Shown here in pieces: positions 1 to 64,000 of a DNA stretch of 64,000 bases. The stretch is from Elusimicrobia bacterium GWA2_62_23 (GTDB taxonomy: Bacteria; Elusimicrobiota; Elusimicrobia; Elusimicrobiales; UBA9959), in the NCBI GenBank assembly GCA_001799635.1, contig MGTV01000023.1, positions 1 to 64,000 of the forward strand. The letters are read 5' to 3'. A program made the position numbers and the translations under genes. The notes beneath the pieces are model-generated. The model did not search any database. It worked only from the letters and a program-made list of their open reading frames with translations, and was not told where the DNA came from. Position 1 is the first letter of the stretch; every line of letters begins with the position of its first letter.

Positions 1-437
<437 letters not shown>

Positions 438-453
438 GCGGCGTTCCCGACAG

Positions 454-487
454 GCCCCGCCCGTCCTCAAGCGGGCGGGGCTTTTTA
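454..487 (+). terminator. Intrinsic terminator after enolase
   Basis: A perfect 10-bp GC stem (GCCCCGCCCG / CGGGCGGGGC) with an 8-base loop is followed by TTTTTA. It lies between the enolase stop codon and the next gene, so the downstream septum-protein operon needs its own promoter or read-through. Confidence 0.9.
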
Positions 488-519
488 TCCCAGCGGCCCG
501 CGAGGCGGGCCCGGCCCAG

Positions 520-810
520 ATGAAACAGCTCACCCTCAGGTCCAAGCTTAAATACGTCATCATCCTGCTGCTGGCGCTCGTGCTGCTTGGCAACCGCGGC
601 TTCCGCACGCTGGTCAGGAATTACATGGAGTACCGGCGCCTCGGCGCCGAGAAAGTGCGGTTGGAACGCCAGCGCGGCGAGCTGGAGAAGCAGCTAAAGG
701 AAGTGGGCGAGAAGCCCGCCATAGAGCAGGCGGCCCGCACGGACCTGGGGCTGATAAAGCCCGACGAAACGGAATACCGCTTCCCCCCTCCCAAGGATCC
801 GGACAAATGA
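520..810 (+). CDS. Septum formation initiator family protein (FtsB/DivIC-like)
   Basis: A 96-residue bitopic protein. A short basic N-terminus is followed by one hydrophobic helix (about residues 10-25, VIILLLALVLLG), then a charged coiled coil rich in Glu, Lys, Arg and Leu (about 36-64). A conserved-looking tail (AIEQAARTDLGLIKPDE) matches the FtsB/DivIC pattern of R-x-x-L-G-(L/M)-x-x-x-x-E. Such proteins join the FtsL/FtsQ division subcomplex. Its position directly behind enolase matches the eno-ftsB order seen in many bacteria. The stop overlaps the next start by 4 bp. FtsB and DivIC cannot be told apart here. Confidence 0.85.
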   Translation: MKQLTLRSKLKYVIILLLALVLLGNRGFRTLVRNYMEYRRLGAEKVRLERQRGELEKQLKEVGEKPAIEQAARTDLGLIKPDETEYRFPPPKDPDK

Positions 811-1439
811 AGACCAAACAGTTCAAGCTCGGCCCCATGGATAATTTTTCCTACCTCGTCTGGGACGAGGAGACGCTGGACGCGGCCGTGATAGACCCGG
901 CCTGGCAGCCGGAGAAACTGGCCGCCTTCCTGAAGGCGGAAGGCCTGAAGCTGCGGGCCGTACTGCTGACCCACGCCCACCCGGACCATGTCAACGCCGT
1001 GAACTTCTTCACCTCCGGGGACCCGGAACTCCCGGTCCACCTGCACGAGGCCGACCATTTTATGCTGGAAACCGCCCCGAAAACGCTCAAACCGGCCGTG
1101 AACGGGGAAAAGATAGAGGCGGGGGCCCTCAAACTGCTGGTCCTCCACACGCCCGGCCATACCCCCGGCTCGGTCTGCTACCAGGCCGGGGACGCGGTCT
1201 TCACCGGCGATACGCTCTTCATCGGCGAATGCGGCCGGGTGGACCTGCCCGGCTCCAGTCCCGAGGCCCTCTACGACAGTTTCGTGAAACTGGCGGGACT
1301 GCCCGACGGCGCCGTGGTCTTCCCCGGGCACTCCTACAACGGGGACACCTCCACTTTCGGAGTACAGAAGGAATACAACCTCTACCTGAAGCTCGCCCGC
1401 CAGGGCCGCCGGGCGGATTTCCTGAAGGCGGTCTCGTGA
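807..1439 (+). CDS. MBL-fold metallo-hydrolase (glyoxalase II-like)
   Basis: A 210-residue metallo-beta-lactamase-fold hydrolase. The metal motif HAHPDH is at residues 56-61, with further ligands in TPGHTPGS (His117), TGDTLF (Asp135) and FPGHSY (His175). This is the short YcbL/glyoxalase-II-like architecture without the C-terminal substrate-binding domain of true GloB, so the substrate is probably a thioester but is not determined. It overlaps the upstream gene by ATGA and the downstream gene by GTGA, indicating translational coupling. Confidence 0.88.
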   Translation: MKTKQFKLGPMDNFSYLVWDEETLDAAVIDPAWQPEKLAAFLKAEGLKLRAVLLTHAHPDHVNAVNFFTSGDPELPVHLHEADHFMLETAPKTLKPAVNGEKIEAGALKLLVLHTPGHTPGSVCYQAGDAVFTGDTLFIGECGRVDLPGSSPEALYDSFVKLAGLPDGAVVFPGHSYNGDTSTFGVQKEYNLYLKLARQGRRADFLKAVS

Positions 1440-2077
1440 ACGGCTGGGCCGCGGTCTCCGATTTCGACGGCACCATCACCCTGCGCGACGTGGGTGACCA
1501 CCTGCTGCTGCATTACGGCTTCGCGGACAAGAAAACCATAGACGAATCCTACGTCTCCGGCGTCAAGGTGGAAGACTTCATGCGCAGCGCCTTCTCCGGG
1601 GCGGCCCTGACAGAAAAGGTCATTGCCGCTTTCGTGCGGAAAAAAGTGAAGGCGCGGCGCGGCTTCCGTGAGTTCGTGGTCTTCTGCGAAACTTCCGGCG
1701 TACCGTTCGAGATAGCCAGCGGCGGCGTGGACCTGTACGCTGACCCGTTCTTCAAGAAGCACGGCGTCAAGGTGCGCTCTTTCTTCGGCAAGGCCCGGGT
1801 GGTGAAGGGCGGCGTCAGCATCCGCTACCCTTTCCTGCGCCGCCTGGACCTCAGCGCTTTCAAGGAATCCAGGGTGCTGCGCCAGAAGCGGGCGGGCCGC
1901 AAGGTGGTCTTCTTCGGCGACGGCCCCAACGACCTCAAGGCCGCCGCGGCGGCCGACAAGGTGTACGCGGCCGGCCGGCTCTACCGCCTCTGCCGCGAAC
2001 GCGGCATCCCGGTCTCCCCGCTGACGGATTTCAGGAAGGCGGCAGGGTTCATTAAAAAGGAAACGGGCGCCAGCTGA
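1436..2077 (+). CDS. HAD-IB family phosphatase (MtnX/SerB-like)
   Basis: The GTG at 1436 overlaps the preceding TGA stop and begins a 213-residue HAD hydrolase. The frame is open further upstream, but that extension lies inside the preceding gene and has no HAD sequence. Motif I is DFDGT at residues 9-13 (nucleophile Asp9, acid Asp11). Motif II is in IASGG, about 93-97, and motif III/IV is GDGPNDLKAA from residue 161. The small helical cap after motif I fits the MtnX, phosphoserine phosphatase or PhoE-like IB subgroup. Substrate is unassigned and neighbours give no clear hint. Confidence 0.82.
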   Translation: MNGWAAVSDFDGTITLRDVGDHLLLHYGFADKKTIDESYVSGVKVEDFMRSAFSGAALTEKVIAAFVRKKVKARRGFREFVVFCETSGVPFEIASGGVDLYADPFFKKHGVKVRSFFGKARVVKGGVSIRYPFLRRLDLSAFKESRVLRQKRAGRKVVFFGDGPNDLKAAAAADKVYAAGRLYRLCRERGIPVSPLTDFRKAAGFIKKETGAS

Positions 2078-2086
2078 CGCCACACC

Positions 2087-2872
2087 ATGCACCCAGTAAT
2101 TTTCCAGTTCGGTTCCTTCAAGCTCCCGGCCTACGGCCTGCTGGTGGCCTGCGGCTATCTCGCGGCCATCTTCTGGGTCATGCGCAGGGCCAACGGCTCC
2201 GGCTTCAAAAAAGAGGACCTTTCCGACCTCATCTTCTACTCGGTCCTGGCCGGCATGGCCGGGGCCAAGCTCTTTTACGCGGTCACCTACTGGGGCAGCC
2301 TGGGGCCGGACTTCACGTCGCGCCTGTTCTTCCTGCTGCGCACTTTCCAGTACGGCTTCGTCTTCTACGGCGGCCTGCTGTTCGGCGGCGCGGCCTTCTT
2401 CCTGGCGGCCCGCCGCCGCAAGCTGAACGCCCTGAAAGCGGCGGATTTCTTCGCCCCGCCGCTGGCCCTGGGGCACGCCTTCGGCCGGATCGGCTGTTTC
2501 CTGGCCGGCTGCTGCCACGGCCGCCCATCGGACTCGTTCTTCGCTGTGACCTTCACCGACCCGGCCTGCGAAACGGACCCGGCCCTCTTGGGGGTACCGC
2601 TGTACCCAACCCAGCTCATGGAAGCGGCCGGAAACCTGCTCATCTTTTCCATCCTGGTTATGGTCGCGCGCCGCAAGTTCAAGCCGGGCGCCGTGCTGGC
2701 GCTCTACTCCGCGCTCTACTCCGCCCAGCGTTTTCTCATAGAGTTCCTGCGCGGCGACGACCGCGGCGCGTTATTTTTCGGGGCCTCCCCCGCGCAGCTG
2801 ATCTCGCTGGCCGTGCTGGCCGGTTCGGCGGCGCTATTCTTCAGGCTGAAGGCGAACCATGAAAAAAACTAA
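2087..2872 (+). CDS. lgt: Prolipoprotein diacylglyceryl transferase
   Basis: A 261-residue multi-pass inner-membrane enzyme that transfers diacylglycerol from phosphatidylglycerol to the lipobox cysteine of prolipoproteins. The family signature HAFGRIGCFLAGCCHG is at residues 130-145. The YGFVFYGG segment (about 89-96) and the YPTQLMEA and RFLIEFLRGDDRG segments near the C-terminus are also typical. Probable clients in this window are the two lipoproteins at 46988 and 47534. The end overlaps the next start by 14 bp. Confidence 0.96.
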   Translation: MHPVIFQFGSFKLPAYGLLVACGYLAAIFWVMRRANGSGFKKEDLSDLIFYSVLAGMAGAKLFYAVTYWGSLGPDFTSRLFFLLRTFQYGFVFYGGLLFGGAAFFLAARRRKLNALKAADFFAPPLALGHAFGRIGCFLAGCCHGRPSDSFFAVTFTDPACETDPALLGVPLYPTQLMEAAGNLLIFSILVMVARRKFKPGAVLALYSALYSAQRFLIEFLRGDDRGALFFGASPAQLISLAVLAGSAALFFRLKANHEKN

Positions 2873-3773
2873 GACGGTTTACGAAGGCGTACCCCAGCGG
2901 CTGGACGTGTTCCTTTCGGAAACGGGCGAGAACTTCTCCCGCTCCTACGCGCGCAGGCTCATCGAGGAGGGCCTGGCCAAGGTGAACGGCCTGGGCAAAA
3001 AACCCTCCTACATGCTCAATTACGGCGACGAAGTGGAGCTCGCCATCCCCGGCGCCGGAAAAGAACAGAAGGGCTTCGAGGACCTGGTGATCTTCGAGGA
3101 CAAGGCCCTGCTGGCCGTGCATAAGCCGGCCGGCATCGCCGTGCATCCCAACGCCGGCGGCTGGGAGACCAATCCCAAGGCCGCCCTGCTGGGCGAGCCC
3201 ACGCTGGTCTCCATGCTGTTCTCCGCCCGCCCGGAAATGGCCGCGTCGGGCCTGGAACGCCTGGGCCTGGTGCACCGCCTGGACCGCGACACCAGCGGCC
3301 TGATGCTGCTGGCCAAGACGCCCGAAGCGCAGGCCTCGCTTACCGCCGGCTTCAGGGAACGCCTGGTGAAGAAGGTCTATATCGGCGCCGTGGCGGGCGT
3401 GCCGCCGAAGACCGGCGTCATAGACGCCCCCATAGGCCGCGCCAGCGGCTGCAAGAAAATCAAGGTCTGGGAATACGGCCGGGACGCCCTGACCGAATAC
3501 GCGCTGAAAGAGAAGGGCAAGGCTTGCGCCCTGCTCGAGATCTATCCCCGGACCGGGCGCACCAACCAGATCCGCATCCACCTGGCCTACATCGGCCACC
3601 CGATACTGGGCGACAAGATCTACGGCGGGCCCTACGCCCCCCGCATGCTGCTGCATTCGCTCAGCGTGGCCTTCTCGCATCCTTATACCGGGAAAAAGAC
3701 CCGGCTGCAGGCCCCGCTCCCGGCGGATTTCAAAGCCGCCTGGAAGGCCGTCAGCGGGTTGAAAAAGGCCTAG
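2859..3773 (+). CDS. RluA-family pseudouridine synthase
   Basis: A 304-residue protein with an N-terminal S4 RNA-binding domain (about 10-65) and a RluA-type catalytic domain. The catalytic motif HRLDRDTSGL starts at residue 139 (nucleophilic Asp142). Family segments LLAVHKPAGIAVHP and GRTNQIRIHLAYIGHPILGDKIYGG are also present. It isomerises uridines in rRNA or possibly tRNA. Domain layout is closest to RluD/RluC, but target position cannot be read from the sequence. It ends the operon and is followed by a clear terminator. Confidence 0.92.
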   Translation: MKKTKTVYEGVPQRLDVFLSETGENFSRSYARRLIEEGLAKVNGLGKKPSYMLNYGDEVELAIPGAGKEQKGFEDLVIFEDKALLAVHKPAGIAVHPNAGGWETNPKAALLGEPTLVSMLFSARPEMAASGLERLGLVHRLDRDTSGLMLLAKTPEAQASLTAGFRERLVKKVYIGAVAGVPPKTGVIDAPIGRASGCKKIKVWEYGRDALTEYALKEKGKACALLEIYPRTGRTNQIRIHLAYIGHPILGDKIYGGPYAPRMLLHSLSVAFSHPYTGKKTRLQAPLPADFKAAWKAVSGLKKA

Positions 3774-3795
3774 AGCGAAAAGCTTGCCGGCCCCC

Positions 3796-3825
3796 AAAGG
3801 CCCACCGCGAGGTGGGCCTTTTTAC
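3796..3825 (+). terminator. Intrinsic terminator after the pseudouridine synthase gene
   Basis: Stem AAAGGCCCACC / GGTGGGCCTTT with a GCGA tetraloop, running directly into a T-rich tract. It closes the 520-3773 operon. Confidence 0.9.
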
Positions 3826-3842
3826 TTTAACTTAGGGGGGCT

Positions 3843-3872
3843 TTGGTCTGATGCGGGCTCCCCCGCTAAAAA
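3843..3872 (+). promoter_or_regulatory. Weak candidate promoter for the secreted kinase-like gene
   Basis: TTGGTC and TAAAAA are 18 bases apart, 40 bases upstream of the next start codon and just after the terminator. The match is imperfect. The -10 candidate overlaps a 29-base sequence (3860-3888) that resembles one at 43960-43988 next to another promoter. The leader then runs to a GGGGA-type ribosome-binding site before ATG 3912. Confidence 0.3.
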
Positions 3873-3911
3873 GTCATACTGGTAAGGACAGCTATTACGG
3901 GGACATAAAAA

Positions 3912-5168
3912 ATGAAAAAATTCCTTTCCATCGCCATCATAGCCGCGGCCGCCGCCAACGCCGGCGCCGTCAGTTTCGACGACCTGGCCGTGACCGCCGC
4001 CGAACTGCGCCTGACGGCCGCGGAGGCGCCCGCCGCCGTGACGCCTCCGGTCCCGGAACCGGTCAAGCTCAAGATAGGCGTGATCTCAAAAGCGGAGCGC
4101 AAAGAATACATAACCCGCGCCGAGACCTGGCGCCCCGAGACCAAGCTCAACACGGCGGCCATTGATTTCAAGACGGGCCCTTACGGGAAGATGAAATACG
4201 CCCCCGAGGAACTGGTGACCTGCGGCTACGTCCCCATGAAGGAAGCCTACGACGAGGGCCGTCCCAACGGCACCACCCGCAAATTCAAGTGCCGCGACGC
4301 CAAAGGCAAGGAATTCAAAGTGAAATACGGCTCGGATAACGGCGAACTGATGACCGAAGTGGCCTCCAGCTGGATCATGACCGCCATAGGCGCCTACGCC
4401 GACAGGATGTACCCGGTGCGGCTGAACTGCCCCGACTGCCCCTCCGATCCCTTCAAGGACGAGAGCGACCGCGGCGCGTGGACCCAGGGCCAGATGGTGG
4501 TCATCGAGGACAAGATTGGCGAACGCATGGAGTACAAGCCCAACTCCGGCATCGGCTTCGACGAATTCCACCTGATGAACGACCGCGTGGGCGCGGAGGC
4601 CCTCTCCGGCCTGGCGCATTTCCTCGGCAACTCCGACAACAAGGCCCCTAACCAGGCCATCGCCTGCCAGAAGGACGACGTGGTAGCGGGGCCCGGCGGG
4701 AAAGCCGCCTGCGCCAAACCCGTGGCCTACATGCAGGACATGGGCATCAGCTTCGGCGGCCACAAGTTCTACCACAACAGCCGCATGGACTTCGACAGGT
4801 GGGCCAAGGAAAAGATCTGGGACGACCCGCGCGCCTGCGTCATGAACCTCAAGGCCACGCACACCAGTTCCATAAACGGCACGGACCCTTCCGGCCGGGA
4901 CATGCACCAGATCGGCGAACAGGCCCGGCAGCTGCTCATAACCCGCCTCTCGCTGCTTTCCCGGCAGCAGCTCACGGACATCTTCACCGCGGCCAGGGCG
5001 CCCCTGCGCGAACCGCGCCACTCCGCCGGGGAATGGGCGGACCTGTTCCTCTCACGGGTGGAGAAGCTGCGCAGCCCAATGGGCGCCAAGACCCCCGCGG
5101 GCTTCGCCTGCCCTTACTCCGTGGTGCCGCCCAACTCCGCGCCGCAGCCGGACCCGTTCGGCAATTAA
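3912..5168 (+). CDS. Secreted protein with kinase-like (HipA/PI3K-type) motif pattern
   Basis: A 418-residue protein with a signal peptide (about 1-19, cut after NAGA). The core resembles a family of unnamed bacterial secreted proteins with an atypical kinase-like pattern: a lysine in FKVKYG (135-140), a conserved Glu in MTEVASS (147-153), the segment GNSDNKAPNQ (239-248) that looks like a D-x-K-x-x-N catalytic loop, and YMQDMGISFGG (273-283) that looks like a metal-binding D-x-G. Cys-rich spots (LNCPDC and others) suggest disulfides. I infer an extracytoplasmic phosphotransferase-like fold; enzymatic activity is unproven. It is monocistronic between two terminators. Confidence 0.5.
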   Translation: MKKFLSIAIIAAAAANAGAVSFDDLAVTAAELRLTAAEAPAAVTPPVPEPVKLKIGVISKAERKEYITRAETWRPETKLNTAAIDFKTGPYGKMKYAPEELVTCGYVPMKEAYDEGRPNGTTRKFKCRDAKGKEFKVKYGSDNGELMTEVASSWIMTAIGAYADRMYPVRLNCPDCPSDPFKDESDRGAWTQGQMVVIEDKIGERMEYKPNSGIGFDEFHLMNDRVGAEALSGLAHFLGNSDNKAPNQAIACQKDDVVAGPGGKAACAKPVAYMQDMGISFGGHKFYHNSRMDFDRWAKEKIWDDPRACVMNLKATHTSSINGTDPSGRDMHQIGEQARQLLITRLSLLSRQQLTDIFTAARAPLREPRHSAGEWADLFLSRVEKLRSPMGAKTPAGFACPYSVVPPNSAPQPDPFGN

Positions 5169-5181
5169 GCCGGCCCAAAGC

Positions 5182-5209
5182 AAAAAACCCCGGACCGCCG
5201 GGGTTTTTT
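5182..5209. terminator. Bidirectional intrinsic terminator between convergent genes
   Basis: AAAAAACCCCGG and CCGGGGTTTTTT flank an ACCG loop. The A-run and T-run make it usable from both sides: it ends the + gene at 3912 and the - strand Kelch/PorV unit ending at 5234. Confidence 0.9.
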
Positions 5210-5233
5210 ACTTTACGCGGGCCATGCTCAGTG

Positions 5234-6181
5234 TCAGAAAGCCATGGACAAGCTGAACTTCCTGGTGGTGTCCAGCGAGCCGAACGGCGCGAAAGAATAA
5301 TCCATCCTGAACTGCCCGGCGTTGAAGCCGAGGCCGCCGCACAGGGAGCCGGGCGCGCCGCCGGAGCCGGCGGCGTAGCCGCCGCGCAGGGCCAGCGAGT
5401 TGCCCATGGCGTATTCCGTGCCCACCGAAAAAGAGGTGCGGCGGTCGTGCACCAGGCGCTCCACTTCGGCGGCCAGGTTCACCGAGGGCAGCACGGCCCA
5501 GGCCGCGCCGGCGTTAAGGGTCAGGGGCAGGTTCTCGCGGCGCTCGGCGTACTTCAGGCCGCGCCCGAGGTTGCGGGCGGCCAGGCCCAGCGTGACCGGC
5601 GCCGCTGCCAGCTTCTTCACGGCGCCCAGGTCGAAAGCCAGGGCCGAGGCCGTGTAGCCGGAGATGCTGCTGGAAATGTACTTCACCCCCGCGCCGAGGC
5701 TGAACCCGCCGAAACCGCGCGCCAGGGCCAGGCCCACCGACTTGTCGGAAGCGCCGAAACCGCCGGAGCGCTCGCCGCCGGCGCCGCGGCCTTCCAGGGT
5801 GCCGTGGTCCAGCCGGGTAAAGGACACCGCCGCCTTGTAGTCGCCGGCGGGGAAAGCGGCCGCGGCGAAATCGTAGCTGCCGCCCAGGGCCCAGGCGGAA
5901 TGCATCAGGGACACCTCGCGCCTGGCCAGGGCGAGGCCGCCGGGGTTGTAATAGATGGAGTTGGCGTCGTCGGAAAGAGCGGTGTAGGCGGAGCCCATGC
6001 CGGAAGCGCGGGCCCCGGCCCCGATGCTTAAGAATTCCGCCCCGCTCTCCAGCGCCCGCGCGAGCTGCGTGCTGGGGACCAGCAGGAAAGCGGCGAACAG
6101 GACGAAGGCATAGGGCCGCGACAGCCAGTAGATCAGGCTGTTGAGCAGGTCCTTCTTGACGCCGCCGTCCAGGCATTTCAT
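5234..6181 (-). CDS. PorV/PorQ-like outer-membrane barrel protein
   Basis: A 315-residue exported protein. After a hydrophobic leader (about residues 19-42) it has the characteristic N-terminus of PorV/PorQ-like proteins: GAEFLSIGAGARASGMGSAY, then ALSDDANSIYYNPGGLAL. Alternating beta-strands follow to a short aromatic C-terminus (LSMAF). PorV-type barrels are FadL-like and, in type IX secretion, escort cargo to the surface. It lies 3 bases downstream of the Kelch/FlgD-tail gene and is surely co-transcribed with it. The long pre-signal N-terminus is unusual and the true start could be internal. Confidence 0.82.
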   Translation of the reverse strand: MKCLDGGVKKDLLNSLIYWLSRPYAFVLFAAFLLVPSTQLARALESGAEFLSIGAGARASGMGSAYTALSDDANSIYYNPGGLALARREVSLMHSAWALGGSYDFAAAAFPAGDYKAAVSFTRLDHGTLEGRGAGGERSGGFGASDKSVGLALARGFGGFSLGAGVKYISSSISGYTASALAFDLGAVKKLAAAPVTLGLAARNLGRGLKYAERRENLPLTLNAGAAWAVLPSVNLAAEVERLVHDRRTSFSVGTEYAMGNSLALRGGYAAGSGGAPGSLCGGLGFNAGQFRMDYSFAPFGSLDTTRKFSLSMAF

Positions 6182-6184
6182 AGC

Positions 6185-8344
6185 TCACCTTACCACCGCG
6201 AACTTGCCGGTCTTCTTCACCTTCTGCGCGCCCGCCGAGATCTCGGCCAGGTAGTAATAGACCCCGCTGGGGAACTCGCCGCCTAGTGTCAGCTCATAAG
6301 CCCCGCCCGCGCCCGGCGCGCCGCTGAGCGAGCCCTCATGGGCCAGCCGGCCGGAGGCCGAGTACACCTTTACCTGCAGTTTCTCGCCGCCGGAAGCCGC
6401 CACGCGCAGCACCGGCCGCGCTCCGCCCACGGCCGGATTCGGAAAAACATAAGCCTCGCCAACGGTAAAAGCCGCAGCCGGCGGGGCCGCAGCGGGCGCG
6501 GCGCTGAGCACGGCCTGGTACACGGAGAAATGAGAGGTTTCGGCGCTCACGGTCCGGTCGGCCCTGGAGACGGTGGAAGGCAGCGGCTCCCAGTCGCCCG
6601 CCGCGGCGTTCCAGTAGGCCACCTGCAGGGCCTCTTCGTCAGTGCCGGCGGGCAGCGCCGCCGGGTCATAGGGCAGGGAAATGGTAACGGGCGCGTCGAA
6701 AGTCTCGCCGTGGGGCCCGAATTCGAAGGTTTCAGAGGCGGCCTTGAGGCCGCGGGCAGCCAGTTTGGACGAACGTTTCTCCTTCTCCGCCGTACCGACC
6801 GCGACCGCGTCCTCCGGTGCCGCCGTCAGCAGCAGCTCGGGGTTGCCCTTGAAAGCGCCTTTCGGGATGCGCACTTTTACGCCGCCGGGGCCGGTCCTTT
6901 CCCCCTCGCGCTTTTCGAGGCGCGCGGCGAAGACCTTGCGGCTGGAGAGGGCCCGGTTCATGCTTTCACCGGAGAATTCCCTGCCGTCGGAGAGCCTGCC
7001 GGTGATTTTCAGCGAGAACTCCCCCTCGCCAATGACGTCCGCCACCGCCTGGCGGCTGAACTTGAGCATCAGGTAGGTTACACCTTCCAACCCGTCCAGC
7101 CCTTCGGCGTCCCCTGTGTAGAGTTTGCCTGTCCATTTGGGGTCCGGCGCTATGGGCGTCACGGCCTGGCCGTTCACGGCGGCGATCCTGACGCTGTCGG
7201 GCAGCACCGCGGCGGCTTCCGCCTCGGGCAGCCCCAGCACGACGGTAACCCACTTGCCGTTGGAATCCTTGTTGATGGCGGACGGGGACAGTTTCACGAA
7301 AGCTTTCAGCTCGGACTTCGTGCGGGCGAAATAGATGTCCGTAACTGGGTCGTCGAGATAGGCGCGGCCTCCGCCTATGGAGTAGATGAACTCGCCCGAA
7401 GCCGCGGCGGCCGGCGCCACCAGGTTCTGGGGCAGGGCGTGCAGCGGCTGCCACGCGCCCAGGGTCCCGGAGGCGGTGAACGGCGCGAAGTAAACGGCAT
7501 TGGTCACGCCGCCGTCGAACCCGCCCATCAGGTAAACGCTCTTTTCGCCCACGGCCAGGCCGTAGAAGGCCAGGCCGGAAGGCAGCGGCGGCTGGAGGGT
7601 CCAGGCGCCCAGCGTGCCGTCGGGATTTATAGCGGCCGCGTAGACCGCGGAGGAAACGCCGGAGGGAGGGGCGCCGCCTGCGCCGTAGAGGGCGGGGGCG
7701 TTGAAGCCTCCCACCGCGAAGAGCCGGCCGCCGCGGGCGAAGGACCGGTGGCCGAACACCGGTTCCGGCATGGGCAGCTCCCCGCGCCAGGCGCCGAGCG
7801 ACCCGTCCGGGTTAACGGGCACTGAATACACCGAGGCGGTAGCGCCGCTGCCCCGCTCCACGCCGCCCGTCACGTAGAGCCTGTCGCCAAAGACGGCGGC
7901 CGAGTGGGCGGCCACCATGTTGGGCAGCGCGGTCACGGGCTGCCAGCCGGCGAGCGTGCCGTCGGTATTCACGCCGGAAACATAGACGCGGCTGCGCTGG
8001 CCGGCGTAGTTGGAGCCGCCCAGCACGTAGATCCTGTTGTTGTGGACCAGGGAGGCGTGCATGCCGAGGCCGAGGAATTCCGGCATGGGGCTGGCGGACT
8101 GCCAGGCGCCCAGGGTGCCGTCGGGGTTTACCGAGGCGCAGTAGTAAACGCTGTTGAGGAAACCCGTGCCGGAATAGTTGTCGCTCAGGCCGCCGGCCAC
8201 GTAGATGCGGCCGCCGAGGGTCACGGCCGAATGGGACATCAGGGTGCGGGGAAGGGGCCCGGCGGCCTCGAACTGCGCGAAAGCGCAGGCGGGCAGCAGC
8301 AACGCGGCCAGCAGCGTCTTCAGCAGCGGATCCCCGAACCTCAT
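6185..8344 (-). CDS. Secreted Kelch-propeller protein with FlgD/sorting-type C-terminal domain
   Basis: A 719-residue exported protein. The signal peptide is about 1-23. Residues about 30-345 contain roughly six Kelch-type repeats, each with IYVAGG-like strands and a recurrent NPDGTLGAW spacer, predicting a beta-propeller. Residues about 475-610 hold a beta-rich domain resembling ZU5-type modules (VKVRIPKGAFKG, APVTISLPYD). The last about 95 residues begin YVFPNPAVGG and end KFAVVR, resembling FlgD-Ig/T9SS type-A sorting domains. The ATG follows GGGAGG at good spacing. Expression is probably set by the c-di-GMP riboswitch upstream. The partner is the PorV-like gene immediately downstream. Confidence 0.8.
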   Translation of the reverse strand: MRFGDPLLKTLLAALLLPACAFAQFEAAGPLPRTLMSHSAVTLGGRIYVAGGLSDNYSGTGFLNSVYYCASVNPDGTLGAWQSASPMPEFLGLGMHASLVHNNRIYVLGGSNYAGQRSRVYVSGVNTDGTLAGWQPVTALPNMVAAHSAAVFGDRLYVTGGVERGSGATASVYSVPVNPDGSLGAWRGELPMPEPVFGHRSFARGGRLFAVGGFNAPALYGAGGAPPSGVSSAVYAAAINPDGTLGAWTLQPPLPSGLAFYGLAVGEKSVYLMGGFDGGVTNAVYFAPFTASGTLGAWQPLHALPQNLVAPAAAASGEFIYSIGGGRAYLDDPVTDIYFARTKSELKAFVKLSPSAINKDSNGKWVTVVLGLPEAEAAAVLPDSVRIAAVNGQAVTPIAPDPKWTGKLYTGDAEGLDGLEGVTYLMLKFSRQAVADVIGEGEFSLKITGRLSDGREFSGESMNRALSSRKVFAARLEKREGERTGPGGVKVRIPKGAFKGNPELLLTAAPEDAVAVGTAEKEKRSSKLAARGLKAASETFEFGPHGETFDAPVTISLPYDPAALPAGTDEEALQVAYWNAAAGDWEPLPSTVSRADRTVSAETSHFSVYQAVLSAAPAAAPPAAAFTVGEAYVFPNPAVGGARPVLRVAASGGEKLQVKVYSASGRLAHEGSLSGAPGAGGAYELTLGGEFPSGVYYYLAEISAGAQKVKKTGKFAVVR

Positions 8345-8363
8345 GATGCCTCCCTCTGGAAAT

Positions 8364-8412
8364 AAAAAAGCCGAAAGACGAAAGCCTTAAATAAAGACCT
8401 TCATCGTTCGGC
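8364..8412 (-). terminator. Riboswitch expression platform: intrinsic terminator
   Basis: On the minus strand GCCGAA pairs with TTCGGC, and the stem continues inward (GATGAAGGTC with GGCTTTCGTC, with wobbles) to a small AU-rich loop. TTTTTTA follows. It sits between the aptamer and the ATG, with about 20 bases to the start codon. Its 3' arm CTTTCGGC is also perfectly complementary to GCCGAAAG inside the aptamer, and the GCTGCCGAA of its 5' side is repeated at the aptamer 3' end, so alternative folds are possible. Confidence 0.75.
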
Positions 8413-8439
8413 AGCCTGGCCGGCAAATGAACACGCGTA

Positions 8440-8535
8440 CTCAACTTCGGCAGCCCGTCCGGCGTGTGGACCCTTGTCCCTTTAGCCCCGCGGCTTTGCG
8501 CCCCCCGCCTTTCGGCAGGGTTAGCCATTTATCGT
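8440..8535 (-). ncRNA. Cyclic di-GMP-I (GEMM) riboswitch aptamer
   Basis: Read on the minus strand, the leader contains all GEMM-I landmarks in order: AAATGGCTAACC, a stem capped by a GAAA tetraloop (CTGCC-GAAA-GGCGG), the signature GGGCGCAAAGCC, then GGGGCTAAA, a second stem and a closing GGGCTGCCGAA strand. A sigma70-type promoter places the transcription start at its 5' edge and a terminator follows. The G in ATGGCTAAC agrees with c-di-GMP rather than the cGAMP-preferring variant, but ligand specificity cannot be settled by eye. It controls the Kelch/PorV pair. Confidence 0.88.
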
Positions 8536-8541
8536 CCCAAT

Positions 8542-8570
8542 GTTATAGCAGGAAAATCCTTGATTTTCAA
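8542..8570 (-). promoter_or_regulatory. Sigma70-type promoter of the riboswitch leader
   Basis: On the minus strand TTGAAA (8565-8570) and TATAAC (8542-8547) are separated by exactly 17 bases. Initiation 6-8 bases downstream would start the RNA just before the GEMM aptamer. The promoter lies in the 253-base gap between the GH57 and Kelch genes, whose remaining sequence is the aptamer and terminator. Confidence 0.82.
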
Positions 8571-8597
8571 GGGCTATTTAGCAATTCGGCGGGGTGG

Positions 8598-10205
8598 TCA
8601 GAAGCGGGAAACGGAGGCGAAAACCTTGAAATCCAGCCTGGGGAACAGGCTGTTCTGCTGCTCCAGGCGGGCGAGGGCCTGTTCGTCCACCCTCTTCTCT
8701 ATGACCTCGGTCAGGAGCTTGAGCGCGTTGGCGGCGTGGTCCTCCAGGCGGCCTTTGGCGTATTCGGCGTGGGAGCCGATATACAGCAGGAACGCCCAGT
8801 CCGAGGACTGCGCCAGCAGCGTCTCCCTGGCGGCCTGGTTGAGCGCGCGGGCGCTGAGGCTGTTGAGGTCCTGGTTGCGGAAACGGTTGGCCGTCTCTAT
8901 CATCTTGTCGGTGGCGGAATAGACGGCGGGGTAGATGAAATCGTTGGTCTCGTTGACCCAGGGGTCGAAATAGCCGTTCTCGCCCCAGGAGGAGATGCCC
9001 GGGGAGATCTCCTGCGGCTCCTGGCAGGAATTGAGGTACTCGGAAGGCGTCACGAACTGCAGCGGCAGCCGCTCCTGACGGATCTTGCGGATGACCGTCT
9101 CCAGGAAGGCCGGCCCCTCGAACCACCAGTGCCCGAACAGTTCCGCGTCGTAGCAGCTGACTATCAGCGGGCGGGTGCCGCGGGCGGCGTAAAAATCGTC
9201 GGTCTGCTTCATGCGGCGGGCCAGGAAATCGGAGGCGTGCGCCTCCACCCGGGCCAGGGCGGCGTCGGGATCGTAGTACTGCTTGGCGGCCAGGTCGGCC
9301 GAGGCCCCGGTGATGCGGTGGTACTTCAGGCCCAGCGGGCGGCGGGCCCCGTCGGCGCCGAGGTAGGGGCGGATGGACTCATAGTCCCCGTCATAACCCA
9401 GGTCGCGGTAGAATTCGCGGTAGGCGGGATCGCCGGGATAACCGAATTTGGAGCTCCAGACCTCGCGCGAACTGGCGGCGTCCCGGGCGAAAAGCCCGAG
9501 GCCGTTGGAGGTGCGGTAAGGGGAATAGACCCCGTTGGGAGCGGACGCGGACGCCAGCTCCACCGCGTGGGACTCGGTAAAGGTGTAGTTGAAACCGGAA
9601 AGCTTGAGGTAGGAATTGAGGCGCGGCTCGTAAGCGCACTCCGGCAGCCAGAAACCGGCCGGCTTGCGGTTGAACCGGTCCAGGTAATCCTCGGCCGCCA
9701 CGGCCAACTGGGCCCGCACGGCCTCCGGCCGCGTCAGCAACGGCAGCACGGCGTGGGTGGCGGAGGTGGTGATGACCTCTATCTGCCCGGCGTGCTGCAG
9801 GGCTTTGAGCGGGGTAATGAGGTCGCCGCTGTACTTGTGCATCAGCTGCGCGGCCTCGGAGTAAAGTTTCTGGTAAAGCTTCACGGTCTTGAACAGGGCC
9901 GGGTCGTTCTGGGCGCGCTCAAGTTCCCGCTCTATCAGCTCCAGGCGGGATTCTATGTACTCCTGCAGCTTGGCTTCAAGGGCCTCGTTCTCCAGCATGG
10001 CGCCCAGCGTGGGCGAGATGGACACGGCCACGCCGGGGCGGATGCCCTCGGCGGAGAGGCGCTCCAGCGCGGAAATTATGGGCACGTAGGTCTCCACCAC
10101 CGCTTCGAAGAACCAGTTCTCTTCGAGGAAGGAGGAATCCTCCGGGTGGTTCACGTACGGCAGGTGCGCGTGCAGCAGGAACATCAGCGAGGCGCGCGAG
10201 CTCAT
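8598..10205 (-). CDS. Glycoside hydrolase family 57 protein (1,4-alpha-glucan branching enzyme type)
   Basis: A 535-residue cytoplasmic enzyme of the GH57/DUF1957 branching-enzyme type. The N-terminal LLHAHLPYV motif, GFWLPECAYEP (nucleophile Glu189) and SCYDAELFGHWWFEG (acid/base Asp353) are the diagnostic GH57 segments. A helical C-terminal domain follows (about 420-535). It would introduce alpha-1,6 branches into glycogen-like glucan. It overlaps the DUF4912 gene by ATGA, a pairing that is common for GH57 enzymes. Confidence 0.9.
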   Translation of the reverse strand: MSSRASLMFLLHAHLPYVNHPEDSSFLEENWFFEAVVETYVPIISALERLSAEGIRPGVAVSISPTLGAMLENEALEAKLQEYIESRLELIERELERAQNDPALFKTVKLYQKLYSEAAQLMHKYSGDLITPLKALQHAGQIEVITTSATHAVLPLLTRPEAVRAQLAVAAEDYLDRFNRKPAGFWLPECAYEPRLNSYLKLSGFNYTFTESHAVELASASAPNGVYSPYRTSNGLGLFARDAASSREVWSSKFGYPGDPAYREFYRDLGYDGDYESIRPYLGADGARRPLGLKYHRITGASADLAAKQYYDPDAALARVEAHASDFLARRMKQTDDFYAARGTRPLIVSCYDAELFGHWWFEGPAFLETVIRKIRQERLPLQFVTPSEYLNSCQEPQEISPGISSWGENGYFDPWVNETNDFIYPAVYSATDKMIETANRFRNQDLNSLSARALNQAARETLLAQSSDWAFLLYIGSHAEYAKGRLEDHAANALKLLTEVIEKRVDEQALARLEQQNSLFPRLDFKVFASVSRF

Positions 10206-10591
10206 GGCTGGGACCTCTTGTGGAACTCGAGGCTGGCGTAGGCGCGCTCTTCGGCCATGCCGGCGGCCGACGGGGCCGCGGCCTGGTTGGATTCCAGCAG
10301 TTTCTCCCAGGCCCCGCCGCGCTGCGCGTGCAGCGAGGCTTCGTAAACGCGGCCCTGCGCGGGGACCGTCAGGTACGCGCCGGCCTGCTGCCAGGAGACG
10401 CGGTGCGAAGAGGCGTGGGTCTTATCGTCGGAATAGGTGAGCCGCAGCTCCGCTTCGGGCGCGAAGGCCCCCGAGCGGAAAGCCTCGGCGCGGCCGCCGG
10501 AGAGCTGCCAGAAAATGAAGAACCGCCCCGGGTTCTTGGGGAGAAGGACGAGCCTGTCTTCGGCAGGCAGCGGTTTTGAAAGTCCGGCCAT
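10202..10591 (-). CDS. DUF4912 domain protein
   Basis: A 129-residue protein with the DUF4912 pattern: a start-proximal DRLVLLPKNPGRFFIFWQL strand pair, a central LRLTYSD segment, and a beta-rich end (GRVYEASLHAQ) before a polar tail. The fold is thought to be immunoglobulin- or CBM-like, so a glucan-binding helper for the coupled GH57 enzyme is a reasonable inference. The ATG is preceded at 7 bases by TATAGG on the same strand, compatible with a leaderless start. Confidence 0.72.
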   Translation of the reverse strand: MAGLSKPLPAEDRLVLLPKNPGRFFIFWQLSGGRAEAFRSGAFAPEAELRLTYSDDKTHASSHRVSWQQAGAYLTVPAQGRVYEASLHAQRGGAWEKLLESNQAAAPSAAGMAEERAYASLEFHKRSQP

Positions 10592-10698
10592 AACGCTGCC
10601 TATAATCTACCAAATTTCCCGTAAGTTAAAAATATTTTTTTCGGCCCGCTTTTTTTATATCATAGTTGGGTAAGCACACCGGTTTCAAGGAGCCTCTC

Positions 10699-11733
10699 AT
10701 GAAAGCCATCGTAAAGACCTCCCGGGCCCGCGGGGCCAGCTGGAAGGACGTGGAAGTCCCGGCCATCGGCAAGGACGAACTGCTCATCCGCGTCACGGCC
10801 GCCTCCATCAGCCCCGGCGACCTGGCCATCCATAACCACGCCGGCCCCGGCTTCGCCACCCCCACGCTGCCCTTCGTGTTCGGGCAGGAATTCTGCGGCG
10901 AAGTGGTGGAAATAGGCTCCCTCGCCAAGGGCTTCGACAAGGGCGACTTCGTCTCGGTGGAATCCCACATTTTCTGCGGGGTCTGCGGCCAGTGCCGCAA
11001 CGACCAGCGCCACATCTGCCAGAACCTCAAAGTGATAGGCCGCGACGTGCCCGGCGGCCTGGCGGAATACGCCGCCGTGCCGGCCCGCTGCGCCTGGAAG
11101 CATTCCGACGCCAGCCTCAAGGACGTCGGGGCCGTAATGGAGCCGTTCGGCAGCTCGGTGCACGCCGTGCTCTCCGAGGACCTGGTGGGCCGCACCGTAC
11201 TGATCTCCGGCTGCGCCCCGCAGGGCCTGTTCGCCGCCGGCATCGCCAAGGCGGCCGGCGCCAAGAAAGTGGTGGCCATGGACGCCTCCCCCTTCCGCCG
11301 CAAACTCGCGCTCAAGATGGGCGCCGACCTGGCCATAGACCCGGCCGACGGCGGCTGCATCGCCGGCGTGACCAAAGCCTGCGGCCCCGAGGGCGCCGAC
11401 GCCGTCATCGAGATGAGCGGCGCGCAGAAGGCCGTGGCCCTGGGCCTCAAGGCCCTGCGCCCCGGCGGCCGCTTTGTGGCCTTCGGTCTGCCGGTCTCCG
11501 ACCTCAGCCTGGACTACGCCGGCGAAATAGTCAGGCGCGGTCTGCGCCTGGAAGGCGTGGCCGGCCGCGAGATCTTCCGCAGCTGGTACAAGATGGAGAG
11601 CCTGCTGAAGTCCGGCGCCGTGGACCCCCGCCCGGCCATCACCCACACCTTCCCCCTCAAGGATTTCAAGAAGGCGTTCGCCCTGATAAATTCCAAAGAG
11701 AAGAAGTGCGGCAAGATCATACTCGTCCCCTAA
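10699..11733 (+). CDS. L-threonine 3-dehydrogenase-like MDR protein with altered catalytic zinc site
   Basis: The ATG at 10699 follows AAGGAG at 7 bases and gives 344 residues, close to E. coli Tdh (341). The fold, the four structural-zinc cysteines (C93, C96, C99, C107) and the SVESH and CQNLKVIG segments are Tdh-like, and KBL follows 10 bases later. However the catalytic-zinc ligands are changed: the CGTD motif is SPGD (Ser38) and GHE is GQE (Gln63), while Glu64 remains. The NAD-binding region (about 165-200) has GCAPQGLFAAG. The gene may therefore encode a zinc-independent or altered dehydrogenase. Confidence 0.75.
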   Translation: MKAIVKTSRARGASWKDVEVPAIGKDELLIRVTAASISPGDLAIHNHAGPGFATPTLPFVFGQEFCGEVVEIGSLAKGFDKGDFVSVESHIFCGVCGQCRNDQRHICQNLKVIGRDVPGGLAEYAAVPARCAWKHSDASLKDVGAVMEPFGSSVHAVLSEDLVGRTVLISGCAPQGLFAAGIAKAAGAKKVVAMDASPFRRKLALKMGADLAIDPADGGCIAGVTKACGPEGADAVIEMSGAQKAVALGLKALRPGGRFVAFGLPVSDLSLDYAGEIVRRGLRLEGVAGREIFRSWYKMESLLKSGAVDPRPAITHTFPLKDFKKAFALINSKEKKCGKIILVP

Positions 11734-11743
11734 AGGAGATATC

Positions 11744-12943
11744 ATGACAACTGCGGCTTTCGACACGCTCAAATTCGCCGACGAGGAAGTGGAACTGCTC
11801 AAGAAGGAGGGCCGCTTCCTGCAGCCGCGGGTGCTGGAGTCCGCGCAGGAGCCGGTCTCCGTGATCGACGGCAAGAAGGTGGTGAACCTCACCTCCAACA
11901 ACTACCTGGCGCTCGCCAACGACCCCAAGGTGAAGAAAGCCGCCATCGCCGCCATCGAGAAGTACGGCATCGGCTCCGCCGCCGTGCGCACCATCATCGG
12001 CACGATGTCCATCCACAAGGAGCTGGAGGAGAAGTTCGCTGCCTTCAAGCATTCCGAGGCCTCCATCCTGTTCCAGAGCGGCTTCACCTCCAACGTGGCC
12101 GTCTGCCAGTCGCTGATGTCCTCCGAGCAGGACCTGCTCATCTCCGACGAGCTGAACCACGCCTCCATCATAGACGGCGCGCGCCTCGCGAAGGCGCCCC
12201 GCAAGATCTACCGCCACAAGGACATAAAGCACCTGACCGAGATCCTCGAGACCCCGGAGGCCCGCAAGGCCCGCCGCAAGATGGTGGTGACGGACGGCGT
12301 CTTCTCCATGGACGGCGACATAGCCAACCTCGACGAGGTGGTGGCCACCGCCCACAAGTACGGCGCCTTCGTGATGGTGGACGACGCCCACGCCTCCGGC
12401 GTGATAGGCAAGGAAGGCCGCGGCACCGTGAGCCACTTCAACCTCGACGGCCAGGTGGAGATCCAGATAGGCACCCTCTCCAAGGCCTTCGCGGCCGTGG
12501 GCGGCTACGCCGCCACCACGAAGAACCTGCGCGACTACATGGGCTCGGTGGCCAGGCCGTTCCTGTTCTCCAGTTCGCAGCCGCCGTCGGTGGCGGCCTC
12601 GTGCCTGGCGGTGCTCGACATCCTGCTCCACGAGCCGCAATACCTCAAGCGCCTCTGGGACAATACCGCCTTCTTCAAGGAAGAGATGAAGAAGGCCGGC
12701 TTCAATACCGGCGAGTCCGTGACGCCTATCACCCCGGTGATGATAGGCGACCCAGTAAAGGCGAAGGCGCTTTCCAACCGGTTGTTCGAAGAAGGCGTGT
12801 TCGCCCTGCCGCTGGGTTTCCCCACCGTGCCCAAGGGCAAGGAGCGCCTGCGCACCATCGTGACCGCGGGCCACAGCATAAAGGACCTGGAGTTCGCCGT
12901 GGAGAAGTTCAAGAAGGCCGGCAAGGAGCTGGGGATAATCTAG
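11744..12943 (+). CDS. kbl: Glycine C-acetyltransferase (2-amino-3-ketobutyrate CoA ligase)
   Basis: A 399-residue PLP enzyme of the alpha-oxoamine synthase family, the expected KBL length. Visible features are TSNNYLALAND near the N-terminus, the cofactor-stacking His139 in SDELNHASIIDG, VDDAHASG (Asp213/His216) and the PLP lysine K247 in GTLSKAFAAVGGY. It cleaves 2-amino-3-ketobutyrate with CoA to glycine and acetyl-CoA. Position directly behind a Tdh-like gene supports KBL rather than BioF or serine palmitoyltransferase. AAGGAG precedes the ATG. Confidence 0.87.
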   Translation: MTTAAFDTLKFADEEVELLKKEGRFLQPRVLESAQEPVSVIDGKKVVNLTSNNYLALANDPKVKKAAIAAIEKYGIGSAAVRTIIGTMSIHKELEEKFAAFKHSEASILFQSGFTSNVAVCQSLMSSEQDLLISDELNHASIIDGARLAKAPRKIYRHKDIKHLTEILETPEARKARRKMVVTDGVFSMDGDIANLDEVVATAHKYGAFVMVDDAHASGVIGKEGRGTVSHFNLDGQVEIQIGTLSKAFAAVGGYAATTKNLRDYMGSVARPFLFSSSQPPSVAASCLAVLDILLHEPQYLKRLWDNTAFFKEEMKKAGFNTGESVTPITPVMIGDPVKAKALSNRLFEEGVFALPLGFPTVPKGKERLRTIVTAGHSIKDLEFAVEKFKKAGKELGII

Positions 12944-12954
12944 GAAGGAGAGCG

Positions 12955-12989
12955 GCGGCCGCGGTCTCAGGGCCGCGGCCGCTTTTTTT
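12955..12989 (+). terminator. Intrinsic terminator directly abutting the next start codon
   Basis: A perfect GCGGCCGCGG / CCGCGGCCGC stem is followed by seven T, and the last T touches the ATG of the protease gene. GAAGGAG lies just 5' of the hairpin. It could act as a terminator of the tdh-kbl unit, or as a folded spacer between a ribosome-binding site and the next start codon. Confidence 0.85.
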
Positions 12990-14360
12990 ATGAGAACATT
13001 ACTCTTGGCCGCCCTGCTGGCGGCGCCCGTCCGCGCCGAGATACCCGGCAAGGTCATAGAACAGGCGAAAAGCTGCGTGGTCAGCGTCGAGCGCACCACG
13101 GCCATAGGCATAAACGGGGAGCGCTCCGGACGCGCCAACGCCACCGGGTTCATAGTGGACCTGGGCAGGGGCCTCATCGCCACCAACAGGCACGTCTCCG
13201 GCACCAGCCCGGCCAAGTACAGGATCATCTTCAGGGACGGCTCCACCGCCCAGGCCCGCCTGCTCTATTACGACCCCTTCAACGACTTCGCCTTCCTTAA
13301 GGTTTCCACCGACGCTTTCAGGGGCGGCGTGACCCAGGCCGGGTTCGCTAAAGGCGGCGCCCTGGCGGAAGGTTCCGAAGTTTTCCTGGTGGGCAACAAC
13401 GAAAGCTACGAGTATTCGGTCAAGACCGGCAAGGTGGTGAACCTGGCCGTGCATAAACCGCCGCGCCAGACGCTCTCTATCCAGACCTCCTTCGACAGGA
13501 CCGGCGGCGCCAGCGGCTCCCCGGTCTTCGACGCCAAGGGGCGGGTGGCGGCCATCCACAGCCTGGGCTCCGACACGTCCAGCTTCGAGGTGCCCGCCGC
13601 CTATCTGGAAGACGCGCTTTACATGCTGAAGGCGGGGACCCTCCCACGCCGCGGCGAGCCCTGGGTGAAACTCTCCCCGGTACTGCTCTCGGACGCGGCA
13701 CGCAACCTCCGCCTGCCCAAAGAAGCGGCGGACAGGATACGCCGGGCCCGGCCCGGCGCCAAGCGGGCGTTGATGGTGCAGAAAGCGGTTCCCCCCGCCA
13801 GGCTGGAGCCGGGGGACGTCGTGATCTCGGCCGGCGGCGCGGTGATAGGGGACGACTCCTACCTGTTCGACAAGATGGCCGACCTGGCGGCCGGCGGGGA
13901 AGCGGAACTGGAGGTCTCGCGCAACGGCGGGCTCGTCACCGTGAAAACCCCGGTAGGCGACGCGCAGGCCCTCAAGGTGACGCGCTTCCTGGCTTTCAGC
14001 GGCGGTCTTTTCACGCCGTACACGCCGGAGATGCGCCTGGCCACCGGCTACGCGGGAGAAGGCGCGCTCATGGTCGGCGCGGAAAAAGGCTCGCCCTTCT
14101 ACCGGGCCGGCACCAAAAGCGAGGAGGACCACCGCCTGCTCCTTACCGAATTCAACGGCCGCAAACTGGCCGGCCTGGCGGACCTGGAAGCCGCGGCCGC
14201 GGAGATAGAGGACAAGGCGCCGGTCAATTTCGTGGCCGTGAACCTCGCCTCGATCAACCGCTCGCCCAGGGCGGACTGGGTGAACGCGGACCTGAAGTTC
14301 TGGCCGCTCAAGACCTATTCCTGGAACCAGGACGAGCTGGACTGGGAAGTAAAACCCTGA
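12990..14360 (+). CDS. Exported trypsin-like serine protease with C-terminal PDZ-like region
   Basis: A 456-residue protein with a signal peptide (about 1-16). The catalytic triad is visible as His68 (ATNRHVSG), Asp99 (PFNDFAFLKV) and Ser175 (GGASGSPVF), the HtrA/DegP pattern. Residues about 245-345 contain a PDZ-like segment (LEPGDVVISAGG). The C-terminal third is less clear. It probably acts in the periplasm. The ATG has no adjacent ribosome-binding site: a terminator hairpin separates it from GAAGGAG 40 bases upstream. This start is preferred because the signal peptide begins here. Confidence 0.82.
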   Translation: MRTLLLAALLAAPVRAEIPGKVIEQAKSCVVSVERTTAIGINGERSGRANATGFIVDLGRGLIATNRHVSGTSPAKYRIIFRDGSTAQARLLYYDPFNDFAFLKVSTDAFRGGVTQAGFAKGGALAEGSEVFLVGNNESYEYSVKTGKVVNLAVHKPPRQTLSIQTSFDRTGGASGSPVFDAKGRVAAIHSLGSDTSSFEVPAAYLEDALYMLKAGTLPRRGEPWVKLSPVLLSDAARNLRLPKEAADRIRRARPGAKRALMVQKAVPPARLEPGDVVISAGGAVIGDDSYLFDKMADLAAGGEAELEVSRNGGLVTVKTPVGDAQALKVTRFLAFSGGLFTPYTPEMRLATGYAGEGALMVGAEKGSPFYRAGTKSEEDHRLLLTEFNGRKLAGLADLEAAAAEIEDKAPVNFVAVNLASINRSPRADWVNADLKFWPLKTYSWNQDELDWEVKP

Positions 14361-14375
14361 GGGCGCCGCTTTTTA

Positions 14376-14381
14376 TATAAT
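14376..14381 (+). promoter_or_regulatory. -10 box implying a leaderless start
   Basis: TATAAT lies exactly six bases before the ATG at 14388, with no ribosome-binding site between, so the transcript would start at or very near the A of ATG. A -35 match is not evident. Confidence 0.6.
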
Positions 14382-14387
14382 CCAATT

Positions 14388-14972
14388 ATGCCGGACCAAC
14401 AGACCCTGCTGCTTTCAGCCGCCGTAATACTGGCCGCCGGCCTGGCCGCCTATCACTTTCTCCGCGGACCCGACGAGCTGGAAGAAAGCCCGCGCCCCGG
14501 CAGCGACTTCGAGAAGTTCGGGGTGGAGATACGGCTGCGGGACCTCTTCCGGCTGGCGGTGCTGCTGGAGGAAGAAGGGATGGCCCTCTACCTGAAGCTG
14601 GCCGATATGGCCGTGAGCCCCGACACCCGCAAGCTCTGCGCGAAGCTGGCCGAAGACGAGGTGGAGCATAAGCAGCTTTTCCTCGACAGGCTGGGCCGCT
14701 GGCGCAGCCTCCACCCCAACCGCGTCACCTGGCCGCTGTTCCTGGAAAAGGTGAAAGCGGAGGGCCTGTACGACGACCCGCCCGGCGGGACGGCCACCGA
14801 AAAGGAAATGGCCGCGTTCGCTATCCTGCAGGAAAGGCGCACCGTGGAATTTTACCGCATGTTCGAGAACTCTTTTCCCGACGCCTGGCGGCGCGAGAAA
14901 CTGAAAGACCTGGTGGAGCAGGAGCGCTCGCACGAGCAGAAGCTCCGCGAAGCCTACCCCGACATCCCCTGA
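14388..14972 (+). CDS. Membrane-anchored ferritin-like (rubrerythrin-type) protein
   Basis: A 194-residue protein with one N-terminal transmembrane helix (about 7-24) followed by a four-helix ferritin-like domain. Helix signatures carry the metal-type glutamates: LLEEEGMALYLKLAD, then AKLAEDEVEHKQLFLDRL (E-x-x-H), then AILQERRTVEFYRMFE, then EQERSHEQKLREAYPD. That is the E...EXXH...E...EXXH arrangement of di-iron proteins. A role in iron or peroxide handling at the membrane is inferred. A TATAAT box six bases upstream suggests a leaderless mRNA. Confidence 0.72.
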   Translation: MPDQQTLLLSAAVILAAGLAAYHFLRGPDELEESPRPGSDFEKFGVEIRLRDLFRLAVLLEEEGMALYLKLADMAVSPDTRKLCAKLAEDEVEHKQLFLDRLGRWRSLHPNRVTWPLFLEKVKAEGLYDDPPGGTATEKEMAAFAILQERRTVEFYRMFENSFPDAWRREKLKDLVEQERSHEQKLREAYPDIP

Positions 14973-14974
14973 TA

Positions 14975-16474
14975 TCAGTGGCGGAAGTGCCGGATCCCGG
15001 CCAGCAGCATCGCCACGTTCCTGGAATCGCACAGCGCCGCGCAGTCGGCGTCGTCCTGCCAGCCGCCCGGCTGGATCACCGCTGTAACGCCCGAGGCCAG
15101 GGCGGCCTGCAGGCTCTTCAGCGGCAGGGCCGCGTCGGCGGCCAGCACCAGCGGCCCGGCGCCGGGCAGTATCCCTCGCTTTTCCCGCATCTTCCAGACC
15201 GCGCCGCGCACCGCGTCGTAGGTGGAACTTTCCGCCGCGCTCACGGCCAGGGCGGTGCCGCCCTCCGCCAGCACCACGGCGTAAGTCTTGGCGTACTTGG
15301 CCGTCTTCCAGGCTATCAGCAGCGAGCGCATTTCGGCCTCCGAGGGCCGGCGGCGCGTGACGCACTTCGGTTCCGAGGAGAAAAGGCGGTTGTCGCGGGC
15401 TTCTATCAGGAGGCCGCCAGAAACGGAATGGAGCTGCACCTCGTGGGGCGAGAGCACCGGCGCGCCCAGTTCGAGCACCCGCAGGCCTTCCTTGGCGCGC
15501 AGCAGCGGCAGGGCGTCCGGCGCGTAAGCGGGGGCCACCACGCTTTCTATGAACGTCTCCCCCAGCAGCCGGGCGGTCTCGGCGTCCACCTGGCGGTTGA
15601 ACGCGGCGGTGCCGCCCACCGCTCCCGCGGGGTCGGCGCGCAGGGCGCCGCGCAGGCATTCGGCCGGGGACGGCGCGGCGCAGAGCCCGGCGGGCCGGGC
15701 GTGCTTTACCACGGCGCATACGGGCTCGTCGAATTCCATGGCCAGTTCGAAGGCGGTGTCCAGGTCCAGGTAATGGTTCAGGTTGAACTTGCCGCCGGAG
15801 AGTATCCTGGCGGCGTTCAGGCCGCGCGGCCGGGCGCCGCTCAGGGCGTAGAGGGCCGCGCCCTGGTGGCGGTTCTCGCCGTACTCCAGGTCGGCCACTT
15901 TGCGCAGGCTCATCACCATCTCGTCGTCGAGCAGGCCGCCGGTCTCGGCGAGGTACTGGGCCACGGTGGCGTCGTAGGCGGCGAGGTACTGCCAGGCCTT
16001 GGCGGCCAGCTGCTTCTTAACGGCCGGCTCCAGCCCGCCGGCGTCGGCGAAGGCTTTCAGCACCGGGGTGTAATCGTCGGGCCGGCAGACGGCCACCACG
16101 TTCTCGAAATCGCGGGCGGCGGCCCTGAGCACGGCCGAGTTGGCCTGGTCGAGGTAATTGGAGAGTTCGGAGAGGGCGAATTCCTCCTGCCCTACTATGC
16201 TGGCGATGGGGTAGAGGTTGGCGGCCACCACGTAGAAGCGGGGCAGCTCCACGCCGTTCTCGGAGACGGCCGGGAAGCGGCCGGACAGGGCCTTGAGCAC
16301 GGCGCCCGGCACCGGCGGGGAGTAGCGGACCTCTTCCACCTCGAGGCCGGCCTCGGCCAGGAGTTTATGCGTGGAACCGGAGGCGTAAATCTCGAACCCG
16401 AGCTCCGCCAGCCCGCGGGCGAACTCCTCCACCCCGGTCTTGTCGTAAACGCTTATGTAGGCTGTTTTATCCAT
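14975..16474 (-). CDS. purH: Divergent PurH-like protein (AICAR transformylase/IMP cyclohydrolase family)
   Basis: ATG 16474 follows GGGAG and gives 499 residues; an ATG 18 bases upstream has no such site. The overall layout is PurH: an N-terminal MGS-like domain (ISVYDKTGVEEFARGLAELG) and a C-terminal AICARFT domain (YGENRHQGAALY, VVKHARPAG, AVIQPGG, RHFRH end). Several usual catalytic motifs are altered. The cyclohydrolase segment GRVKTLHPKIHGG is missing, KHxNPCG reads KHARPAG (K257, H258), and the GQxSRVDS segment reads AAESSTYDA. It could be a fast-evolving active enzyme or a paralogue with changed function. Confidence 0.72.
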   Translation of the reverse strand: MDKTAYISVYDKTGVEEFARGLAELGFEIYASGSTHKLLAEAGLEVEEVRYSPPVPGAVLKALSGRFPAVSENGVELPRFYVVAANLYPIASIVGQEEFALSELSNYLDQANSAVLRAAARDFENVVAVCRPDDYTPVLKAFADAGGLEPAVKKQLAAKAWQYLAAYDATVAQYLAETGGLLDDEMVMSLRKVADLEYGENRHQGAALYALSGARPRGLNAARILSGGKFNLNHYLDLDTAFELAMEFDEPVCAVVKHARPAGLCAAPSPAECLRGALRADPAGAVGGTAAFNRQVDAETARLLGETFIESVVAPAYAPDALPLLRAKEGLRVLELGAPVLSPHEVQLHSVSGGLLIEARDNRLFSSEPKCVTRRRPSEAEMRSLLIAWKTAKYAKTYAVVLAEGGTALAVSAAESSTYDAVRGAVWKMREKRGILPGAGPLVLAADAALPLKSLQAALASGVTAVIQPGGWQDDADCAALCDSRNVAMLLAGIRHFRH

Positions 16475-16505
16475 AGGTACTCCCCAGAGCACATTCTAAC
16501 TTTTA

Positions 16506-16630
16506 GGTTGGCCGGGGGCATACCCCCGAGCGCCATTTGGGGAAGGGAGGCTCAATCGCGCAGCGATTGAGGGGAACCGCGCAACGGTTCCCTGCAGTCA
16601 TGGCGAGCGGGGGTATGCCCCCGGCCAACC
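16506..16630. repeat. Compound palindromic element with nested hairpins
   Basis: A 23-bp perfect terminal inverted repeat (16506-16528 and 16608-16630) encloses two further perfect hairpins: CTCAATCG/CGATTGAG with a CGCAG loop, and GGGAACCG/CGGTTCCC with a CGCAA loop. Each terminal arm itself folds (CGGGGG-CATA-CCCCCG or its complement). It fills the 172-base gap between the end of ligA and the start of purH. No coding potential was seen. It looks like a REP/MITE-type element or a bidirectional structure. Confidence 0.8.
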
Positions 16631-16646
16631 GGGACGCCGGAGAACC

Positions 16647-19063
<2,417 letters not shown>

Positions 19064-19130
19064 AATTAAAGACCCTGCGCCTATATGATACAAAATTTGA
19101 CGACGGGCGGACACAGGCCGCGCCCCCTCG

Positions 19131-19159
19131 TTGCCTTGCCCCCCTTTCTTTTGTAGACT
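19131..19159 (+). promoter_or_regulatory. Candidate sigma70 promoter for the slipin gene
   Basis: TTGCCT (19131) and TAGACT (19154) are 17 bases apart, placing the start about 35 bases before the ATG at 19200. It lies in the divergent gap between nusB and the slipin gene. Confidence 0.5.
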
Positions 19160-19199
19160 TTAGGCAGAAGTCCGACTTTCTTGGGCACGGAGGGTGAAC

Positions 19200-19937
19200 A
19201 TGAGCATGGTCCCGCTGATAATAATAGGCGTAGTCATACTTTTCGCCAGCATAAAGGTCCTCAACGAATACGAGCGCGGCGTCACCCTGACGCTCGGCCG
19301 CTTCACCGGCGTGAAAGGCCCCGGCCTGATCTTCCTGATCCCCGGCATCCAGCAGATGTTCCGCATCAGCACCCGCGTGGTGGTCATGGACGTCCCCCCG
19401 CAGGACATCATCACGAGGGACAACATCTCCGTGAAGGTCAACGCGGTGGTCTACTTCCGCGTAGTGAACCCGCAGTCGGCGGTGCTTAACGTGGAGAACT
19501 TCATGTACGCCACCAGCCAGCTCGCCCAGACCACGCTGCGCAGCGTGCTCGGCCAGCAGGAACTCGACGACCTCCTCGCCCAGCGCGACAAGATCAACCA
19601 GAACCTCCAGCAGATCCTGGACCAGCACACCGAACCCTGGGGCATCAAGGTCTCCAGCGTGGAAGTGAAGAACGTGGACCTGCCGCAGGAGATGCAGCGC
19701 GCCATCGCCCGCCAGGCCGAGGCCGAGCGCGAGCGCCGCGCCAAGATCATCCACGCCGAAGGCGAATTCCAGGCCTCGCAGAAGCTGGCCGACGCCGCCG
19801 CCATCATAGGCAAGGAGCCGGCCGCCATCCAGCTGCGCTACCTGCAGACCCTCACCGAGATCGCCACGGAGCGCAACTCCACCACCATCTTCCCGGTGCC
19901 GATAGACCTGCTGCAGTCGCTGATGAAGAAGAGCTAG
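19200..19937 (+). CDS. Slipin family SPFH/band-7 membrane protein
   Basis: ATG 19200 follows GGAGGG at a good distance and gives 245 residues; a GTG six bases upstream overlaps the ribosome-binding site. An N-terminal transmembrane segment (about 4-20) is followed by the SPFH domain with typical segments [26 protein letters not shown] and [20 protein letters not shown] (coiled region, about 160-200). Slipins scaffold membrane microdomains; no NfeD partner is adjacent. It is monocistronic with its own terminator. Confidence 0.93.
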
Positions 19938-19958
19938 GCCCGGAGCGGGCCTGCGAGC

Positions 19959-19992
19959 GACGGGAGCGGCTCGGCCGCTCCCGTCTTTTTTT
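19959..19992 (+). terminator. Intrinsic terminator after the slipin gene
   Basis: Perfect stem GACGGGAGCGGC / CCGCTCCCGTC with a TCGG loop, then seven T. Confidence 0.93.
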
Positions 19993-19995
19993 GCC

Positions 19996-20001
19996 TATAA
20001 T
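19996..20001 (+). promoter_or_regulatory. -10 box implying a leaderless start for hemW
   Basis: TATAAT is immediately 3' of the slipin terminator and exactly six bases before ATG 20008. The alternative ATG at 20002 abuts the box and would be upstream of the expected transcription start. No ribosome-binding site is present. Confidence 0.6.
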
Positions 20002-20007
20002 ATGACT

Positions 20008-21099
20008 ATGCGGGGCCTCTACGTCCACATTCCTTTCTGCCGCTCCAAATGCGGCTACTGCGATTTCGCCTCGCAGGCCGGCCGCGAGGCCCTCATAGAC
20101 CCGTTCCTGGGCGCGCTGGCGGCAGAGAGCGCCCGCTACGACGCTCTGGCCGGCAGTTTCTCCACCCTTTACGTGGGAGGCGGCACCCCCAGCCTGCTCA
20201 CTCCCCCGCAGCTCCAGAAGCTCTTCGACGTCCTGGAAACGCTCACCGGCCCCTTCGGGGCGCTGCGGGAGAGCACCTTCGAGGCAAATCCCGAAAGCCT
20301 GGACGCGCAGAAAGCCGCCCTCCTGAAAAAGAGCGGGTTCAGCCGGGTCTCACTGGGCCTGCAGGCGGCGCAGGACAGGCTCCAGGCCGCCCTGGGGCGG
20401 CCCGGCAGGTACGCGGACTTCACGCGGGCCTTCGGGGCGCTGCGGGCCGCCGGGTTCGACAACCTCAACGCCGACCTGATGTGCGGCCTTCCCGGCCAAT
20501 CCGAAAAAGACCTCCTGGACTCCGTGCGGGCGCTGCTGGACCTGAAGGCGGAGCACGTTTCTTTCTACGCGCTGGAGGTGCACGAGGGCACGCCCTTCCA
20601 CGCCGCCGGCGTGAAGGAAGACCCGGACGCCGCCGCCGGCCTGTACGAGGCCGCGGCCGCGGCGCTTAAGGCCGGCGGGCTGGAGCGCTACGAGATCTCC
20701 AATTTCGCCAGGCCGGGCAGGGAGTCGCTGCATAACCTGAACTACTGGGAGCAGGGCGAATACCTGGGTCTGGGCCCTGCGGCGGCCTCCTTTCTGGACG
20801 GGGAACGCCGGGCCAACGCCACGGACCTCGATGCCTACCTGGCGGCCGCGGAAGCGGCGAAGCCGCCGCCCCTGCAGTACGGCGAACGGCTCGAGGGCAG
20901 GGCCCGGCTGGCGGAAAAGATAATGCTGGGCCTGCGAAAAACGGCCGGAATTGTAACCACTGACGATATATTTATAGAATTTCGGGAAGAGATAACCCGC
21001 CTGCTGGCCTCCGGCCTGCTGGAGCGGGACGGCAACAGGCTGAAGATACCGGAAAGCCGCCTCTACGTCTCCAACGCGGTATTCAGGGAACTCGTCTAG
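20008..21099 (+). CDS. hemW: HemW-type radical SAM protein
   Basis: 363 residues beginning MRGLYVHIPF. The radical-SAM cysteines are in HIPFCRSKCGYCDF (C-x3-C-x2-C), followed by YVGGGTPSLL and the SLGLQAAQD segment of coproporphyrinogen-oxidase-like proteins. A C-terminal HemN-type domain is present. HemW is generally regarded as a heme chaperone rather than a true oxygen-independent CPO. The TATAAT position argues for ATG 20008 over the ATG two codons upstream. Confidence 0.87.
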   Translation: MRGLYVHIPFCRSKCGYCDFASQAGREALIDPFLGALAAESARYDALAGSFSTLYVGGGTPSLLTPPQLQKLFDVLETLTGPFGALRESTFEANPESLDAQKAALLKKSGFSRVSLGLQAAQDRLQAALGRPGRYADFTRAFGALRAAGFDNLNADLMCGLPGQSEKDLLDSVRALLDLKAEHVSFYALEVHEGTPFHAAGVKEDPDAAAGLYEAAAAALKAGGLERYEISNFARPGRESLHNLNYWEQGEYLGLGPAAASFLDGERRANATDLDAYLAAAEAAKPPPLQYGERLEGRARLAEKIMLGLRKTAGIVTTDDIFIEFREEITRLLASGLLERDGNRLKIPESRLYVSNAVFRELV

Positions 21100-21112
21100 C
21101 GGAAGGACCAAA

Positions 21113-21409
21113 ATGAGCGTCAGCAAATTCTGGATAAGGCGCGACCGCGAACAGTACCTGCTCGGCGGCATCATAATAACCTGCGCGATCGGGTCCTTTG
21201 TTTCGTCTTACTGGCATTTTTCGGACCGCCTGAACGTGCGTCAGAACATCACCATTAAAAAATCCCTCACCCCCGAGGCCGAGCGCAAGAAACTGAAAGA
21301 ACTCCAGTACGTGGCCCCAAAGACCGGCGGAGGAGCAGGCAAGTATTATAAACTGGACGACACCACCATCCCTTCCGTCCCCAAACTGGGAGAAGACGAT
21401 GGCGAGTAA
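21113..21409 (+). CDS. Small single-pass membrane protein, unknown
   Basis: 98 residues with a basic N-terminus (WIRRDREQ), one transmembrane helix (about 16-34, LLGGIIITCAIGSFVSSY) and a polar Lys/Glu-rich C-terminal tail. No family is recognised. It starts 13 bases after hemW with GGAAGGA as ribosome-binding site and overlaps the next gene by 11 bp, so the two small membrane proteins are probably made together. Topology suggests most of the protein is outside the cytoplasm or in the periplasm. Confidence 0.65.
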   Translation: MSVSKFWIRRDREQYLLGGIIITCAIGSFVSSYWHFSDRLNVRQNITIKKSLTPEAERKKLKELQYVAPKTGGGAGKYYKLDDTTIPSVPKLGEDDGE

Positions 21410-22025
21410 GGTCCTCCTCGCCTCGCTTCTCGCCCTGGGCGCCGCCGCTCTCGCGCCGGGGTCCGCCCTGGCGCAGATGGACAGGGCCGCTTCCGAGCAG
21501 ACCTTCGACTACAACCCCGGCGCCGGCGAGACCACCCCGGCGATACAGCAGTCCATAGCCGAAACCACCTACGAGGACGCGGAACTGATAGAGCATCCGG
21601 TCTACGGCACCATCATGCTGTCCAAATCCCGCTGGAAGAACTGGGTGGCGCGGGCGATGTACCTGACGGTCATAAACATCGCCCTGCTCGTCATCATCCT
21701 CTCTTTCTCCAAGACGGAAGAGTCCAACATCATAATCTCCTACGTGCTCTGCGGGGCCAGCCTTACCGTCTCGTTCTGGGTCTTTCTCTGCGCCGTACTT
21801 CTGGCCAATTTGAAGTCAGCTGCCTGGACCTACATAGGTCCGGTTTCGCTGATCACGGGGGCCGCCGGCTACTTCATGATGCTGAAGGTGAAGAAATACG
21901 ACATCTCCCTTGCGGAACTGAAGGAATCATTCCAAAAACTGCGCGCGGCCTCCCACGAAGACCCCCGGTTAAGTTCCGTGGACGGTTCTCCCGGAGACTG
22001 GCCCGGTGACGATTTCGTTCGCTGA
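21399..22025 (+). CDS. Predicted multi-pass membrane protein, unknown
   Basis: 208 residues. A signal-peptide-like N-terminus (about 1-25, ending ALAQ) precedes a polar stretch. Three hydrophobic helices follow at about 82-102, 107-131 and 136-157, then a charged cytoplasmic-type tail (LAELKESFQKL). The start overlaps the preceding gene. No recognisable family; the arrangement resembles MotA/ExbB-like helix counts only superficially and no such motif is seen. Confidence 0.65.
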   Translation: MASKVLLASLLALGAAALAPGSALAQMDRAASEQTFDYNPGAGETTPAIQQSIAETTYEDAELIEHPVYGTIMLSKSRWKNWVARAMYLTVINIALLVIILSFSKTEESNIIISYVLCGASLTVSFWVFLCAVLLANLKSAAWTYIGPVSLITGAAGYFMMLKVKKYDISLAELKESFQKLRAASHEDPRLSSVDGSPGDWPGDDFVR

Positions 22026-22042
22026 AAAGCAGCGACGGATAT

Positions 22043-22080
22043 AAACGAGAAGGGCCGCCAAAAGGCGGCCCTTCTCGTTT
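22043..22080. terminator. Bidirectional intrinsic terminator
   Basis: AAACGAGAAGGGCCGCC and its exact complement flank an AAAA loop, a 17-bp perfect stem with A and T ends. It separates the + strand hemW unit from the end of the - strand surface-protein cluster. Confidence 0.93.
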
Positions 22081-22091
22081 ACCCCGCAGCC

Positions 22092-23021
22092 CTAGAACTG
22101 CAGCCAGAACCCGAAGCGGTGAATGCTGCCCAGGTCGCCGAAGGGCAGAAAGGCATAATCCACTCCCAGCCCCGACACCTTCACGCCGAAACCCAGGCTC
22201 AGGCCCACCTCGGACCCGAGGTTGGCGGTATCGTAGCCGAATTTGTAGCCGCCGCGCAGGGCGAAAGCCTTGCGGAACCAGTACTCCGCGCCTACCGACG
22301 GGTAGAACTGCTCGTCCTGCAGGTACTGGGCCACTTCCGCCGCCAGGTTGAGCTGCGGGGACGCCTTGTAAAGACCGCCCGCGCGCAGGCAGAGCGGCAG
22401 GGGGTCGGCCTCGTCCTCGAACTTCATCTTGGTGCCCAGGTTCTGCAGCGCCAGCGCCAGGTTCAGTTTGCCCGTGGCGCGGTAGATGAGCCCGGCGTCC
22501 GCGGCGGCCGCGAAAGCGGTCTTGTCGTCGATGGCCGAGCGGATGACCTTCACCGCGAAACCGCCGTCCAGGCGCGGCAGGGAATCGGGCAGCACGTCGC
22601 CCTTGGCGTAGGCCAGGGTCACGGCCATATCGCTGGCGCTGAAGTCGCCGATCTCCGGCACGGCGCCCACGGCGTCGTTCAGGCCGCGCTTCTCTATCCC
22701 CCCCACCGTCATGAACGTGGCCCCGAAGCCGAAGCGGTTGCCCCCGGCGTGCCCGGCGTAGGAGATGTTGCCCATCTTGGCGTCCTGCAGGTAGGTGCTG
22801 AAGTCGAAGGCCGCCTCCTGCGTGTCGAACTGGGCCAAACCGGCGGGGTTGACGAACACCGCGCCGGAATCGTCGGCGAGGGCGCTGAAGGCGCCCCCCA
22901 TGCCCACCGCGCGCGGGCTCATGGCGGCCTTCAGGAACGGCGCCGCCGTGGTGCCGGCGCCGGAGGCGTAGGCCGCGGCCGGCAGGGCCAGGGCCGCGAG
23001 GGCGATCAGTAGTTTCTTCAT
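22092..23021 (-). CDS. PorV/PorQ-like outer-membrane barrel protein (module B)
   Basis: ATG 23021 (MKKLLIALAALALPAAAYA) follows AAAGAGG and opens a clear signal peptide; an ATG six codons upstream lacks a good site. The mature N-terminus (FLKAAMSPRAVGMGGAFSAL, then ADDSGAVFVNPAGLAQF) is the PorV/PorQ signature, and the last residues FGFWLQF form a barrel-type C-terminal strand. 309 residues. It is the gene next downstream of the 3066-residue secreted protein (25 bases between them) and ends the eight-gene cluster. Confidence 0.85.
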   Translation of the reverse strand: MKKLLIALAALALPAAAYASGAGTTAAPFLKAAMSPRAVGMGGAFSALADDSGAVFVNPAGLAQFDTQEAAFDFSTYLQDAKMGNISYAGHAGGNRFGFGATFMTVGGIEKRGLNDAVGAVPEIGDFSASDMAVTLAYAKGDVLPDSLPRLDGGFAVKVIRSAIDDKTAFAAAADAGLIYRATGKLNLALALQNLGTKMKFEDEADPLPLCLRAGGLYKASPQLNLAAEVAQYLQDEQFYPSVGAEYWFRKAFALRGGYKFGYDTANLGSEVGLSLGFGVKVSGLGVDYAFLPFGDLGSIHRFGFWLQF

Positions 23022-23046
23022 AGGTATACCTCTTTCCATTCCAGCG

Positions 23047-26000
23047 CTACTTTATAATGGCCATCTTGTGGGCCTTGGTGCCGAGCTTCTTGCCGTCCAG
23101 GAAGGCCAGCATGAAGTACACGCCCGAGGCGCAGTCCTGGTTGTTGTCGTTCTTGCCGTCCCACTCGGAATAGTAGATGCCGTCGGTGCCGGCGGAGTTG
23201 TCGCGCAGGCCCTCGTCCAGGGTGCGCACCTTCTCGCCCGCCAGGTTGTAGATGACCAGCTTCAGGCTGCCCGCCTTGCCCGCCGGCAGGTTATACTTCA
23301 GCAGCGTGCCGGGCGTGCTGTAGGTAGCCCCCAGGATGCCCTGGCCGTCCGAACTCACGTTCACCGTCTTGGACTTCAGGTTGAACGGGTTGGGCAGGTT
23401 GACCACCTCGAAGGTGGAGCTGTAGGCCGCCTTGCCGGTGGTGGGCTTGGCCGTGAACACGGCGAAGCGGCCGGTCTGGCTGGTGGAGCTGGTGGAACTC
23501 GGCACGTAGCGGCCGTCCTTCACCGCGCTCATACTGAAGCGCTTGCGCGCGAGCGGCGTGGAAGTGCCGCCGCCGCTGCCCTCGTAGGCCAGTTCCAGGC
23601 TGGACACGTCCACGCTGACCACGCCGGTCATCGGGTCCACCGTGTAGTTGCCGGGGATCTCCTTCCAGCCGCCGGAGGCGTCGTCATACTGGTAGATGCG
23701 CAGCCCCGTGGTGTTCAGCGCCCGCTCCTTGTCGTACTTGAGCGTCAGCGTGAACGGCTTATTGGGCTGGGCGTTGGAGAGGTCCATGTTGTAGATCTCC
23801 GACGCCATCAGGTTGGAGATGGCCGTCTCCAGCGTGACGTTGCCCTTGGCCGTCTTGACCGTACGCACACTGGGCAGCGCGCTGAAGAAGCCGCCCACCA
23901 GGTTGGAGAAGTCGGCGGTGCCGGACGACGTGGTTATGGCGCCGGCGTCCAGTTCTATGCCGGAATACTCCTCGGTCTCCTGGTCCATCACCACTTCGCC
24001 GCCGGCTATGGCCGCGTCCTGGATGTACTGCTCGGTCTTGGCGTCGTTGGTCTGGTCGTAGAGAATGGTCTTCTCCATGCGGTTGTCGCCGTCGCCGGCG
24101 GCCACGTAGACCGTGTAATACTGCCTGTTGGAAGACACCGCGAACTGGCCCTGGTAACTGTTGTTGGCTCCCGGGACCAGCGCCAGGCTGACGGCGGAAG
24201 TGGCCGTGTAGACCTCGCCAGGGGTATAGCGGCAGGACGGGGTGGTGACCAGCGCCTTGGGGCTGTTTATGACCACGTCCACCTTGCTCGTAGAATCAGG
24301 GGACTTGCGGACCTTCACGGTGATCTGCGGCGGAATATCGCGCAGCACTATGTCGTCCACCACCGTGTCGCCGTTAACCGCGGACACCTCTATGGTCTCG
24401 GGCAGCTTGCCCTCCATGAAAGCGGACACCTTGTAGAGGTGCCCCTCTATGATGCCCGTGATCTCGTAGGAGCCGTCCTCGGCCGTCTGCGCCTCTATCT
24501 TGGGCAGGTAGGCCGTGGGGGACTGCACGTTCACGGTCTCGTCGTAAGCCACCAGCTTGATACCGGCCGCCGTGGTCGGCGACGGGAACTTGCTCAGGTA
24601 AACCTTGCCGGTTATCACCGACTCCGTGGGGGTCAGGAAGAACTCGAACGAAGCCGCGTCGTTGCCGGCCAGGCCGGTCTTCTGCCCGGCTTTCACGAAA
24701 CCGTCCTTGGTGACTTCCAGCCGGTAGATACCGGCAGGCAGGTTGGCGAAGGAGAAGTTGCCGGAGGAGTCCGTGACCGTGAACTTCTCCACGGTGCGGT
24801 GCTTCAGGTACACCCGCGCGTTGGAGACGGCCTCGCCGGTAGCGGAGCTCTTCACCACGCCGGAGATGCCGCTGACCACCAGGGTCTGGGCGTCGAAGTC
24901 GAATTCGTAAACCTCGTTCTCCGGCAGCTGGATCTCCTTGGCCACCGGGGGGTAGTTCGGGTTCACGAACACCGCGGTGTAGCGGCCGGGAGGCACGCCC
25001 CACACCAGGTAACGCAGAGGATTGGCGTTCAGGGAGTCTATGACCAGGTCTTTATCCTTCTGCTGTATGCCCGCCTCGAAGGCGGAGATGGCCGTTTCGT
25101 CGGGCAGGGCGTGGCCGAAGCCTTTCAGGTCGCCGGCGGTGTCATAGAGCATCACGGCCGGGATGAGCGGCATGATCTCCGAGTCGAAGTTGGCGAAGAT
25201 CTTCTCGAAGTCGGAATCCGAGAAGATCCTGCTGCCGGTGATGTGGCCTGCCATGCTGCCCTGGCCCACGGAACCCAGGACGTTGACCGGGATAGGCTGA
25301 TCCAGCGTGCCCGGGCTGGTGTCGGACTTCTTCACCGTGACCCCGCGCACCTGGCCTATGAAGTTGGCGAACTGGTAGAAGCTCTGCGGGCGGTACTGGT
25401 CGCCGCCGCCGGGATTGTAACTGACCCCGACCACCAGGTAGAAGTCGTACTGGCCGGGCACCATGTACTTCTTGTCCCACGTGGCCGTGGCGGTGCTGTA
25501 GTTGAAGTAATACTGAGGTTCATCGAAGAACAGCTCGGTAATGACGCGCTGGTTCATCTGGGTGCCGGACGGCACGCCTATGACCGTGTAGGTCCAGGTC
25601 GGCGTGGAGATCTCGGGCAGGCCGAAGATCTGCGGCTGCACCACCAGGCCGGCCTGCAGCGTCAGCTTGACCTCTGTGGTCTTTCCCACGTTCACCGCGA
25701 CGTTCTCCAGTTCCATGGGCGGCCAGCGGAACTCGTCGCCGCGGGGCTTCAGGTAAACGTCGTAGCTGCCTGGCGGCACGTTGGGGAACTCGAAGGCGCC
25801 GTAATCGTCGGTGCCGGTGCCGTCGCTGAACTGCACGGTCTTGCCTTTCAGTTCTATGTCGGCCGAGTAGGCGCAGCCGCTGCTGGAGCAGCTGGGCTTG
25901 AAGTTGGTACCGTCGGGGAACTTCACCTGCCCTTTCAGGCCGCCGGAGCGCGTCAGCGTGAAGTCCATGCGGATGGTGTCCGTGGAGGTGAACTGCGCCC

Positions 26001-29000
26001 CGTCGTTGAAGGAGGAAAGCATGCCCCAGTCGGAGGCGTAGATCTTCACCCAGTAGTCCACACCGGAAGACAGCGCCACGGTATAGGACGTGGTATTGGA
26101 GGTCAGCGTGCCGGAGAAGGGCATGAAGCCGAGCTGGCGCCCGCTGCTGCAGTCCCCGTCGCAGTCCTGCATGGCCATGACGACCACCGGCGAAGAGGCC
26201 GGGATCTCCAGCGGGGAGGCCTGCGTGACCGTGTAGGTGGTCACGAAGGTCAGGTTGCCGTAGAGCGTGCCCAGCGTGTTGCCGCCGGTAGCGGCCAGGT
26301 TGAACTGCAGGTTGTTGGCCGCGAGGCAGTTGCCGATGCTGTTGAGCACCCAGACTTTTCCTGGAGTACAGACGGAACTGGTACTGGCGGCGACGTCCGA
26401 GGAGATGGTGACGCGCAGGTCGTCGGTGTTGGACGTCATGTCGTTGCCCGCGTTCAGGTCCATCCAGGTGCCCATGAACTCGGCGTTCAGCCGCACGTTG
26501 CCGTCGGTCAGGCCGGTCACGGTGAACGTGCCGTCCGCCCGGGTCTTCACTTTGGCGTCGGTACGGATGCCGGCCATGCCGCTGCGTGCATACGAGTCGT
26601 TCCCCGTCGCCCAGTTATAATCGCCGTAGAGCATCACGTTGGCGTTGGGCAGCGGGGTGCCGTTATACTTGAGCACGCCGGTAAGCGTGTAGGTGGCGAG
26701 GGTCACCATGTAGTCCCGGTAGACCGTCTCGCTGATGGAATTCACGCAGATCCCCCAGGGAGCCGCCAGGGTACAATCCCCGTTGCCGTACTCGCGGTGG
26801 TCGGCGTAGCCCTGCCGCTTGATCTGCAGGCTGTAGCTGTTGGTGGAGACGGCCACGCCGTTGAACATGGCCTTGCCGTTCACGTCGGTAAGGTTCTCGT
26901 AGGAGACGGTCCTGATCCAGCAGGGGTTGCCGCCGCAGTTGGTGGTGCCGTCGGGGCCCTCTTTGTAGAGTTCCACGCGGGCGCCCTCTATGGGCGCGCC
27001 CCAGGTGGAGCGCACCACGGCCTGGAAGGAAGGCGGCGTGGTGGAACCGCCCACCGCGAAGCCGATCATGGCCACGGCGCTGGTCATGTCCACCGTATAG
27101 GCGGAGACACCCGGAAAGGCGCTGTTGAGATACAGCGTCATGGCTTTGTTCTTGCCAGGGATGTTAAGGTTAACGCCGTACACGCCGGTATCCGCCGGTG
27201 GAACATTGTGTATAGCCAACGCAGTATTGAAGGAGGTTGACCGGGCTATGCCGTAGGCGGCCTTGTCGCCGTTCTTGGAATAGAACACCTCGCCGCTGAG
27301 GTAATCGCCTGCCACGAGGCCCGAGGAAACGACTACGCGCAGGGTGTACCCGGGCTCGCTGGCGCCCTTGGCGTAGAGGCGGTATTGCTTCGTGGTGTCG
27401 CCGGTGAGGTTCACCATGAAGGAACCGTACGGATCCATCAGCTGGTCCTTTATGGTGGGTTTATAGTTGGGCGTGGAGATGCCCACGAAATACTGGAAGC
27501 CCGCCGGGAGCCGCGCGCTGTAGAAACCCGAGGCGCTGGCGCTGCCTATGACCATGAGTTCGGGGTTGATGCCGCCGTTCTGGTCGAAAGGCATGATGAT
27601 GATAGGCGCGCCCGAAGCGTAGGCGCCGGCGGCGCCGGAGGTGATGTACACGGACAGCATGGGATTGCTGTTGGAGAAGATAAGCTGGCGGTAGCGGTAC
27701 GCTCCGAAGCCGCCGTTGAACTCGCCGGTGGCGTAGAGGTAGCCCGTGGTGTCCACGTGCACGTCCCAGCCGCGCTCGTAGGAGGAGCCGCCGCTGTTGA
27801 AGGAGCGGGTCCAGATGATATTCCCCTCCGGGCTGAACTTGCGAAGGAACAGGTTCTCGCCCTGGTTCAGGTCCCAGCGGGATTCCGAGCCGACTACGTA
27901 TACCGAGCCCTGGTGGTCCAGGGCCAGGTTGCCGGCCGAGTCGTAATTATTGGACGGGTCATTGTAGGTCTGCGTCCAGACCGGGGTCATTTCGGGCTCG
28001 GCGGTGGCGTCCAGCTTGCGCACCCAGATATCGCCGCCGGAGTCCTGCGAATATACGGTGGCCGCGGCATAGACATTGCCTTCGCCGTCGGGCACGGCGC
28101 CCGCGCCCTGGTCCCAGTTATTGCCGGCGCCGGTGATCACCGCGGTAGAATAAGCCACCAGTTCCTGGTCCAGCTTGACCACGAAGGCGTCGGAGCCGGT
28201 AACGGAGTTATTGATATTGCCCGAGGCGTAGAGGAAAGAGTTGGTGCTGTCGTACACCAGGTCCGCTATCTCGTGGCCCCAGGTTCCCCCGTCGCCCATG
28301 AAGGCGGCGGTGGTGAGCTGCACGCCGGCGGGCGAGGCCTTCACTATGTAGGCGTAATTGGCGTTGCCGGCCTGGTTCTGCGCGCTGCCGCCCAGGTAGA
28401 GGTTCCCGTCGTCGTCGGCGGCCACGGCGTAGCCGTAGTCGTAGTTCAGGTCGAAGTCGTAGCTGCGGGCCCAGAGCAGGACTCCGGCTGGGCTGTACTT
28501 CACGGCCATCAGGTCGTCCTTGGTGGCGCTCTCCCAGGAGCCGCGGTGGCCAGCCAGGATGATATTGCCGGCCTTGTCCGCGGTAACGGCGTAGGCCTGG
28601 ATGTTCTCGTTGGGCCGCGCGGCCAGGAACTTGGTCCAGCCTATGGTCATGTCAGGGCGGTACTTGCGCAGCACCACGATGCTGCTGCCGCCTCCGGCCA
28701 CCGCGCCGGCGGCGGTGGGGTTGCTCCAGTAGTTGGAGACGGTGTAGAGGTTGCCCTGGGCGTCCCGGACGGACTTATTGCGCCAGCTGTAGGAGTTGTT
28801 TACGCTCCACACCTTGCTGTCCGGGTAGGTGACCACGGTGCTCTGCACGTCGGGCGTATTGGCGTAGGCCGTGGCCTGGCCGGCCAGGGCGGTAAGGGTG
28901 GCGCCGTCGTCTGCCCAGACGCGGAAGTAATAGTTGGGCGAGGTGATGGCGCCGGAGCCGTCGCGGCTGGCGTCCAGGCCGCCTATGCTGTAACTCTGGT

Positions 29001-32000
29001 ACATGCCGGAGGAGACGGGGGCGGTGGTATAGAACATGGTCTGGGCCGAAGTGTAGGCCCAGGGTCCGGCGGAGAGCAGCGAGGATTGGAAATAATAGGT
29101 GGACCCGGTAGGCAGGTCCAGCGGCGAGGTCCAGCTGATCTCGCCGGTGCCGGGATAGGCCCCGGGGGCGCCGTTGATCACAAAAGAAGGCGGCAGGAAG
29201 GTGTAGATACCCGGCCTGGAAGCGTTCACGGAGGCCCCGGCGAAGATACCCGAGCCGTCCAGCATGACATTGCGGGCCTGCTCGCTTTCGGACTTATTGT
29301 CGAAAGTCTTGGTCCATTCGCGCGAGAGGGTGGCGGGGTCCACTTTGGTCACACGGATGTTCTGGCCCTGCATGATGTCGTTGCGCATTTCGTAACCGGC
29401 GGTATAAACATAGCCGCCGTAATAAGCGGCGCCGTAGTTCACTTCCATGTTGCCGGCCACGTTATAGGTGGAAGCGGCCACATAGTCCAGCGCCCCCCCT
29501 TCGTGGTTAATGAATTTCCCCAGCCAGGCGTCTTCCGAACTGAACACGCTGATCCTGCCGGCGACATAAATGTCGGAATCCGGTCCCACGGCCAGGCCGT
29601 AGCCGGTCTCGGAAAGGTTCGGGACGTCGCTGCTCACCGTAACCTGGTATTCCATGGTGCCGGAGGTCAGCGGATAACGCGCCAGCCAGATATCGGCGTC
29701 ACTGGCGGTAACGCCTTTTTCTCCGGCCACAAAGACCGCGGAGGTGGTAACGGCAATGCCGTTAAAGCGGTTGCCCATGCTGCCGGCGACGGCGTCCGAA
29801 GTGGAAGACCAGAGTTCGAAACCCGTAGTGGAGAACTTCTTTATCATCGCGGCATTGCTGCTGTCAGGTGTGGACATCTGACCGGCGATATAGGCGTTGC
29901 CTGCGGCGTCTATGCCCACGGCATTGGCCATGTCAGAGCCCATGGATTCTCCGGCTATCTTCACGTTCCAGTCCAAGAGGCCGTTAGACAGCACCTTGGC
30001 CAGGAAGATATCCTGCATATTGGTAGGGTCCGAATTAATGGCGCCGGCCACGTACACGGCACCAAGGGCTGAAACCGCGAGCCCTTTTATGGTGAAAGAA
30101 GGCGCGGCGTTCACGGTAGGTTGGGGGTAATTGTAGAACCGGGTCCACTCGAAGCGGCCGGAAACCTTGTCGTACTTGCGCACCAGCCAGCCGCCTTCCA
30201 TGGAGCCGGCCATAGGCACGCCGTAGGCCTGGTAAATGTTGCCGCTGGGGTCCATGGCGGTGGCGAAGTCCATCGGGCTGCCTTCGGCATAGGTGAGGCG
30301 GGACTGCGGGTAGACGTTGACGATATCCGTCAGCGCCGGCGTGCGGGCTTTGGCGTAAACGGCGGGGCCCATGGGCGTGCCGTTAAGCCAGACCATGAAA
30401 TAATACGTGGGCGTGGTGAGATTGCCGTAGGCGTCACGGGAGGCGGGCAGGCCCCGCACCAGGAAGCCGTCGCCGGCGCCGGAGGCCACGGGGCCGGTAG
30501 TGAGCTGTATCTGCGCCGTGGCGTAATCCCAGGTGAAAGCGGGCGAGGTGCTGTACTGTACGCGCAGGGGCGTGTCGGCCGGCACGGCGGCGGGATAGGT
30601 CCAGGAAAGCTGCACGGTACCGGTGTATTCGCCGGCGTAGGAACCCAACTGGAAGGGGCTGCCGCCGGTCTGCGGGAAAGAGTAAAGGCCGTAGGAGTCT
30701 CCGAACTGGCCGGCCAGCAGCACGTCGCCGGTGGTGGAGAGCTTCACGTCGTAGAAGACGTCGTCGCTGGCTGAAACGTAGGTACGGGTGGAGATCAGCT
30801 GGCCGTCGGAGGTGTACTTGAAATAGAGGGCGTTGCGGCCCTGGCCCAGGTCCATGCGGGACTCGTAGCCGGCCACGTAAACGCCGCCCACTTTATCGGC
30901 GGCGCAGGAGTAGGCGGCTTCCTCCTTGCTGTAGGGCGCGTAAGGGTTGTCGTATGTCCTGGTCCAGATCGGGGACGAGAGAGCCAGGTCGAACTTGTGC
31001 ACCACCAGGTTGCGGCCCTGGCTGAGGTCGTTGCGCTCCTCGTAGCCGCACAGGTAGGCGAAGCCGGCGGGGTTAACGGCCAGGCCGTAGGCCGCGTCAT
31101 AACCGTTGCCCGGGCTGTTGTAGTCGAAGGCCTTTACGAAATCGCCGTTGGAGGCGTACTTCATGATGGACATGTCGGCGTAGCCGGCGGAATTGGAGGC
31201 CTGGCCGCCGAGGTAGAGGTAACCGGAAGCGTCCAGGGCCAGGTCGCTGACAAAGTCCTCGGTGTTGGTGGTGCGGGTGCTGTTAAAGAGGGTCTCCCAG
31301 GTGGCAGCGCCGGTCACCGGGGCCAGCTTGGCCAGCCACATGTCGGAAGAGGCGGAGGAATACTCCACGGCGTAGCCGCCGGCGTAGAGGGACGCGCCGT
31401 CGAAAACCAGCGCCTGGGCCCTGGAATGGCCGTAGAGGCCGGGGCGGGTCTTCAGCCAGAGCAGTTCGCCGGCGGTGGAATACTTGGCGATGAAAGCCTC
31501 GTCGTAATTGCCGTCGTAGAGGCTGCCGGCCACGTACACGTCGCCGCTGACGAAGTCCACGGCCAGGGACCGGCCCAGGTCCCAGCCGTACGGGGAGGCG
31601 CTGTTGAGCAGGCGCACCCACTGCAGGGCGCCGGCGGAATTGTATTTGCGCAGCACTACCTCGCTGCCGCCCATCTGCTGGTTGGTGGTGAAGCTGTTCA
31701 CCAGGTAGGTGTTATTGAAGCGGTCCACGGCCAGGCGGCCGCCGTAATAGTCGCGCAAGCCGCTCTCGAGCGCGAGCGTTCCGCCGCCGAAAGGCGTGGC
31801 GGACACCGACGGGAACAGCGGGGTGGAGGGCCGGGCCGACATTTCGGAGGAATCCGCGGAAACCACGGAAGCCACCTCCGCCCAGAGGCGGAAAGCGTAG
31901 TAAGGCGACTCCACGGCGTTGGCCCCGTTCACGCCGGCGTTCAGCCCGCCTATGACCAGGTTATGGATCTCGCCCGAAGCAGAGGTTGTGGCTATGACTA

Positions 32001-32247
32001 TCTGCGCGTTGGCGGTGCTCCAGACCGCGTGCGCGGCGTCCGTGGTGTACTGGAGGTAGAACTTGTCGCCGTTGCCCTGCACCAGAGTGTCATTAGACTG
32101 CCATTTCACATAGATGGTGCCGGCGTAGGGCCCGGTGGAGACGTCCAGCGGGGTCACCGGGTTGGTGGCCAGCGCCTGTTGCGCGGAAGCCGCCCAGAGG
32201 CAGGCCGCGGCCGCCAGAGTGAAGATGGTCTTTTTCATGTTAAACAT
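23047..32247 (-). CDS. Giant secreted protein: FN3/SBBP-propeller repeats, carboxypeptidase-regulatory domains, FlgD-type tail
   Basis: 3066 residues with a signal peptide (about 1-27). Residues about 30-1530 are three tandem copies of a roughly 500-residue unit. Each has an FN3-like domain with a Y-A/P-G-T-G/I-x-x-W start, then a propeller of SBBP-type repeats (VYVAGS, YLGGQA and D-x-x-G-N-x-Y strands). Residues about 1540-2660 hold many CarboxypepD_reg-like domains (GSYDVYLKPRG, AGIYRLEVTKDGF). The last about 110 residues (LPNPFNLKSKTV to KMAIIK) form a FlgD/sorting-type domain with W-D-G-K-N-x-x-x-x-x-x-A-S-G-V-Y. CAGGAG precedes the ATG. It is probably surface-exposed. Confidence 0.85.
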   Translation of the reverse strand: MFNMKKTIFTLAAAACLWAASAQQALATNPVTPLDVSTGPYAGTIYVKWQSNDTLVQGNGDKFYLQYTTDAAHAVWSTANAQIVIATTSASGEIHNLVIGGLNAGVNGANAVESPYYAFRLWAEVASVVSADSSEMSARPSTPLFPSVSATPFGGGTLALESGLRDYYGGRLAVDRFNNTYLVNSFTTNQQMGGSEVVLRKYNSAGALQWVRLLNSASPYGWDLGRSLAVDFVSGDVYVAGSLYDGNYDEAFIAKYSTAGELLWLKTRPGLYGHSRAQALVFDGASLYAGGYAVEYSSASSDMWLAKLAPVTGAATWETLFNSTRTTNTEDFVSDLALDASGYLYLGGQASNSAGYADMSIMKYASNGDFVKAFDYNSPGNGYDAAYGLAVNPAGFAYLCGYEERNDLSQGRNLVVHKFDLALSSPIWTRTYDNPYAPYSKEEAAYSCAADKVGGVYVAGYESRMDLGQGRNALYFKYTSDGQLISTRTYVSASDDVFYDVKLSTTGDVLLAGQFGDSYGLYSFPQTGGSPFQLGSYAGEYTGTVQLSWTYPAAVPADTPLRVQYSTSPAFTWDYATAQIQLTTGPVASGAGDGFLVRGLPASRDAYGNLTTPTYYFMVWLNGTPMGPAVYAKARTPALTDIVNVYPQSRLTYAEGSPMDFATAMDPSGNIYQAYGVPMAGSMEGGWLVRKYDKVSGRFEWTRFYNYPQPTVNAAPSFTIKGLAVSALGAVYVAGAINSDPTNMQDIFLAKVLSNGLLDWNVKIAGESMGSDMANAVGIDAAGNAYIAGQMSTPDSSNAAMIKKFSTTGFELWSSTSDAVAGSMGNRFNGIAVTTSAVFVAGEKGVTASDADIWLARYPLTSGTMEYQVTVSSDVPNLSETGYGLAVGPDSDIYVAGRISVFSSEDAWLGKFINHEGGALDYVAASTYNVAGNMEVNYGAAYYGGYVYTAGYEMRNDIMQGQNIRVTKVDPATLSREWTKTFDNKSESEQARNVMLDGSGIFAGASVNASRPGIYTFLPPSFVINGAPGAYPGTGEISWTSPLDLPTGSTYYFQSSLLSAGPWAYTSAQTMFYTTAPVSSGMYQSYSIGGLDASRDGSGAITSPNYYFRVWADDGATLTALAGQATAYANTPDVQSTVVTYPDSKVWSVNNSYSWRNKSVRDAQGNLYTVSNYWSNPTAAGAVAGGGSSIVVLRKYRPDMTIGWTKFLAARPNENIQAYAVTADKAGNIILAGHRGSWESATKDDLMAVKYSPAGVLLWARSYDFDLNYDYGYAVAADDDGNLYLGGSAQNQAGNANYAYIVKASPAGVQLTTAAFMGDGGTWGHEIADLVYDSTNSFLYASGNINNSVTGSDAFVVKLDQELVAYSTAVITGAGNNWDQGAGAVPDGEGNVYAAATVYSQDSGGDIWVRKLDATAEPEMTPVWTQTYNDPSNNYDSAGNLALDHQGSVYVVGSESRWDLNQGENLFLRKFSPEGNIIWTRSFNSGGSSYERGWDVHVDTTGYLYATGEFNGGFGAYRYRQLIFSNSNPMLSVYITSGAAGAYASGAPIIIMPFDQNGGINPELMVIGSASASGFYSARLPAGFQYFVGISTPNYKPTIKDQLMDPYGSFMVNLTGDTTKQYRLYAKGASEPGYTLRVVVSSGLVAGDYLSGEVFYSKNGDKAAYGIARSTSFNTALAIHNVPPADTGVYGVNLNIPGKNKAMTLYLNSAFPGVSAYTVDMTSAVAMIGFAVGGSTTPPSFQAVVRSTWGAPIEGARVELYKEGPDGTTNCGGNPCWIRTVSYENLTDVNGKAMFNGVAVSTNSYSLQIKRQGYADHREYGNGDCTLAAPWGICVNSISETVYRDYMVTLATYTLTGVLKYNGTPLPNANVMLYGDYNWATGNDSYARSGMAGIRTDAKVKTRADGTFTVTGLTDGNVRLNAEFMGTWMDLNAGNDMTSNTDDLRVTISSDVAASTSSVCTPGKVWVLNSIGNCLAANNLQFNLAATGGNTLGTLYGNLTFVTTYTVTQASPLEIPASSPVVVMAMQDCDGDCSSGRQLGFMPFSGTLTSNTTSYTVALSSGVDYWVKIYASDWGMLSSFNDGAQFTSTDTIRMDFTLTRSGGLKGQVKFPDGTNFKPSCSSSGCAYSADIELKGKTVQFSDGTGTDDYGAFEFPNVPPGSYDVYLKPRGDEFRWPPMELENVAVNVGKTTEVKLTLQAGLVVQPQIFGLPEISTPTWTYTVIGVPSGTQMNQRVITELFFDEPQYYFNYSTATATWDKKYMVPGQYDFYLVVGVSYNPGGGDQYRPQSFYQFANFIGQVRGVTVKKSDTSPGTLDQPIPVNVLGSVGQGSMAGHITGSRIFSDSDFEKIFANFDSEIMPLIPAVMLYDTAGDLKGFGHALPDETAISAFEAGIQQKDKDLVIDSLNANPLRYLVWGVPPGRYTAVFVNPNYPPVAKEIQLPENEVYEFDFDAQTLVVSGISGVVKSSATGEAVSNARVYLKHRTVEKFTVTDSSGNFSFANLPAGIYRLEVTKDGFVKAGQKTGLAGNDAASFEFFLTPTESVITGKVYLSKFPSPTTAAGIKLVAYDETVNVQSPTAYLPKIEAQTAEDGSYEITGIIEGHLYKVSAFMEGKLPETIEVSAVNGDTVVDDIVLRDIPPQITVKVRKSPDSTSKVDVVINSPKALVTTPSCRYTPGEVYTATSAVSLALVPGANNSYQGQFAVSSNRQYYTVYVAAGDGDNRMEKTILYDQTNDAKTEQYIQDAAIAGGEVVMDQETEEYSGIELDAGAITTSSGTADFSNLVGGFFSALPSVRTVKTAKGNVTLETAISNLMASEIYNMDLSNAQPNKPFTLTLKYDKERALNTTGLRIYQYDDASGGWKEIPGNYTVDPMTGVVSVDVSSLELAYEGSGGGTSTPLARKRFSMSAVKDGRYVPSSTSSTSQTGRFAVFTAKPTTGKAAYSSTFEVVNLPNPFNLKSKTVNVSSDGQGILGATYSTPGTLLKYNLPAGKAGSLKLVIYNLAGEKVRTLDEGLRDNSAGTDGIYYSEWDGKNDNNQDCASGVYFMLAFLDGKKLGTKAHKMAIIK

Positions 32248-32331
32248 AAGTTCTCCTGAAAACCGCCGACGCCGGGCTGCCGCCCGGACAAAAATTCAGC
32301 AACACCGCGAACGTTCACCGCCTGCTATAGA

Positions 32332-33555
32332 CTAAAATTCCCACTCCAGGCCCAGCAGGTAGGTGCTGGCCCGGTAGTTGTACCTGTAATTGGCCTCGTA
32401 GCGCATGTTGGAACTGGAGACCTGGTAGTTGTACGCCGCTTTAGCGAAGATCTTGTTATACACGGGGTACCGCACGGCCAGCGAACTCAGCCAGAAGGTC
32501 TGGTTGATCTTACCCTCGCCGTAAGCGCCGGCGGCGTCCTGCTTGAGGCGCCCGAGGTAATACAGGCGCCGCCAATCCAGCCCCACGCCGAACTGCGCCC
32601 CGTTCTTGAAGACGAAACTGGCCGACGGGCTCACGGACATGTCCACGTAGCTGTAGTAATCCTCTATGTACTTGGTGCGGGAGGAATCGTAGGAGCTCTG
32701 GTTGGAGCTCAGCCAGCCCACCCGCGCCCCCACGGCGAGGTAGACCGGCTTCATGGCCCGGGAAACCCGGAAGGTCCAGTTCTGCACCAGGTCGGAGCGC
32801 TTGTCGCTCTTGAAGTAGGGCTGGCCGGTGGCGGGCTTGGCCACCACGGCCTGGTCGCCGTAGCGGCGGTAGGTGAAGTCGTAGCCGGCCTTCATCACCG
32901 CCGGCTCCGGGAACCAGGTATAGGTGAAGCCCAGCCGGTGGTTGGTGTTGTCCATGGTGTCCACCCCGGCGTTGGAGGACAATTCGTTGAAGGTGGTGGT
33001 GTCTATGGCGGTGCCCCCCTCCGACAGCAGCGTGCTGTAGTTGGGGTACTTCACCTGGTAGAAGTCGTAGGATTCCGTAAAGGTGCCGTGCGGACGCTCC
33101 TGCTCGGCGTCCAGGCCGAAAGAGAGCGTGGCGTAGTCGAAAAGGCCGTCGCCCCATTTCTCGTCCTTGGTCTCCTTGATGAGGGCTTTCGAATAAGAGA
33201 TGCGCGGCTTGTATTTGTCGAACTCGCGGGTATAGACGTACTTCAGCGAGAAGGTATGCGTCTGGCGCTGGCGGGTGAGCACGCCGCCGCCGGCCAGTTC
33301 CTGGATGTCCTGCGTGCCGGAATAGTTGCCGGCATAGACGGGGATCAGGTCATGCCCTTCCGCTATGTTTATCACCGGCGAGGCGAAGGCGTCCAGCCGG
33401 CCCTGGAAGGAGGCCGCGTCGGAATCCAGGTAGTATTTGCCGCCGAGCAGCGAAACGTTGGCCACCGGGGTTATCTTCATGCCGGCTTCGAGGGCCGCGG
33501 GGCAGCAGGCCAGCAGGCCGAGCAGGCAGGACTTTATGAAGTTCTCTTTTTTCAT
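32332..33555 (-). CDS. Outer-membrane beta-barrel protein, unknown (module B)
   Basis: About 407 residues from ATG 33555 (MKKENF), nine bases after AAGGG; an ATG at 33561 is only three bases from it. A signal peptide (about 1-25) is followed by alternating hydrophobic/polar beta-strands rich in Tyr and ending in an aromatic strand (YLLGLEWEF). It is paralogous to the barrel at 36750-37973: both have an ELAGGG turn, a KETKDExWGxGLxD-type segment and a YRYNY end. Family unknown. Confidence 0.7.
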   Translation of the reverse strand: MKKENFIKSCLLGLLACCPAALEAGMKITPVANVSLLGGKYYLDSDAASFQGRLDAFASPVINIAEGHDLIPVYAGNYSGTQDIQELAGGGVLTRQRQTHTFSLKYVYTREFDKYKPRISYSKALIKETKDEKWGDGLFDYATLSFGLDAEQERPHGTFTESYDFYQVKYPNYSTLLSEGGTAIDTTTFNELSSNAGVDTMDNTNHRLGFTYTWFPEPAVMKAGYDFTYRRYGDQAVVAKPATGQPYFKSDKRSDLVQNWTFRVSRAMKPVYLAVGARVGWLSSNQSSYDSSRTKYIEDYYSYVDMSVSPSASFVFKNGAQFGVGLDWRRLYYLGRLKQDAAGAYGEGKINQTFWLSSLAVRYPVYNKIFAKAAYNYQVSSSNMRYEANYRYNYRASTYLLGLEWEF

Positions 33556-33567
33556 GGTCATGTTCCC

Positions 33568-35016
33568 TTAAAACCTCAGCAGGCCGGCGTCCTTGAGCAG
33601 TTTGGCGGAGAATTCCAGGTCTATCTTGCGGCCGCCGAACAGGGAGCTGGTGTACACCCGCTCGAAATTGAGCCGGTCGGTGGCGGTGTCCATGGTAACG
33701 CCCAGGCGCGAGGAGAAATCCCCGGCGCTCAGAATGTCGCCGCTGTCGAAGAGCACGTAATCCGAGGCCTCTATCCAGGTATTATCCGCGTCGGAATAGG
33801 TGTTGCGGGTGACGGTGTGGAACACGTCCTCGCCTCCGGGATAGGTCACCGAGCCAGCGGGGGCCGCGCCGCCCAGGTAGGTCATCTCGCCGGTCTGCAC
33901 GGTATTGTCCGCGTTGAGGTCCGTGTAGCCCCAGAGCTTGCGCCCCAGGCCGCCGTTCTCCAGCGCCTGGTCCGGCCCGGAGGCGTAAACCGCGTAATCG
34001 GTGAAGAAATGCGTCCACTCGGACGGGCTGCCGGCGTTGTCGGCCACCATCTTGCCGCCGGAGGCGTCCTCGGTGACGCGGTCCAGGGTATTGGACATCA
34101 CGCTGTTCATGGCCGTGAGCTGCCACTGCGGCGTGGCGGACCCCGTGGCGCTGGTCATGTTGCGGGTGGCCAGCGACAGGTCGGCGGGCAGCGCGCTGTT
34201 GAAGGTGAACAGGATCTTGCCGAAATCGAAACGCTCCTGCCGGGTATTGAGCACCACGTACTTGAACTGGTTGTCGGCCGGCCGGATCACGTATTCTTCC
34301 ATGCGCACCCGGTTGCCGAAGGCGTCTATGGCCACCTTGCGGCTCTGGAACTCGGCCGATTGCAGTTCTTCCTGGGCGCGGGAGATCACGTCTTCCTTGG
34401 AGATCTCGTTGTAGATCTCGTTACGGGCCGCCTGCGAAGGGCTGCCCACGGAGGAGTTCATGTCGCTCGGCTGGTTGGGGTTCTGCGAAGGTTCGCGCAA
34501 CCTTCCGCCGGCGGGGATCTCGGCGAATTGCCCCTCGCGGACCAGGCTGGCGTTGCCCTTGGCGTCGCCGGTGAGCACGGACCCGTCGTAAACCTCCACG
34601 CGGCTGTTCCCCTCCTGGTCCGAGGCCACCATGAAGTCGGTGCCGCGCACGGCGCAGACGGCCGACGGGGTGCGGACTTCGAATTTTTTGGAGAATTTCT
34701 TGACCCAGGAGCGGACCCGGCCGAAATAGAGCCCGAGCGAGACCGCGTCCTTGCCTTCCGAGGTCATCCTGAACGAGGACACCGGGGCGATCTTCACGCG
34801 GGAGCCGTCCTCCATGAGGAGCTCGGCGGTAGAGGCGCGGGCGGTACGGAGCTCGTCGCCGTTGCCCAGGCGCAATTTCTCGTCCCCTTCCAGGCGGGTC
34901 CAGGTTTCCGACCCGGCTTTTTTATGGTCCACCTCGCCGCGCCACGAGTCGAGATAGGCGGCGTAAGCCGGTGTAAAGGCAAAAAAGAGCAGCGCTGAAA
35001 CAAGCAGTTGTTTCAT
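33568..35016 (-). CDS. FecR-domain secreted protein (module B)
   Basis: 482 residues with a signal peptide (about 1-19). A FecR-type beta domain covers about 25-165: LRLGNGDELRTARASTAELL, EDGSRVKIAP, and FEVRTPSAVCAVRGTDF. It is followed by a coiled linker and a C-terminal region (about 210-482) shared with the other FecR protein, including IDAFGNRVRMEEYVIRPAD. Here FecR is not next to a sigma factor or TonB receptor, so a structural or sensing role at the surface is more likely than classical iron signalling. AAGGAG precedes the ATG; a terminator lies upstream. Confidence 0.75.
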   Translation of the reverse strand: MKQLLVSALLFFAFTPAYAAYLDSWRGEVDHKKAGSETWTRLEGDEKLRLGNGDELRTARASTAELLMEDGSRVKIAPVSSFRMTSEGKDAVSLGLYFGRVRSWVKKFSKKFEVRTPSAVCAVRGTDFMVASDQEGNSRVEVYDGSVLTGDAKGNASLVREGQFAEIPAGGRLREPSQNPNQPSDMNSSVGSPSQAARNEIYNEISKEDVISRAQEELQSAEFQSRKVAIDAFGNRVRMEEYVIRPADNQFKYVVLNTRQERFDFGKILFTFNSALPADLSLATRNMTSATGSATPQWQLTAMNSVMSNTLDRVTEDASGGKMVADNAGSPSEWTHFFTDYAVYASGPDQALENGGLGRKLWGYTDLNADNTVQTGEMTYLGGAAPAGSVTYPGGEDVFHTVTRNTYSDADNTWIEASDYVLFDSGDILSAGDFSSRLGVTMDTATDRLNFERVYTSSLFGGRKIDLEFSAKLLKDAGLLRF

Positions 35017-35076
35017 AATAGGAACTCCTTGGTCTCTATCCTTCCCGAACCCCCGAAAATCAGGCCCAATAAGGGC

Positions 35077-35118
35077 GAAAAAAACTACCCCCTCATCATA
35101 ATATAATGAGGGGGTAGT
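35077..35118 (-). terminator. Internal terminator between the two FecR genes
   Basis: On the minus strand ACTACCCCCTCAT and ATGAGGGGGTAGT form a 13-bp perfect stem, then seven T. It separates module A (1654-aa protein, PorV, barrel, FecR) from module B, so B has its own promoter or is reached by read-through. The rest of the 125-base gap shows no clear promoter. Confidence 0.9.
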
Positions 35119-35141
35119 GTCAACGCAACAAAGGTTACGTT

Positions 35142-36746
35142 CTACTGCAGGCTCAGGCTGTCCGCGGTAGTGGTGGCGGCCTTCTTCTGGCTGAGGATCT
35201 CCGGGGCGAACAGCACGTCTATATTGCGCCCCTGGAACAGCGAGGAGTCTATGACCATTTCCAGGTTGAAGCTGCCTTCCGCCAGGAAAGTATTGGAGTT
35301 GGGCGAACCGGGGATGCCGAGGACTTCGCCTTCATTGGAGACGAGTATCTTCCTGGAAAGCACGGTAGAGCCGTCCGCGTAGGTGGTGCCCACGCTGTAA
35401 TCGGCCTTACCGGGCCCGCTGGGATAGGTGACCACCGGGTCGCTCGGGTTCACGGTGGCGTCTATGGCGCCGCCGTAGATGCCGGCCTTGTCCACCAGGG
35501 CGGCGGTCCAGCCGTCGGACACGTCTATGGTGCTGGTCGGGTCCAGGGTTATCTGTTCCAGCGTGGTCAGGGTGCCAACGTTGTTTACCACCTTCTGCGT
35601 CCAGGTGAACTGGCCGGCCGTGGTGGAATTGTAGTCCTGTATCTGCTGGAACTGGGTGCGCTCGCCTCCGGGCACGCCGGGGCCGGAGAGTATCTGCTTG
35701 TAGTCTATGGACCCGGGATAGTACCTGGTGGCGGCCACGCCGCCGTTGTAGCCGGCGAAGTCGATGGCCACCGGGGCGGTGAAGTCTATGGTCTCCTTGA
35801 TGCTGTCCACGGTGTTGGTCAGGTAAACCTCGAAGTACTTCATCCAGTTGGCCGGGGCGGTGGCGGACATGTACATGCCGTCTATGATGCCCCCCACCTG
35901 GCTGATATCGTCGGGGATGGCGGAGTTGAAACGCTCTATCAGGTGGCCCCAGTCCAGGCGGTCGGCCTCGGCGCGGCGGCTGAGGAACAGGATCTTGAAT
36001 TCGTCGTCGGCGGGGCGCAGCAGGTATTCTTCCAGGCGCACGCGGCGGCCGAAGGCGTCTATGGAATCCTTGCCGAGCTGGGACTCGTTGGCCTTAAGCT
36101 CGCGGTTGCGCAGCTCTTCGAGCATGGTGCGGGTACGCTCGCGGGCGGTTTCCCTCATCACGGCCATGGGGCGGGCGGCCTGCCCGGCCTTCTCGTCCTT
36201 CAGGGAGACGTTCTCCGGCCTGGACATGCCGTCCATGCCTATATTTATGCGCTCTTCCGAGGAGACCACGGCCAGTTTGCCCTGGTTGTCGTTCACTTCC
36301 ACCAGGCCTTCGGCCACGTCCATGCGGGTGGCGCCGTCCTTGCCCACCTCCAGTTCGAACTCGGTGCCGCGCACGGCGCAGACCGCGGCGGGCGTGCGCA
36401 CTTCGAAGCGGCTGGCGAAATAACCGGCCACGCTGGCCTTCAGCTTGCCGAAGGCGAGCTTGAAGCCGGCCTTCTTCTTTGTGGTGTCCTCCACCGCGAA
36501 CTGGCTGTCGCCGGCGAGCTGGAACCGGGAGCCGTCGGGCAGCACCACGCCGGCCTTGCCGTCCTTGGCGGTGCGGATCTCGGCGCCGGGCCTCACGCGC
36601 ACCGGCTCGGTCACGTTCACCCAGCCTGATTTAGCTGAAGCCCTGGCTTCCACCTTGCCTTCGGGCATGAGGATCATTTCCCGCGGGGCGGCCAGGCAGG
36701 GGCCGGCGGCCAGCAGGAGTACGGCTATAGTTTTAAAGGCGTTCAT
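35142..36746 (-). CDS. FecR-domain secreted protein (module A)
   Basis: 534 residues with a signal peptide (about 1-19, ending CLA-A). The FecR-like domain spans about 30-185: RPGAEIRTAKDGKAGVVLPD, and FEVRTPAAVCAVRGTEFELE is nearly identical in form to module B. The downstream IDAFGRRVRLEEYLLRPAD segment also matches the module-B paralogue, showing duplication followed by divergence of the C-terminal half. GGAGG precedes the ATG at nine bases. Function unknown. Confidence 0.75.
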   Translation of the reverse strand: MNAFKTIAVLLLAAGPCLAAPREMILMPEGKVEARASAKSGWVNVTEPVRVRPGAEIRTAKDGKAGVVLPDGSRFQLAGDSQFAVEDTTKKKAGFKLAFGKLKASVAGYFASRFEVRTPAAVCAVRGTEFELEVGKDGATRMDVAEGLVEVNDNQGKLAVVSSEERINIGMDGMSRPENVSLKDEKAGQAARPMAVMRETARERTRTMLEELRNRELKANESQLGKDSIDAFGRRVRLEEYLLRPADDEFKILFLSRRAEADRLDWGHLIERFNSAIPDDISQVGGIIDGMYMSATAPANWMKYFEVYLTNTVDSIKETIDFTAPVAIDFAGYNGGVAATRYYPGSIDYKQILSGPGVPGGERTQFQQIQDYNSTTAGQFTWTQKVVNNVGTLTTLEQITLDPTSTIDVSDGWTAALVDKAGIYGGAIDATVNPSDPVVTYPSGPGKADYSVGTTYADGSTVLSRKILVSNEGEVLGIPGSPNSNTFLAEGSFNLEMVIDSSLFQGRNIDVLFAPEILSQKKAATTTADSLSLQ

Positions 36747-36749
36747 AGT

Positions 36750-37973
36750 TTAGAACCTCCACTCCATGCCGGCGAAATAGGAAGAACTGTCGTAGTTGTA
36801 GCGGTAAACCTGCTCGTAGCGGTTATTGGACCGCGAAGCCGCCCAGGTGCCCTGCACTTTGGCGTCCAGCGAGCGCGCCACCGGGTAGGCCAGCTCGGCG
36901 GTGAAGCTGCTGGAATACTGCGCCAGGGTCTTGGAGGTGTACGACCCGTCGCCTTTCTGGGCCAGGCGCTCCGAATAGGAACGCACCGCGAACTCGTAGG
37001 AGAGCCGCGTGATCAGGCCGGTAGCGATGGAGATGAACTGCGCGCCGGGCGCCAGCCGCACCTCGGTATAGTCGTAGTAGCCCTTGATGTACTTGAGATG
37101 GGCCGGGTCCGTATCCATGTGGTTCTGGTTGGAGATCAGGTTGGCCAGGCCCAGGCCCGCGCTGAACACCGGGCGGATGCCGCCCAGCCACTGCAGGTCG
37201 TTGTAGCGCTTGGAGAGGCCCAGGTTCGCGGACTGGTAATAGTCCGACCGCTTGGAGCTCAGGTAGCGGCCCTCGGAGTTGATGACCTTCTGGTCCTGGT
37301 AGTCTATCAGGGACAGGGAGAACAGGAAGTCAGCCTTCTTGAAATTGGGCAGGTCCATCTCGGCGGCGTAGCTGACCTGGTTGGTCAGGGTGTCCAGAAC
37401 CCGGCTGCCGGGGTTGGGCGCGGCCATTTCGGCCCCGTACTGGCTGGCCAGCGATTTAAAGCGCGTGTAGCGGGTGTAGTAGGCGTCCCAGGAGAGCTGC
37501 CAGGTCCACGGCGTGGACAGGCCCAGGCGGGTCTTGCGCTCCAGCGTCACGCCGGCCTCGTAGCGGGTGAAGTCGTAAAGGCCTTCCCCCCAGTTCTCGT
37601 CCTTGGTCTCGCGGAAAAGCTGGTTCTTAACGCCCACCCGGGGCTTGAAAGAGTAGCCGCCTTCGTAGCGGCGTATCAGTTTGAAGCCGAGCGAGTTATC
37701 CAGGCTCTGCTGGAACAGGGTACCGCCGCCGGCCAGTTCGTTCACCTGCTTGAAGCCGGTATAGACGGACCGGGCGCTGGCGAAGAAGCCGGAGCTGGGC
37801 GAATAGCTCCTGGCCAGTTGGGCGTCCAGCACGCCGTAGCCGTTGAAGGCCCCGGACTGTCCGCCGAAGAAGTACTGGCCCCCGAAGAGGTCCAGCTTCC
37901 CCATGAGTTTGTAATTCCCGGCCGCGGCAGGAGCCGCGGTCATCAAAAGAACCGCTGCGATCAGTTTTTTCAA
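36750..37973 (-). CDS. Outer-membrane beta-barrel protein, unknown (module A), TTG start
   Basis: 407 residues. The start is TTG at 37973, nine bases after GGGGAGA, opening a signal peptide (about 1-19, ending AAAG). No ATG gives a better signal sequence. Tyr- and Ser-rich beta-strands alternate to the end YFAGMEWRF. It is a paralogue of the barrel at 32332 (ELAGGG, FRETKDENWGEGLYD and YRYNYDSS end). Only 3 bases separate it from the FecR gene. Confidence 0.7.
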   Translation of the reverse strand: MKKLIAAVLLMTAAPAAAGNYKLMGKLDLFGGQYFFGGQSGAFNGYGVLDAQLARSYSPSSGFFASARSVYTGFKQVNELAGGGTLFQQSLDNSLGFKLIRRYEGGYSFKPRVGVKNQLFRETKDENWGEGLYDFTRYEAGVTLERKTRLGLSTPWTWQLSWDAYYTRYTRFKSLASQYGAEMAAPNPGSRVLDTLTNQVSYAAEMDLPNFKKADFLFSLSLIDYQDQKVINSEGRYLSSKRSDYYQSANLGLSKRYNDLQWLGGIRPVFSAGLGLANLISNQNHMDTDPAHLKYIKGYYDYTEVRLAPGAQFISIATGLITRLSYEFAVRSYSERLAQKGDGSYTSKTLAQYSSSFTAELAYPVARSLDAKVQGTWAASRSNNRYEQVYRYNYDSSSYFAGMEWRF

Positions 37974-37994
37974 GTCAGTCTCCCCGTGTTGCGT

Positions 37995-38900
37995 TTAGAA
38001 AACAAAGCCCAGCGTCATGCGGTGCGTGTCGCCCAGGTCCCCGAAGGGCACGTAGGCGTAGTCGAAAGCGAAGCTGTCGAACTTAAGGCCCAGGCCCGCG
38101 CCGAACCCGGTCAGCCCGCCCAGTTCGTCCCGGCTGCGGCCTACCTGGTAGCCCGCGCGGAAAGAGAGCAGCTTGTTGGCGTGGTACTCGGCGCCCAGGT
38201 CCAGGTACAGTCGCTCGTCGTTGGCCAGCCAGTCCAGGTCGGCCGCCGCGGTCAGTTTCTTGTCGAAGAAGCCGGTGGACGCGCCGCCCTTGAAAGTGAG
38301 CGGCAGTTTGTCGGGACCTATCTTGCCGCCCAGGTTCTGCACCGTGAAGGCCGCCGTCCAGCTGCCGTTGAAGGAGTAGGACGAGCCCAGGTCTATGGCC
38401 AGCGCCTTGTCGTTCTGGGTGTCGAGCTTCTGCTGTATGTATTTCAGGTTGCCGCCCACGGCCAGCCCGGGTATAACGTCGGGCCGCGCGTAGGACAGGG
38501 TGACGGCCGTATTGTTATTGCTGAACTTGGAGATAGGGTTGTCCGTGTCGCCGGTGCGCTTCTCTATGTCGGACACCGTCAGGTAGTTCACGCCGGCGCC
38601 GAACACGCCCATGTCGTCGCCGAGCGGGGCCGCGTAGCCCACAAAGCCCTGCGACTCGTCCACGAACAGCATGTTGTAGCTGGCGCTGAGGTCGCGCCGC
38701 TTCAGCCCGGCCAGCCTGGCCGGGTTCCAGTTCACGGCGCCCGCCCCTTCGGTAAGCGAGCTGGCGGCGGAACCGAGGGCCAGTTCCCTGGCCCCCACGC
38801 CCACCTTAAGGAAGCTCGCGCCGGTGGTGCCAACGCCGGCGGCCTGCGCCGCCCCCGCGCCCAGCATTAAAGCCGCTGAAAGCCATATTTTATAGTTCAT
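37995..38900 (-). CDS. PorV/PorQ-like outer-membrane barrel protein (module A)
   Basis: 301 residues with a signal peptide (about 1-20). The mature N-terminus GTTGASFLKVGVGARELALG, then LTEGAGAVNWNPARLAGL, is the PorV/PorQ pattern, followed by barrel strands and the family-like end VPFGDLGDTHRMTLGFVF. That end is closely similar to module B (LPFGDLGSIHRFGFWLQF) and the Kelch-linked PorV. GAGGAG precedes the ATG. It is the gene next downstream of the 1654-residue secreted protein (25 bases between them). Confidence 0.85.
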   Translation of the reverse strand: MNYKIWLSAALMLGAGAAQAAGVGTTGASFLKVGVGARELALGSAASSLTEGAGAVNWNPARLAGLKRRDLSASYNMLFVDESQGFVGYAAPLGDDMGVFGAGVNYLTVSDIEKRTGDTDNPISKFSNNNTAVTLSYARPDVIPGLAVGGNLKYIQQKLDTQNDKALAIDLGSSYSFNGSWTAAFTVQNLGGKIGPDKLPLTFKGGASTGFFDKKLTAAADLDWLANDERLYLDLGAEYHANKLLSFRAGYQVGRSRDELGGLTGFGAGLGLKFDSFAFDYAYVPFGDLGDTHRMTLGFVF

Positions 38901-38925
38901 AGTCTCTCCTCAGTCCTTAAGCCGG

Positions 38926-41900
38926 TTACTTTATGACCGCCATCTTGAACGTAGCGTCCTCGCGGCTGGGCTTCTTGCCGGAGAGCTCCACCACGCCGTA
39001 ATAGACGCCGTTGGCCACTTCCTGGCCGGCCTTGTTATGGCCGTTCCATTCGAAGTAGTTGTACTTGCCGCCCACGCAGGTGCTGCTCAGGTCGTTGACC
39101 AGTTCGCCGGCCAGCGTGTAGATGCGGATGTGGCAGGGGCCGCCGTTGGCCGCCGGCACTTCCACGTGGATGAACGTGCCGTTGGTGGTCAGCGAGGCCA
39201 GATTGCCCGCGTCGTGGTTATGAGCGGTCACGGTCTTGGCCTTGAGGCTGAAGGGGTTCGGGTAGTTGAACACCTTCACCTTGCTGCCGCCGTAGGCGTC
39301 GCCGGCCACGGAAGGCCGGATCACGGCGAAGGTGCCGGAGGTGGAGCTGCCGCCCGCGGCCTGCGGGCGCACCACGTACTGGCGCCCGTCGAAGGCGTTC
39401 ACCTGCACGGAGCCGGGCTTGGCCAGGATGGAGGCCAGGCTCTTGAGCTTCACCTTCACGGTGCCCTTCACGGGGTTGATGGTCGCCACGCCGGTCACTT
39501 CCTCCCACTTGGAGGTGGTGTCGTTATAGCGGGCCACCGAGAGGTCCGTAAGGTCCGCGGTGGTCTTGTCGTAGGCCAGCGTGAGCTCTATGGACTTGTC
39601 CTCGTTGGGGGTAACGCTGGTGAGCGCCACCGTATAGAGGTTGCCGGCGAAAGCGTCCGCGCCGAGCGCGTTCACCTTGTCGGCCACGGAAGCGTCGCTC
39701 TTGTCCTCGCCCTTGAAAGAGCAGGTAGGCACCGCCCCGGTGGACACCGGCAGCACGGCCCCGGGCGGGAACATGATGGCCGAAGCGTCGTCGCCGCTGT
39801 TGTCTATACCGGCCTCGTTGCCGCGGCGGCCCTTTTCGTCCTCGGTATCGTCGCCGATTATCAGGTCGTCTATCTGCTGCTCGGCGTTGCCCTTATAACT
39901 CTTGCCGAACAGGAGTTCGCGCGTCACGGTGCGGCCGGAGTAGGATACGGCCTCCCCGTGCAGCACGTAGGTGACGCCGTTGGTAAGGCTGGCCAGCGGC
40001 ACCTTGCCTATCATCTCGCCGCTGGAGATCTGCTCCAGGTTCACGGTGATAGCGCTGCCGGCGTTATAAGGCGAAGCGCTGTAGGTCATGACCCCGGTCT
40101 TGAAGTCCGACGGGTTCAGCACGGTGAACTCATAATACTCGTCGCCTTTCTTGGCGAACATCTCGATGTCCAGCGGCTTGGGCTTCATGATGAAGTCTAT
40201 GCCGGTTAGGAGGCCGTAATGCGGCACGGTGCTCTGGTTAAGCGTGTACTTGCCGGGCACTTTAAGGAAGACCTTGTACACGTCCCCGGGGATAAGCCCG
40301 GTCAGCCGGTAGGTACCATCCGAGCCGGTGCGCGTCTTTATGAGCGGCAGCGGCGCCGTGGGGTGCGTGCCGTTGTAGGTGTCGTTGTAGGCGTAGATGA
40401 GCGCGCCGGGCTGCACCTTGGCGAAAGGCATCTTCTGCGAATACACCGTGCCGGAGACGGAGCCGCCGGCCGCGGTGAGCGTAAAGTTACGCGTGTAGCT
40501 GTTGCTGCCTACCAGTTCCTCTTCCGCGTCGTCCAGGGCGTAGCCCTCGGCCGAGACCTTCAGGCGCACCTCGCCGGGCGGCAGACCTTCGAACTTATAG
40601 GCGCCGGTGGAGTCGGTTACCACGGAGCGCGGGTCTATGCCCTCGCCTACCAGCGACACGGCCACGTTGGACAGCCGCACCGCGGTATTGGTGGTGGTCA
40701 CCACGCCCTGCAGGGTGGCGCCCACGCCCACGAGGGCGTCCAGGTCTATGGACATGGTGGTGGTAGAGCCGTTAACGCCAACGCAGGTGCGCGTCTGGTA
40801 CGGCGGGTAATTGGGCGTGGTCACCACTGCCGTGTAGCAGGTGGAAGGAGCCAGCGCCCTGATCTGGTAGGCGAAATACGGGGCCTCGTTGAGCATGGTG
40901 ATGAACTGGGAATAGCCCAGCTGGAAGTTGGCGGTAAACGACCCGGTCTGCTCCCGCTCAGCTATGAAGTCCATAGACGGCACCACTATGCCGGCCGCCT
41001 TGAAAGCGCCGTTGGCGTCGTAGAGCGTGACCAGAGGCAGATAGTTCATGAACCCCTCAAAGTCGCCGCCGAGGGCGTCGTAGTCGGCCTGCCTGAAGAA
41101 GTTATTGGCCGACACAAGCCCCTTCAGCGTGGCATTGCCGCGCGCGGCCATGCTGACAGTCGGGTTCATGTTGACTATCATACCGCTCGAAGGCCACATG
41201 GAATAGGCCGGGCGCACCAGCGCGTTGGCGCGGCTGTCTTCTATGATGACGTTCTTGCTGGACGTGATCAGCGAGAAATGCGGGTACGGGGCATCGGGAA
41301 TGGGGCCCGCAGACATGTCGCCGAAGTCGCCGGAGCGCATGAGGTACAGATCGTACACCGCAGGGGACGGCAGGGCCAGGGCGCAGAAGCCGGGCGGCTG
41401 GCCGCCTCCGCAAGGACCGCTTTCATCTCCGGGCACTGTGCCGGTGGAGTAGCGGAATTTCAGACCGTCATCCTTGCCGGAAAGCATGGTTATTATGGTC
41501 TCGCCCTTAAGGACGGTGCCTGCCGGCACCGGGATCACCCGGAAACCGAGCACGGTGTCATGATTAGGGGACACGATAACGCTGGTGTCCGGCATCAGGG
41601 CCGGGTTCATGCCTATGCCCACATAGGTGGCGTCCACCAGGTTCACGCTCACGGTAGAGGTACTGCCGGCCGTGACGTTAACGGTAGGGGCGGGAGAAGG
41701 CAGGGCGTAATCGAAAGAAGCCTCGCCGCTGCCGTTCACCCGGATCCGGTTTATGCCGGGCAGCACGCTGGTAAGGGTAAAGGTGCCGTCCTTCTGCACC
41801 TGGGTGCCGGACCAGCCGTTATCGCTGTTCATGTCTATCCAGATGTACTGGTGCTCGGCCGGGATGAACACCGTGCCGTCGGGCTTATAGAGCGTGCCGG

Positions 41901-43890
41901 TAACTATGCCGGCCGGCTCGAAGTCCATATCCACCACCACGGTGCCGGTGGAGCCCAGGTGCACCTGGTCATTGCCGCCGCCGCGGCGCACGCGGCCCCA
42001 GCCGTAGGCGCTGGTGTACATGTAGTAGGAGAAACCGCTGGATACGTTGATCTGGTAGTCGTAGTGGTCGGCGCCGGAGCCGCTCAAGGAAGTGAAGTTG
42101 CCGCTGCCGCAGCTCAGGCCGTCCTGGCATGAGGGATAGAGCGCTATGGTGATGGGATGGGCGCTCAGGTCGGTCACGCCGGGGAACCGCAGGGTGCCGC
42201 GCACCAGGCCGCTGGTATTGCCGCCGGTGGTGACCACGTAGGTGATGGAGGACAGGTTAACCGCCCCGTCGGTGACCAGCGCGCCGCTGCTGTCGTACAC
42301 GTGCAGCATCTGGTTGTCGCCTTCGGCCGTATTGGTCTCCACGAGCACGCGGTAATCGTCCACGCCGGTACCGCCGTAGGCGCAATGCGTCTGCAGCCAG
42401 CAGCCCTGTTCGTGGCAGTCCTGGTACACGCCCCAGGCGGGAGACTCGCGGTCGGGCCCGGAGTTAAAGGGCACCGACTGGCCGCCGGAGAACTGCGTCC
42501 AGACATTGACCACATAGTTGCCGCTGGGAATACCGGTAAGCGTAACGCAGCCGTCGGCGCCGGTCTGCAGGTTCTTTATGGCATAGCCCGGGCGCTGCTG
42601 GAAATCGGGATAATTGGTCCCGGCGCAGGCGTTGGGAGCGTCGCTCCAGGGAGAGCCGTCCGGATTGATATTGACCTGGGAGTTGGGAATAGGCGCGCCG
42701 GAGGCGGACCTGGCGCAGACCTTGAAAGTGCCGGTGCTGGCGGCCATCTCATTGAGCTGGACCTTGACGGTGTCGTAATAACCTGGGGAAGCCACGCCCT
42801 GGAAAATAGGCAGCGCGGAACTGACATACACGAAGTCGTTCTCGCCGCGGGGCGCGAGGCCGCTGCACAAGTCCTGTACCCCGGTCAGCGCGGGACTGGT
42901 ATAAGGTTCATAGCAGGTACCGCCGCCGCCCTGCCGCCAGGAGCAGCCGCCCATGGACTCGGCGTAATAGGTGGCGCCGAGCACCAGGTCGGTCAGTTGA
43001 AAACGGCCGTTCTCGTCCACATTGGCCCACTTGTAGTCGCTGCAGGAGCGGAAATTGACACCGATGTAGCCGATGGCGGACCACAGGGTGGTGCCGGTAC
43101 TGCGCACTATGCCCTGCACCGCGCTGGTGGAAACCGCGGCCGAACCGGAAGTATTGTTCTCCACGCGCGAAGGCGGGATGGAATTGGCGAAGTCCGCCTT
43201 GGCGGCCCCGGTGTAGGAAAGGGTATAGGCGCCGAGCTCCAGCGGCAGGCTGTCGCCGAGTTCGGTCATGACGTTGCGGCCGGTACCCCTGTTCAGGTAG
43301 GGATCGTAGGTGCCTATATTATAGGTATTGGGGTCCGCGAAGGGCACATTGTCCACCACGAGGAAACCGACCCCGCTGCCGTCGGTCTGCACTATGCCCG
43401 TGCCGCCCTGCTGCTGGGCCAGCATATTGTAAACGCCTCCGAACAGCACGGTGTTGGGAGTGGCGTTGGCTATCTCGAGGCGGATGCGGGCCACTCCGGT
43501 CAGGCCGGAGGTCACGGTGAAAGTGGAATAGCGGGTGGTGCCGTCGGCCCAGATATAGCGGTTGGGGTCGTATTCCGGGTTATTGAACTGGTCATAGATG
43601 CTGGGAGAATAGCCGTGGGAGGAGAACAGGATGTTATAGCTCCGGTCGTTCTCCAGCGTGAACTGGTATTTGCCTTTAGTGGCGTCCGGCGCGTTGGAGG
43701 TAACGCCCACCTGCGTGTGCGTGGAGGGGCCGTTCATGCCGAATTCCACCGCGGCCACCAGCACGTCCCCTACGGGGTTGCCGTCCCCGTCCTGTACGTA
43801 GACGTTGAGCGTGGTGCCTACCGCCGAAGCGGTAGAAGCCGCCGCCAGGGCGAGCAGCCCCGCAAGGATCATTTTAGTGAACAGGCGCAT
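38926..43890 (-). CDS. Giant secreted protein with carboxypeptidase-regulatory repeats and FlgD-type tail (module A)
   Basis: 1654 residues with a signal peptide (about 1-23). Most of the protein is a string of CarboxypepD_reg/SD-repeat-like beta domains (VYVQDGDGNPVGDVLVAAVE at the start; VVTDSTGAYKFEGLPPGEVR and SDGTYRLTGLIPGDVYKVFL later). The final about 300 residues match module B: an ELTLAYDK domain, a Ser/Thr-rich linker, YPNPFSLKAKTV, and an end KMAVIK after W-N-G-H-N-x-x-G-x-x-x-x-N-G-V-Y-Y. A GGAGG site precedes the ATG. It heads the eight-gene cluster. Confidence 0.82.
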   Translation of the reverse strand: MRLFTKMILAGLLALAAASTASAVGTTLNVYVQDGDGNPVGDVLVAAVEFGMNGPSTHTQVGVTSNAPDATKGKYQFTLENDRSYNILFSSHGYSPSIYDQFNNPEYDPNRYIWADGTTRYSTFTVTSGLTGVARIRLEIANATPNTVLFGGVYNMLAQQQGGTGIVQTDGSGVGFLVVDNVPFADPNTYNIGTYDPYLNRGTGRNVMTELGDSLPLELGAYTLSYTGAAKADFANSIPPSRVENNTSGSAAVSTSAVQGIVRSTGTTLWSAIGYIGVNFRSCSDYKWANVDENGRFQLTDLVLGATYYAESMGGCSWRQGGGGTCYEPYTSPALTGVQDLCSGLAPRGENDFVYVSSALPIFQGVASPGYYDTVKVQLNEMAASTGTFKVCARSASGAPIPNSQVNINPDGSPWSDAPNACAGTNYPDFQQRPGYAIKNLQTGADGCVTLTGIPSGNYVVNVWTQFSGGQSVPFNSGPDRESPAWGVYQDCHEQGCWLQTHCAYGGTGVDDYRVLVETNTAEGDNQMLHVYDSSGALVTDGAVNLSSITYVVTTGGNTSGLVRGTLRFPGVTDLSAHPITIALYPSCQDGLSCGSGNFTSLSGSGADHYDYQINVSSGFSYYMYTSAYGWGRVRRGGGNDQVHLGSTGTVVVDMDFEPAGIVTGTLYKPDGTVFIPAEHQYIWIDMNSDNGWSGTQVQKDGTFTLTSVLPGINRIRVNGSGEASFDYALPSPAPTVNVTAGSTSTVSVNLVDATYVGIGMNPALMPDTSVIVSPNHDTVLGFRVIPVPAGTVLKGETIITMLSGKDDGLKFRYSTGTVPGDESGPCGGGQPPGFCALALPSPAVYDLYLMRSGDFGDMSAGPIPDAPYPHFSLITSSKNVIIEDSRANALVRPAYSMWPSSGMIVNMNPTVSMAARGNATLKGLVSANNFFRQADYDALGGDFEGFMNYLPLVTLYDANGAFKAAGIVVPSMDFIAEREQTGSFTANFQLGYSQFITMLNEAPYFAYQIRALAPSTCYTAVVTTPNYPPYQTRTCVGVNGSTTTMSIDLDALVGVGATLQGVVTTTNTAVRLSNVAVSLVGEGIDPRSVVTDSTGAYKFEGLPPGEVRLKVSAEGYALDDAEEELVGSNSYTRNFTLTAAGGSVSGTVYSQKMPFAKVQPGALIYAYNDTYNGTHPTAPLPLIKTRTGSDGTYRLTGLIPGDVYKVFLKVPGKYTLNQSTVPHYGLLTGIDFIMKPKPLDIEMFAKKGDEYYEFTVLNPSDFKTGVMTYSASPYNAGSAITVNLEQISSGEMIGKVPLASLTNGVTYVLHGEAVSYSGRTVTRELLFGKSYKGNAEQQIDDLIIGDDTEDEKGRRGNEAGIDNSGDDASAIMFPPGAVLPVSTGAVPTCSFKGEDKSDASVADKVNALGADAFAGNLYTVALTSVTPNEDKSIELTLAYDKTTADLTDLSVARYNDTTSKWEEVTGVATINPVKGTVKVKLKSLASILAKPGSVQVNAFDGRQYVVRPQAAGGSSTSGTFAVIRPSVAGDAYGGSKVKVFNYPNPFSLKAKTVTAHNHDAGNLASLTTNGTFIHVEVPAANGGPCHIRIYTLAGELVNDLSSTCVGGKYNYFEWNGHNKAGQEVANGVYYGVVELSGKKPSREDATFKMAVIK

Positions 43891-43986
43891 AGTTCCTCCG
43901 TGAATGGCCGGGCGTTAAGCGCCTGGCCTTACGAAAATCCGAGAAATAGAAGAAAGGTCCCCCCGCTGAAATCCGACTCCGGTAAA

Positions 43987-44014
43987 GATATAACATTGGG
44001 TTGAGAACAGTCAA
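43987..44014 (-). promoter_or_regulatory. Candidate promoter of the surface-protein cluster
   Basis: On the minus strand TTGACT (44009-44014) and TATATC (43987-43992) are 16 bases apart, giving a leader of about 90 bases before ATG 43890. The -10 box overlaps the edge of a 29-base sequence (43960-43988) also found near the gene at 3912. Confidence 0.5.
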
Positions 44015-44045
44015 CCGCAAATTATGTAACTTAGGGCACAGGCCT

Positions 44046-45026
44046 TTAGTGGGCGCAGACGTCACAGGAAGAATTGCCCACCGGCTCCGCTTCCACCTGG
44101 AAAACCGAGTGTTTTATGCCGAAGCCGGCGGCCACGCCGCAGGTGGCGGCCTTTATGGCCGCCTGCTGCAGGGCCGGGTCCTTCACCACCAGATGCGCGC
44201 TGATGGCGTTGAAACCGGAGGACAGGCTCCACACATGCAGTTCGTGCACGTCCGAAACGCCGTCTATGGCGAGCAGCTGCTTCTCCACGGCTTTCAGGGA
44301 CAGCCCGCGCGGCGCGCCTTCCATGAGGATGTGGAAGGCTTCGCCCAGCAGCCGGGTGGAACTGAACAGGATGAGCGCTATTATAAGGAGGGAGACTATG
44401 GTGTCGGCCCGGTACCAGCCGGTAAAATAGATGATGAGGCCGGCCGCTATGGCCGCCACGGAGCCGGCCAGGTCGCTGACCACGTGCAGAAAAGCCCCGC
44501 GGATGTTGATATTGTCCTCGCTGTGGGCGTGCAGGATCCAGGCGGAGGCCAGGTTGGCCAGCAGGCCGGCCACGGCCACCCCCAGCATGGGGCCGTACAA
44601 CACCGGCACCGGGTCGTAGAAGCGTTCGTAAACCTCGCGCAGCATGTAGCCGGAGAGGATCCACAACAGCAGGGCGTTGGCCAGGGCCGCCACCACCTCG
44701 GCGCGCCGGTAGCCGAAGGTACGGGCCGAGTCGGGCTTGAGGGCCGCCAGCCGCGAGGCGAAGAAGCTCATGCCGAGCGCGGCGGCGTCGGTCATCATGT
44801 GCATGGAGTCGCTGAGCAGCGCCATGCTGCCGGTGAGCAGCCCGCCCACGGCCTCCACGGCCATGAAACCGGCGGTTATGAGGAAAGCGTAGGTGATGGC
44901 CCGCCGCTGCAGGCCGGCGTGGCCGTGATGGCCGTGGGAGCAGCCGCCGTGGCCGTGAGCCGCGCGAGGATGGCCCGCATGCTCATCATGGCCGTGGTCG
45001 TGCCCGCAGGCGTGATCGTGTCCCAT
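44046..45026 (-). CDS. Cation diffusion facilitator (CzcD/ZitB-type) metal transporter
   Basis: 326 residues. The N-terminus is very His-rich (HDHACGHDHGHDEHAGH and on to about residue 36), then six transmembrane helices follow. The metal site of helix II is in DSMHMMTDAAAL (H-x-x-x-D) and that of helix V in HVVSDLAGS (H-x-x-x-D), as in zinc/cadmium exporters. A cytoplasmic C-terminal domain follows (about 225-326) and ends unusually with SCDVCAH, a possible extra thiol metal site. A TATAAT six bases upstream of ATG suggests a leaderless message. Confidence 0.92.
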   Translation of the reverse strand: MGHDHACGHDHGHDEHAGHPRAAHGHGGCSHGHHGHAGLQRRAITYAFLITAGFMAVEAVGGLLTGSMALLSDSMHMMTDAAALGMSFFASRLAALKPDSARTFGYRRAEVVAALANALLLWILSGYMLREVYERFYDPVPVLYGPMLGVAVAGLLANLASAWILHAHSEDNINIRGAFLHVVSDLAGSVAAIAAGLIIYFTGWYRADTIVSLLIIALILFSSTRLLGEAFHILMEGAPRGLSLKAVEKQLLAIDGVSDVHELHVWSLSSGFNAISAHLVVKDPALQQAAIKAATCGVAAGFGIKHSVFQVEAEPVGNSSCDVCAH

Positions 45027-45032
45027 ACCGTG

Positions 45033-45038
45033 ATTATA
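45033..45038 (-). promoter_or_regulatory. -10 box implying a leaderless start for the CDF gene
   Basis: Minus-strand TATAAT, then CACGGT, then ATG at 45026: the same TATAAT-N6-ATG geometry as at 14388 and 20008. It lies in the 46-base divergent gap with the prenyl synthase gene. Confidence 0.6.
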
Positions 45039-45072
45039 TAATTTTGGTAAATGCTAAAATATATGCCTTATT

Positions 45073-46035
45073 ATGCCTACCACACGGGACCTGGAAGACG
45101 CCTTGCGCGCCATCAATGACGATATCGCGGCCTCCCTTTCCGGGATAGCCCCGGACGTCTTCGATTTCAAAGCGCATCCCTTCAGCTTCCTGGGCAAGGC
45201 CGCCAGGGCCAGGTTCACCCTGCTCGCCGCGCGGGCCCTCGGCTCCGACGGGCCCGCGGCCGCGGCCGCGGCCGCGGCGGCCGAGCTCACCCACACGGCT
45301 TCCCTCCTCCACGACGACTGCCTCGACACCGCCCGCTACCGCCGGGGCCTGCCCACGCTCTACGACCAGCTCGGCGTGAACGGGGCTATCCTGGTGGGCG
45401 ACCTGCTCATAGCCATAGCTTTCGAAAAAGCCGGGGGCGCAGCGCCCGAACTGCAGGGCGAACTGGTGCGCGCCGTGCGCCGCATGACCGAAGGCGCCCT
45501 GATAGAGGAAAATTCCCGCGGCAAAAAGATCTCGGCCGCCGAGGCCGAACGCCTGTCGGCCCTGAAGACCGGGGCGCTGTTCCGCTGGTGCGCCCTGGCC
45601 GCCTGCCACCTGGCCCGCCGCGCCGACCTGCTGGAAACCTGCGCGAAGCTCGGCGAGGAAATTGGCACGGCCTTCCAGATCATAGACGACGTGCTGGATT
45701 TCGAAGGGGACGCAGGCGCCTGCGGCAAAGAGACCCTCAAGGACATCAAGGAAGGAAAGTTCACCCTGCCGCTGATCCTGGCCCTGAACGACGCGGCGGC
45801 CGGCCCGGCGGCCCAAAAGCTTGTGGCGGCCATGCAGGCCGGCCCGGCGGCCGACCTGGCGCAGGCCCTGGAGCTCTCCGGGCTGGTGAAGGCCGGCGGC
45901 TTCGCGGCGGCGGCCCGCGCCAGCGCCCTGGAAAAACTCAAGGCCCTTTTCCCGCTCACCGACCGCCTCCCGGACAAGGCCGGCGCCGCGGCGCTCAAGG
46001 ATTTCCTGCTGGCCATGGCGGAAAGGAAGGCCTGA
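45073..46035 (+). CDS. Polyprenyl synthetase family protein (trans-isoprenyl diphosphate synthase)
   Basis: 320 residues. First Asp-rich motif LLHDDCLDTARYRRG (D81-D82-x-x-D85) and second IIDDVLDFEGD define a trans-prenyl chain-elongating enzyme, with LGKAARARF as the start-proximal substrate region. The neighbour immediately downstream is MenA, so the product is probably the long side chain of menaquinone (octa/heptaprenyl diphosphate), by inference. ATG 45073 lacks a strong ribosome-binding site and lies close to AT-rich -10-like sequence. Confidence 0.85.
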   Translation: MPTTRDLEDALRAINDDIAASLSGIAPDVFDFKAHPFSFLGKAARARFTLLAARALGSDGPAAAAAAAAAELTHTASLLHDDCLDTARYRRGLPTLYDQLGVNGAILVGDLLIAIAFEKAGGAAPELQGELVRAVRRMTEGALIEENSRGKKISAAEAERLSALKTGALFRWCALAACHLARRADLLETCAKLGEEIGTAFQIIDDVLDFEGDAGACGKETLKDIKEGKFTLPLILALNDAAAGPAAQKLVAAMQAGPAADLAQALELSGLVKAGGFAAAARASALEKLKALFPLTDRLPDKAGAAALKDFLLAMAERKA

Positions 46036-46037
46036 CC

Positions 46038-46901
46038 ATGAAACCTCTTCTGAAAAAATGGGCGATAATCCTGCGGGCCTACTCCTGGCCGGCCTCGCTC
46101 GTGCCCGTAGTGCTCGGCTCCGTGATCGCCGCGCGCGCCGGCCGCTTCGCCTGGGGCGATTTCGTCCTGACCTTCCTGGCCGCGCTGGCGGTGCACTCGG
46201 CGGCGAATCTCGCCAATACCTACTTCGATTTCAAACGCGGCGTGGACAAAAAAGAGACGGCCGACGACCGCGGCCTGGTGGACGGCCTGATGACGCCCCG
46301 CAACATGCTGCTGACGGCGCTCGGGCTTTTCGCCGCAGGCGGCGGAATAGGCCTGCTGCTGGTCTTCAAGAACGGCGTGCCCGAACTGTTCTGGCTGGGC
46401 GCGGCCGGTTTCGCGCTGGCCTGGTTCTATACCGGCACCGGCTTCGCCTACAAGTACCGCACCCTCGGGGACGTCGGCATCTTCTTCGCTTTCGGCCCTT
46501 TCATAGTTTCCGGCACGGCCCTGATCCAGGCCCGCGCCTTCGTGCCGGAGGCGCTGTGGGCCTCCATCCCGGTGGGCCTGCTGATAGTTGGCATCCTGCA
46601 CGCCAACAACATGCGCGACGTGAAAGGCGACGGCGAGGCGCGCTTCGCCACGCTGGCCATAGCCCTGGGCCCCTCCGCGGCGCTCAAATTCTACTACGCC
46701 CTCATCTTCCTTCCCTACGCCTTCACGCTCACCCTGGGCAGCGTCTGGCCGCCGGTGTTCTGCGCGCTGTCGGCGCCGCTGGCGGTGAAGCTCAAAGAGC
46801 GCGCGGCGCGCGGCGAGTTCTCCCCCCTGGTGCCCGAAACGGCCCGCCTCGTGGCCGTCTTCGGCCTGCTCCTGTCCCTCGGCCTCTACATCGCGGCCTG
46901 A
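46038..46901 (+). CDS. menA: 1,4-dihydroxy-2-naphthoate prenyltransferase (MenA/UbiA family)
   Basis: ATG 46038 begins 287 residues (MKPLLKKWAIILRAYSWPAS); the frame is open far upstream but that part overlaps the prenyl synthase gene. A multi-pass UbiA-family protein: the first Asp motif is in NLANTYFDFKRGVD and the second in ANNMRDVKGD. MenA attaches the polyprenyl tail to DHNA in menaquinone synthesis. The adjacent prenyl synthase supports the call over other UbiA enzymes. Confidence 0.85.
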   Translation: MKPLLKKWAIILRAYSWPASLVPVVLGSVIAARAGRFAWGDFVLTFLAALAVHSAANLANTYFDFKRGVDKKETADDRGLVDGLMTPRNMLLTALGLFAAGGGIGLLLVFKNGVPELFWLGAAGFALAWFYTGTGFAYKYRTLGDVGIFFAFGPFIVSGTALIQARAFVPEALWASIPVGLLIVGILHANNMRDVKGDGEARFATLAIALGPSAALKFYYALIFLPYAFTLTLGSVWPPVFCALSAPLAVKLKERAARGEFSPLVPETARLVAVFGLLLSLGLYIAA

Positions 46902-46917
46902 ACCTCCTTAATAATCA

Positions 46918-46946
46918 TTGTAAAAACGCGGGATTTTTTATAGATT
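46918..46946 (+). promoter_or_regulatory. Candidate promoter of the pal-cpoB-tolB operon
   Basis: TTGTAA and TAGATT are 17 bases apart in an AT-rich gap, followed by a roughly 35-base leader with GGAGG before ATG 46988. Confidence 0.55.
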
Positions 46947-46987
46947 ATATGTGGTTTCAGAAGTATAGTCACGGAGGTTCGTAAAAA

Positions 46988-47533
46988 ATGAGGAAAAACA
47001 CCCTGCTCCTGGCCATGGCCCTGCCCCTGCTGGCGGCCTTCACGCTCTCTTCCTGCAACAACAAGAACAAAAAGACCGGCGGCCAGTCCACCGATATGAC
47101 AGGAGACACCACCATAGTCCCCGGCATAGACGTCACCGACGGCGGCGAACCGCTTTCCACCGAAGGGGAGATCCGCGGCGGAGAATTCCTGCCGCAGACC
47201 AATATCCAGACCATCACCTTCGATTACGACCGCTACGAACTCTCCGAAGACGCCCGCCAGGTCCTCCAGGCCAACGCCGCGCTGCTCAAGGCGCGCAAGG
47301 ACTGGGCCGTGCTGGTGGAAGGCCACTGCGACGACCGCGGCACCATAGAATACAACCTGGCCCTCGGCCAGAAGCGGGCCAAGTCCGTGCGCGACTACTA
47401 CGTGCGCCTGGGCGTGCCGGAAAGCTCCATAGGCACCATCTCCTACGGCGAAGAAAAGCCGCTCTGCGGCGAAGCCACCGACGCCTGCTGGCTCTCCAAC
47501 CGCCGGGCCGAGACCAAAGTCAAGGGGAAATAA
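46988..47533 (+). CDS. pal: Peptidoglycan-associated lipoprotein (Pal)
   Basis: 181 residues. The lipobox LSSC (cysteine about residue 23) ends a signal peptide. The C-terminal OmpA-like domain carries the peptidoglycan-binding pattern TFDYDRYELSEDARQVL, then VEGHCDDRGTIEYNLALGQKRA and the typical end RRAETKVKGK. It tethers the outer membrane to peptidoglycan. cpoB and tolB follow directly, confirming a Tol-Pal locus; TolQ, TolR and TolA are not in the window. Confidence 0.93.
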   Translation: MRKNTLLLAMALPLLAAFTLSSCNNKNKKTGGQSTDMTGDTTIVPGIDVTDGGEPLSTEGEIRGGEFLPQTNIQTITFDYDRYELSEDARQVLQANAALLKARKDWAVLVEGHCDDRGTIEYNLALGQKRAKSVRDYYVRLGVPESSIGTISYGEEKPLCGEATDACWLSNRRAETKVKGK

Positions 47534-48307
47534 ATGCGCCTGAAAACCTTGCTGTTAGTCCCGGTCTGCCTGCTGGCGGCCGGCTGCGTGGCCACGCAGC
47601 AGGACATGCTGCAGATGCAGAGCCAGATGGACGACCTCAACAACAGCCTGACCACCATGCAGAAGAACCAGGCCGAGCTCGCCGTGAAGATGGAGGACCT
47701 CTCCAAGAACCTCAACGCCTCTTCCGAGAGCATGAAGGACATCTCCGGGATGATGGAGAAGCTGACCTCGCGCCTGGACGAACTCGACAACTCCATGAAC
47801 AAGCGGGTGAACGCCATAGGCCAGACCATCCGCAAGCAGCAGGAGGACGTGGAGACCACGCTGCTGCCCGCCAAGCTCTACAACGACGCCTACAACGCCT
47901 TCCTCAACAACAACTTCGAGGGCGCGGCCCAGGGCTTCAAGACCTACCTCTCCAAATTCCCCAACGGCGAAATGTCCGAAGGCGCCTATTTCTACCTCGG
48001 CGAATCGCTCTACCTCAAGGAGCGCTGGCAGGACGCCGCCCTGGCTTACGCCACCGTGCTGGAAAAGTTCCCCAAGTCGGCCAGGATCCCCGCCAGCAGG
48101 CTCAAGTACGCCATGGCAATACTCAAGCTGCCGGAGAACAAGAAACCCGAGGCGCTCAAGTATCTGCACTCGGTGGTAAAGGATTTCCCGGCCTCCCAGG
48201 AGGCCAAAACGGCGAAGGACTACATCAACAGGCTCTCGCCGCCCAAGCCCGCCCCGGCGCCCGCGCCGGCCAAGGCTCCGGCCAAAGCACCCGCCAAGAA
48301 AGGCTGA
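47534..48307 (+). CDS. cpoB: Tol-Pal system protein CpoB/YbgF-like lipoprotein
   Basis: 257 residues; the ATG is immediately after the Pal stop. The N-terminus has a lipobox (LLAAGC), which is unusual for CpoB, followed by a long Gln/Asn-rich coiled coil (about 22-105). The C-terminal half has TPR-like repeats (AYNAFLNNNFEGAAQGFKTY). It ends in an Ala/Pro/Lys-rich tail (APAPAKAPAKAPAKKG). CpoB coordinates Tol-Pal with peptidoglycan synthesis at division. Confidence 0.85.
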   Translation: MRLKTLLLVPVCLLAAGCVATQQDMLQMQSQMDDLNNSLTTMQKNQAELAVKMEDLSKNLNASSESMKDISGMMEKLTSRLDELDNSMNKRVNAIGQTIRKQQEDVETTLLPAKLYNDAYNAFLNNNFEGAAQGFKTYLSKFPNGEMSEGAYFYLGESLYLKERWQDAALAYATVLEKFPKSARIPASRLKYAMAILKLPENKKPEALKYLHSVVKDFPASQEAKTAKDYINRLSPPKPAPAPAPAKAPAKAPAKKG

Positions 48308-48318
48308 CCTGACCGCCC

Positions 48319-49596
48319 ATGAAAGCGCTGCTGCTGCTGCTCCTGCTCGCGCGGCCGCTTTCGGCCGGCACCGACATCTACATAGGCGTAGCGCCCGGGG
48401 CAGAGGTCAAGAAGACCGCCATGGGCCTCTCGCGCTTCCTGCCGGCCAGGCCCGATAAACCCGAAGACCTGGCCCTGGCCGAGGCGTTCCGTGAAATAGT
48501 CCGGGCCGACCTGCTCTATTCCCGCTACTTCGACGTCAAGGAAGACGCCCTCTCCAAGGCCAACCTGGACACCAGCCGCGAGTCGCTGGCCTGGTGGAAG
48601 GGGCTGGCCGGCCACCTGGTCACCGCCAAGGCGCAGGACGCCGGCAACGTCTGGACCTTCAACGCCCGCCTCCACGACCTCGCCACCGGCAGGGTGGTGC
48701 TGGAGAAATTCTACCAGGGCGAGAAACGGGCCATGCGGCGGGCGGCGCACATGTTCGCCGACGACGTGGTGCTGAAGGTCACCGGCCGCCCGGGCATAGC
48801 CCACTCCAAGCTGGCCTTCACCAATAACGCCACCGGCCGCAAAGAGATCTACATAGTGGACTACGACGGGGGCAACCTGACCCGCCTCACTTCGGACAAC
48901 AGCATCAACCTGCTGCCGCGCTGGTCCCAGGACGCCTCGCGCATCTATTACACCACCTACCGCTGGGGCAACCCGGACATGTTCGAGATAGACCTGAAGG
49001 CCGGCAAGATCCGCCCTTTTACAACCTTCCAGGGCCTCAATATCCCCGGCGGTTTCTCCCCCGACGGCATGACCATGGTAATGACCCTCTCGCGCGGCGG
49101 GGACCCCGGCATTTATTCCCTCAACATCGTCACCAAGCAGCTCAAGCATCTGCTCAAGGGTTTCGGCGTGAGTTCCTCTCCCACCTGGTCGCCAGACGGC
49201 ACGCAGGTGGCGTTCGTATCGGACCGGGCGGGCAACCCGCAGATCTACGTACTGGAACTGGCCACCGGCAAGACCCGCCGCCTGACCCGCATGAACTGGT
49301 GCGACTCCCCTTCCTGGTCCCCCTCCGGGGAGTGGATAGTCTTCGCCGGCCGCGAGACCACCAAGGAAAAACTCAACATCTTCGTCACCGACCTGACCGG
49401 CAGCCAGATCCGCCGCCTTACCAACAAGGCCGGGGATAACGAGGACCCCTCCTGGTCCCCCGACGGCCGGTTCGTGGGCTTCACCTCCACCCGCCGCGGC
49501 CGCAGGGAATTGTTCATCATGGACGCCGACGGCAGCGCCCCGCACCCGCTGACCGACCTCAAAGGCCACACCTTCACCCCCAACTGGAGCCCTTAG
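48319..49596 (+). CDS. tolB: Tol-Pal system beta-propeller protein TolB
   Basis: 425 residues with a signal peptide (about 1-15). An N-terminal alpha/beta domain is followed by a beta-propeller with repeated S-W-S-P-D-G blades (PTWSPDGTQVAFVSDRAGNP, DPSWSPDGRFVGFTSTRRGR). TolB binds Pal in the periplasm and couples it to the TolQRA motor. Third gene of the operon. Confidence 0.92.
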   Translation: MKALLLLLLLARPLSAGTDIYIGVAPGAEVKKTAMGLSRFLPARPDKPEDLALAEAFREIVRADLLYSRYFDVKEDALSKANLDTSRESLAWWKGLAGHLVTAKAQDAGNVWTFNARLHDLATGRVVLEKFYQGEKRAMRRAAHMFADDVVLKVTGRPGIAHSKLAFTNNATGRKEIYIVDYDGGNLTRLTSDNSINLLPRWSQDASRIYYTTYRWGNPDMFEIDLKAGKIRPFTTFQGLNIPGGFSPDGMTMVMTLSRGGDPGIYSLNIVTKQLKHLLKGFGVSSSPTWSPDGTQVAFVSDRAGNPQIYVLELATGKTRRLTRMNWCDSPSWSPSGEWIVFAGRETTKEKLNIFVTDLTGSQIRRLTNKAGDNEDPSWSPDGRFVGFTSTRRGRRELFIMDADGSAPHPLTDLKGHTFTPNWSP

Positions 49597-49608
49597 CGCC
49601 GACGGGAC

Positions 49609-49649
49609 AAAAGAGAAAGGCCGGGCTTTCAGCCCGGCCTTTCTCTTTT
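49609..49649. terminator. Bidirectional intrinsic terminator
   Basis: A 19-bp perfect stem (AAAAGAGAAAGGCCGGGCT and complement) with a TTC loop and A/T ends separates tolB (+) from the convergent minus-strand genes. Confidence 0.95.
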
Positions 49650-49660
49650 GCGACCGCTGT

Positions 49661-50161
49661 TCACTTGCCGAAGAGGCCCCCTAACTTCTCCAGGAGCCCG
49701 GCCCAGAAACCTTCCTCGCGGGAGCCGCCCCTGGCGGAGCGGAACTTCAGGTCGCGGTTGGCCTTCAGGGCGGCCGAGAGCTCGGAGTCGAGCAGGGCCA
49801 GGAACTCGGCCCCCAGGCGCTTGCGGCGCTCGGACAGAATGCCGGGGTTTATCACATCCTCCAGGGCGAAATACTCCAGGCCGCAGAAGGCCTGCAGATA
49901 CGGGCTCTCCATGAATTCGGCCACGGCGTCCTCGTCGGAGAGGTTCTTGAGCTGTTTTACCACGAGCAGGCCGCAGACCAGGCGGGAGTCCTTGGCGGGC
50001 CGGCCGTAACCGGCGGCGAAGAACCGCCCGTACTCGGCGTCAAGCTTCTCCCAGGGCAGCGATTCGGCCAGCTTCAGCCAGCGGTTGCCGTCGGCCAGTT
50101 TGCCGCCCAGGTGGAACAGCTTGCCGAACAGCGTGGGATTGAATTTTTCGGAACGGTACAT
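49661..50161 (-). CDS. Orphan IS5-type transposase N-terminal domain (DUF772) protein
   Basis: 166 residues matching the N-terminal, DNA-binding part of IS5/IS1182-family transposases: GRPAKDSRLVCGLLVVKQL, FMESPYLQAFCGLEYF, and NPGILSERRKRLG. No catalytic DDE domain follows. The protein instead ends in a short basic then amphipathic tail (FWAGLLEKLGGLFGK). No terminal repeats were seen. It is six bases downstream of tdk, in the same operon, with an intact frame and a start, so it looks like a retained regulatory remnant rather than decaying debris. DNA binding is an inference. Confidence 0.75.
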   Translation of the reverse strand: MYRSEKFNPTLFGKLFHLGGKLADGNRWLKLAESLPWEKLDAEYGRFFAAGYGRPAKDSRLVCGLLVVKQLKNLSDEDAVAEFMESPYLQAFCGLEYFALEDVINPGILSERRKRLGAEFLALLDSELSAALKANRDLKFRSARGGSREEGFWAGLLEKLGGLFGK

Positions 50162-50167
50162 AGGCGG

Positions 50168-50743
50168 CTATTTCTCCGGCTTGAAGCACTTGCGGCAGCG
50201 GGCCTCGTATTTGTCGCCCGCGCCCACCACGATGCGGCGGCCGGAGTCGGTCAGGCGCTGGCTGAAATGAGCGGGGTTGCCGCAGACCATGCAGATGGCC
50301 AGGTTCTTGGTGACGAACTCGCTCACCGCCATGAGCTTGGCCATGTTGTCGAAGGCCTCGCCGCGGTAATCCTGGTCCAGGCCGGCCACTATCACGCGGC
50401 GGCCGGAGTCGGCGAGTTTCTGGGCCACGCCCACTATCTCGGGCCCGAAGAAATGCGCCTCGTCTATGCCCACCACCTGCGTCTCGGGCAGGACTTCCTT
50501 CAGGATCTCCTTGGCGGTTTTGACCGGCCGGGCGGAGAGCGTGGACTTGTCGTGGGAAACTATGTGCTCTTTAGCGTAGCGCACGTCGAGGTGGGAATTA
50601 AAGACCTGCACCTTCTGCTTGGCTATGTTGGCCAGCTTGAGGCGGCGGATGAGCTCCTGGGTCTTGCCCGAGAACATGCTGCCGCAGACCACCTCGATCC
50701 AGCCGGAAGCGGCGGAAACGTTGAAGATCATTTCTTCCCCCAT
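50168..50743 (-). CDS. tdk: Thymidine kinase (type II)
   Basis: 191 residues. The P-loop GSMFSGKTQELIRRL lies near the N-terminus, then the VGIDEAHFF Walker B motif, and the zinc cysteines appear in CMVCGNPAHF and ARCRKCFKPEK. It phosphorylates thymidine for salvage. It overlaps the upstream epimerase gene by 16 bases and precedes the DUF772 gene by six. Confidence 0.94.
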   Translation of the reverse strand: MGEEMIFNVSAASGWIEVVCGSMFSGKTQELIRRLKLANIAKQKVQVFNSHLDVRYAKEHIVSHDKSTLSARPVKTAKEILKEVLPETQVVGIDEAHFFGPEIVGVAQKLADSGRRVIVAGLDQDYRGEAFDNMAKLMAVSEFVTKNLAICMVCGNPAHFSQRLTDSGRRIVVGAGDKYEARCRKCFKPEK

Positions 50744-51678
50744 TTAGCGGAAAAATAAGCCCAGGTCAGACGGAGGCCTTCGGGGAACTTCACGAGCGGC
50801 TTGTACTTCAGTTCCCGGCGCGCCAGGCGGATATCGGAATAGGTCTTGCGGATGTCGCCCTTGCGCTTGGGCGAGAAGATCTTCTCCGTCTTCCTGCCGG
50901 TGATCTTCTCCAGTTCGTGAGCTATGTCCAGGAGCGAGATATTGGTGCCGGTGGCTACGTTGATGGTCAGGCCGGACACGCGCGAAGGCGCCAGGGCGGC
51001 CCTGATATTGCCGTCCACCACGTTGGCCACGTAGGTGAAGTCGCGGGACTGCCGGCCGTCCCAGTGGATCTCCAGCGGCTTGCCGGCCACCAGCAGCTCC
51101 ATGAAGCGCGGTATCACGGCGGAGTACATGGACTCGGGGTTCTGGCGGGGCCCGAAAACGTTGAAGTAGCGCAGCGCCACGGTCTCGAGGCCGAAGGTGC
51201 GGGCGTAGACGCGGCAGTAGTTCTCGCCGGCCAGCTTGCTGACGGCATAGGGCGACACCGGCATGGTGGGCAGGCCTTCGTGCTGCGGGAAGACCTCGCA
51301 CTCGCCGTAGGCGGAGCTGGTGGCGGCGTAGACGAAGCGCTTCACGCCGGCGGCTTTGGCCGCCATAAGGGCGTTCAGGGTACCGGTGGCGTTGTTCTCG
51401 TGGGCGGCCATGGGGTTGTCCACGGACTTGGGCACGGAGCGGAAGGCGGCCTGGTGCAGCACGTAGGTGACGCCTTTCATGGCCTTCGCGCAAGCCTTCG
51501 GATCGCGCAGGTCGCCTTTCACGAACTCGAACCGGCCCTTGGGCGCCAGGTTCTCCATGTTCCCCGTGGATAGATTGTCGAAGACGCGCACGCGTTTGCC
51601 GCGCCGCAGCAGTTCCTCGACTATGTTGGAGCCTATGAACCCGGCCCCGCCGGTTACCAGCCAAAGAGGTTTTTTCAT
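50728..51678 (-). CDS. NAD-dependent nucleotide-sugar epimerase/dehydratase
   Basis: 316 residues of the extended SDR family. TGGAGFIGSNIVEELL binds NAD, and the active-site S-x-x-Y-x-x-x-K is visible in SSAYGE and YAVSKLAGENY. RYFNVFGPRQNP is typical of UDP-glucose/UDP-GlcNAc 4-epimerases and similar enzymes. Exact sugar is not determined. AAGGAG lies about 13 bases before the ATG. Confidence 0.85.
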   Translation of the reverse strand: MKKPLWLVTGGAGFIGSNIVEELLRRGKRVRVFDNLSTGNMENLAPKGRFEFVKGDLRDPKACAKAMKGVTYVLHQAAFRSVPKSVDNPMAAHENNATGTLNALMAAKAAGVKRFVYAATSSAYGECEVFPQHEGLPTMPVSPYAVSKLAGENYCRVYARTFGLETVALRYFNVFGPRQNPESMYSAVIPRFMELLVAGKPLEIHWDGRQSRDFTYVANVVDGNIRAALAPSRVSGLTINVATGTNISLLDIAHELEKITGRKTEKIFSPKRKGDIRKTYSDIRLARRELKYKPLVKFPEGLRLTWAYFSAKWGKK

Positions 51679-51769
51679 GTTTTTATCCCCGCTCCTTAAA
51701 GTTTATCATTTTCAAAATCCGCTTTAAAACCCGGGACCGGCAGGCCTGCAAGTTCGCGGGTCCTGTCGA

Positions 51770-51904
51770 GGGTATGCTTTCTTCGGGTACGCGGTCGGGG
51801 CATTGTCGCTTCGCTCCACACGCACACCGTGCTCGCCGCTCGTCGCTCGGCCTCGTCGCTTGCGTAAGCCTCGGCCTCCGCGACGCCCCTCCGAAAGCAT
51901 ACCC
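51770..51904. repeat. Intergenic element with GGGTATGCTTTC inverted ends
   Basis: A 12-bp perfect inverted repeat (51770-51781, 51893-51904) bounds a 111-base GC-rich, non-coding core with short direct and inverted fragments (GTCGCT, CCTCGTCGCT). It lies in the 274-base gap between the epimerase and lptD. The rest of the gap shows no gene. The ends share GGGTATGC with the compound element at 16506-16630. Confidence 0.6.
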
Positions 51905-51952
51905 GTCGCCACCCGCTCCCATTATTCGGCCTGCCTGACCGGGCGGCCAGCT

Positions 51953-54025
51953 CTAGTCTCGAACTTCGCCTTCTTTGCGCCAGGGGCGCCAGTACTGGCG
52001 GGACTTTTCCTCGAGGTCGTCCTTTTTGACGGGCTCGTTCATCTTCAGGCTCACGTAGAAGAAGAATTCCTTCACCCCGCCGGAGCGCTCGCGGAAGTCC
52101 CACTTGGTCCTGAAGTCGTGGAAGTCGCGGTAGAGCGTTATGCCCTTCTCGAAGAAGCGCAGGTCCCCGTACTTGAAATTGCCGAGCGACATGAAGCGGT
52201 AGCGCAGCACCGTCTCCGCGCGCCAGCCGGAATTCTTCCAGGGGCGGAAGCCGAAAGTGTTGCTCACCACCCAGGCCCTGGGGTCGTTGCTGTAGTTGGC
52301 CACGCCGCCGCCTATGTAATTCTCCGGGCCGCCGAAGTTCGCCTGCGCCACGAAGCTCTTATTGCCCTCGGCGAAGCTGTAGGAATCCTCGGCGTAGAGG
52401 TCCACCCCGGCGCGCGGGGCGTAGAAGACCTCGCCCCGCACCGGGGCCAGGCGGCGCGTGAACCGCGCGCTGTAATAGTCACGCAGGTCGAAGGAGGAGG
52501 AAAGCTTGAAATAAGTGTTGAACCGCGGCATCACGAACAGCTGGCCGGAAACGGACTCGGTCTCCTGGCCCCTGTCGGCGGCTTTGGAATCCGGCAGCAG
52601 CTTGTTCTCGCGGAAGCGGCGCCGGTAGGCGTAGCCCAGGTCGAAGGTGCCCCAGCTGCGGTCGTAGCGCAGGGTGGCCCCGCCGCCGTAGCGCCCCACC
52701 CAGGTGTCGGTGGGCCCGGAGAAGGTGGAGATATAGACGGACTGGTCGTAGTAGGCCGACGGGGAGAGCGTGACGTGGCGGGCCAGCGGCACCGACTGGG
52801 ACACGGTCCAGACGCCGTGGCCGCGCTTCTGGGTGAAGTTCTGTCCCTCGTCCCGGGCGTTCTCGAAATGGCCGCTGAAGGAGTTCAGCACCGGCAGCTT
52901 CAGCACCCGGAACGGCGAGGTATTATAATCCAGCCGCGGGATGGAGCTGTTGGCCTTCTGGAAACTGCGGTAGTCGGCGGTATTGGTCTCACGCCCGTAG
53001 GCGCTGACGCGGGTGACGCTGAACCCGGTAGCCCGCGTCAGGGCCACGCTGGCCTGCTCGTCGGGGCTGACCGCGAACGGGTTGTTGCGGAAGAAGTCGT
53101 TGTTCACCCGCGGGTCCGAAAGCAGGCGGAAGAAGCCCTGGCTGTAGTACTGCGCCGGGTCCGACTCGTTGAAGCGGTTGAGCCGGTGCCAATAGCCGCC
53201 GCTCATGCCCCACCTGTCCTTCACCAGGCCGTATTCCTTGATGCGGTACAGGGACACGTTGCTGATGTTCTTCTCGGTGCGCCGGAAGTCCACTTCGGCG
53301 CCGGTGCCGAAACCGCGCCGCTCGAAGTAGTCGAGGTAAAGTTTGGCCTTCATCTCCGGGCTTACCTTGTAGATGTAACTGGACTTGATGAAGAAGCCGT
53401 TGCGCTCGTCGTAACCCGGGCGGAAGATGCTCACGAACGGCGTCCCCCCGCCCATGGGCTTATAGACCACGGGCAGGTATAGTACCGGGATCTTGCCCAC
53501 GAAGAAAACGTTGTTATAGGCCAGGAAATAGCGCTCCGGCATCAGGTAAACGCGCGAAGAGCGCAGCTGGTAATGCGGCGGTTCCTCATCACAGCTGGTG
53601 ATGCTGGCCCGCTTGTACTTGTAGCCTTCCTTGTCGAACTCCACCACCCGGCCGCGGAAAATGAAATTTTTATAGGCGAAGCGCCCGTTATTGATCTTGC
53701 CGGTGTCAGAGCCGTAGTCTATGAAGCCGCTCTTGCCGTACACCGTGCCGGTATCATCGTCCATGACAAAATCGGAGGGCGAGAACACGGTACTGCTCGC
53801 CATGTTGACGGTGAGGTTCCTGGCGCGGATGAGTTTGAGGTGCCTGCCCTCGGCGGAGATCTCCTCCAGCTTCACGTTCCCCTCCAGGTCTATGGCCCGG
53901 GTGTATTCGTTGAACGCCGCCTGGTCCGCGCTGAAGCGCACGTGATGGGACCCCGTGGAGGACGGCAGGTCGTAAGCCGCGGCCTGGGCCGCGAGCAGGA
54001 GTAGTATGGTCGCTGTTAGTTTCAT
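51953..54025 (-). CDS. lptD: LPS-assembly outer-membrane protein LptD/OstA-like
   Basis: Start 54025 (MKLTATILLLLAAQAAA) opens a signal peptide and gives 690 residues; upstream in-frame sequence overlaps the ROK gene. An N-terminal OstA-type beta-jellyroll (RHLKLIRARNLTVNMAS, YGKSGFIDYG) is followed by a large barrel with many aromatic strands. LptD inserts LPS in the outer membrane. The C-terminus is polar (RQYWRPWRKEGEVRD) rather than a barrel-type aromatic end. Confidence 0.82.
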   Translation of the reverse strand: MKLTATILLLLAAQAAAYDLPSSTGSHHVRFSADQAAFNEYTRAIDLEGNVKLEEISAEGRHLKLIRARNLTVNMASSTVFSPSDFVMDDDTGTVYGKSGFIDYGSDTGKINNGRFAYKNFIFRGRVVEFDKEGYKYKRASITSCDEEPPHYQLRSSRVYLMPERYFLAYNNVFFVGKIPVLYLPVVYKPMGGGTPFVSIFRPGYDERNGFFIKSSYIYKVSPEMKAKLYLDYFERRGFGTGAEVDFRRTEKNISNVSLYRIKEYGLVKDRWGMSGGYWHRLNRFNESDPAQYYSQGFFRLLSDPRVNNDFFRNNPFAVSPDEQASVALTRATGFSVTRVSAYGRETNTADYRSFQKANSSIPRLDYNTSPFRVLKLPVLNSFSGHFENARDEGQNFTQKRGHGVWTVSQSVPLARHVTLSPSAYYDQSVYISTFSGPTDTWVGRYGGGATLRYDRSWGTFDLGYAYRRRFRENKLLPDSKAADRGQETESVSGQLFVMPRFNTYFKLSSSFDLRDYYSARFTRRLAPVRGEVFYAPRAGVDLYAEDSYSFAEGNKSFVAQANFGGPENYIGGGVANYSNDPRAWVVSNTFGFRPWKNSGWRAETVLRYRFMSLGNFKYGDLRFFEKGITLYRDFHDFRTKWDFRERSGGVKEFFFYVSLKMNEPVKKDDLEEKSRQYWRPWRKEGEVRD

Positions 54026-54045
54026 CGTCGGGCCGTGCCCGCAGC

Positions 54046-54990
54046 CTATTTCAGAGCTTTCTCCAGGCCGAACAGGGCCGCCCCGTGGGAGCCCAGGTCG
54101 GCGTCGTCGGAAATGCGTATCTTCACCCTGGTGAAAGGGGTCTTTATCTGCTGGGCGCCCAGCACCTTCAGCATGGCCGGCAGGAACCATTTGCGGGCGC
54201 GGGACACCCCGCCGGTCAGCACCACGCAGCCGGGGTTCAGCATCAGGATGAGCCCGGCCAACCCCATGCCCAGGTAGCGGCCCGTCTCGGCCCAGATCTT
54301 TCTGGCCGCGGGGTTGCCGGCTTCGGCGGCATTCGTCAGGCAGATGGTATTGAACCGCTCGCGGTCCGGGTCGGCGTACTTTTTAACGAAAGCGTCCTCG
54401 CATTTAATGGCCTCGCGGGCCCGGGCCATGATGGCCTTGCTGCCGCAGTAGGCCTCCAGGCAGCCCTCGCCGCCGCAGCCGCAGAGCCGGCCGCCGGGCA
54501 CTATCTTGACGTGGCCGGCCTCGCCGGCGGTGCCGCTGGCGCCGTGGTAAAGTTTCCCGCCCAGGATCAGGCCGGACCCTATGCCGGTCCCCAGCGTCAG
54601 GGCCAGCACGTTGTCGTGTTTGCGCTTCAGTTCTATCTCGTAGGCGCCCCAGGCCGCCATGTTGGCGTCGTTCTCCATGGCGCAGGGCAGGCCGGTCAGG
54701 CGCTCCAGGGGCCCGGCCAGCGCCACGTTGCGCCAGCCCAGGTTGGGCGCGAAGCGCAGCACGCCGCGGTCGGGGTCCACGTCGCCGGCGGCGCCGATGC
54801 CCACGGAGACCAGCTGGCGGCCGTAATCGTGCCGCAGCCCGTCCACCGCGGCGCCGAGCCGCTTCAGGAAGGAAGCCGGGCCCTTGGCGGCCTCGGTCTT
54901 GAACCTTTCCTGGGTCAGCAGTTTACCCGCGCGGTTCACCACCACCAGCTTGGTATTGGTGCCGCCTATGTCGATGCCTATGCCTAGCAT
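54046..54990 (-). CDS. ROK family sugar kinase (glucokinase-like)
   Basis: 314 residues. ATP-binding IDIGGTNTKLV, the catalytic region MENDANMAAWGAYE, and the ROK zinc motif CGCGGEGCLEAYCG are clear. ROK proteins of this length without an HTH domain are usually glucokinases. Its start overlaps the end of folC by 7 bp. Specificity inferred only. Confidence 0.88.
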   Translation of the reverse strand: MLGIGIDIGGTNTKLVVVNRAGKLLTQERFKTEAAKGPASFLKRLGAAVDGLRHDYGRQLVSVGIGAAGDVDPDRGVLRFAPNLGWRNVALAGPLERLTGLPCAMENDANMAAWGAYEIELKRKHDNVLALTLGTGIGSGLILGGKLYHGASGTAGEAGHVKIVPGGRLCGCGGEGCLEAYCGSKAIMARAREAIKCEDAFVKKYADPDRERFNTICLTNAAEAGNPAARKIWAETGRYLGMGLAGLILMLNPGCVVLTGGVSRARKWFLPAMLKVLGAQQIKTPFTRVKIRISDDADLGSHGAALFGLEKALK

Positions 54991-56279
54991 GATCTCTCCT
55001 TGACCGCCGCCGCCCCCAGCAGTTCCAGCGCCGAACCGGCCAGGTAAAAAGAGCCCAGCACGGCCGCCGTACCCGAGGCCGAAGCCGCCAGCAGGGCCGC
55101 CCGGATATCCTGCTGCACTTCCACCTCCGCGTCCGGCCGGATGGCCGAAAGCTCGTCGGCCAGCGCGCAGGGGTCGGCCGCGCGGGGCGAATCCGGCCTG
55201 GTAAAGATGAATTTAGCCGGCAGAGGGGCCAGCAGCTCCAGGATGCCGCGGCGTTCCTTGTCCTGCAGCATACCTATCACGAAAGCGGGTTTGGCCGCGG
55301 CGAAAGGCGAAGCTTTCCAGGTGGCTGCGAAGGCCCTGGCGGCCTCCTCGTTATGGGCGCCGTCTATAACGAAGAGCGCCCCGGCGAATTCTCTACCGGC
55401 GCGTACTGTGTGGAACCGGGCGGGCCAACTGGCCGCGGCGAAACCGGCGGCGGCGTGGGCGGGGGTCACGGGCCAGCCGCGGCCGCGCAGCAGCTCCAGG
55501 CCTTCCCAGACCAGCGTGGCGTTCACGGTCTGGGCCTCGCCCAGTATGCCGAAGGCGAACTCCTCCCCGGTCTTTTTGCGCCGCAGCGTCATGCGGTTCG
55601 CTTCCCAGTCGCTGGAAATTATCTCGAAAGCCGGCGCGAGGAAATGGCAGGCCGCGCCCTTGCGGACGGCCTCGGCCGAAACTTCGGCCCTGGCTTCCGC
55701 CGGCAGCAGGGGGGCCAGGCAGATCCCGCCCGGCTTTATGATGCCCGCTTTCTGGGAAGCGATCTCGGCCAGGGTATCGCCCAGGTATTTCTTGTGGTCG
55801 AAATCCACGGAGGTGATAACGCTGAGCTCGGAGGCGGGCAGCACGTTGGTGGTGTCCCAGCGGCCGCCTATGCCCACCTCTATCACCGCGAGGTCGGCTT
55901 TTTCGCGGGTAAAATACAGGAACGCCATGCAGGTGAGCAGCTCGAAGAAGCTCAGGTCGGGCCCGGCGGCGTAAACCTCCGCGAACAGGGCGGCGAACCG
56001 GTCCCGCGGGATCTGGACGCCGTCGAGCTGGATGCGCTCGGTAATGCGCACCAGGTGCGGCGAGATGAACAGCCCGGTCTTCAGCCCCGCGGCGCGCAGC
56101 GCCGCTTCGAACAGGGCGCAGACTGAACCTTTGCCGTTGGTGCCCGTCACGTGCACGGCCTTGAGCCGCAGGTGCGGGTCGCCGAGCTTTTTGAGGCAGG
56201 CGTAAACCCTGTCCAGGCCGTCCTTCTTCACGAAGTCCTGCCGCGAGAGGAGTATCCTGTTCGCTTCTTCGAAGGTCAT
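54984..56279 (-). CDS. folC: Folylpolyglutamate synthase/dihydrofolate synthase
   Basis: 431 residues. The Mur-ligase-fold P-loop VTGTNGKGSVCALFEAALR, SPHLVRITERIQ, and the ATP/metal segment GIGGRWDTTNV are diagnostic. A C-terminal ligase domain includes VIDGAHNEEAARAF. It adds glutamate to folates. It sits between murA (four bases away) and the ROK kinase, so it is co-transcribed with envelope genes. Confidence 0.93.
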   Translation of the reverse strand: MTFEEANRILLSRQDFVKKDGLDRVYACLKKLGDPHLRLKAVHVTGTNGKGSVCALFEAALRAAGLKTGLFISPHLVRITERIQLDGVQIPRDRFAALFAEVYAAGPDLSFFELLTCMAFLYFTREKADLAVIEVGIGGRWDTTNVLPASELSVITSVDFDHKKYLGDTLAEIASQKAGIIKPGGICLAPLLPAEARAEVSAEAVRKGAACHFLAPAFEIISSDWEANRMTLRRKKTGEEFAFGILGEAQTVNATLVWEGLELLRGRGWPVTPAHAAAGFAAASWPARFHTVRAGREFAGALFVIDGAHNEEAARAFAATWKASPFAAAKPAFVIGMLQDKERRGILELLAPLPAKFIFTRPDSPRAADPCALADELSAIRPDAEVEVQQDIRAALLAASASGTAAVLGSFYLAGSALELLGAAAVKERSC

Positions 56280-56282
56280 CTT

Positions 56283-57539
56283 CTAGGCTTTCACCCTGGA
56301 CGCGTCCACGCCGAGGTCCTTGAGCTTGTGTTCGAGCTTCTCGTAGCCGCGGTCTATGTGGTAGATGCGGCGCACCACGGTCTTGCCCTTGGCCACGGCG
56401 GCGGCCACCACCATGGCGGCGCCGGCGCGGATATCGGAGCACATCACCGGCGCGCCCAGCAGCTGCGGCACGCCGCGGACCACGGCCTTGCGGTCGTGCA
56501 CGGTGATGTCCGCGCCCATGCGCACCAGTTCCGGCGCGTGCATGAAGCGGTTCTCGAAGATATGCTCGTGCACCTCGCTGGTGCCGTTGGCCCGGGCCAT
56601 GAAGACCATCCACGGGGCCTGCAGGTCCGTCGGGAAGCCGGGGTGGGGCTTGGTGGCCACGCTCACCGGCCGGGGCCGGCCCGCGGGCGCTATGATCTCC
56701 ATGGAATCCTTGAAGCAGTTTATCTTCACGCCGGCCCGCTGCATGGCCTTTATGAGGGCGGTCAGCGTTTTAGGGGCGGTATTGAGCAGGCGCACGCGCC
56801 CGCCGGCGGCGGCGCACAGCAGCATGAAGGTGCCGGTCTCTATGCGGTCGGGCATCACGGTGTGCTTCAGGCCTTTCAGCCTGGCCGCGCCGGTTATCCT
56901 TATGGTCGGCGAGCCCGCGCCCTCCACCTTCGCGCCCATCTTGACCAGGGCGGCGGCGAGGTCCTCTATCTCCGGCTCGCGGGCGCAGTTCTCCAGCGTC
57001 GTAACGCCCTCTATCAGCGCCGCGCACATCATGAGGTTCTCGGTGGCGCCCACGCTAGGAAAGCGGAATTTCACCCGGCCGGCCTTGAGCTTCTTCGCCG
57101 TCAGGATCACGTCGCCCTTTTCGTAAGAGACCGTGGCGCCGAGTTTCTTGAAACCTTCCAGGTGGATGTCTATCGGACGCATGCCGATGGAGCAGCCGCC
57201 CGGCATGGAGAAGCGGGCCTTCTTGAAGCGGGCGAGCAGCGGGCCGGCGGCCAGCACCGAGGCGCGCATCTTGCGCACCAGGTCGTAGGGCGCGTGGTGC
57301 TTGAGGCCGGCGCGCTCCTCCACCACAAAATTCCCGTAGCCGTAGAAGCAGTTCTTGCCGAGGTAGTTGAGCAGTTCGAACGAGGATTTTATGTCCATCA
57401 GCTCGGGCACGTTCTTCACCTCTGATTTCTCCCTGGTGAGCAGCGTGGCGAAGAGGATGGGCAGCGCCGCGTTCTTGGAACCGCTGATGGTCGCCTGCCC
57501 GGCCAGCGGCCGGCCGCCGCGTATTATAAAATTATCCAT
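56283..57539 (-). CDS. murA: UDP-N-acetylglucosamine 1-carboxyvinyltransferase
   Basis: 418 residues, normal MurA length. Catalytic SKNAALPILF (K22-N23), RASVLAAGPLLARF, and GGCSIGMRPIDIHLEG with the fosfomycin-reactive Cys116 are intact, so the protein should be drug-sensitive in that respect. It catalyses the first committed step of peptidoglycan synthesis. The ATG overlaps the prmC end by 8 bp. Confidence 0.96.
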   Translation of the reverse strand: MDNFIIRGGRPLAGQATISGSKNAALPILFATLLTREKSEVKNVPELMDIKSSFELLNYLGKNCFYGYGNFVVEERAGLKHHAPYDLVRKMRASVLAAGPLLARFKKARFSMPGGCSIGMRPIDIHLEGFKKLGATVSYEKGDVILTAKKLKAGRVKFRFPSVGATENLMMCAALIEGVTTLENCAREPEIEDLAAALVKMGAKVEGAGSPTIRITGAARLKGLKHTVMPDRIETGTFMLLCAAAGGRVRLLNTAPKTLTALIKAMQRAGVKINCFKDSMEIIAPAGRPRPVSVATKPHPGFPTDLQAPWMVFMARANGTSEVHEHIFENRFMHAPELVRMGADITVHDRKAVVRGVPQLLGAPVMCSDIRAGAAMVVAAAVAKGKTVVRRIYHIDRGYEKLEHKLKDLGVDASRVKA

Positions 57540-58377
57540 GGATTCTCCCGTAGAGGAAACGTTCTATCCCGTTAAGGTCTTTCAAAGTCTTTTTCTCCGC
57601 CCAGAGAGCGGCGGGCATAACGGCCAGCAGGCCAAGGGGCTGGCTGCCGCCCAGCTCCATGACGAGCGCGCCGCCCGGCTTGAGCCGCGACGGAGCCACG
57701 CGCACCAGCATGCGCGCCACGTCCAGCCCGTCCCCCCCGCCGTCCAGCGCCACGTGCGGTTCGCTGAGCACCTCCGGCGCGAGCCCGGGGATGACGTCCG
57801 TGGGTATGTACGGGGGATTTGAAACTATCAGGTCGAACTTCGGTCCGGCTTCGGCCAGCGCCGAAGCTTCTATGAATTCACAGCGGGCGGCCAGGCCCAG
57901 CGCCTCGGCGTTCTCCCGCGCGCAGGCGAGCGCCTCCGGGGATTTTTCGAGCGCGGCCAGGCGCAGCCCGGGGAATTCCCTGGCCAGGCACAGGCCGATG
58001 GCGCCGGAACCGGCGCCGTAATCCATGGCGGAGAGCTCGCCCGTCCGGTTTTTGAGGAAATCCGCGGCGAAACCGGCCAACTCCTCCGTCTCGGGGCGGG
58101 GCACCAGCACCCGCTCGTCCACCTTCACGCGGATGCCGCGGAAATCCTGCCAGCCCAGTATGTAAGCCAACGGCAGGCCCTGCTCCTTGAGCAGCAGGCC
58201 CCGTTCGAATTTTTCCAGCGCCGCCGGCGGCACCGGCAGGTCCGGCTCGGCGAGCAGGCGCAGGCGCTCCACGCCCATGGCGTCGGCCAGGAGCCACTGG
58301 GCGTTAAGCCCGGGCTCGTCCACGCCGCGCGAGGCCAGCCTCGCGCCGGCCTCAGTCAGCGTCGCTGCCGCCGTCAT
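57532..58377 (-). CDS. prmC: Release-factor glutamine methyltransferase
   Basis: 281 residues. The SAM site is in [14 protein letters not shown], and the catalytic NPPY lies in [15 protein letters not shown]. It methylates the GGQ glutamine of release factors, consistent with its overlap by 26 bp with prfA upstream. Confidence 0.94.
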
Positions 58378-59425
58378 TTTCGCGTTTCTCCCCTATGTTC
58401 AGCCTTATCTCTTCCAGCATGTCCTTTATCCCGCCTTCCATGATCACCGGCATGTTATGCCAGGAGACCTGGATGCGGTGGTCGGTCACGCGGTTCTGCG
58501 GAAAATTGTAGGTACGGATCTTTTCGGAGCGGTCTCCGGTGCCCACCTGCGCCTTGCGCGCCCCGGCGTTCTCCCTGGCCTGCGTCTCCTCGCTGATCTG
58601 GGCGAGCTTGGCGGCCAGCATGGCCATGGCCTTGGCGCGGTTCTTGCCCTGCGAGCGCTCTTCCTGGCAGGCCGTGATGATGCCCGTGGGGATATGCGTG
58701 ATGCGCACCGCGGTCTCCACCTTGTTGACGTTCTGGCCGCCGGCGCCGCTCGAGCGGTAGGTGTCCATCTTGAGGTCGGCCTGGTTTATCTTGATCTCCA
58801 CTTCGTCCACTTCGTGCATGACGGCCACGGTGACCGTGGAGGTGTGCACCCGGCCGCTGGCCTCGGTCTGCGGCACGCGCTGCACGCGGTGCACCCCGCC
58901 CTCGTACTTCATCCAGGCGTACACGTCGGTGCCGGAGATGAACAGCACGGCGTACTTGATGCCTTTGAGGCCGGTGGTGGAGATATCGCGCAGCTCCGCC
59001 TTCCAGCCCATGCTAGCCGCGAAGCGGGTGTACATGCGCAGCAGGTCGCCCGCGAAAAGCGAGGATTCGTCCCCGCCCACGCCGGCGCGGATCTCGAGGA
59101 AGATGTTCTTGGAATCCGCAGGGTCGGGCGGGATGATGAGGAGCTTGAGCTTCTTGGCGAGGGTGGCCGCGGAGGCTTCCAGGCCCGGCAGTTCGGAGGC
59201 GGCCAGGGCGGCCATCTCCGTGTCGGTGCTGGAGCACATCTGCCGGGTGTCCTCGGCCTCTTTAAGGGCTTTTTCCAGCGCGGCGGAGGTCTCGATGACC
59301 TGCCGGCAGGCGGAGTGGCGGCGGGAGAGCTGCTCTATCTCTTCGGGCTTGAGGCCGCCCGAGGCGAGGCGAGCCTCCGTCTCCGCGAATTCCCGCTTTA
59401 TAGCGTCCAGTTCTTTCTCAAACAT
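58352..59425 (-). CDS. prfA: Peptide chain release factor 1
   Basis: 357 residues. The peptidyl-tRNA hydrolysis motif is [14 protein letters not shown]. The stop-codon discriminator is P-Q-T in [18 protein letters not shown], the RF1 form. Decodes UAA and UAG. First gene of the prfA-prmC-murA-folC-ROK-lptD operon. No clear promoter is seen in the gap apart from an inverted repeat ending immediately before it. Confidence 0.96.
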
Positions 59426-59426
59426 G

Positions 59427-59514
59427 GGGGATGCTGATTTCTAATTTCTAATTCCAGATCTGTTCCGCGGTCATGGCTGAATTCCCGAATTAGGAATTAG
59501 GAATCAGCGTCCCC
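59427..59514. repeat. AU-rich inverted repeat between rpmE and prfA
   Basis: 28-base arms (59427-59454 and 59487-59514) containing repeated CTAATT are complementary except at three positions. In a plus-strand RNA each of those three is a U-G wobble, while in a minus-strand RNA they are C-A mismatches. The arms begin one base upstream of the prfA start codon, and the loop is about 32 bases. Confidence 0.7.
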
Positions 59515-59520
59515 ACCCAT

Positions 59521-59555
59521 AAAAAAGCAGGCGTCCCCTTGAAAGGAACGCCTGC
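59521..59555 (-). terminator. Intrinsic terminator after rpmE
   Basis: On the minus strand GCAGGCGT and ACGCCTGC pair with an internal CCT/AGG-type stem and are followed by six T. Confidence 0.85.
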
Positions 59556-59568
59556 CTGGAAAGCGCGG

Positions 59569-59937
59569 CTACTTCGTCTCGGCTTTCTTCTCGGCCTTGG
59601 GGGCGGCGGCCTTGGCAGGGGCCTTCTCGTCCTTTTTGGCCACCACGGCGGCGGAAGAGAGCTTGCGCTTCACGGTGTGGCGCGGGGACACGGCTTTCAC
59701 GGCCGCCTTCTTGGCCTTGCGCTCCACCATCTTGCCGCCGGTAGCGGCGAATTTCGTATTGAACTTCTCCACGCGGCCGGCGGTGTCGAGCAGCTTCTGC
59801 TTGCCGGTATAGAACGGGTGGCAGGCGGAGCAGATCTCGACCTTGATCGCGGGCTTCACGGAGCGGGTCTTGAAAGTGTTGCCGCAGACGCAGGACACTT
59901 CGCAAAGGTTATAGCTGGGGTGGATGTCGTTTTTCAT
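59569..59937 (-). CDS. rpmE: Ribosomal protein L31 with C-terminal extension
   Basis: 122 residues. The first about 72 are L31: [45 protein letters not shown]. The zinc cysteine pattern (C-x-C with C-x-x-C) marks the zinc-containing form. Residues about 73-122 are a Lys/Ala-rich extension not found in typical L31 (about 70-90 residues). A TATAAT-type -10 lies about 31 bases upstream. Confidence 0.93.
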
Positions 59938-59968
59938 TGTCTTGTCCTCTCAAATAGTGTGAAGGTAG

Positions 59969-59974
59969 ATTATA
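59969..59974 (-). promoter_or_regulatory. -10 box for rpmE
   Basis: Minus-strand TATAAT is located about 31 bases before the L31 ATG, which also has GAGAGGA at a good spacing. A -35 box is not obvious, so only the -10 is called. Confidence 0.5.
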
Positions 59975-60009
59975 CCATATCCGAAGGCGCCCTTAGGCGG
60001 GCCCGCCGG

Positions 60010-60935
60010 CTATTTTTTGCCGATCTTGGCCAGCGGGTTCACTGATTTCCCGGAAGGGGTGATGATCTCGAAATGCAGGTGCGGGCCCGTGGACATGCCG
60101 GTGGAGCCCACCCTGCCCAGCAGGGTCCTGGACTTCTGCACGGTCTCCCCCGCTTTCACGGACGTCTCGGACAGGTGGCCGTAGCGGCAGCGCGAGCCGT
60201 CCTTGTGCTGCACTTCCACCACGTTGCCGTAGCCGCCCTTCCAGCCGGAGAAGGTGACGGTCCCGGAACGGGAAGGATAGACCGGGGTCCCCAGCGGCAT
60301 GGGGATGTCGGTCCCGTTGTGGAAGATACGGCGTTTGAGCACCGGGTGGTAACGGTAACCGAAGCGCGAACTGATGCGCCCGAAACTGCGCAGGGGCATG
60401 CGGTAGGTGTCCAGGTCCAGGTACACCGAAGGCAGGTACACCCTGTCGCCCTTCTTAAATTTGTGGTTAATGAGCAGGGCCGAAGGCGGCAGGCCGTTAT
60501 CCTCCACGATATCGGCCTTGAACCGCTTCAGGTCCCGCCCTTTGCCAGCGTAGCGGCGGGCGATGCCGTCCAGCGTCTCGCCATTTACCCAGACTTCATA
60601 GAGCAGCCCCTTGCCGTTGTGCACGCGGATATAGCCGCCGCGCGACAGGAAGATGAACTCGTTGGAATTGGTGCTCTGCAGCGAGCGGATATCGGTGCCA
60701 TAGGCGGAGGCGATGGAGCGGATGTCCTCCCCCTTGCGCACCTTGTGGCGGGCGTGGATCAGCCGCGGAATCAGGCGGAACGCCTCCGGCAGCGGCTCGG
60801 AGGGCCCGGGCGGGGTCATCACCGAGAACCTGGCGTAATAGAACGGCGAGAGGGCCGGAGCGCCGGCGCCGGACAGAGCGGCGGCCCCCAGGAGGACCGC
60901 CGCGCCGAACGCCAGTTTTACCGCGCCCTTGCCCA

Positions 60936-60936
<1 letters not shown>
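60010..60936 (-). CDS. M23 family metallopeptidase with LysM domains
   Basis: 308 residues. An N-terminal hydrophobic signal/anchor (about 8-25) precedes LysM-like segments (HKVRKGEDIRSIASAYGTDI, and another at about 118-172). The LytM domain has FHNGTDIPM (His and Asp ligands), GYGNVVEVQHKDGSRCRYGH and GPHLHFEI (His-x-His). It cleaves or activates peptidoglycan hydrolysis in the periplasm. Overlaps rho by one base. Confidence 0.92.
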
Positions 60937-62417
<1,481 letters not shown>

Positions 62418-62428
62418 TATGTTCTTCC

Positions 62429-63061
62429 TTATTTAAGTTGTTTCAGAAAATCGCAGAGAAACCCTATCTTCCTGCCCAGCTCGTCCGGCCGGCCGGAGTT
62501 GTCCAGCACCAGGGAAGCCAGATCGTACTTGCGCTCCGCCTTCAGCTGGGCCTTCACCCTGGCCCTGTATTCCGCCCTGCTCCAGCCCCGCTTGAGGGCC
62601 CTTCGTTCCAGGAGCCGCCCCGGGGCGGCCAGGCAGACGGTAAGCATGAAGCAATCCTGAAGCCCCGCTTCGAACAGCAGGGGCGCTTCTACTACAGCTA
62701 TTTTTGCCTGGGATTTGGTTATTAAAGAGTGAGTTCTTTTAAGTATTTCCGGGTGGAGGAGCGCTTCAAGCCACTTGCGCTTCGCTGACGAGTTAAAGAC
62801 CTCGGCGGCAAGCCTTTTTTTATCCAGTGAACCGTTTGTAAGGATTTTATCGGGGCTGAACTTCCTTAAAATTCTATTATAACACGCGGGAGATGTCAAC
62901 ACTTCGGCCGCCAAGGCGTCCGCCGAAACGCAGCAGGCGCCGTTGCGCCTGAAATAGTCCAGAGCCAGACTTTTGCCGGAGGCGATGGGCCCCGTGAGGC
63001 CCAGTACGGCTTTGCCTTTTATCCCCGCGAGCCGCTTCTTCCAGGTCTCCGTCTTGTTCAA
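62429..63061 (-). CDS. coaE: Dephospho-CoA kinase
   Basis: 210 residues. The P-loop [13 protein letters not shown] and the [10 protein letters not shown] segment are typical, together with [18 protein letters not shown]. It adds the 3'-phosphate to make CoA. Starts four bases inside the rhomboid gene end. Confidence 0.92.
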
Positions 63062-63807
63062 GCGCGCCCCCCCCGCCTCTTGGCATAATTGTCCAGCAGG
63101 GCCAACTCTTTGCGGCTCAGCGAGGCCTGCCCCTTAGCCGCTATCTTTTCCAGCACCCTGTCCACCTCCGCCTTCTCCAGGAACTCGGGGTCCGGCGCGG
63201 ACCTTACGGGGCGCTCCCGCCAGCGGCGCTCGGCCCACAGCCACAGCAGCCCCGCGGCCAGGCCGCCCAGGTGGGTCACGCTGGAGATCCTGGAGCCGGG
63301 GTTGGCCACCGTCAGGACGAATTCCATGACGCCCAGCAGGAAGGCCATCATCCTGGCGCTCATCGGGAAAAGAAAATAGAAATAGACCGTGGTATTGGGA
63401 TACAGGAAGGCGAAAGCCCCCAGCAGGCCGTAAACGGCGCCGGAGGCGCCAATGACCGGCCTGGGCGAACCCGGGTTCCAGGCGGCGGTGAACAGCGCCG
63501 CCGCCGCGCCGCAGGCCAGGAAGTAGATAAGGAAACGCCTGCTCCCCATCTCCGGCTCCAGGACGCGCCCCAGCAGCCACAGCATCAGCAGGTTGAAGAG
63601 CAGGTGCCAGGCGTCGGCGTGGATGAAGATATAGGTAAAGGCCTGCCACAGCCAGAGCTGCCCGGTAAAGGCGAAGGGGACCAGGCCCAGGTAAAAATTC
63701 AGCCGGAAGCCCAGCACCAGCTCCGCCAGCCAGCCGGCGAAGAACAGCACGGCCAGCCAGCGCGTGACCGGCGGCAGTTCCCGCAGCGGGGCGGCGTTAA
63801 GGCGCAT
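63058..63807 (-). CDS. Rhomboid family intramembrane serine protease
   Basis: 249 residues with six transmembrane helices. The catalytic serine lies in GASGAVYGLLGAF and the histidine in SVTHLGGLAAGLLWLWAE. The sequence WQAFTYIFIHADAWHLLFNL is the rhomboid signature (H-A-D and N-L segments). Substrate unknown. The start overlaps the end of polA by 11 bp. Confidence 0.92.
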   Translation of the reverse strand: MRLNAAPLRELPPVTRWLAVLFFAGWLAELVLGFRLNFYLGLVPFAFTGQLWLWQAFTYIFIHADAWHLLFNLLMLWLLGRVLEPEMGSRRFLIYFLACGAAAALFTAAWNPGSPRPVIGASGAVYGLLGAFAFLYPNTTVYFYFLFPMSARMMAFLLGVMEFVLTVANPGSRISSVTHLGGLAAGLLWLWAERRWRERPVRSAPDPEFLEKAEVDRVLEKIAAKGQASLSRKELALLDNYAKRRGGRA

Positions 63808-64000
63808 ACTTCTCCATGTCCCGCCAGTTCGGGCCGGTCTTGAGCTCGGCCAGGAGCGGCACGGAAAGCGCGTAGGCCGCTTCCATCTCCCGCTTTATCA
63901 GGCGGGCCGCGTCCTTGAGCTTGCCTTCGCGCACTTCGAACACCAGTTCGTCGTGTACCTGCAGCAGCATGAAAACGTCCTCCGAACCGCGCAGCGCGGG
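63797..64000 (-). CDS. polA: DNA polymerase I, C-terminal end (partial)
   Basis: 68 residues read from the window edge to a TAA stop. MLLQVHDELVFEV is the family A polymerase motif C (catalytic HDE), followed by KREMEAAYALSVPLLAEL and the ending GPNWRDMEKYAP. The rest of the gene is outside the window. It begins the polA-rhomboid-coaE-rho run. Confidence 0.95.
   Translation of the reverse strand, partial: PALRGSEDVFMLLQVHDELVFEVREGKLKDAARLIKREMEAAYALSVPLLAELKTGPNWRDMEKYAP

Follow-up and report, generated by a model that had tools for sequence, protein, structure and literature searches.

Cargo and barrel gene pairs in the window

The window analysed here, the 64,000 nt at positions 1 to 64,000 of contig MGTV01000023.1 from Elusimicrobia bacterium GWA2_62_23, carries three gene pairs on the minus strand, in each of which a gene for a large cargo protein is directly followed by a gene for a PorV/PorQ-family barrel. 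Cargo 1 (6185..8344, 719 aa) contains Kelch repeats and ends in KFAVVR; its C-terminal domain (CTD; 6185..6454 including the stop codon) gave a profile match at G000:C23:6188-6454 with an E value of 2.4e-19, a row that was also part of the search alignment, and barrel 1 (5234..6181, 315 aa) starts 3 nt past the cargo. Cargo 2 (23047..32247, 3066 aa), with CarboxypepD_reg repeats and the end KMAIIK, carries a CTD (23047..23313 including the stop codon) with an Ig-like fold in its AlphaFold2 model and is followed after 7 nt by barrel 2 (22092..23039, 315 aa). Cargo 3 (38926..43890, 1654 aa) also contains CarboxypepD_reg repeats and ends in KMAVIK; its CTD (38926..39189 including the stop codon) matched the profile at E 2.9e-23, again as a row shared with the search alignment, and barrel 3 (37995..38900, 301 aa) starts 25 nt past it. 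All six ORFs and the short gaps bear out the initial annotation, which had placed a barrel gene right behind each of three secreted-protein genes. Its account of the tails holds in part: the three endings are present and PNPF occurs in cargos 2 and 3, approximately 110-115 residues from the C-terminal end, but cargo 1 has FPNPA.

Pairs 3 and 2 are separated by four minus-strand genes (32332..37973), two of which encode FecR domains, and the pairs together with these genes form an eight-gene same-strand run with gaps of 3-125 nt that is probably one operon.

C-terminal domains of the cargos

Against the Pfam model FlgD_ig, cargos 2 and 3 scored 24.7 and 21.6 bits, both under the cut-off of 27 bits, and cargo 1 gave no FlgD_ig match and matched type A models weakly, reaching 21.9 bits against TIGR04183 (T9SS type A; cut-off 23). 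The terminal domain proposed to be of FlgD or sorting type is FlgD/type-A-like in all three cargos. In the genome as a whole, TIGR04183 was matched at E up to 1 by 23 of 24 CTDs and the PorZ model by 22, compared with 4/24 for the type B model. A profile search of the PDB placed the CTDs of PorU and PorZ on top and, further down, a CTD solved in complex with SprA; a fold search ranked FlgD first, followed by PorZ and PorU. Position -6 of the matched CTDs is Lys in 91/103 and Arg in 8/103 of the pairs among the matches listed. The cargo bodies are varied, including Kelch, fn3, PQQ-like, beta-helix, and CarboxypepD_reg types, and the CTD is common to all of them.

Barrel family and fold

The PorV/PorQ-like identity given to the three barrels was upheld by NF033709, the model of this family, whose curated cut-off of 90 bits was passed by barrels 1, 2, and 3 with 151.6, 169.0, and 163.7 bits. 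In the test with NF033710/NF033711, the window barrels scored higher against the PorQ model (91-125 bits) than against the PorV model (62-66 bits), reaching neither equivalog cut-off (220 and 250 bits, respectively). None of the three matched PF11751 (PorP/SprF) at E up to 1; one other pair of this genome, on contig C38, has a barrel that does so with 38.7 bits (cut-off 22.3).

Barrel 2, the sole barrel modelled, was predicted as a 14-strand FadL-type barrel with a mean pLDDT of 79.3, and its top PDB matches were 8gl6_F and 6h3i_F, both from T9SS translocon entries, the latter being PorV. By both fold and profile search, the nearest PDB structure to the barrel is PorV of the SprA complex, clearly ahead of the FadL proteins that rank next. 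LysM or TPR domains are fused to some of the barrels, in resemblance to PorP-PorE as described in PMC9143113.

Export machinery

The initial annotation noted that SprA is missing, which is true of the window and not of the genome, where a protein encoded on contig C29 matched TIGR04189 at E 1.1e-43 with 148.9 bits, below the equivalog cut-off of 200. At E 0.01 this protein matched nothing in Pfam, and its sequence by itself matched nothing in the PDB at E 1, whereas a profile of 11 homologues found SprA (6h3i, 6h3j) as the sole significant matches among PDB chains (E 9.5e-19). By its sequence, the C29 protein appears to be a divergent homologue whose equivalence to SprA is putative. Divergent SprA was found in 13/13 genomes, above the TIGR04189 cut-off in none, so the core channel is encoded and an absence of export machinery does not apply. 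The Elusimicrobiota are not generally counted among the FCB phyla.

The suggested genome search thus recovered SprA but neither the motor nor the sortase. GldM had no match in this genome at E up to 10, and GldL gave chance-level matches only in 7 of the 13 genomes (best E 0.01, none above cut-off), as it did in 9/14 control genomes; no motor was identified because neither protein was found, and divergent GldL/GldM motors may escape these profile searches. The PorU catalytic domain was not found in this genome: all 14 NF033707 matches fall at positions 949-1094 of the 1095 in the model, and PorU was rejected as its sortase since the CTD part alone was matched. A barrel-caspase fusion on contig C37, considered as a substitute protease, showed no link to CTD cleavage and was likewise rejected.

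These results bear on the idea that the pairs serve nutrient uptake in the manner of SusCD, with a FadL-like ligand channel, a surface binding partner, and a CTD that is a mere FlgD-like Ig module devoid of export signal. PorV itself lies in the FadL fold class, FadL proteins are the runners-up in both barrel searches, and FlgD tops the CTD fold search; yet PorV stands well above FadL in both, SprA is encoded in every one of the 13 genomes, and one common CTD is attached to cargo bodies of many kinds. A nutrient-uptake role is accordingly judged improbable.

Pairing across genomes

A CTD gene was counted as paired when it was directly followed, within 1 kb and on the same strand, by a PorV-family gene. 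In this genome 18/25 CTD genes are paired in this way, compared with 0.11 on average and never more than 3 over 20,000 simulated trials, so random pairing of the two families, raised earlier as a possible refutation, is ruled out. The CTD count is partly circular, because the search alignment already contained 24 of the 25 strong CTDs and one more came in through the search itself; a further five matches of lower strength, at E 9e-5 to 0.6, are not part of the count. Fifteen of the 20 barrels above the NF033709 cut-off are paired, as are 3/7 below it, some of which are probably FadL-like.

The wider census of 13 genomes used the best 150 of 220 barrel matches and the best 150 of 195 CTD matches, to which the 25 CTDs and 8 weak barrels of this genome were added. 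Among the matches listed, 103/175 CTD genes considered are paired; of the remaining 72, 4 have their closest barrel upstream at a distance of up to 1 kb and 0 have it on the opposite strand within that distance. The genome scan for barrels used an alignment of closer sequences, a wider set being too diverse. In a sample of 30 loci, drawn from 30 genomes spread over the phylum, a CTD gene lies upstream on the same strand in 18/30 and elsewhere in the locus in 0/30. Close relatives of barrel 2 have a cargo-2-type CTD gene upstream in 26/26 loci (25 by script and L316, where an extra ORF lies between the two genes, by eye), and a 27th locus, L318, with a barrel only 27% identical, does not. In genome G069 (L349), a single-frame cargo-CTD-barrel ORF was observed; it was not accepted as a natural fusion and is treated as a lead only, because it lacks the CTD tail and stop typical of the cargos and occurs in one genome.

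In this genome 7/25 CTD genes and 9/27 PorV-like genes are unpaired, which implies that a number of CTDs either depend on a barrel whose gene lies at another site or do without a barrel. Such orphans would suit a shared pool of interchangeable PorV-type shuttles, in which any barrel serves any CTD and co-transcription only matches the supply of carrier and cargo, as does the single PorV that is described as serving all type A CTDs in Bacteroidota (PMC12635249).

Inheritance of the pairs

For the pairs among the matches listed, the CTD and barrel trees have 48/100 splits in common, compared with a mean of 0.15 after shuffling, and 7 of 1470 supported split pairs are in conflict. The paired trees once proposed as a check on co-divergence therefore show that the pairs are inherited as units. 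Mantel correlation between CTD and barrel is 0.80 for the 103 pairs among the matches listed and 0.85 for the 18 pairs of this genome, and it fades with depth (10 pairs below 35% identity, r 0.22, p 0.13). Across 22 pair 2 loci, CTD and barrel correlate less closely (r 0.43) than cargo body and barrel do (0.63), and the partial value for CTD and barrel given the body is 0.22, also under that of body and barrel. Among these orthologues, no co-adaptation of CTD and barrel stood out clearly from shared descent, and in view of the partial correlation the idea of co-adaptation was dropped and that of unit inheritance kept.

Co-inheritance of CTD and barrel may stem from linkage alone, and linkage would suffice if an ancestral neighbour pair had simply been duplicated many times with no joint function, which the body-barrel correlation, no weaker than that of CTD and barrel, would also permit. 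Such hitch-hiking is nevertheless highly improbable: the pairing is kept across the phylum (18/30 loci) in a fixed order, and cargo bodies inside the same CTD/barrel clade are alike only in part. The pair 2 result also agrees with a shared pool. On the other hand, deep clades of CTD and barrel remain matched across paralogous pairs; divergent barrels in such number, some own pairs being about 30% identical, would be needless for interchangeable shuttles; and in F. johnsoniae close carriers are described as swapping while divergent dedicated ones do not (PMC12618676). We consider a shared pool rather unlikely, though less so than the other two alternatives.

Proposed export and anchoring route

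With moderate confidence, each type-A-like cargo and its dedicated barrel are interpreted as a carrier pair of a divergent T9SS-related route, in which the barrel keeps its cargo on the surface. This interpretation draws on features apparent in the sequences, namely adjacency, fixed order, the homology of barrels, CTDs, and channel, and inheritance as a unit. The cargo would reach the periplasm via Sec, and its C-terminal Ig-like domain would engage the SprA channel, where the adjoining PorV/PorQ-family barrel would dock; the extracellular loops of the barrel would receive the CTD, and the barrel would depart with the cargo. Since the search of this genome recovered no PorU catalytic domain, the CTD is probably retained, and the barrel would remain as a surface anchor, one per cargo molecule. 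Docking at SprA, CTD capture, and lasting anchoring are conceived by analogy with the T9SS of Flavobacterium johnsoniae and that of Porphyromonas gingivalis.

The earlier suggestion of a cognate shuttle or anchor for each cargo is partly supported: it fares well on pairing and unit inheritance and less well on the unpaired genes and on co-adaptation. The preferred interpretation is still that every cargo would have its own shuttle or anchor, for which type B CTD/SprF and PorZ/PorQ offer precedents (PMC12618676, PMC9143113, PMC10202324). One-to-one specificity is likely between distant pairs only, and recently duplicated pairs should cross-talk.

A broader and more tentative possibility, to which we give well under even weight, is that the Elusimicrobiota possess a stripped-down T9SS relative lacking GldLM and PorU, in which export is anchoring and each barrel, made from the mRNA of its cargo, is used once. 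SprA would then load the cargo on the barrel, and the barrel, at times LysM/TPR-fused, would serve as a permanent anchor. Dedicated barrels would then be the ancestral state for type A CTDs, with the general PorV and the sortase as a Bacteroidota specialisation.

Relation to known systems and significance

In Bacteroidota, SprB-SprF and PG1035-PorP are described as type B CTD cargos with a dedicated PorP/SprF carrier that doubles as anchor (PMC12618676, PMC9143113). The pairs of this genome resemble SprB-SprF as portrayed there in the order of cargo gene, C-terminal signal, and directly following FadL-family barrel gene, and in the several paralogous pairs per genome with some orphan cargos. 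They differ in that their CTDs mostly match the type A model at E up to 1 and the window barrels belong to the PorV/PorQ rather than the PorP/SprF family, the C38 barrel being the exception; the best-known T9SS relatives have a one-to-one arrangement for one cargo class only. PorV, reported as the single general carrier of type A cargos in T9SS (PMC12635249), is the closest counterpart in solved fold and sequence profile and has a similar CTD type, but the window barrels fall short of its equivalog score and the carrier is multiplied into a family largely encoded in pairs. In PorZ-PorQ and PorU-PorV, a type A CTD is described as kept and bound to a barrel (PMC10202324), as proposed here by analogy; the PorZ-like CTDs and PorQ-leaning barrels point the same way, short of the PorQ equivalog level. 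Those P. gingivalis proteins are, however, parts of one attachment complex, whereas here an expanded family would handle many cargo types. The SprA channel, PorV-type carriers, and Ig-like CTDs are shared with the Bacteroidota T9SS; GldL was not found in the 13 genomes, nor GldM and the PorU catalytic domain in this one.

T9SS genes are stated to be absent outside the FCB phyla in the introduction of PMC11285876, and the literature consulted describes a system confined to Bacteroidota or the FCB group in which a single general PorV serves type A cargos. Against this, a little-studied phylum appears from its gene content to encode many large surface proteins, each beside what may be its own outer-membrane carrier and anchor, and the system bears on how export might proceed where the motor and sortase familiar from T9SS are not found. 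A phylum outside FCB with SprA and 18 cargo/PorV-type pairs in one genome would provide a naturally occurring collection of signals and matching carriers, with which the basis of CTD-carrier specificity becomes testable by cross-pairing.

Three secreted-protein and barrel pairs

The initial annotation described three pairs of a secreted protein and a PorV/PorQ-like barrel, and the six open reading frames were located at those places, all on the minus strand. Cargo 1 (6185..8344, 719 aa) contains Kelch repeats, and cargo 2 (23047..32247, 3066 aa) and cargo 3 (38926..43890, 1654 aa) contain CarboxypepD_reg repeats; by eye, all three begin with signal-peptide-like stretches, and they end, as described, in KFAVVR, KMAIIK and KMAVIK, respectively. 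The immediate succession was also borne out, as barrels 1 (5234..6181, 315 aa), 2 (22092..23039, 315 aa) and 3 (37995..38900, 301 aa) start 3, 7 and 25 nt past the cargo stop codons. Each barrel exceeded the NF033709 PorV/PorQ cut-off and fell below the PorV, PorQ and PorV2 equivalog cut-offs, with higher scores for the PorQ than for the PorV model. Pairs 3 and 2 lie within a run of eight genes on the same strand with gaps of 3–125 nt, probably one operon, and the four genes between them (32332-37973, minus strand) comprise two with a FecR domain and two without a Pfam match. Another genome of the genus (G065) carries two candidate orthologues, barrel genes that share a contig and a strand and are 15.9 kb apart, nearly the spacing in the window.

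Pairing frequency in the genome and the phylum

Profile searches of the genome (2,982,915 bases, 51 contigs, 91.8% complete; the window is positions 1-64000 of contig C23) revealed 27 PorV-like loci (32 matches at E ≤10, five merged as same-frame pieces; weakest lead piece E 0.001) and, in a partly circular census, 25 loci (E < 1e-15) of the FlgD/type-A-like C-terminal domain (CTD). A barrel followed directly downstream within 1 kb on the same strand at 18 CTD loci, against a mean of 0.11 and a maximum of 3 pairs in 20,000 trials of random placement. Among the matches listed for 13 genomes (175 CTDs, 158 barrels), 103 pairs were found; of the 72 unpaired CTDs, 49 lay on contigs without any of the listed barrels, 19 had one at least 1 kb away and 4 had one upstream within 1 kb. 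The genomes compared are drafts, and the named ones are all MAGs.

The barrel family occurred in 76 of 79 genomes drawn over the phylum, 40 of which had at least five matches, and 26 genomes of the sister family f2 (1.3-1.7 Mb) had 1-3 each. In 30 loci from 30 genomes of this draw, spanning up to 1.5 kb either side, the C terminus of a CTD lay upstream on the same strand in 18, and a CTD in any other position was found in none. Searching with barrel 2 and related sequences yielded 27 loci, of which 26 showed 69–90% identity and one 27%. In one relative of pair 2 (L316), the CTD gene and the barrel are separated by an additional open stretch that, by eye, resembles a 23S rRNA-intervening four-helix protein.

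Homology to type IX secretion (T9SS) components

Barrel 2 was modelled with AlphaFold2 (mean pLDDT 79.3, 14 strands). The best structural matches of the model were chain F of 8gl6 (E 4.6e-15) and chain F of 6h3i (E 4.2e-11), both T9SS entries, followed by FadL (E 8e-10), and a profile of 12 barrels from the genome matched PorV in the PDB at E 9.7e-33, the next protein reaching 2.3e-6. The CTD profile matched PorU first (2.1e-11) and PorZ second (2.6e-10), with FlgD (3.1e-7) and CTDs from SprA complexes (1.4e-5) lower. For the cargo 2 CTD model (pLDDT 83), the fold matches were weak, led by FlgD (E 4.4e-4) before PorZ (7.1e-3) and PorU (9.3e-3). Among the 103 listed pairs, 91 have Lys and 8 have Arg at position -6 of the matched CTD; this Lys presumably corresponds to the conserved Lys described in PMC10994853.

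The search for export machinery proposed earlier covered SprA, GldL, GldM and PorU. SprA matches, none over the cut-off, were present in all 13 genomes, as a single frame in 12 and on two contigs in G004. The SprA match of the genome itself reached 148.9 of 200 bits and gave no Pfam match at E 0.01 and, as a single sequence, no PDB match; a profile of 11 homologues from the 13 genomes, leaving out G004 (broken) and G008, matched SprA in the PDB at E 9.5e-19. GldM and the catalytic part of PorU were not found in the genome, nor GldL in any of the 13.

Joint inheritance of CTD and barrel

Identity matrices of CTDs and barrels correlated at r 0.80 over the 103 listed pairs (best of 999 shuffles 0.06) and at r 0.85 over the 18 pairs of the genome (best of 9999 shuffles 0.65). 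After thinning to below 70%, 50%, 40% and 35% identity (49, 25, 16 and 10 pairs), r was 0.64 (p 0.0005), 0.30 (p 0.002), 0.34 (p 0.0125) and 0.22 (p 0.13), respectively. The paired FastTree trees called for in the initial annotation had 48 of 100 splits in common for the 103 listed pairs (mean 0.15, maximum 3 in 200 shuffles). Support of at least 0.9 was reached by 30 CTD and 49 barrel splits, of which 20 were common and 7 of 1470 combinations conflicted. Common clades hold up to 12, 14 and 24 pairs, the genome's own members ending in AVVR or GVVR in the 12-pair clade and in AVER in the 24-pair clade. Nearest neighbours agreed less than trees and matrices: the closest CTD was that of the closest barrel's pair in 44 of the 103 listed pairs, and in 91 it came from a pair whose barrel ranked among the five closest. 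The agreement of matrices and trees shows that the pairs are inherited as units. Such inheritance is no proof of recognition between CTD and barrel, because in 22 pair 2 loci the correlation of the barrel with the cargo body (0.63) exceeded that with the CTD (0.43; partial correlation given the body 0.22). Conservation was about the same for CTD and barrel (mean identity 0.77 and 0.75) and lower for the adjoining body (0.67).

Fused barrels and unusual loci

A search for extra domains in 10 of the 27 barrels of the genome, mostly the longest, revealed TPR in three and LysM, CsgG-like and caspase-like domains in one each. The TPR and LysM domains recall PorE of PorP-PorE, where PorE tethers PorP to peptidoglycan (PMC9143113). 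On contig C38 (L082), a PorP/SprF-matching barrel with C-terminal TPR is preceded by a 140-aa frame with little beyond a signal peptide and a CTD, and this pair connects the system with the type B pairs already described. On C16 (L079), a barrel with C-terminal LysM lies downstream of its cargo. The CTDs of both cargos look like type B.

On C37 (positions 2543-5857 of locus L076, minus strand), a PorV-family barrel carries a C-terminal caspase-like (Peptidase_C14) domain; the order is reversed here, with a CTD frame of 979 aa following on that strand ~0.8 kb downstream. On C50 (L074), a frame of 11,806 aa ends in a CTD ~0.5 kb ahead of a gene for a barrel with TPR; G001 and G003 have comparable frames with a paired CTD, of 11,748 and 11,055 aa, respectively. 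In G069 (L349, C28), cargo, CTD, hydrophobic stretch and PorV barrel (match at contig positions 53631-54455) form a single open frame, 7398 aa long according to the search and lacking the usual CTD tail and stop, which reflects either a true gene fusion or faulty assembly. The C39 pair (L073), whose 1158-aa cargo bears an FTP propeptide motif, may be the oldest of the order, because its clade also holds the single pairs, among the matches listed, of three small-genome sister-family genomes.

Proposed mechanism

Among open-access papers, none was found that mentions PorV, type IX secretion and Elusimicrobi together; five mention the last two, and passages from two of these describe no such system in Elusimicrobiota. 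In F. johnsoniae, PorV is a general carrier common to type A cargos, whereas every type B cargo has a carrier of its own and stays bound to it (PMC12635249, PMC12618676, PMC9143113). PorZ remains attached to PorQ, and PorU to PorV, through their CTDs (PMC10202324). Because each type-A-like CTD precedes a PorV/PorQ-type barrel and no sortase was found, dedicated carriers that also anchor would fit best by analogy with these systems. We thus lean towards a T9SS-related route, in which a cargo with a type-A-like CTD would use the neighbouring PorV/PorQ-type barrel as its dedicated carrier and also as its anchor.
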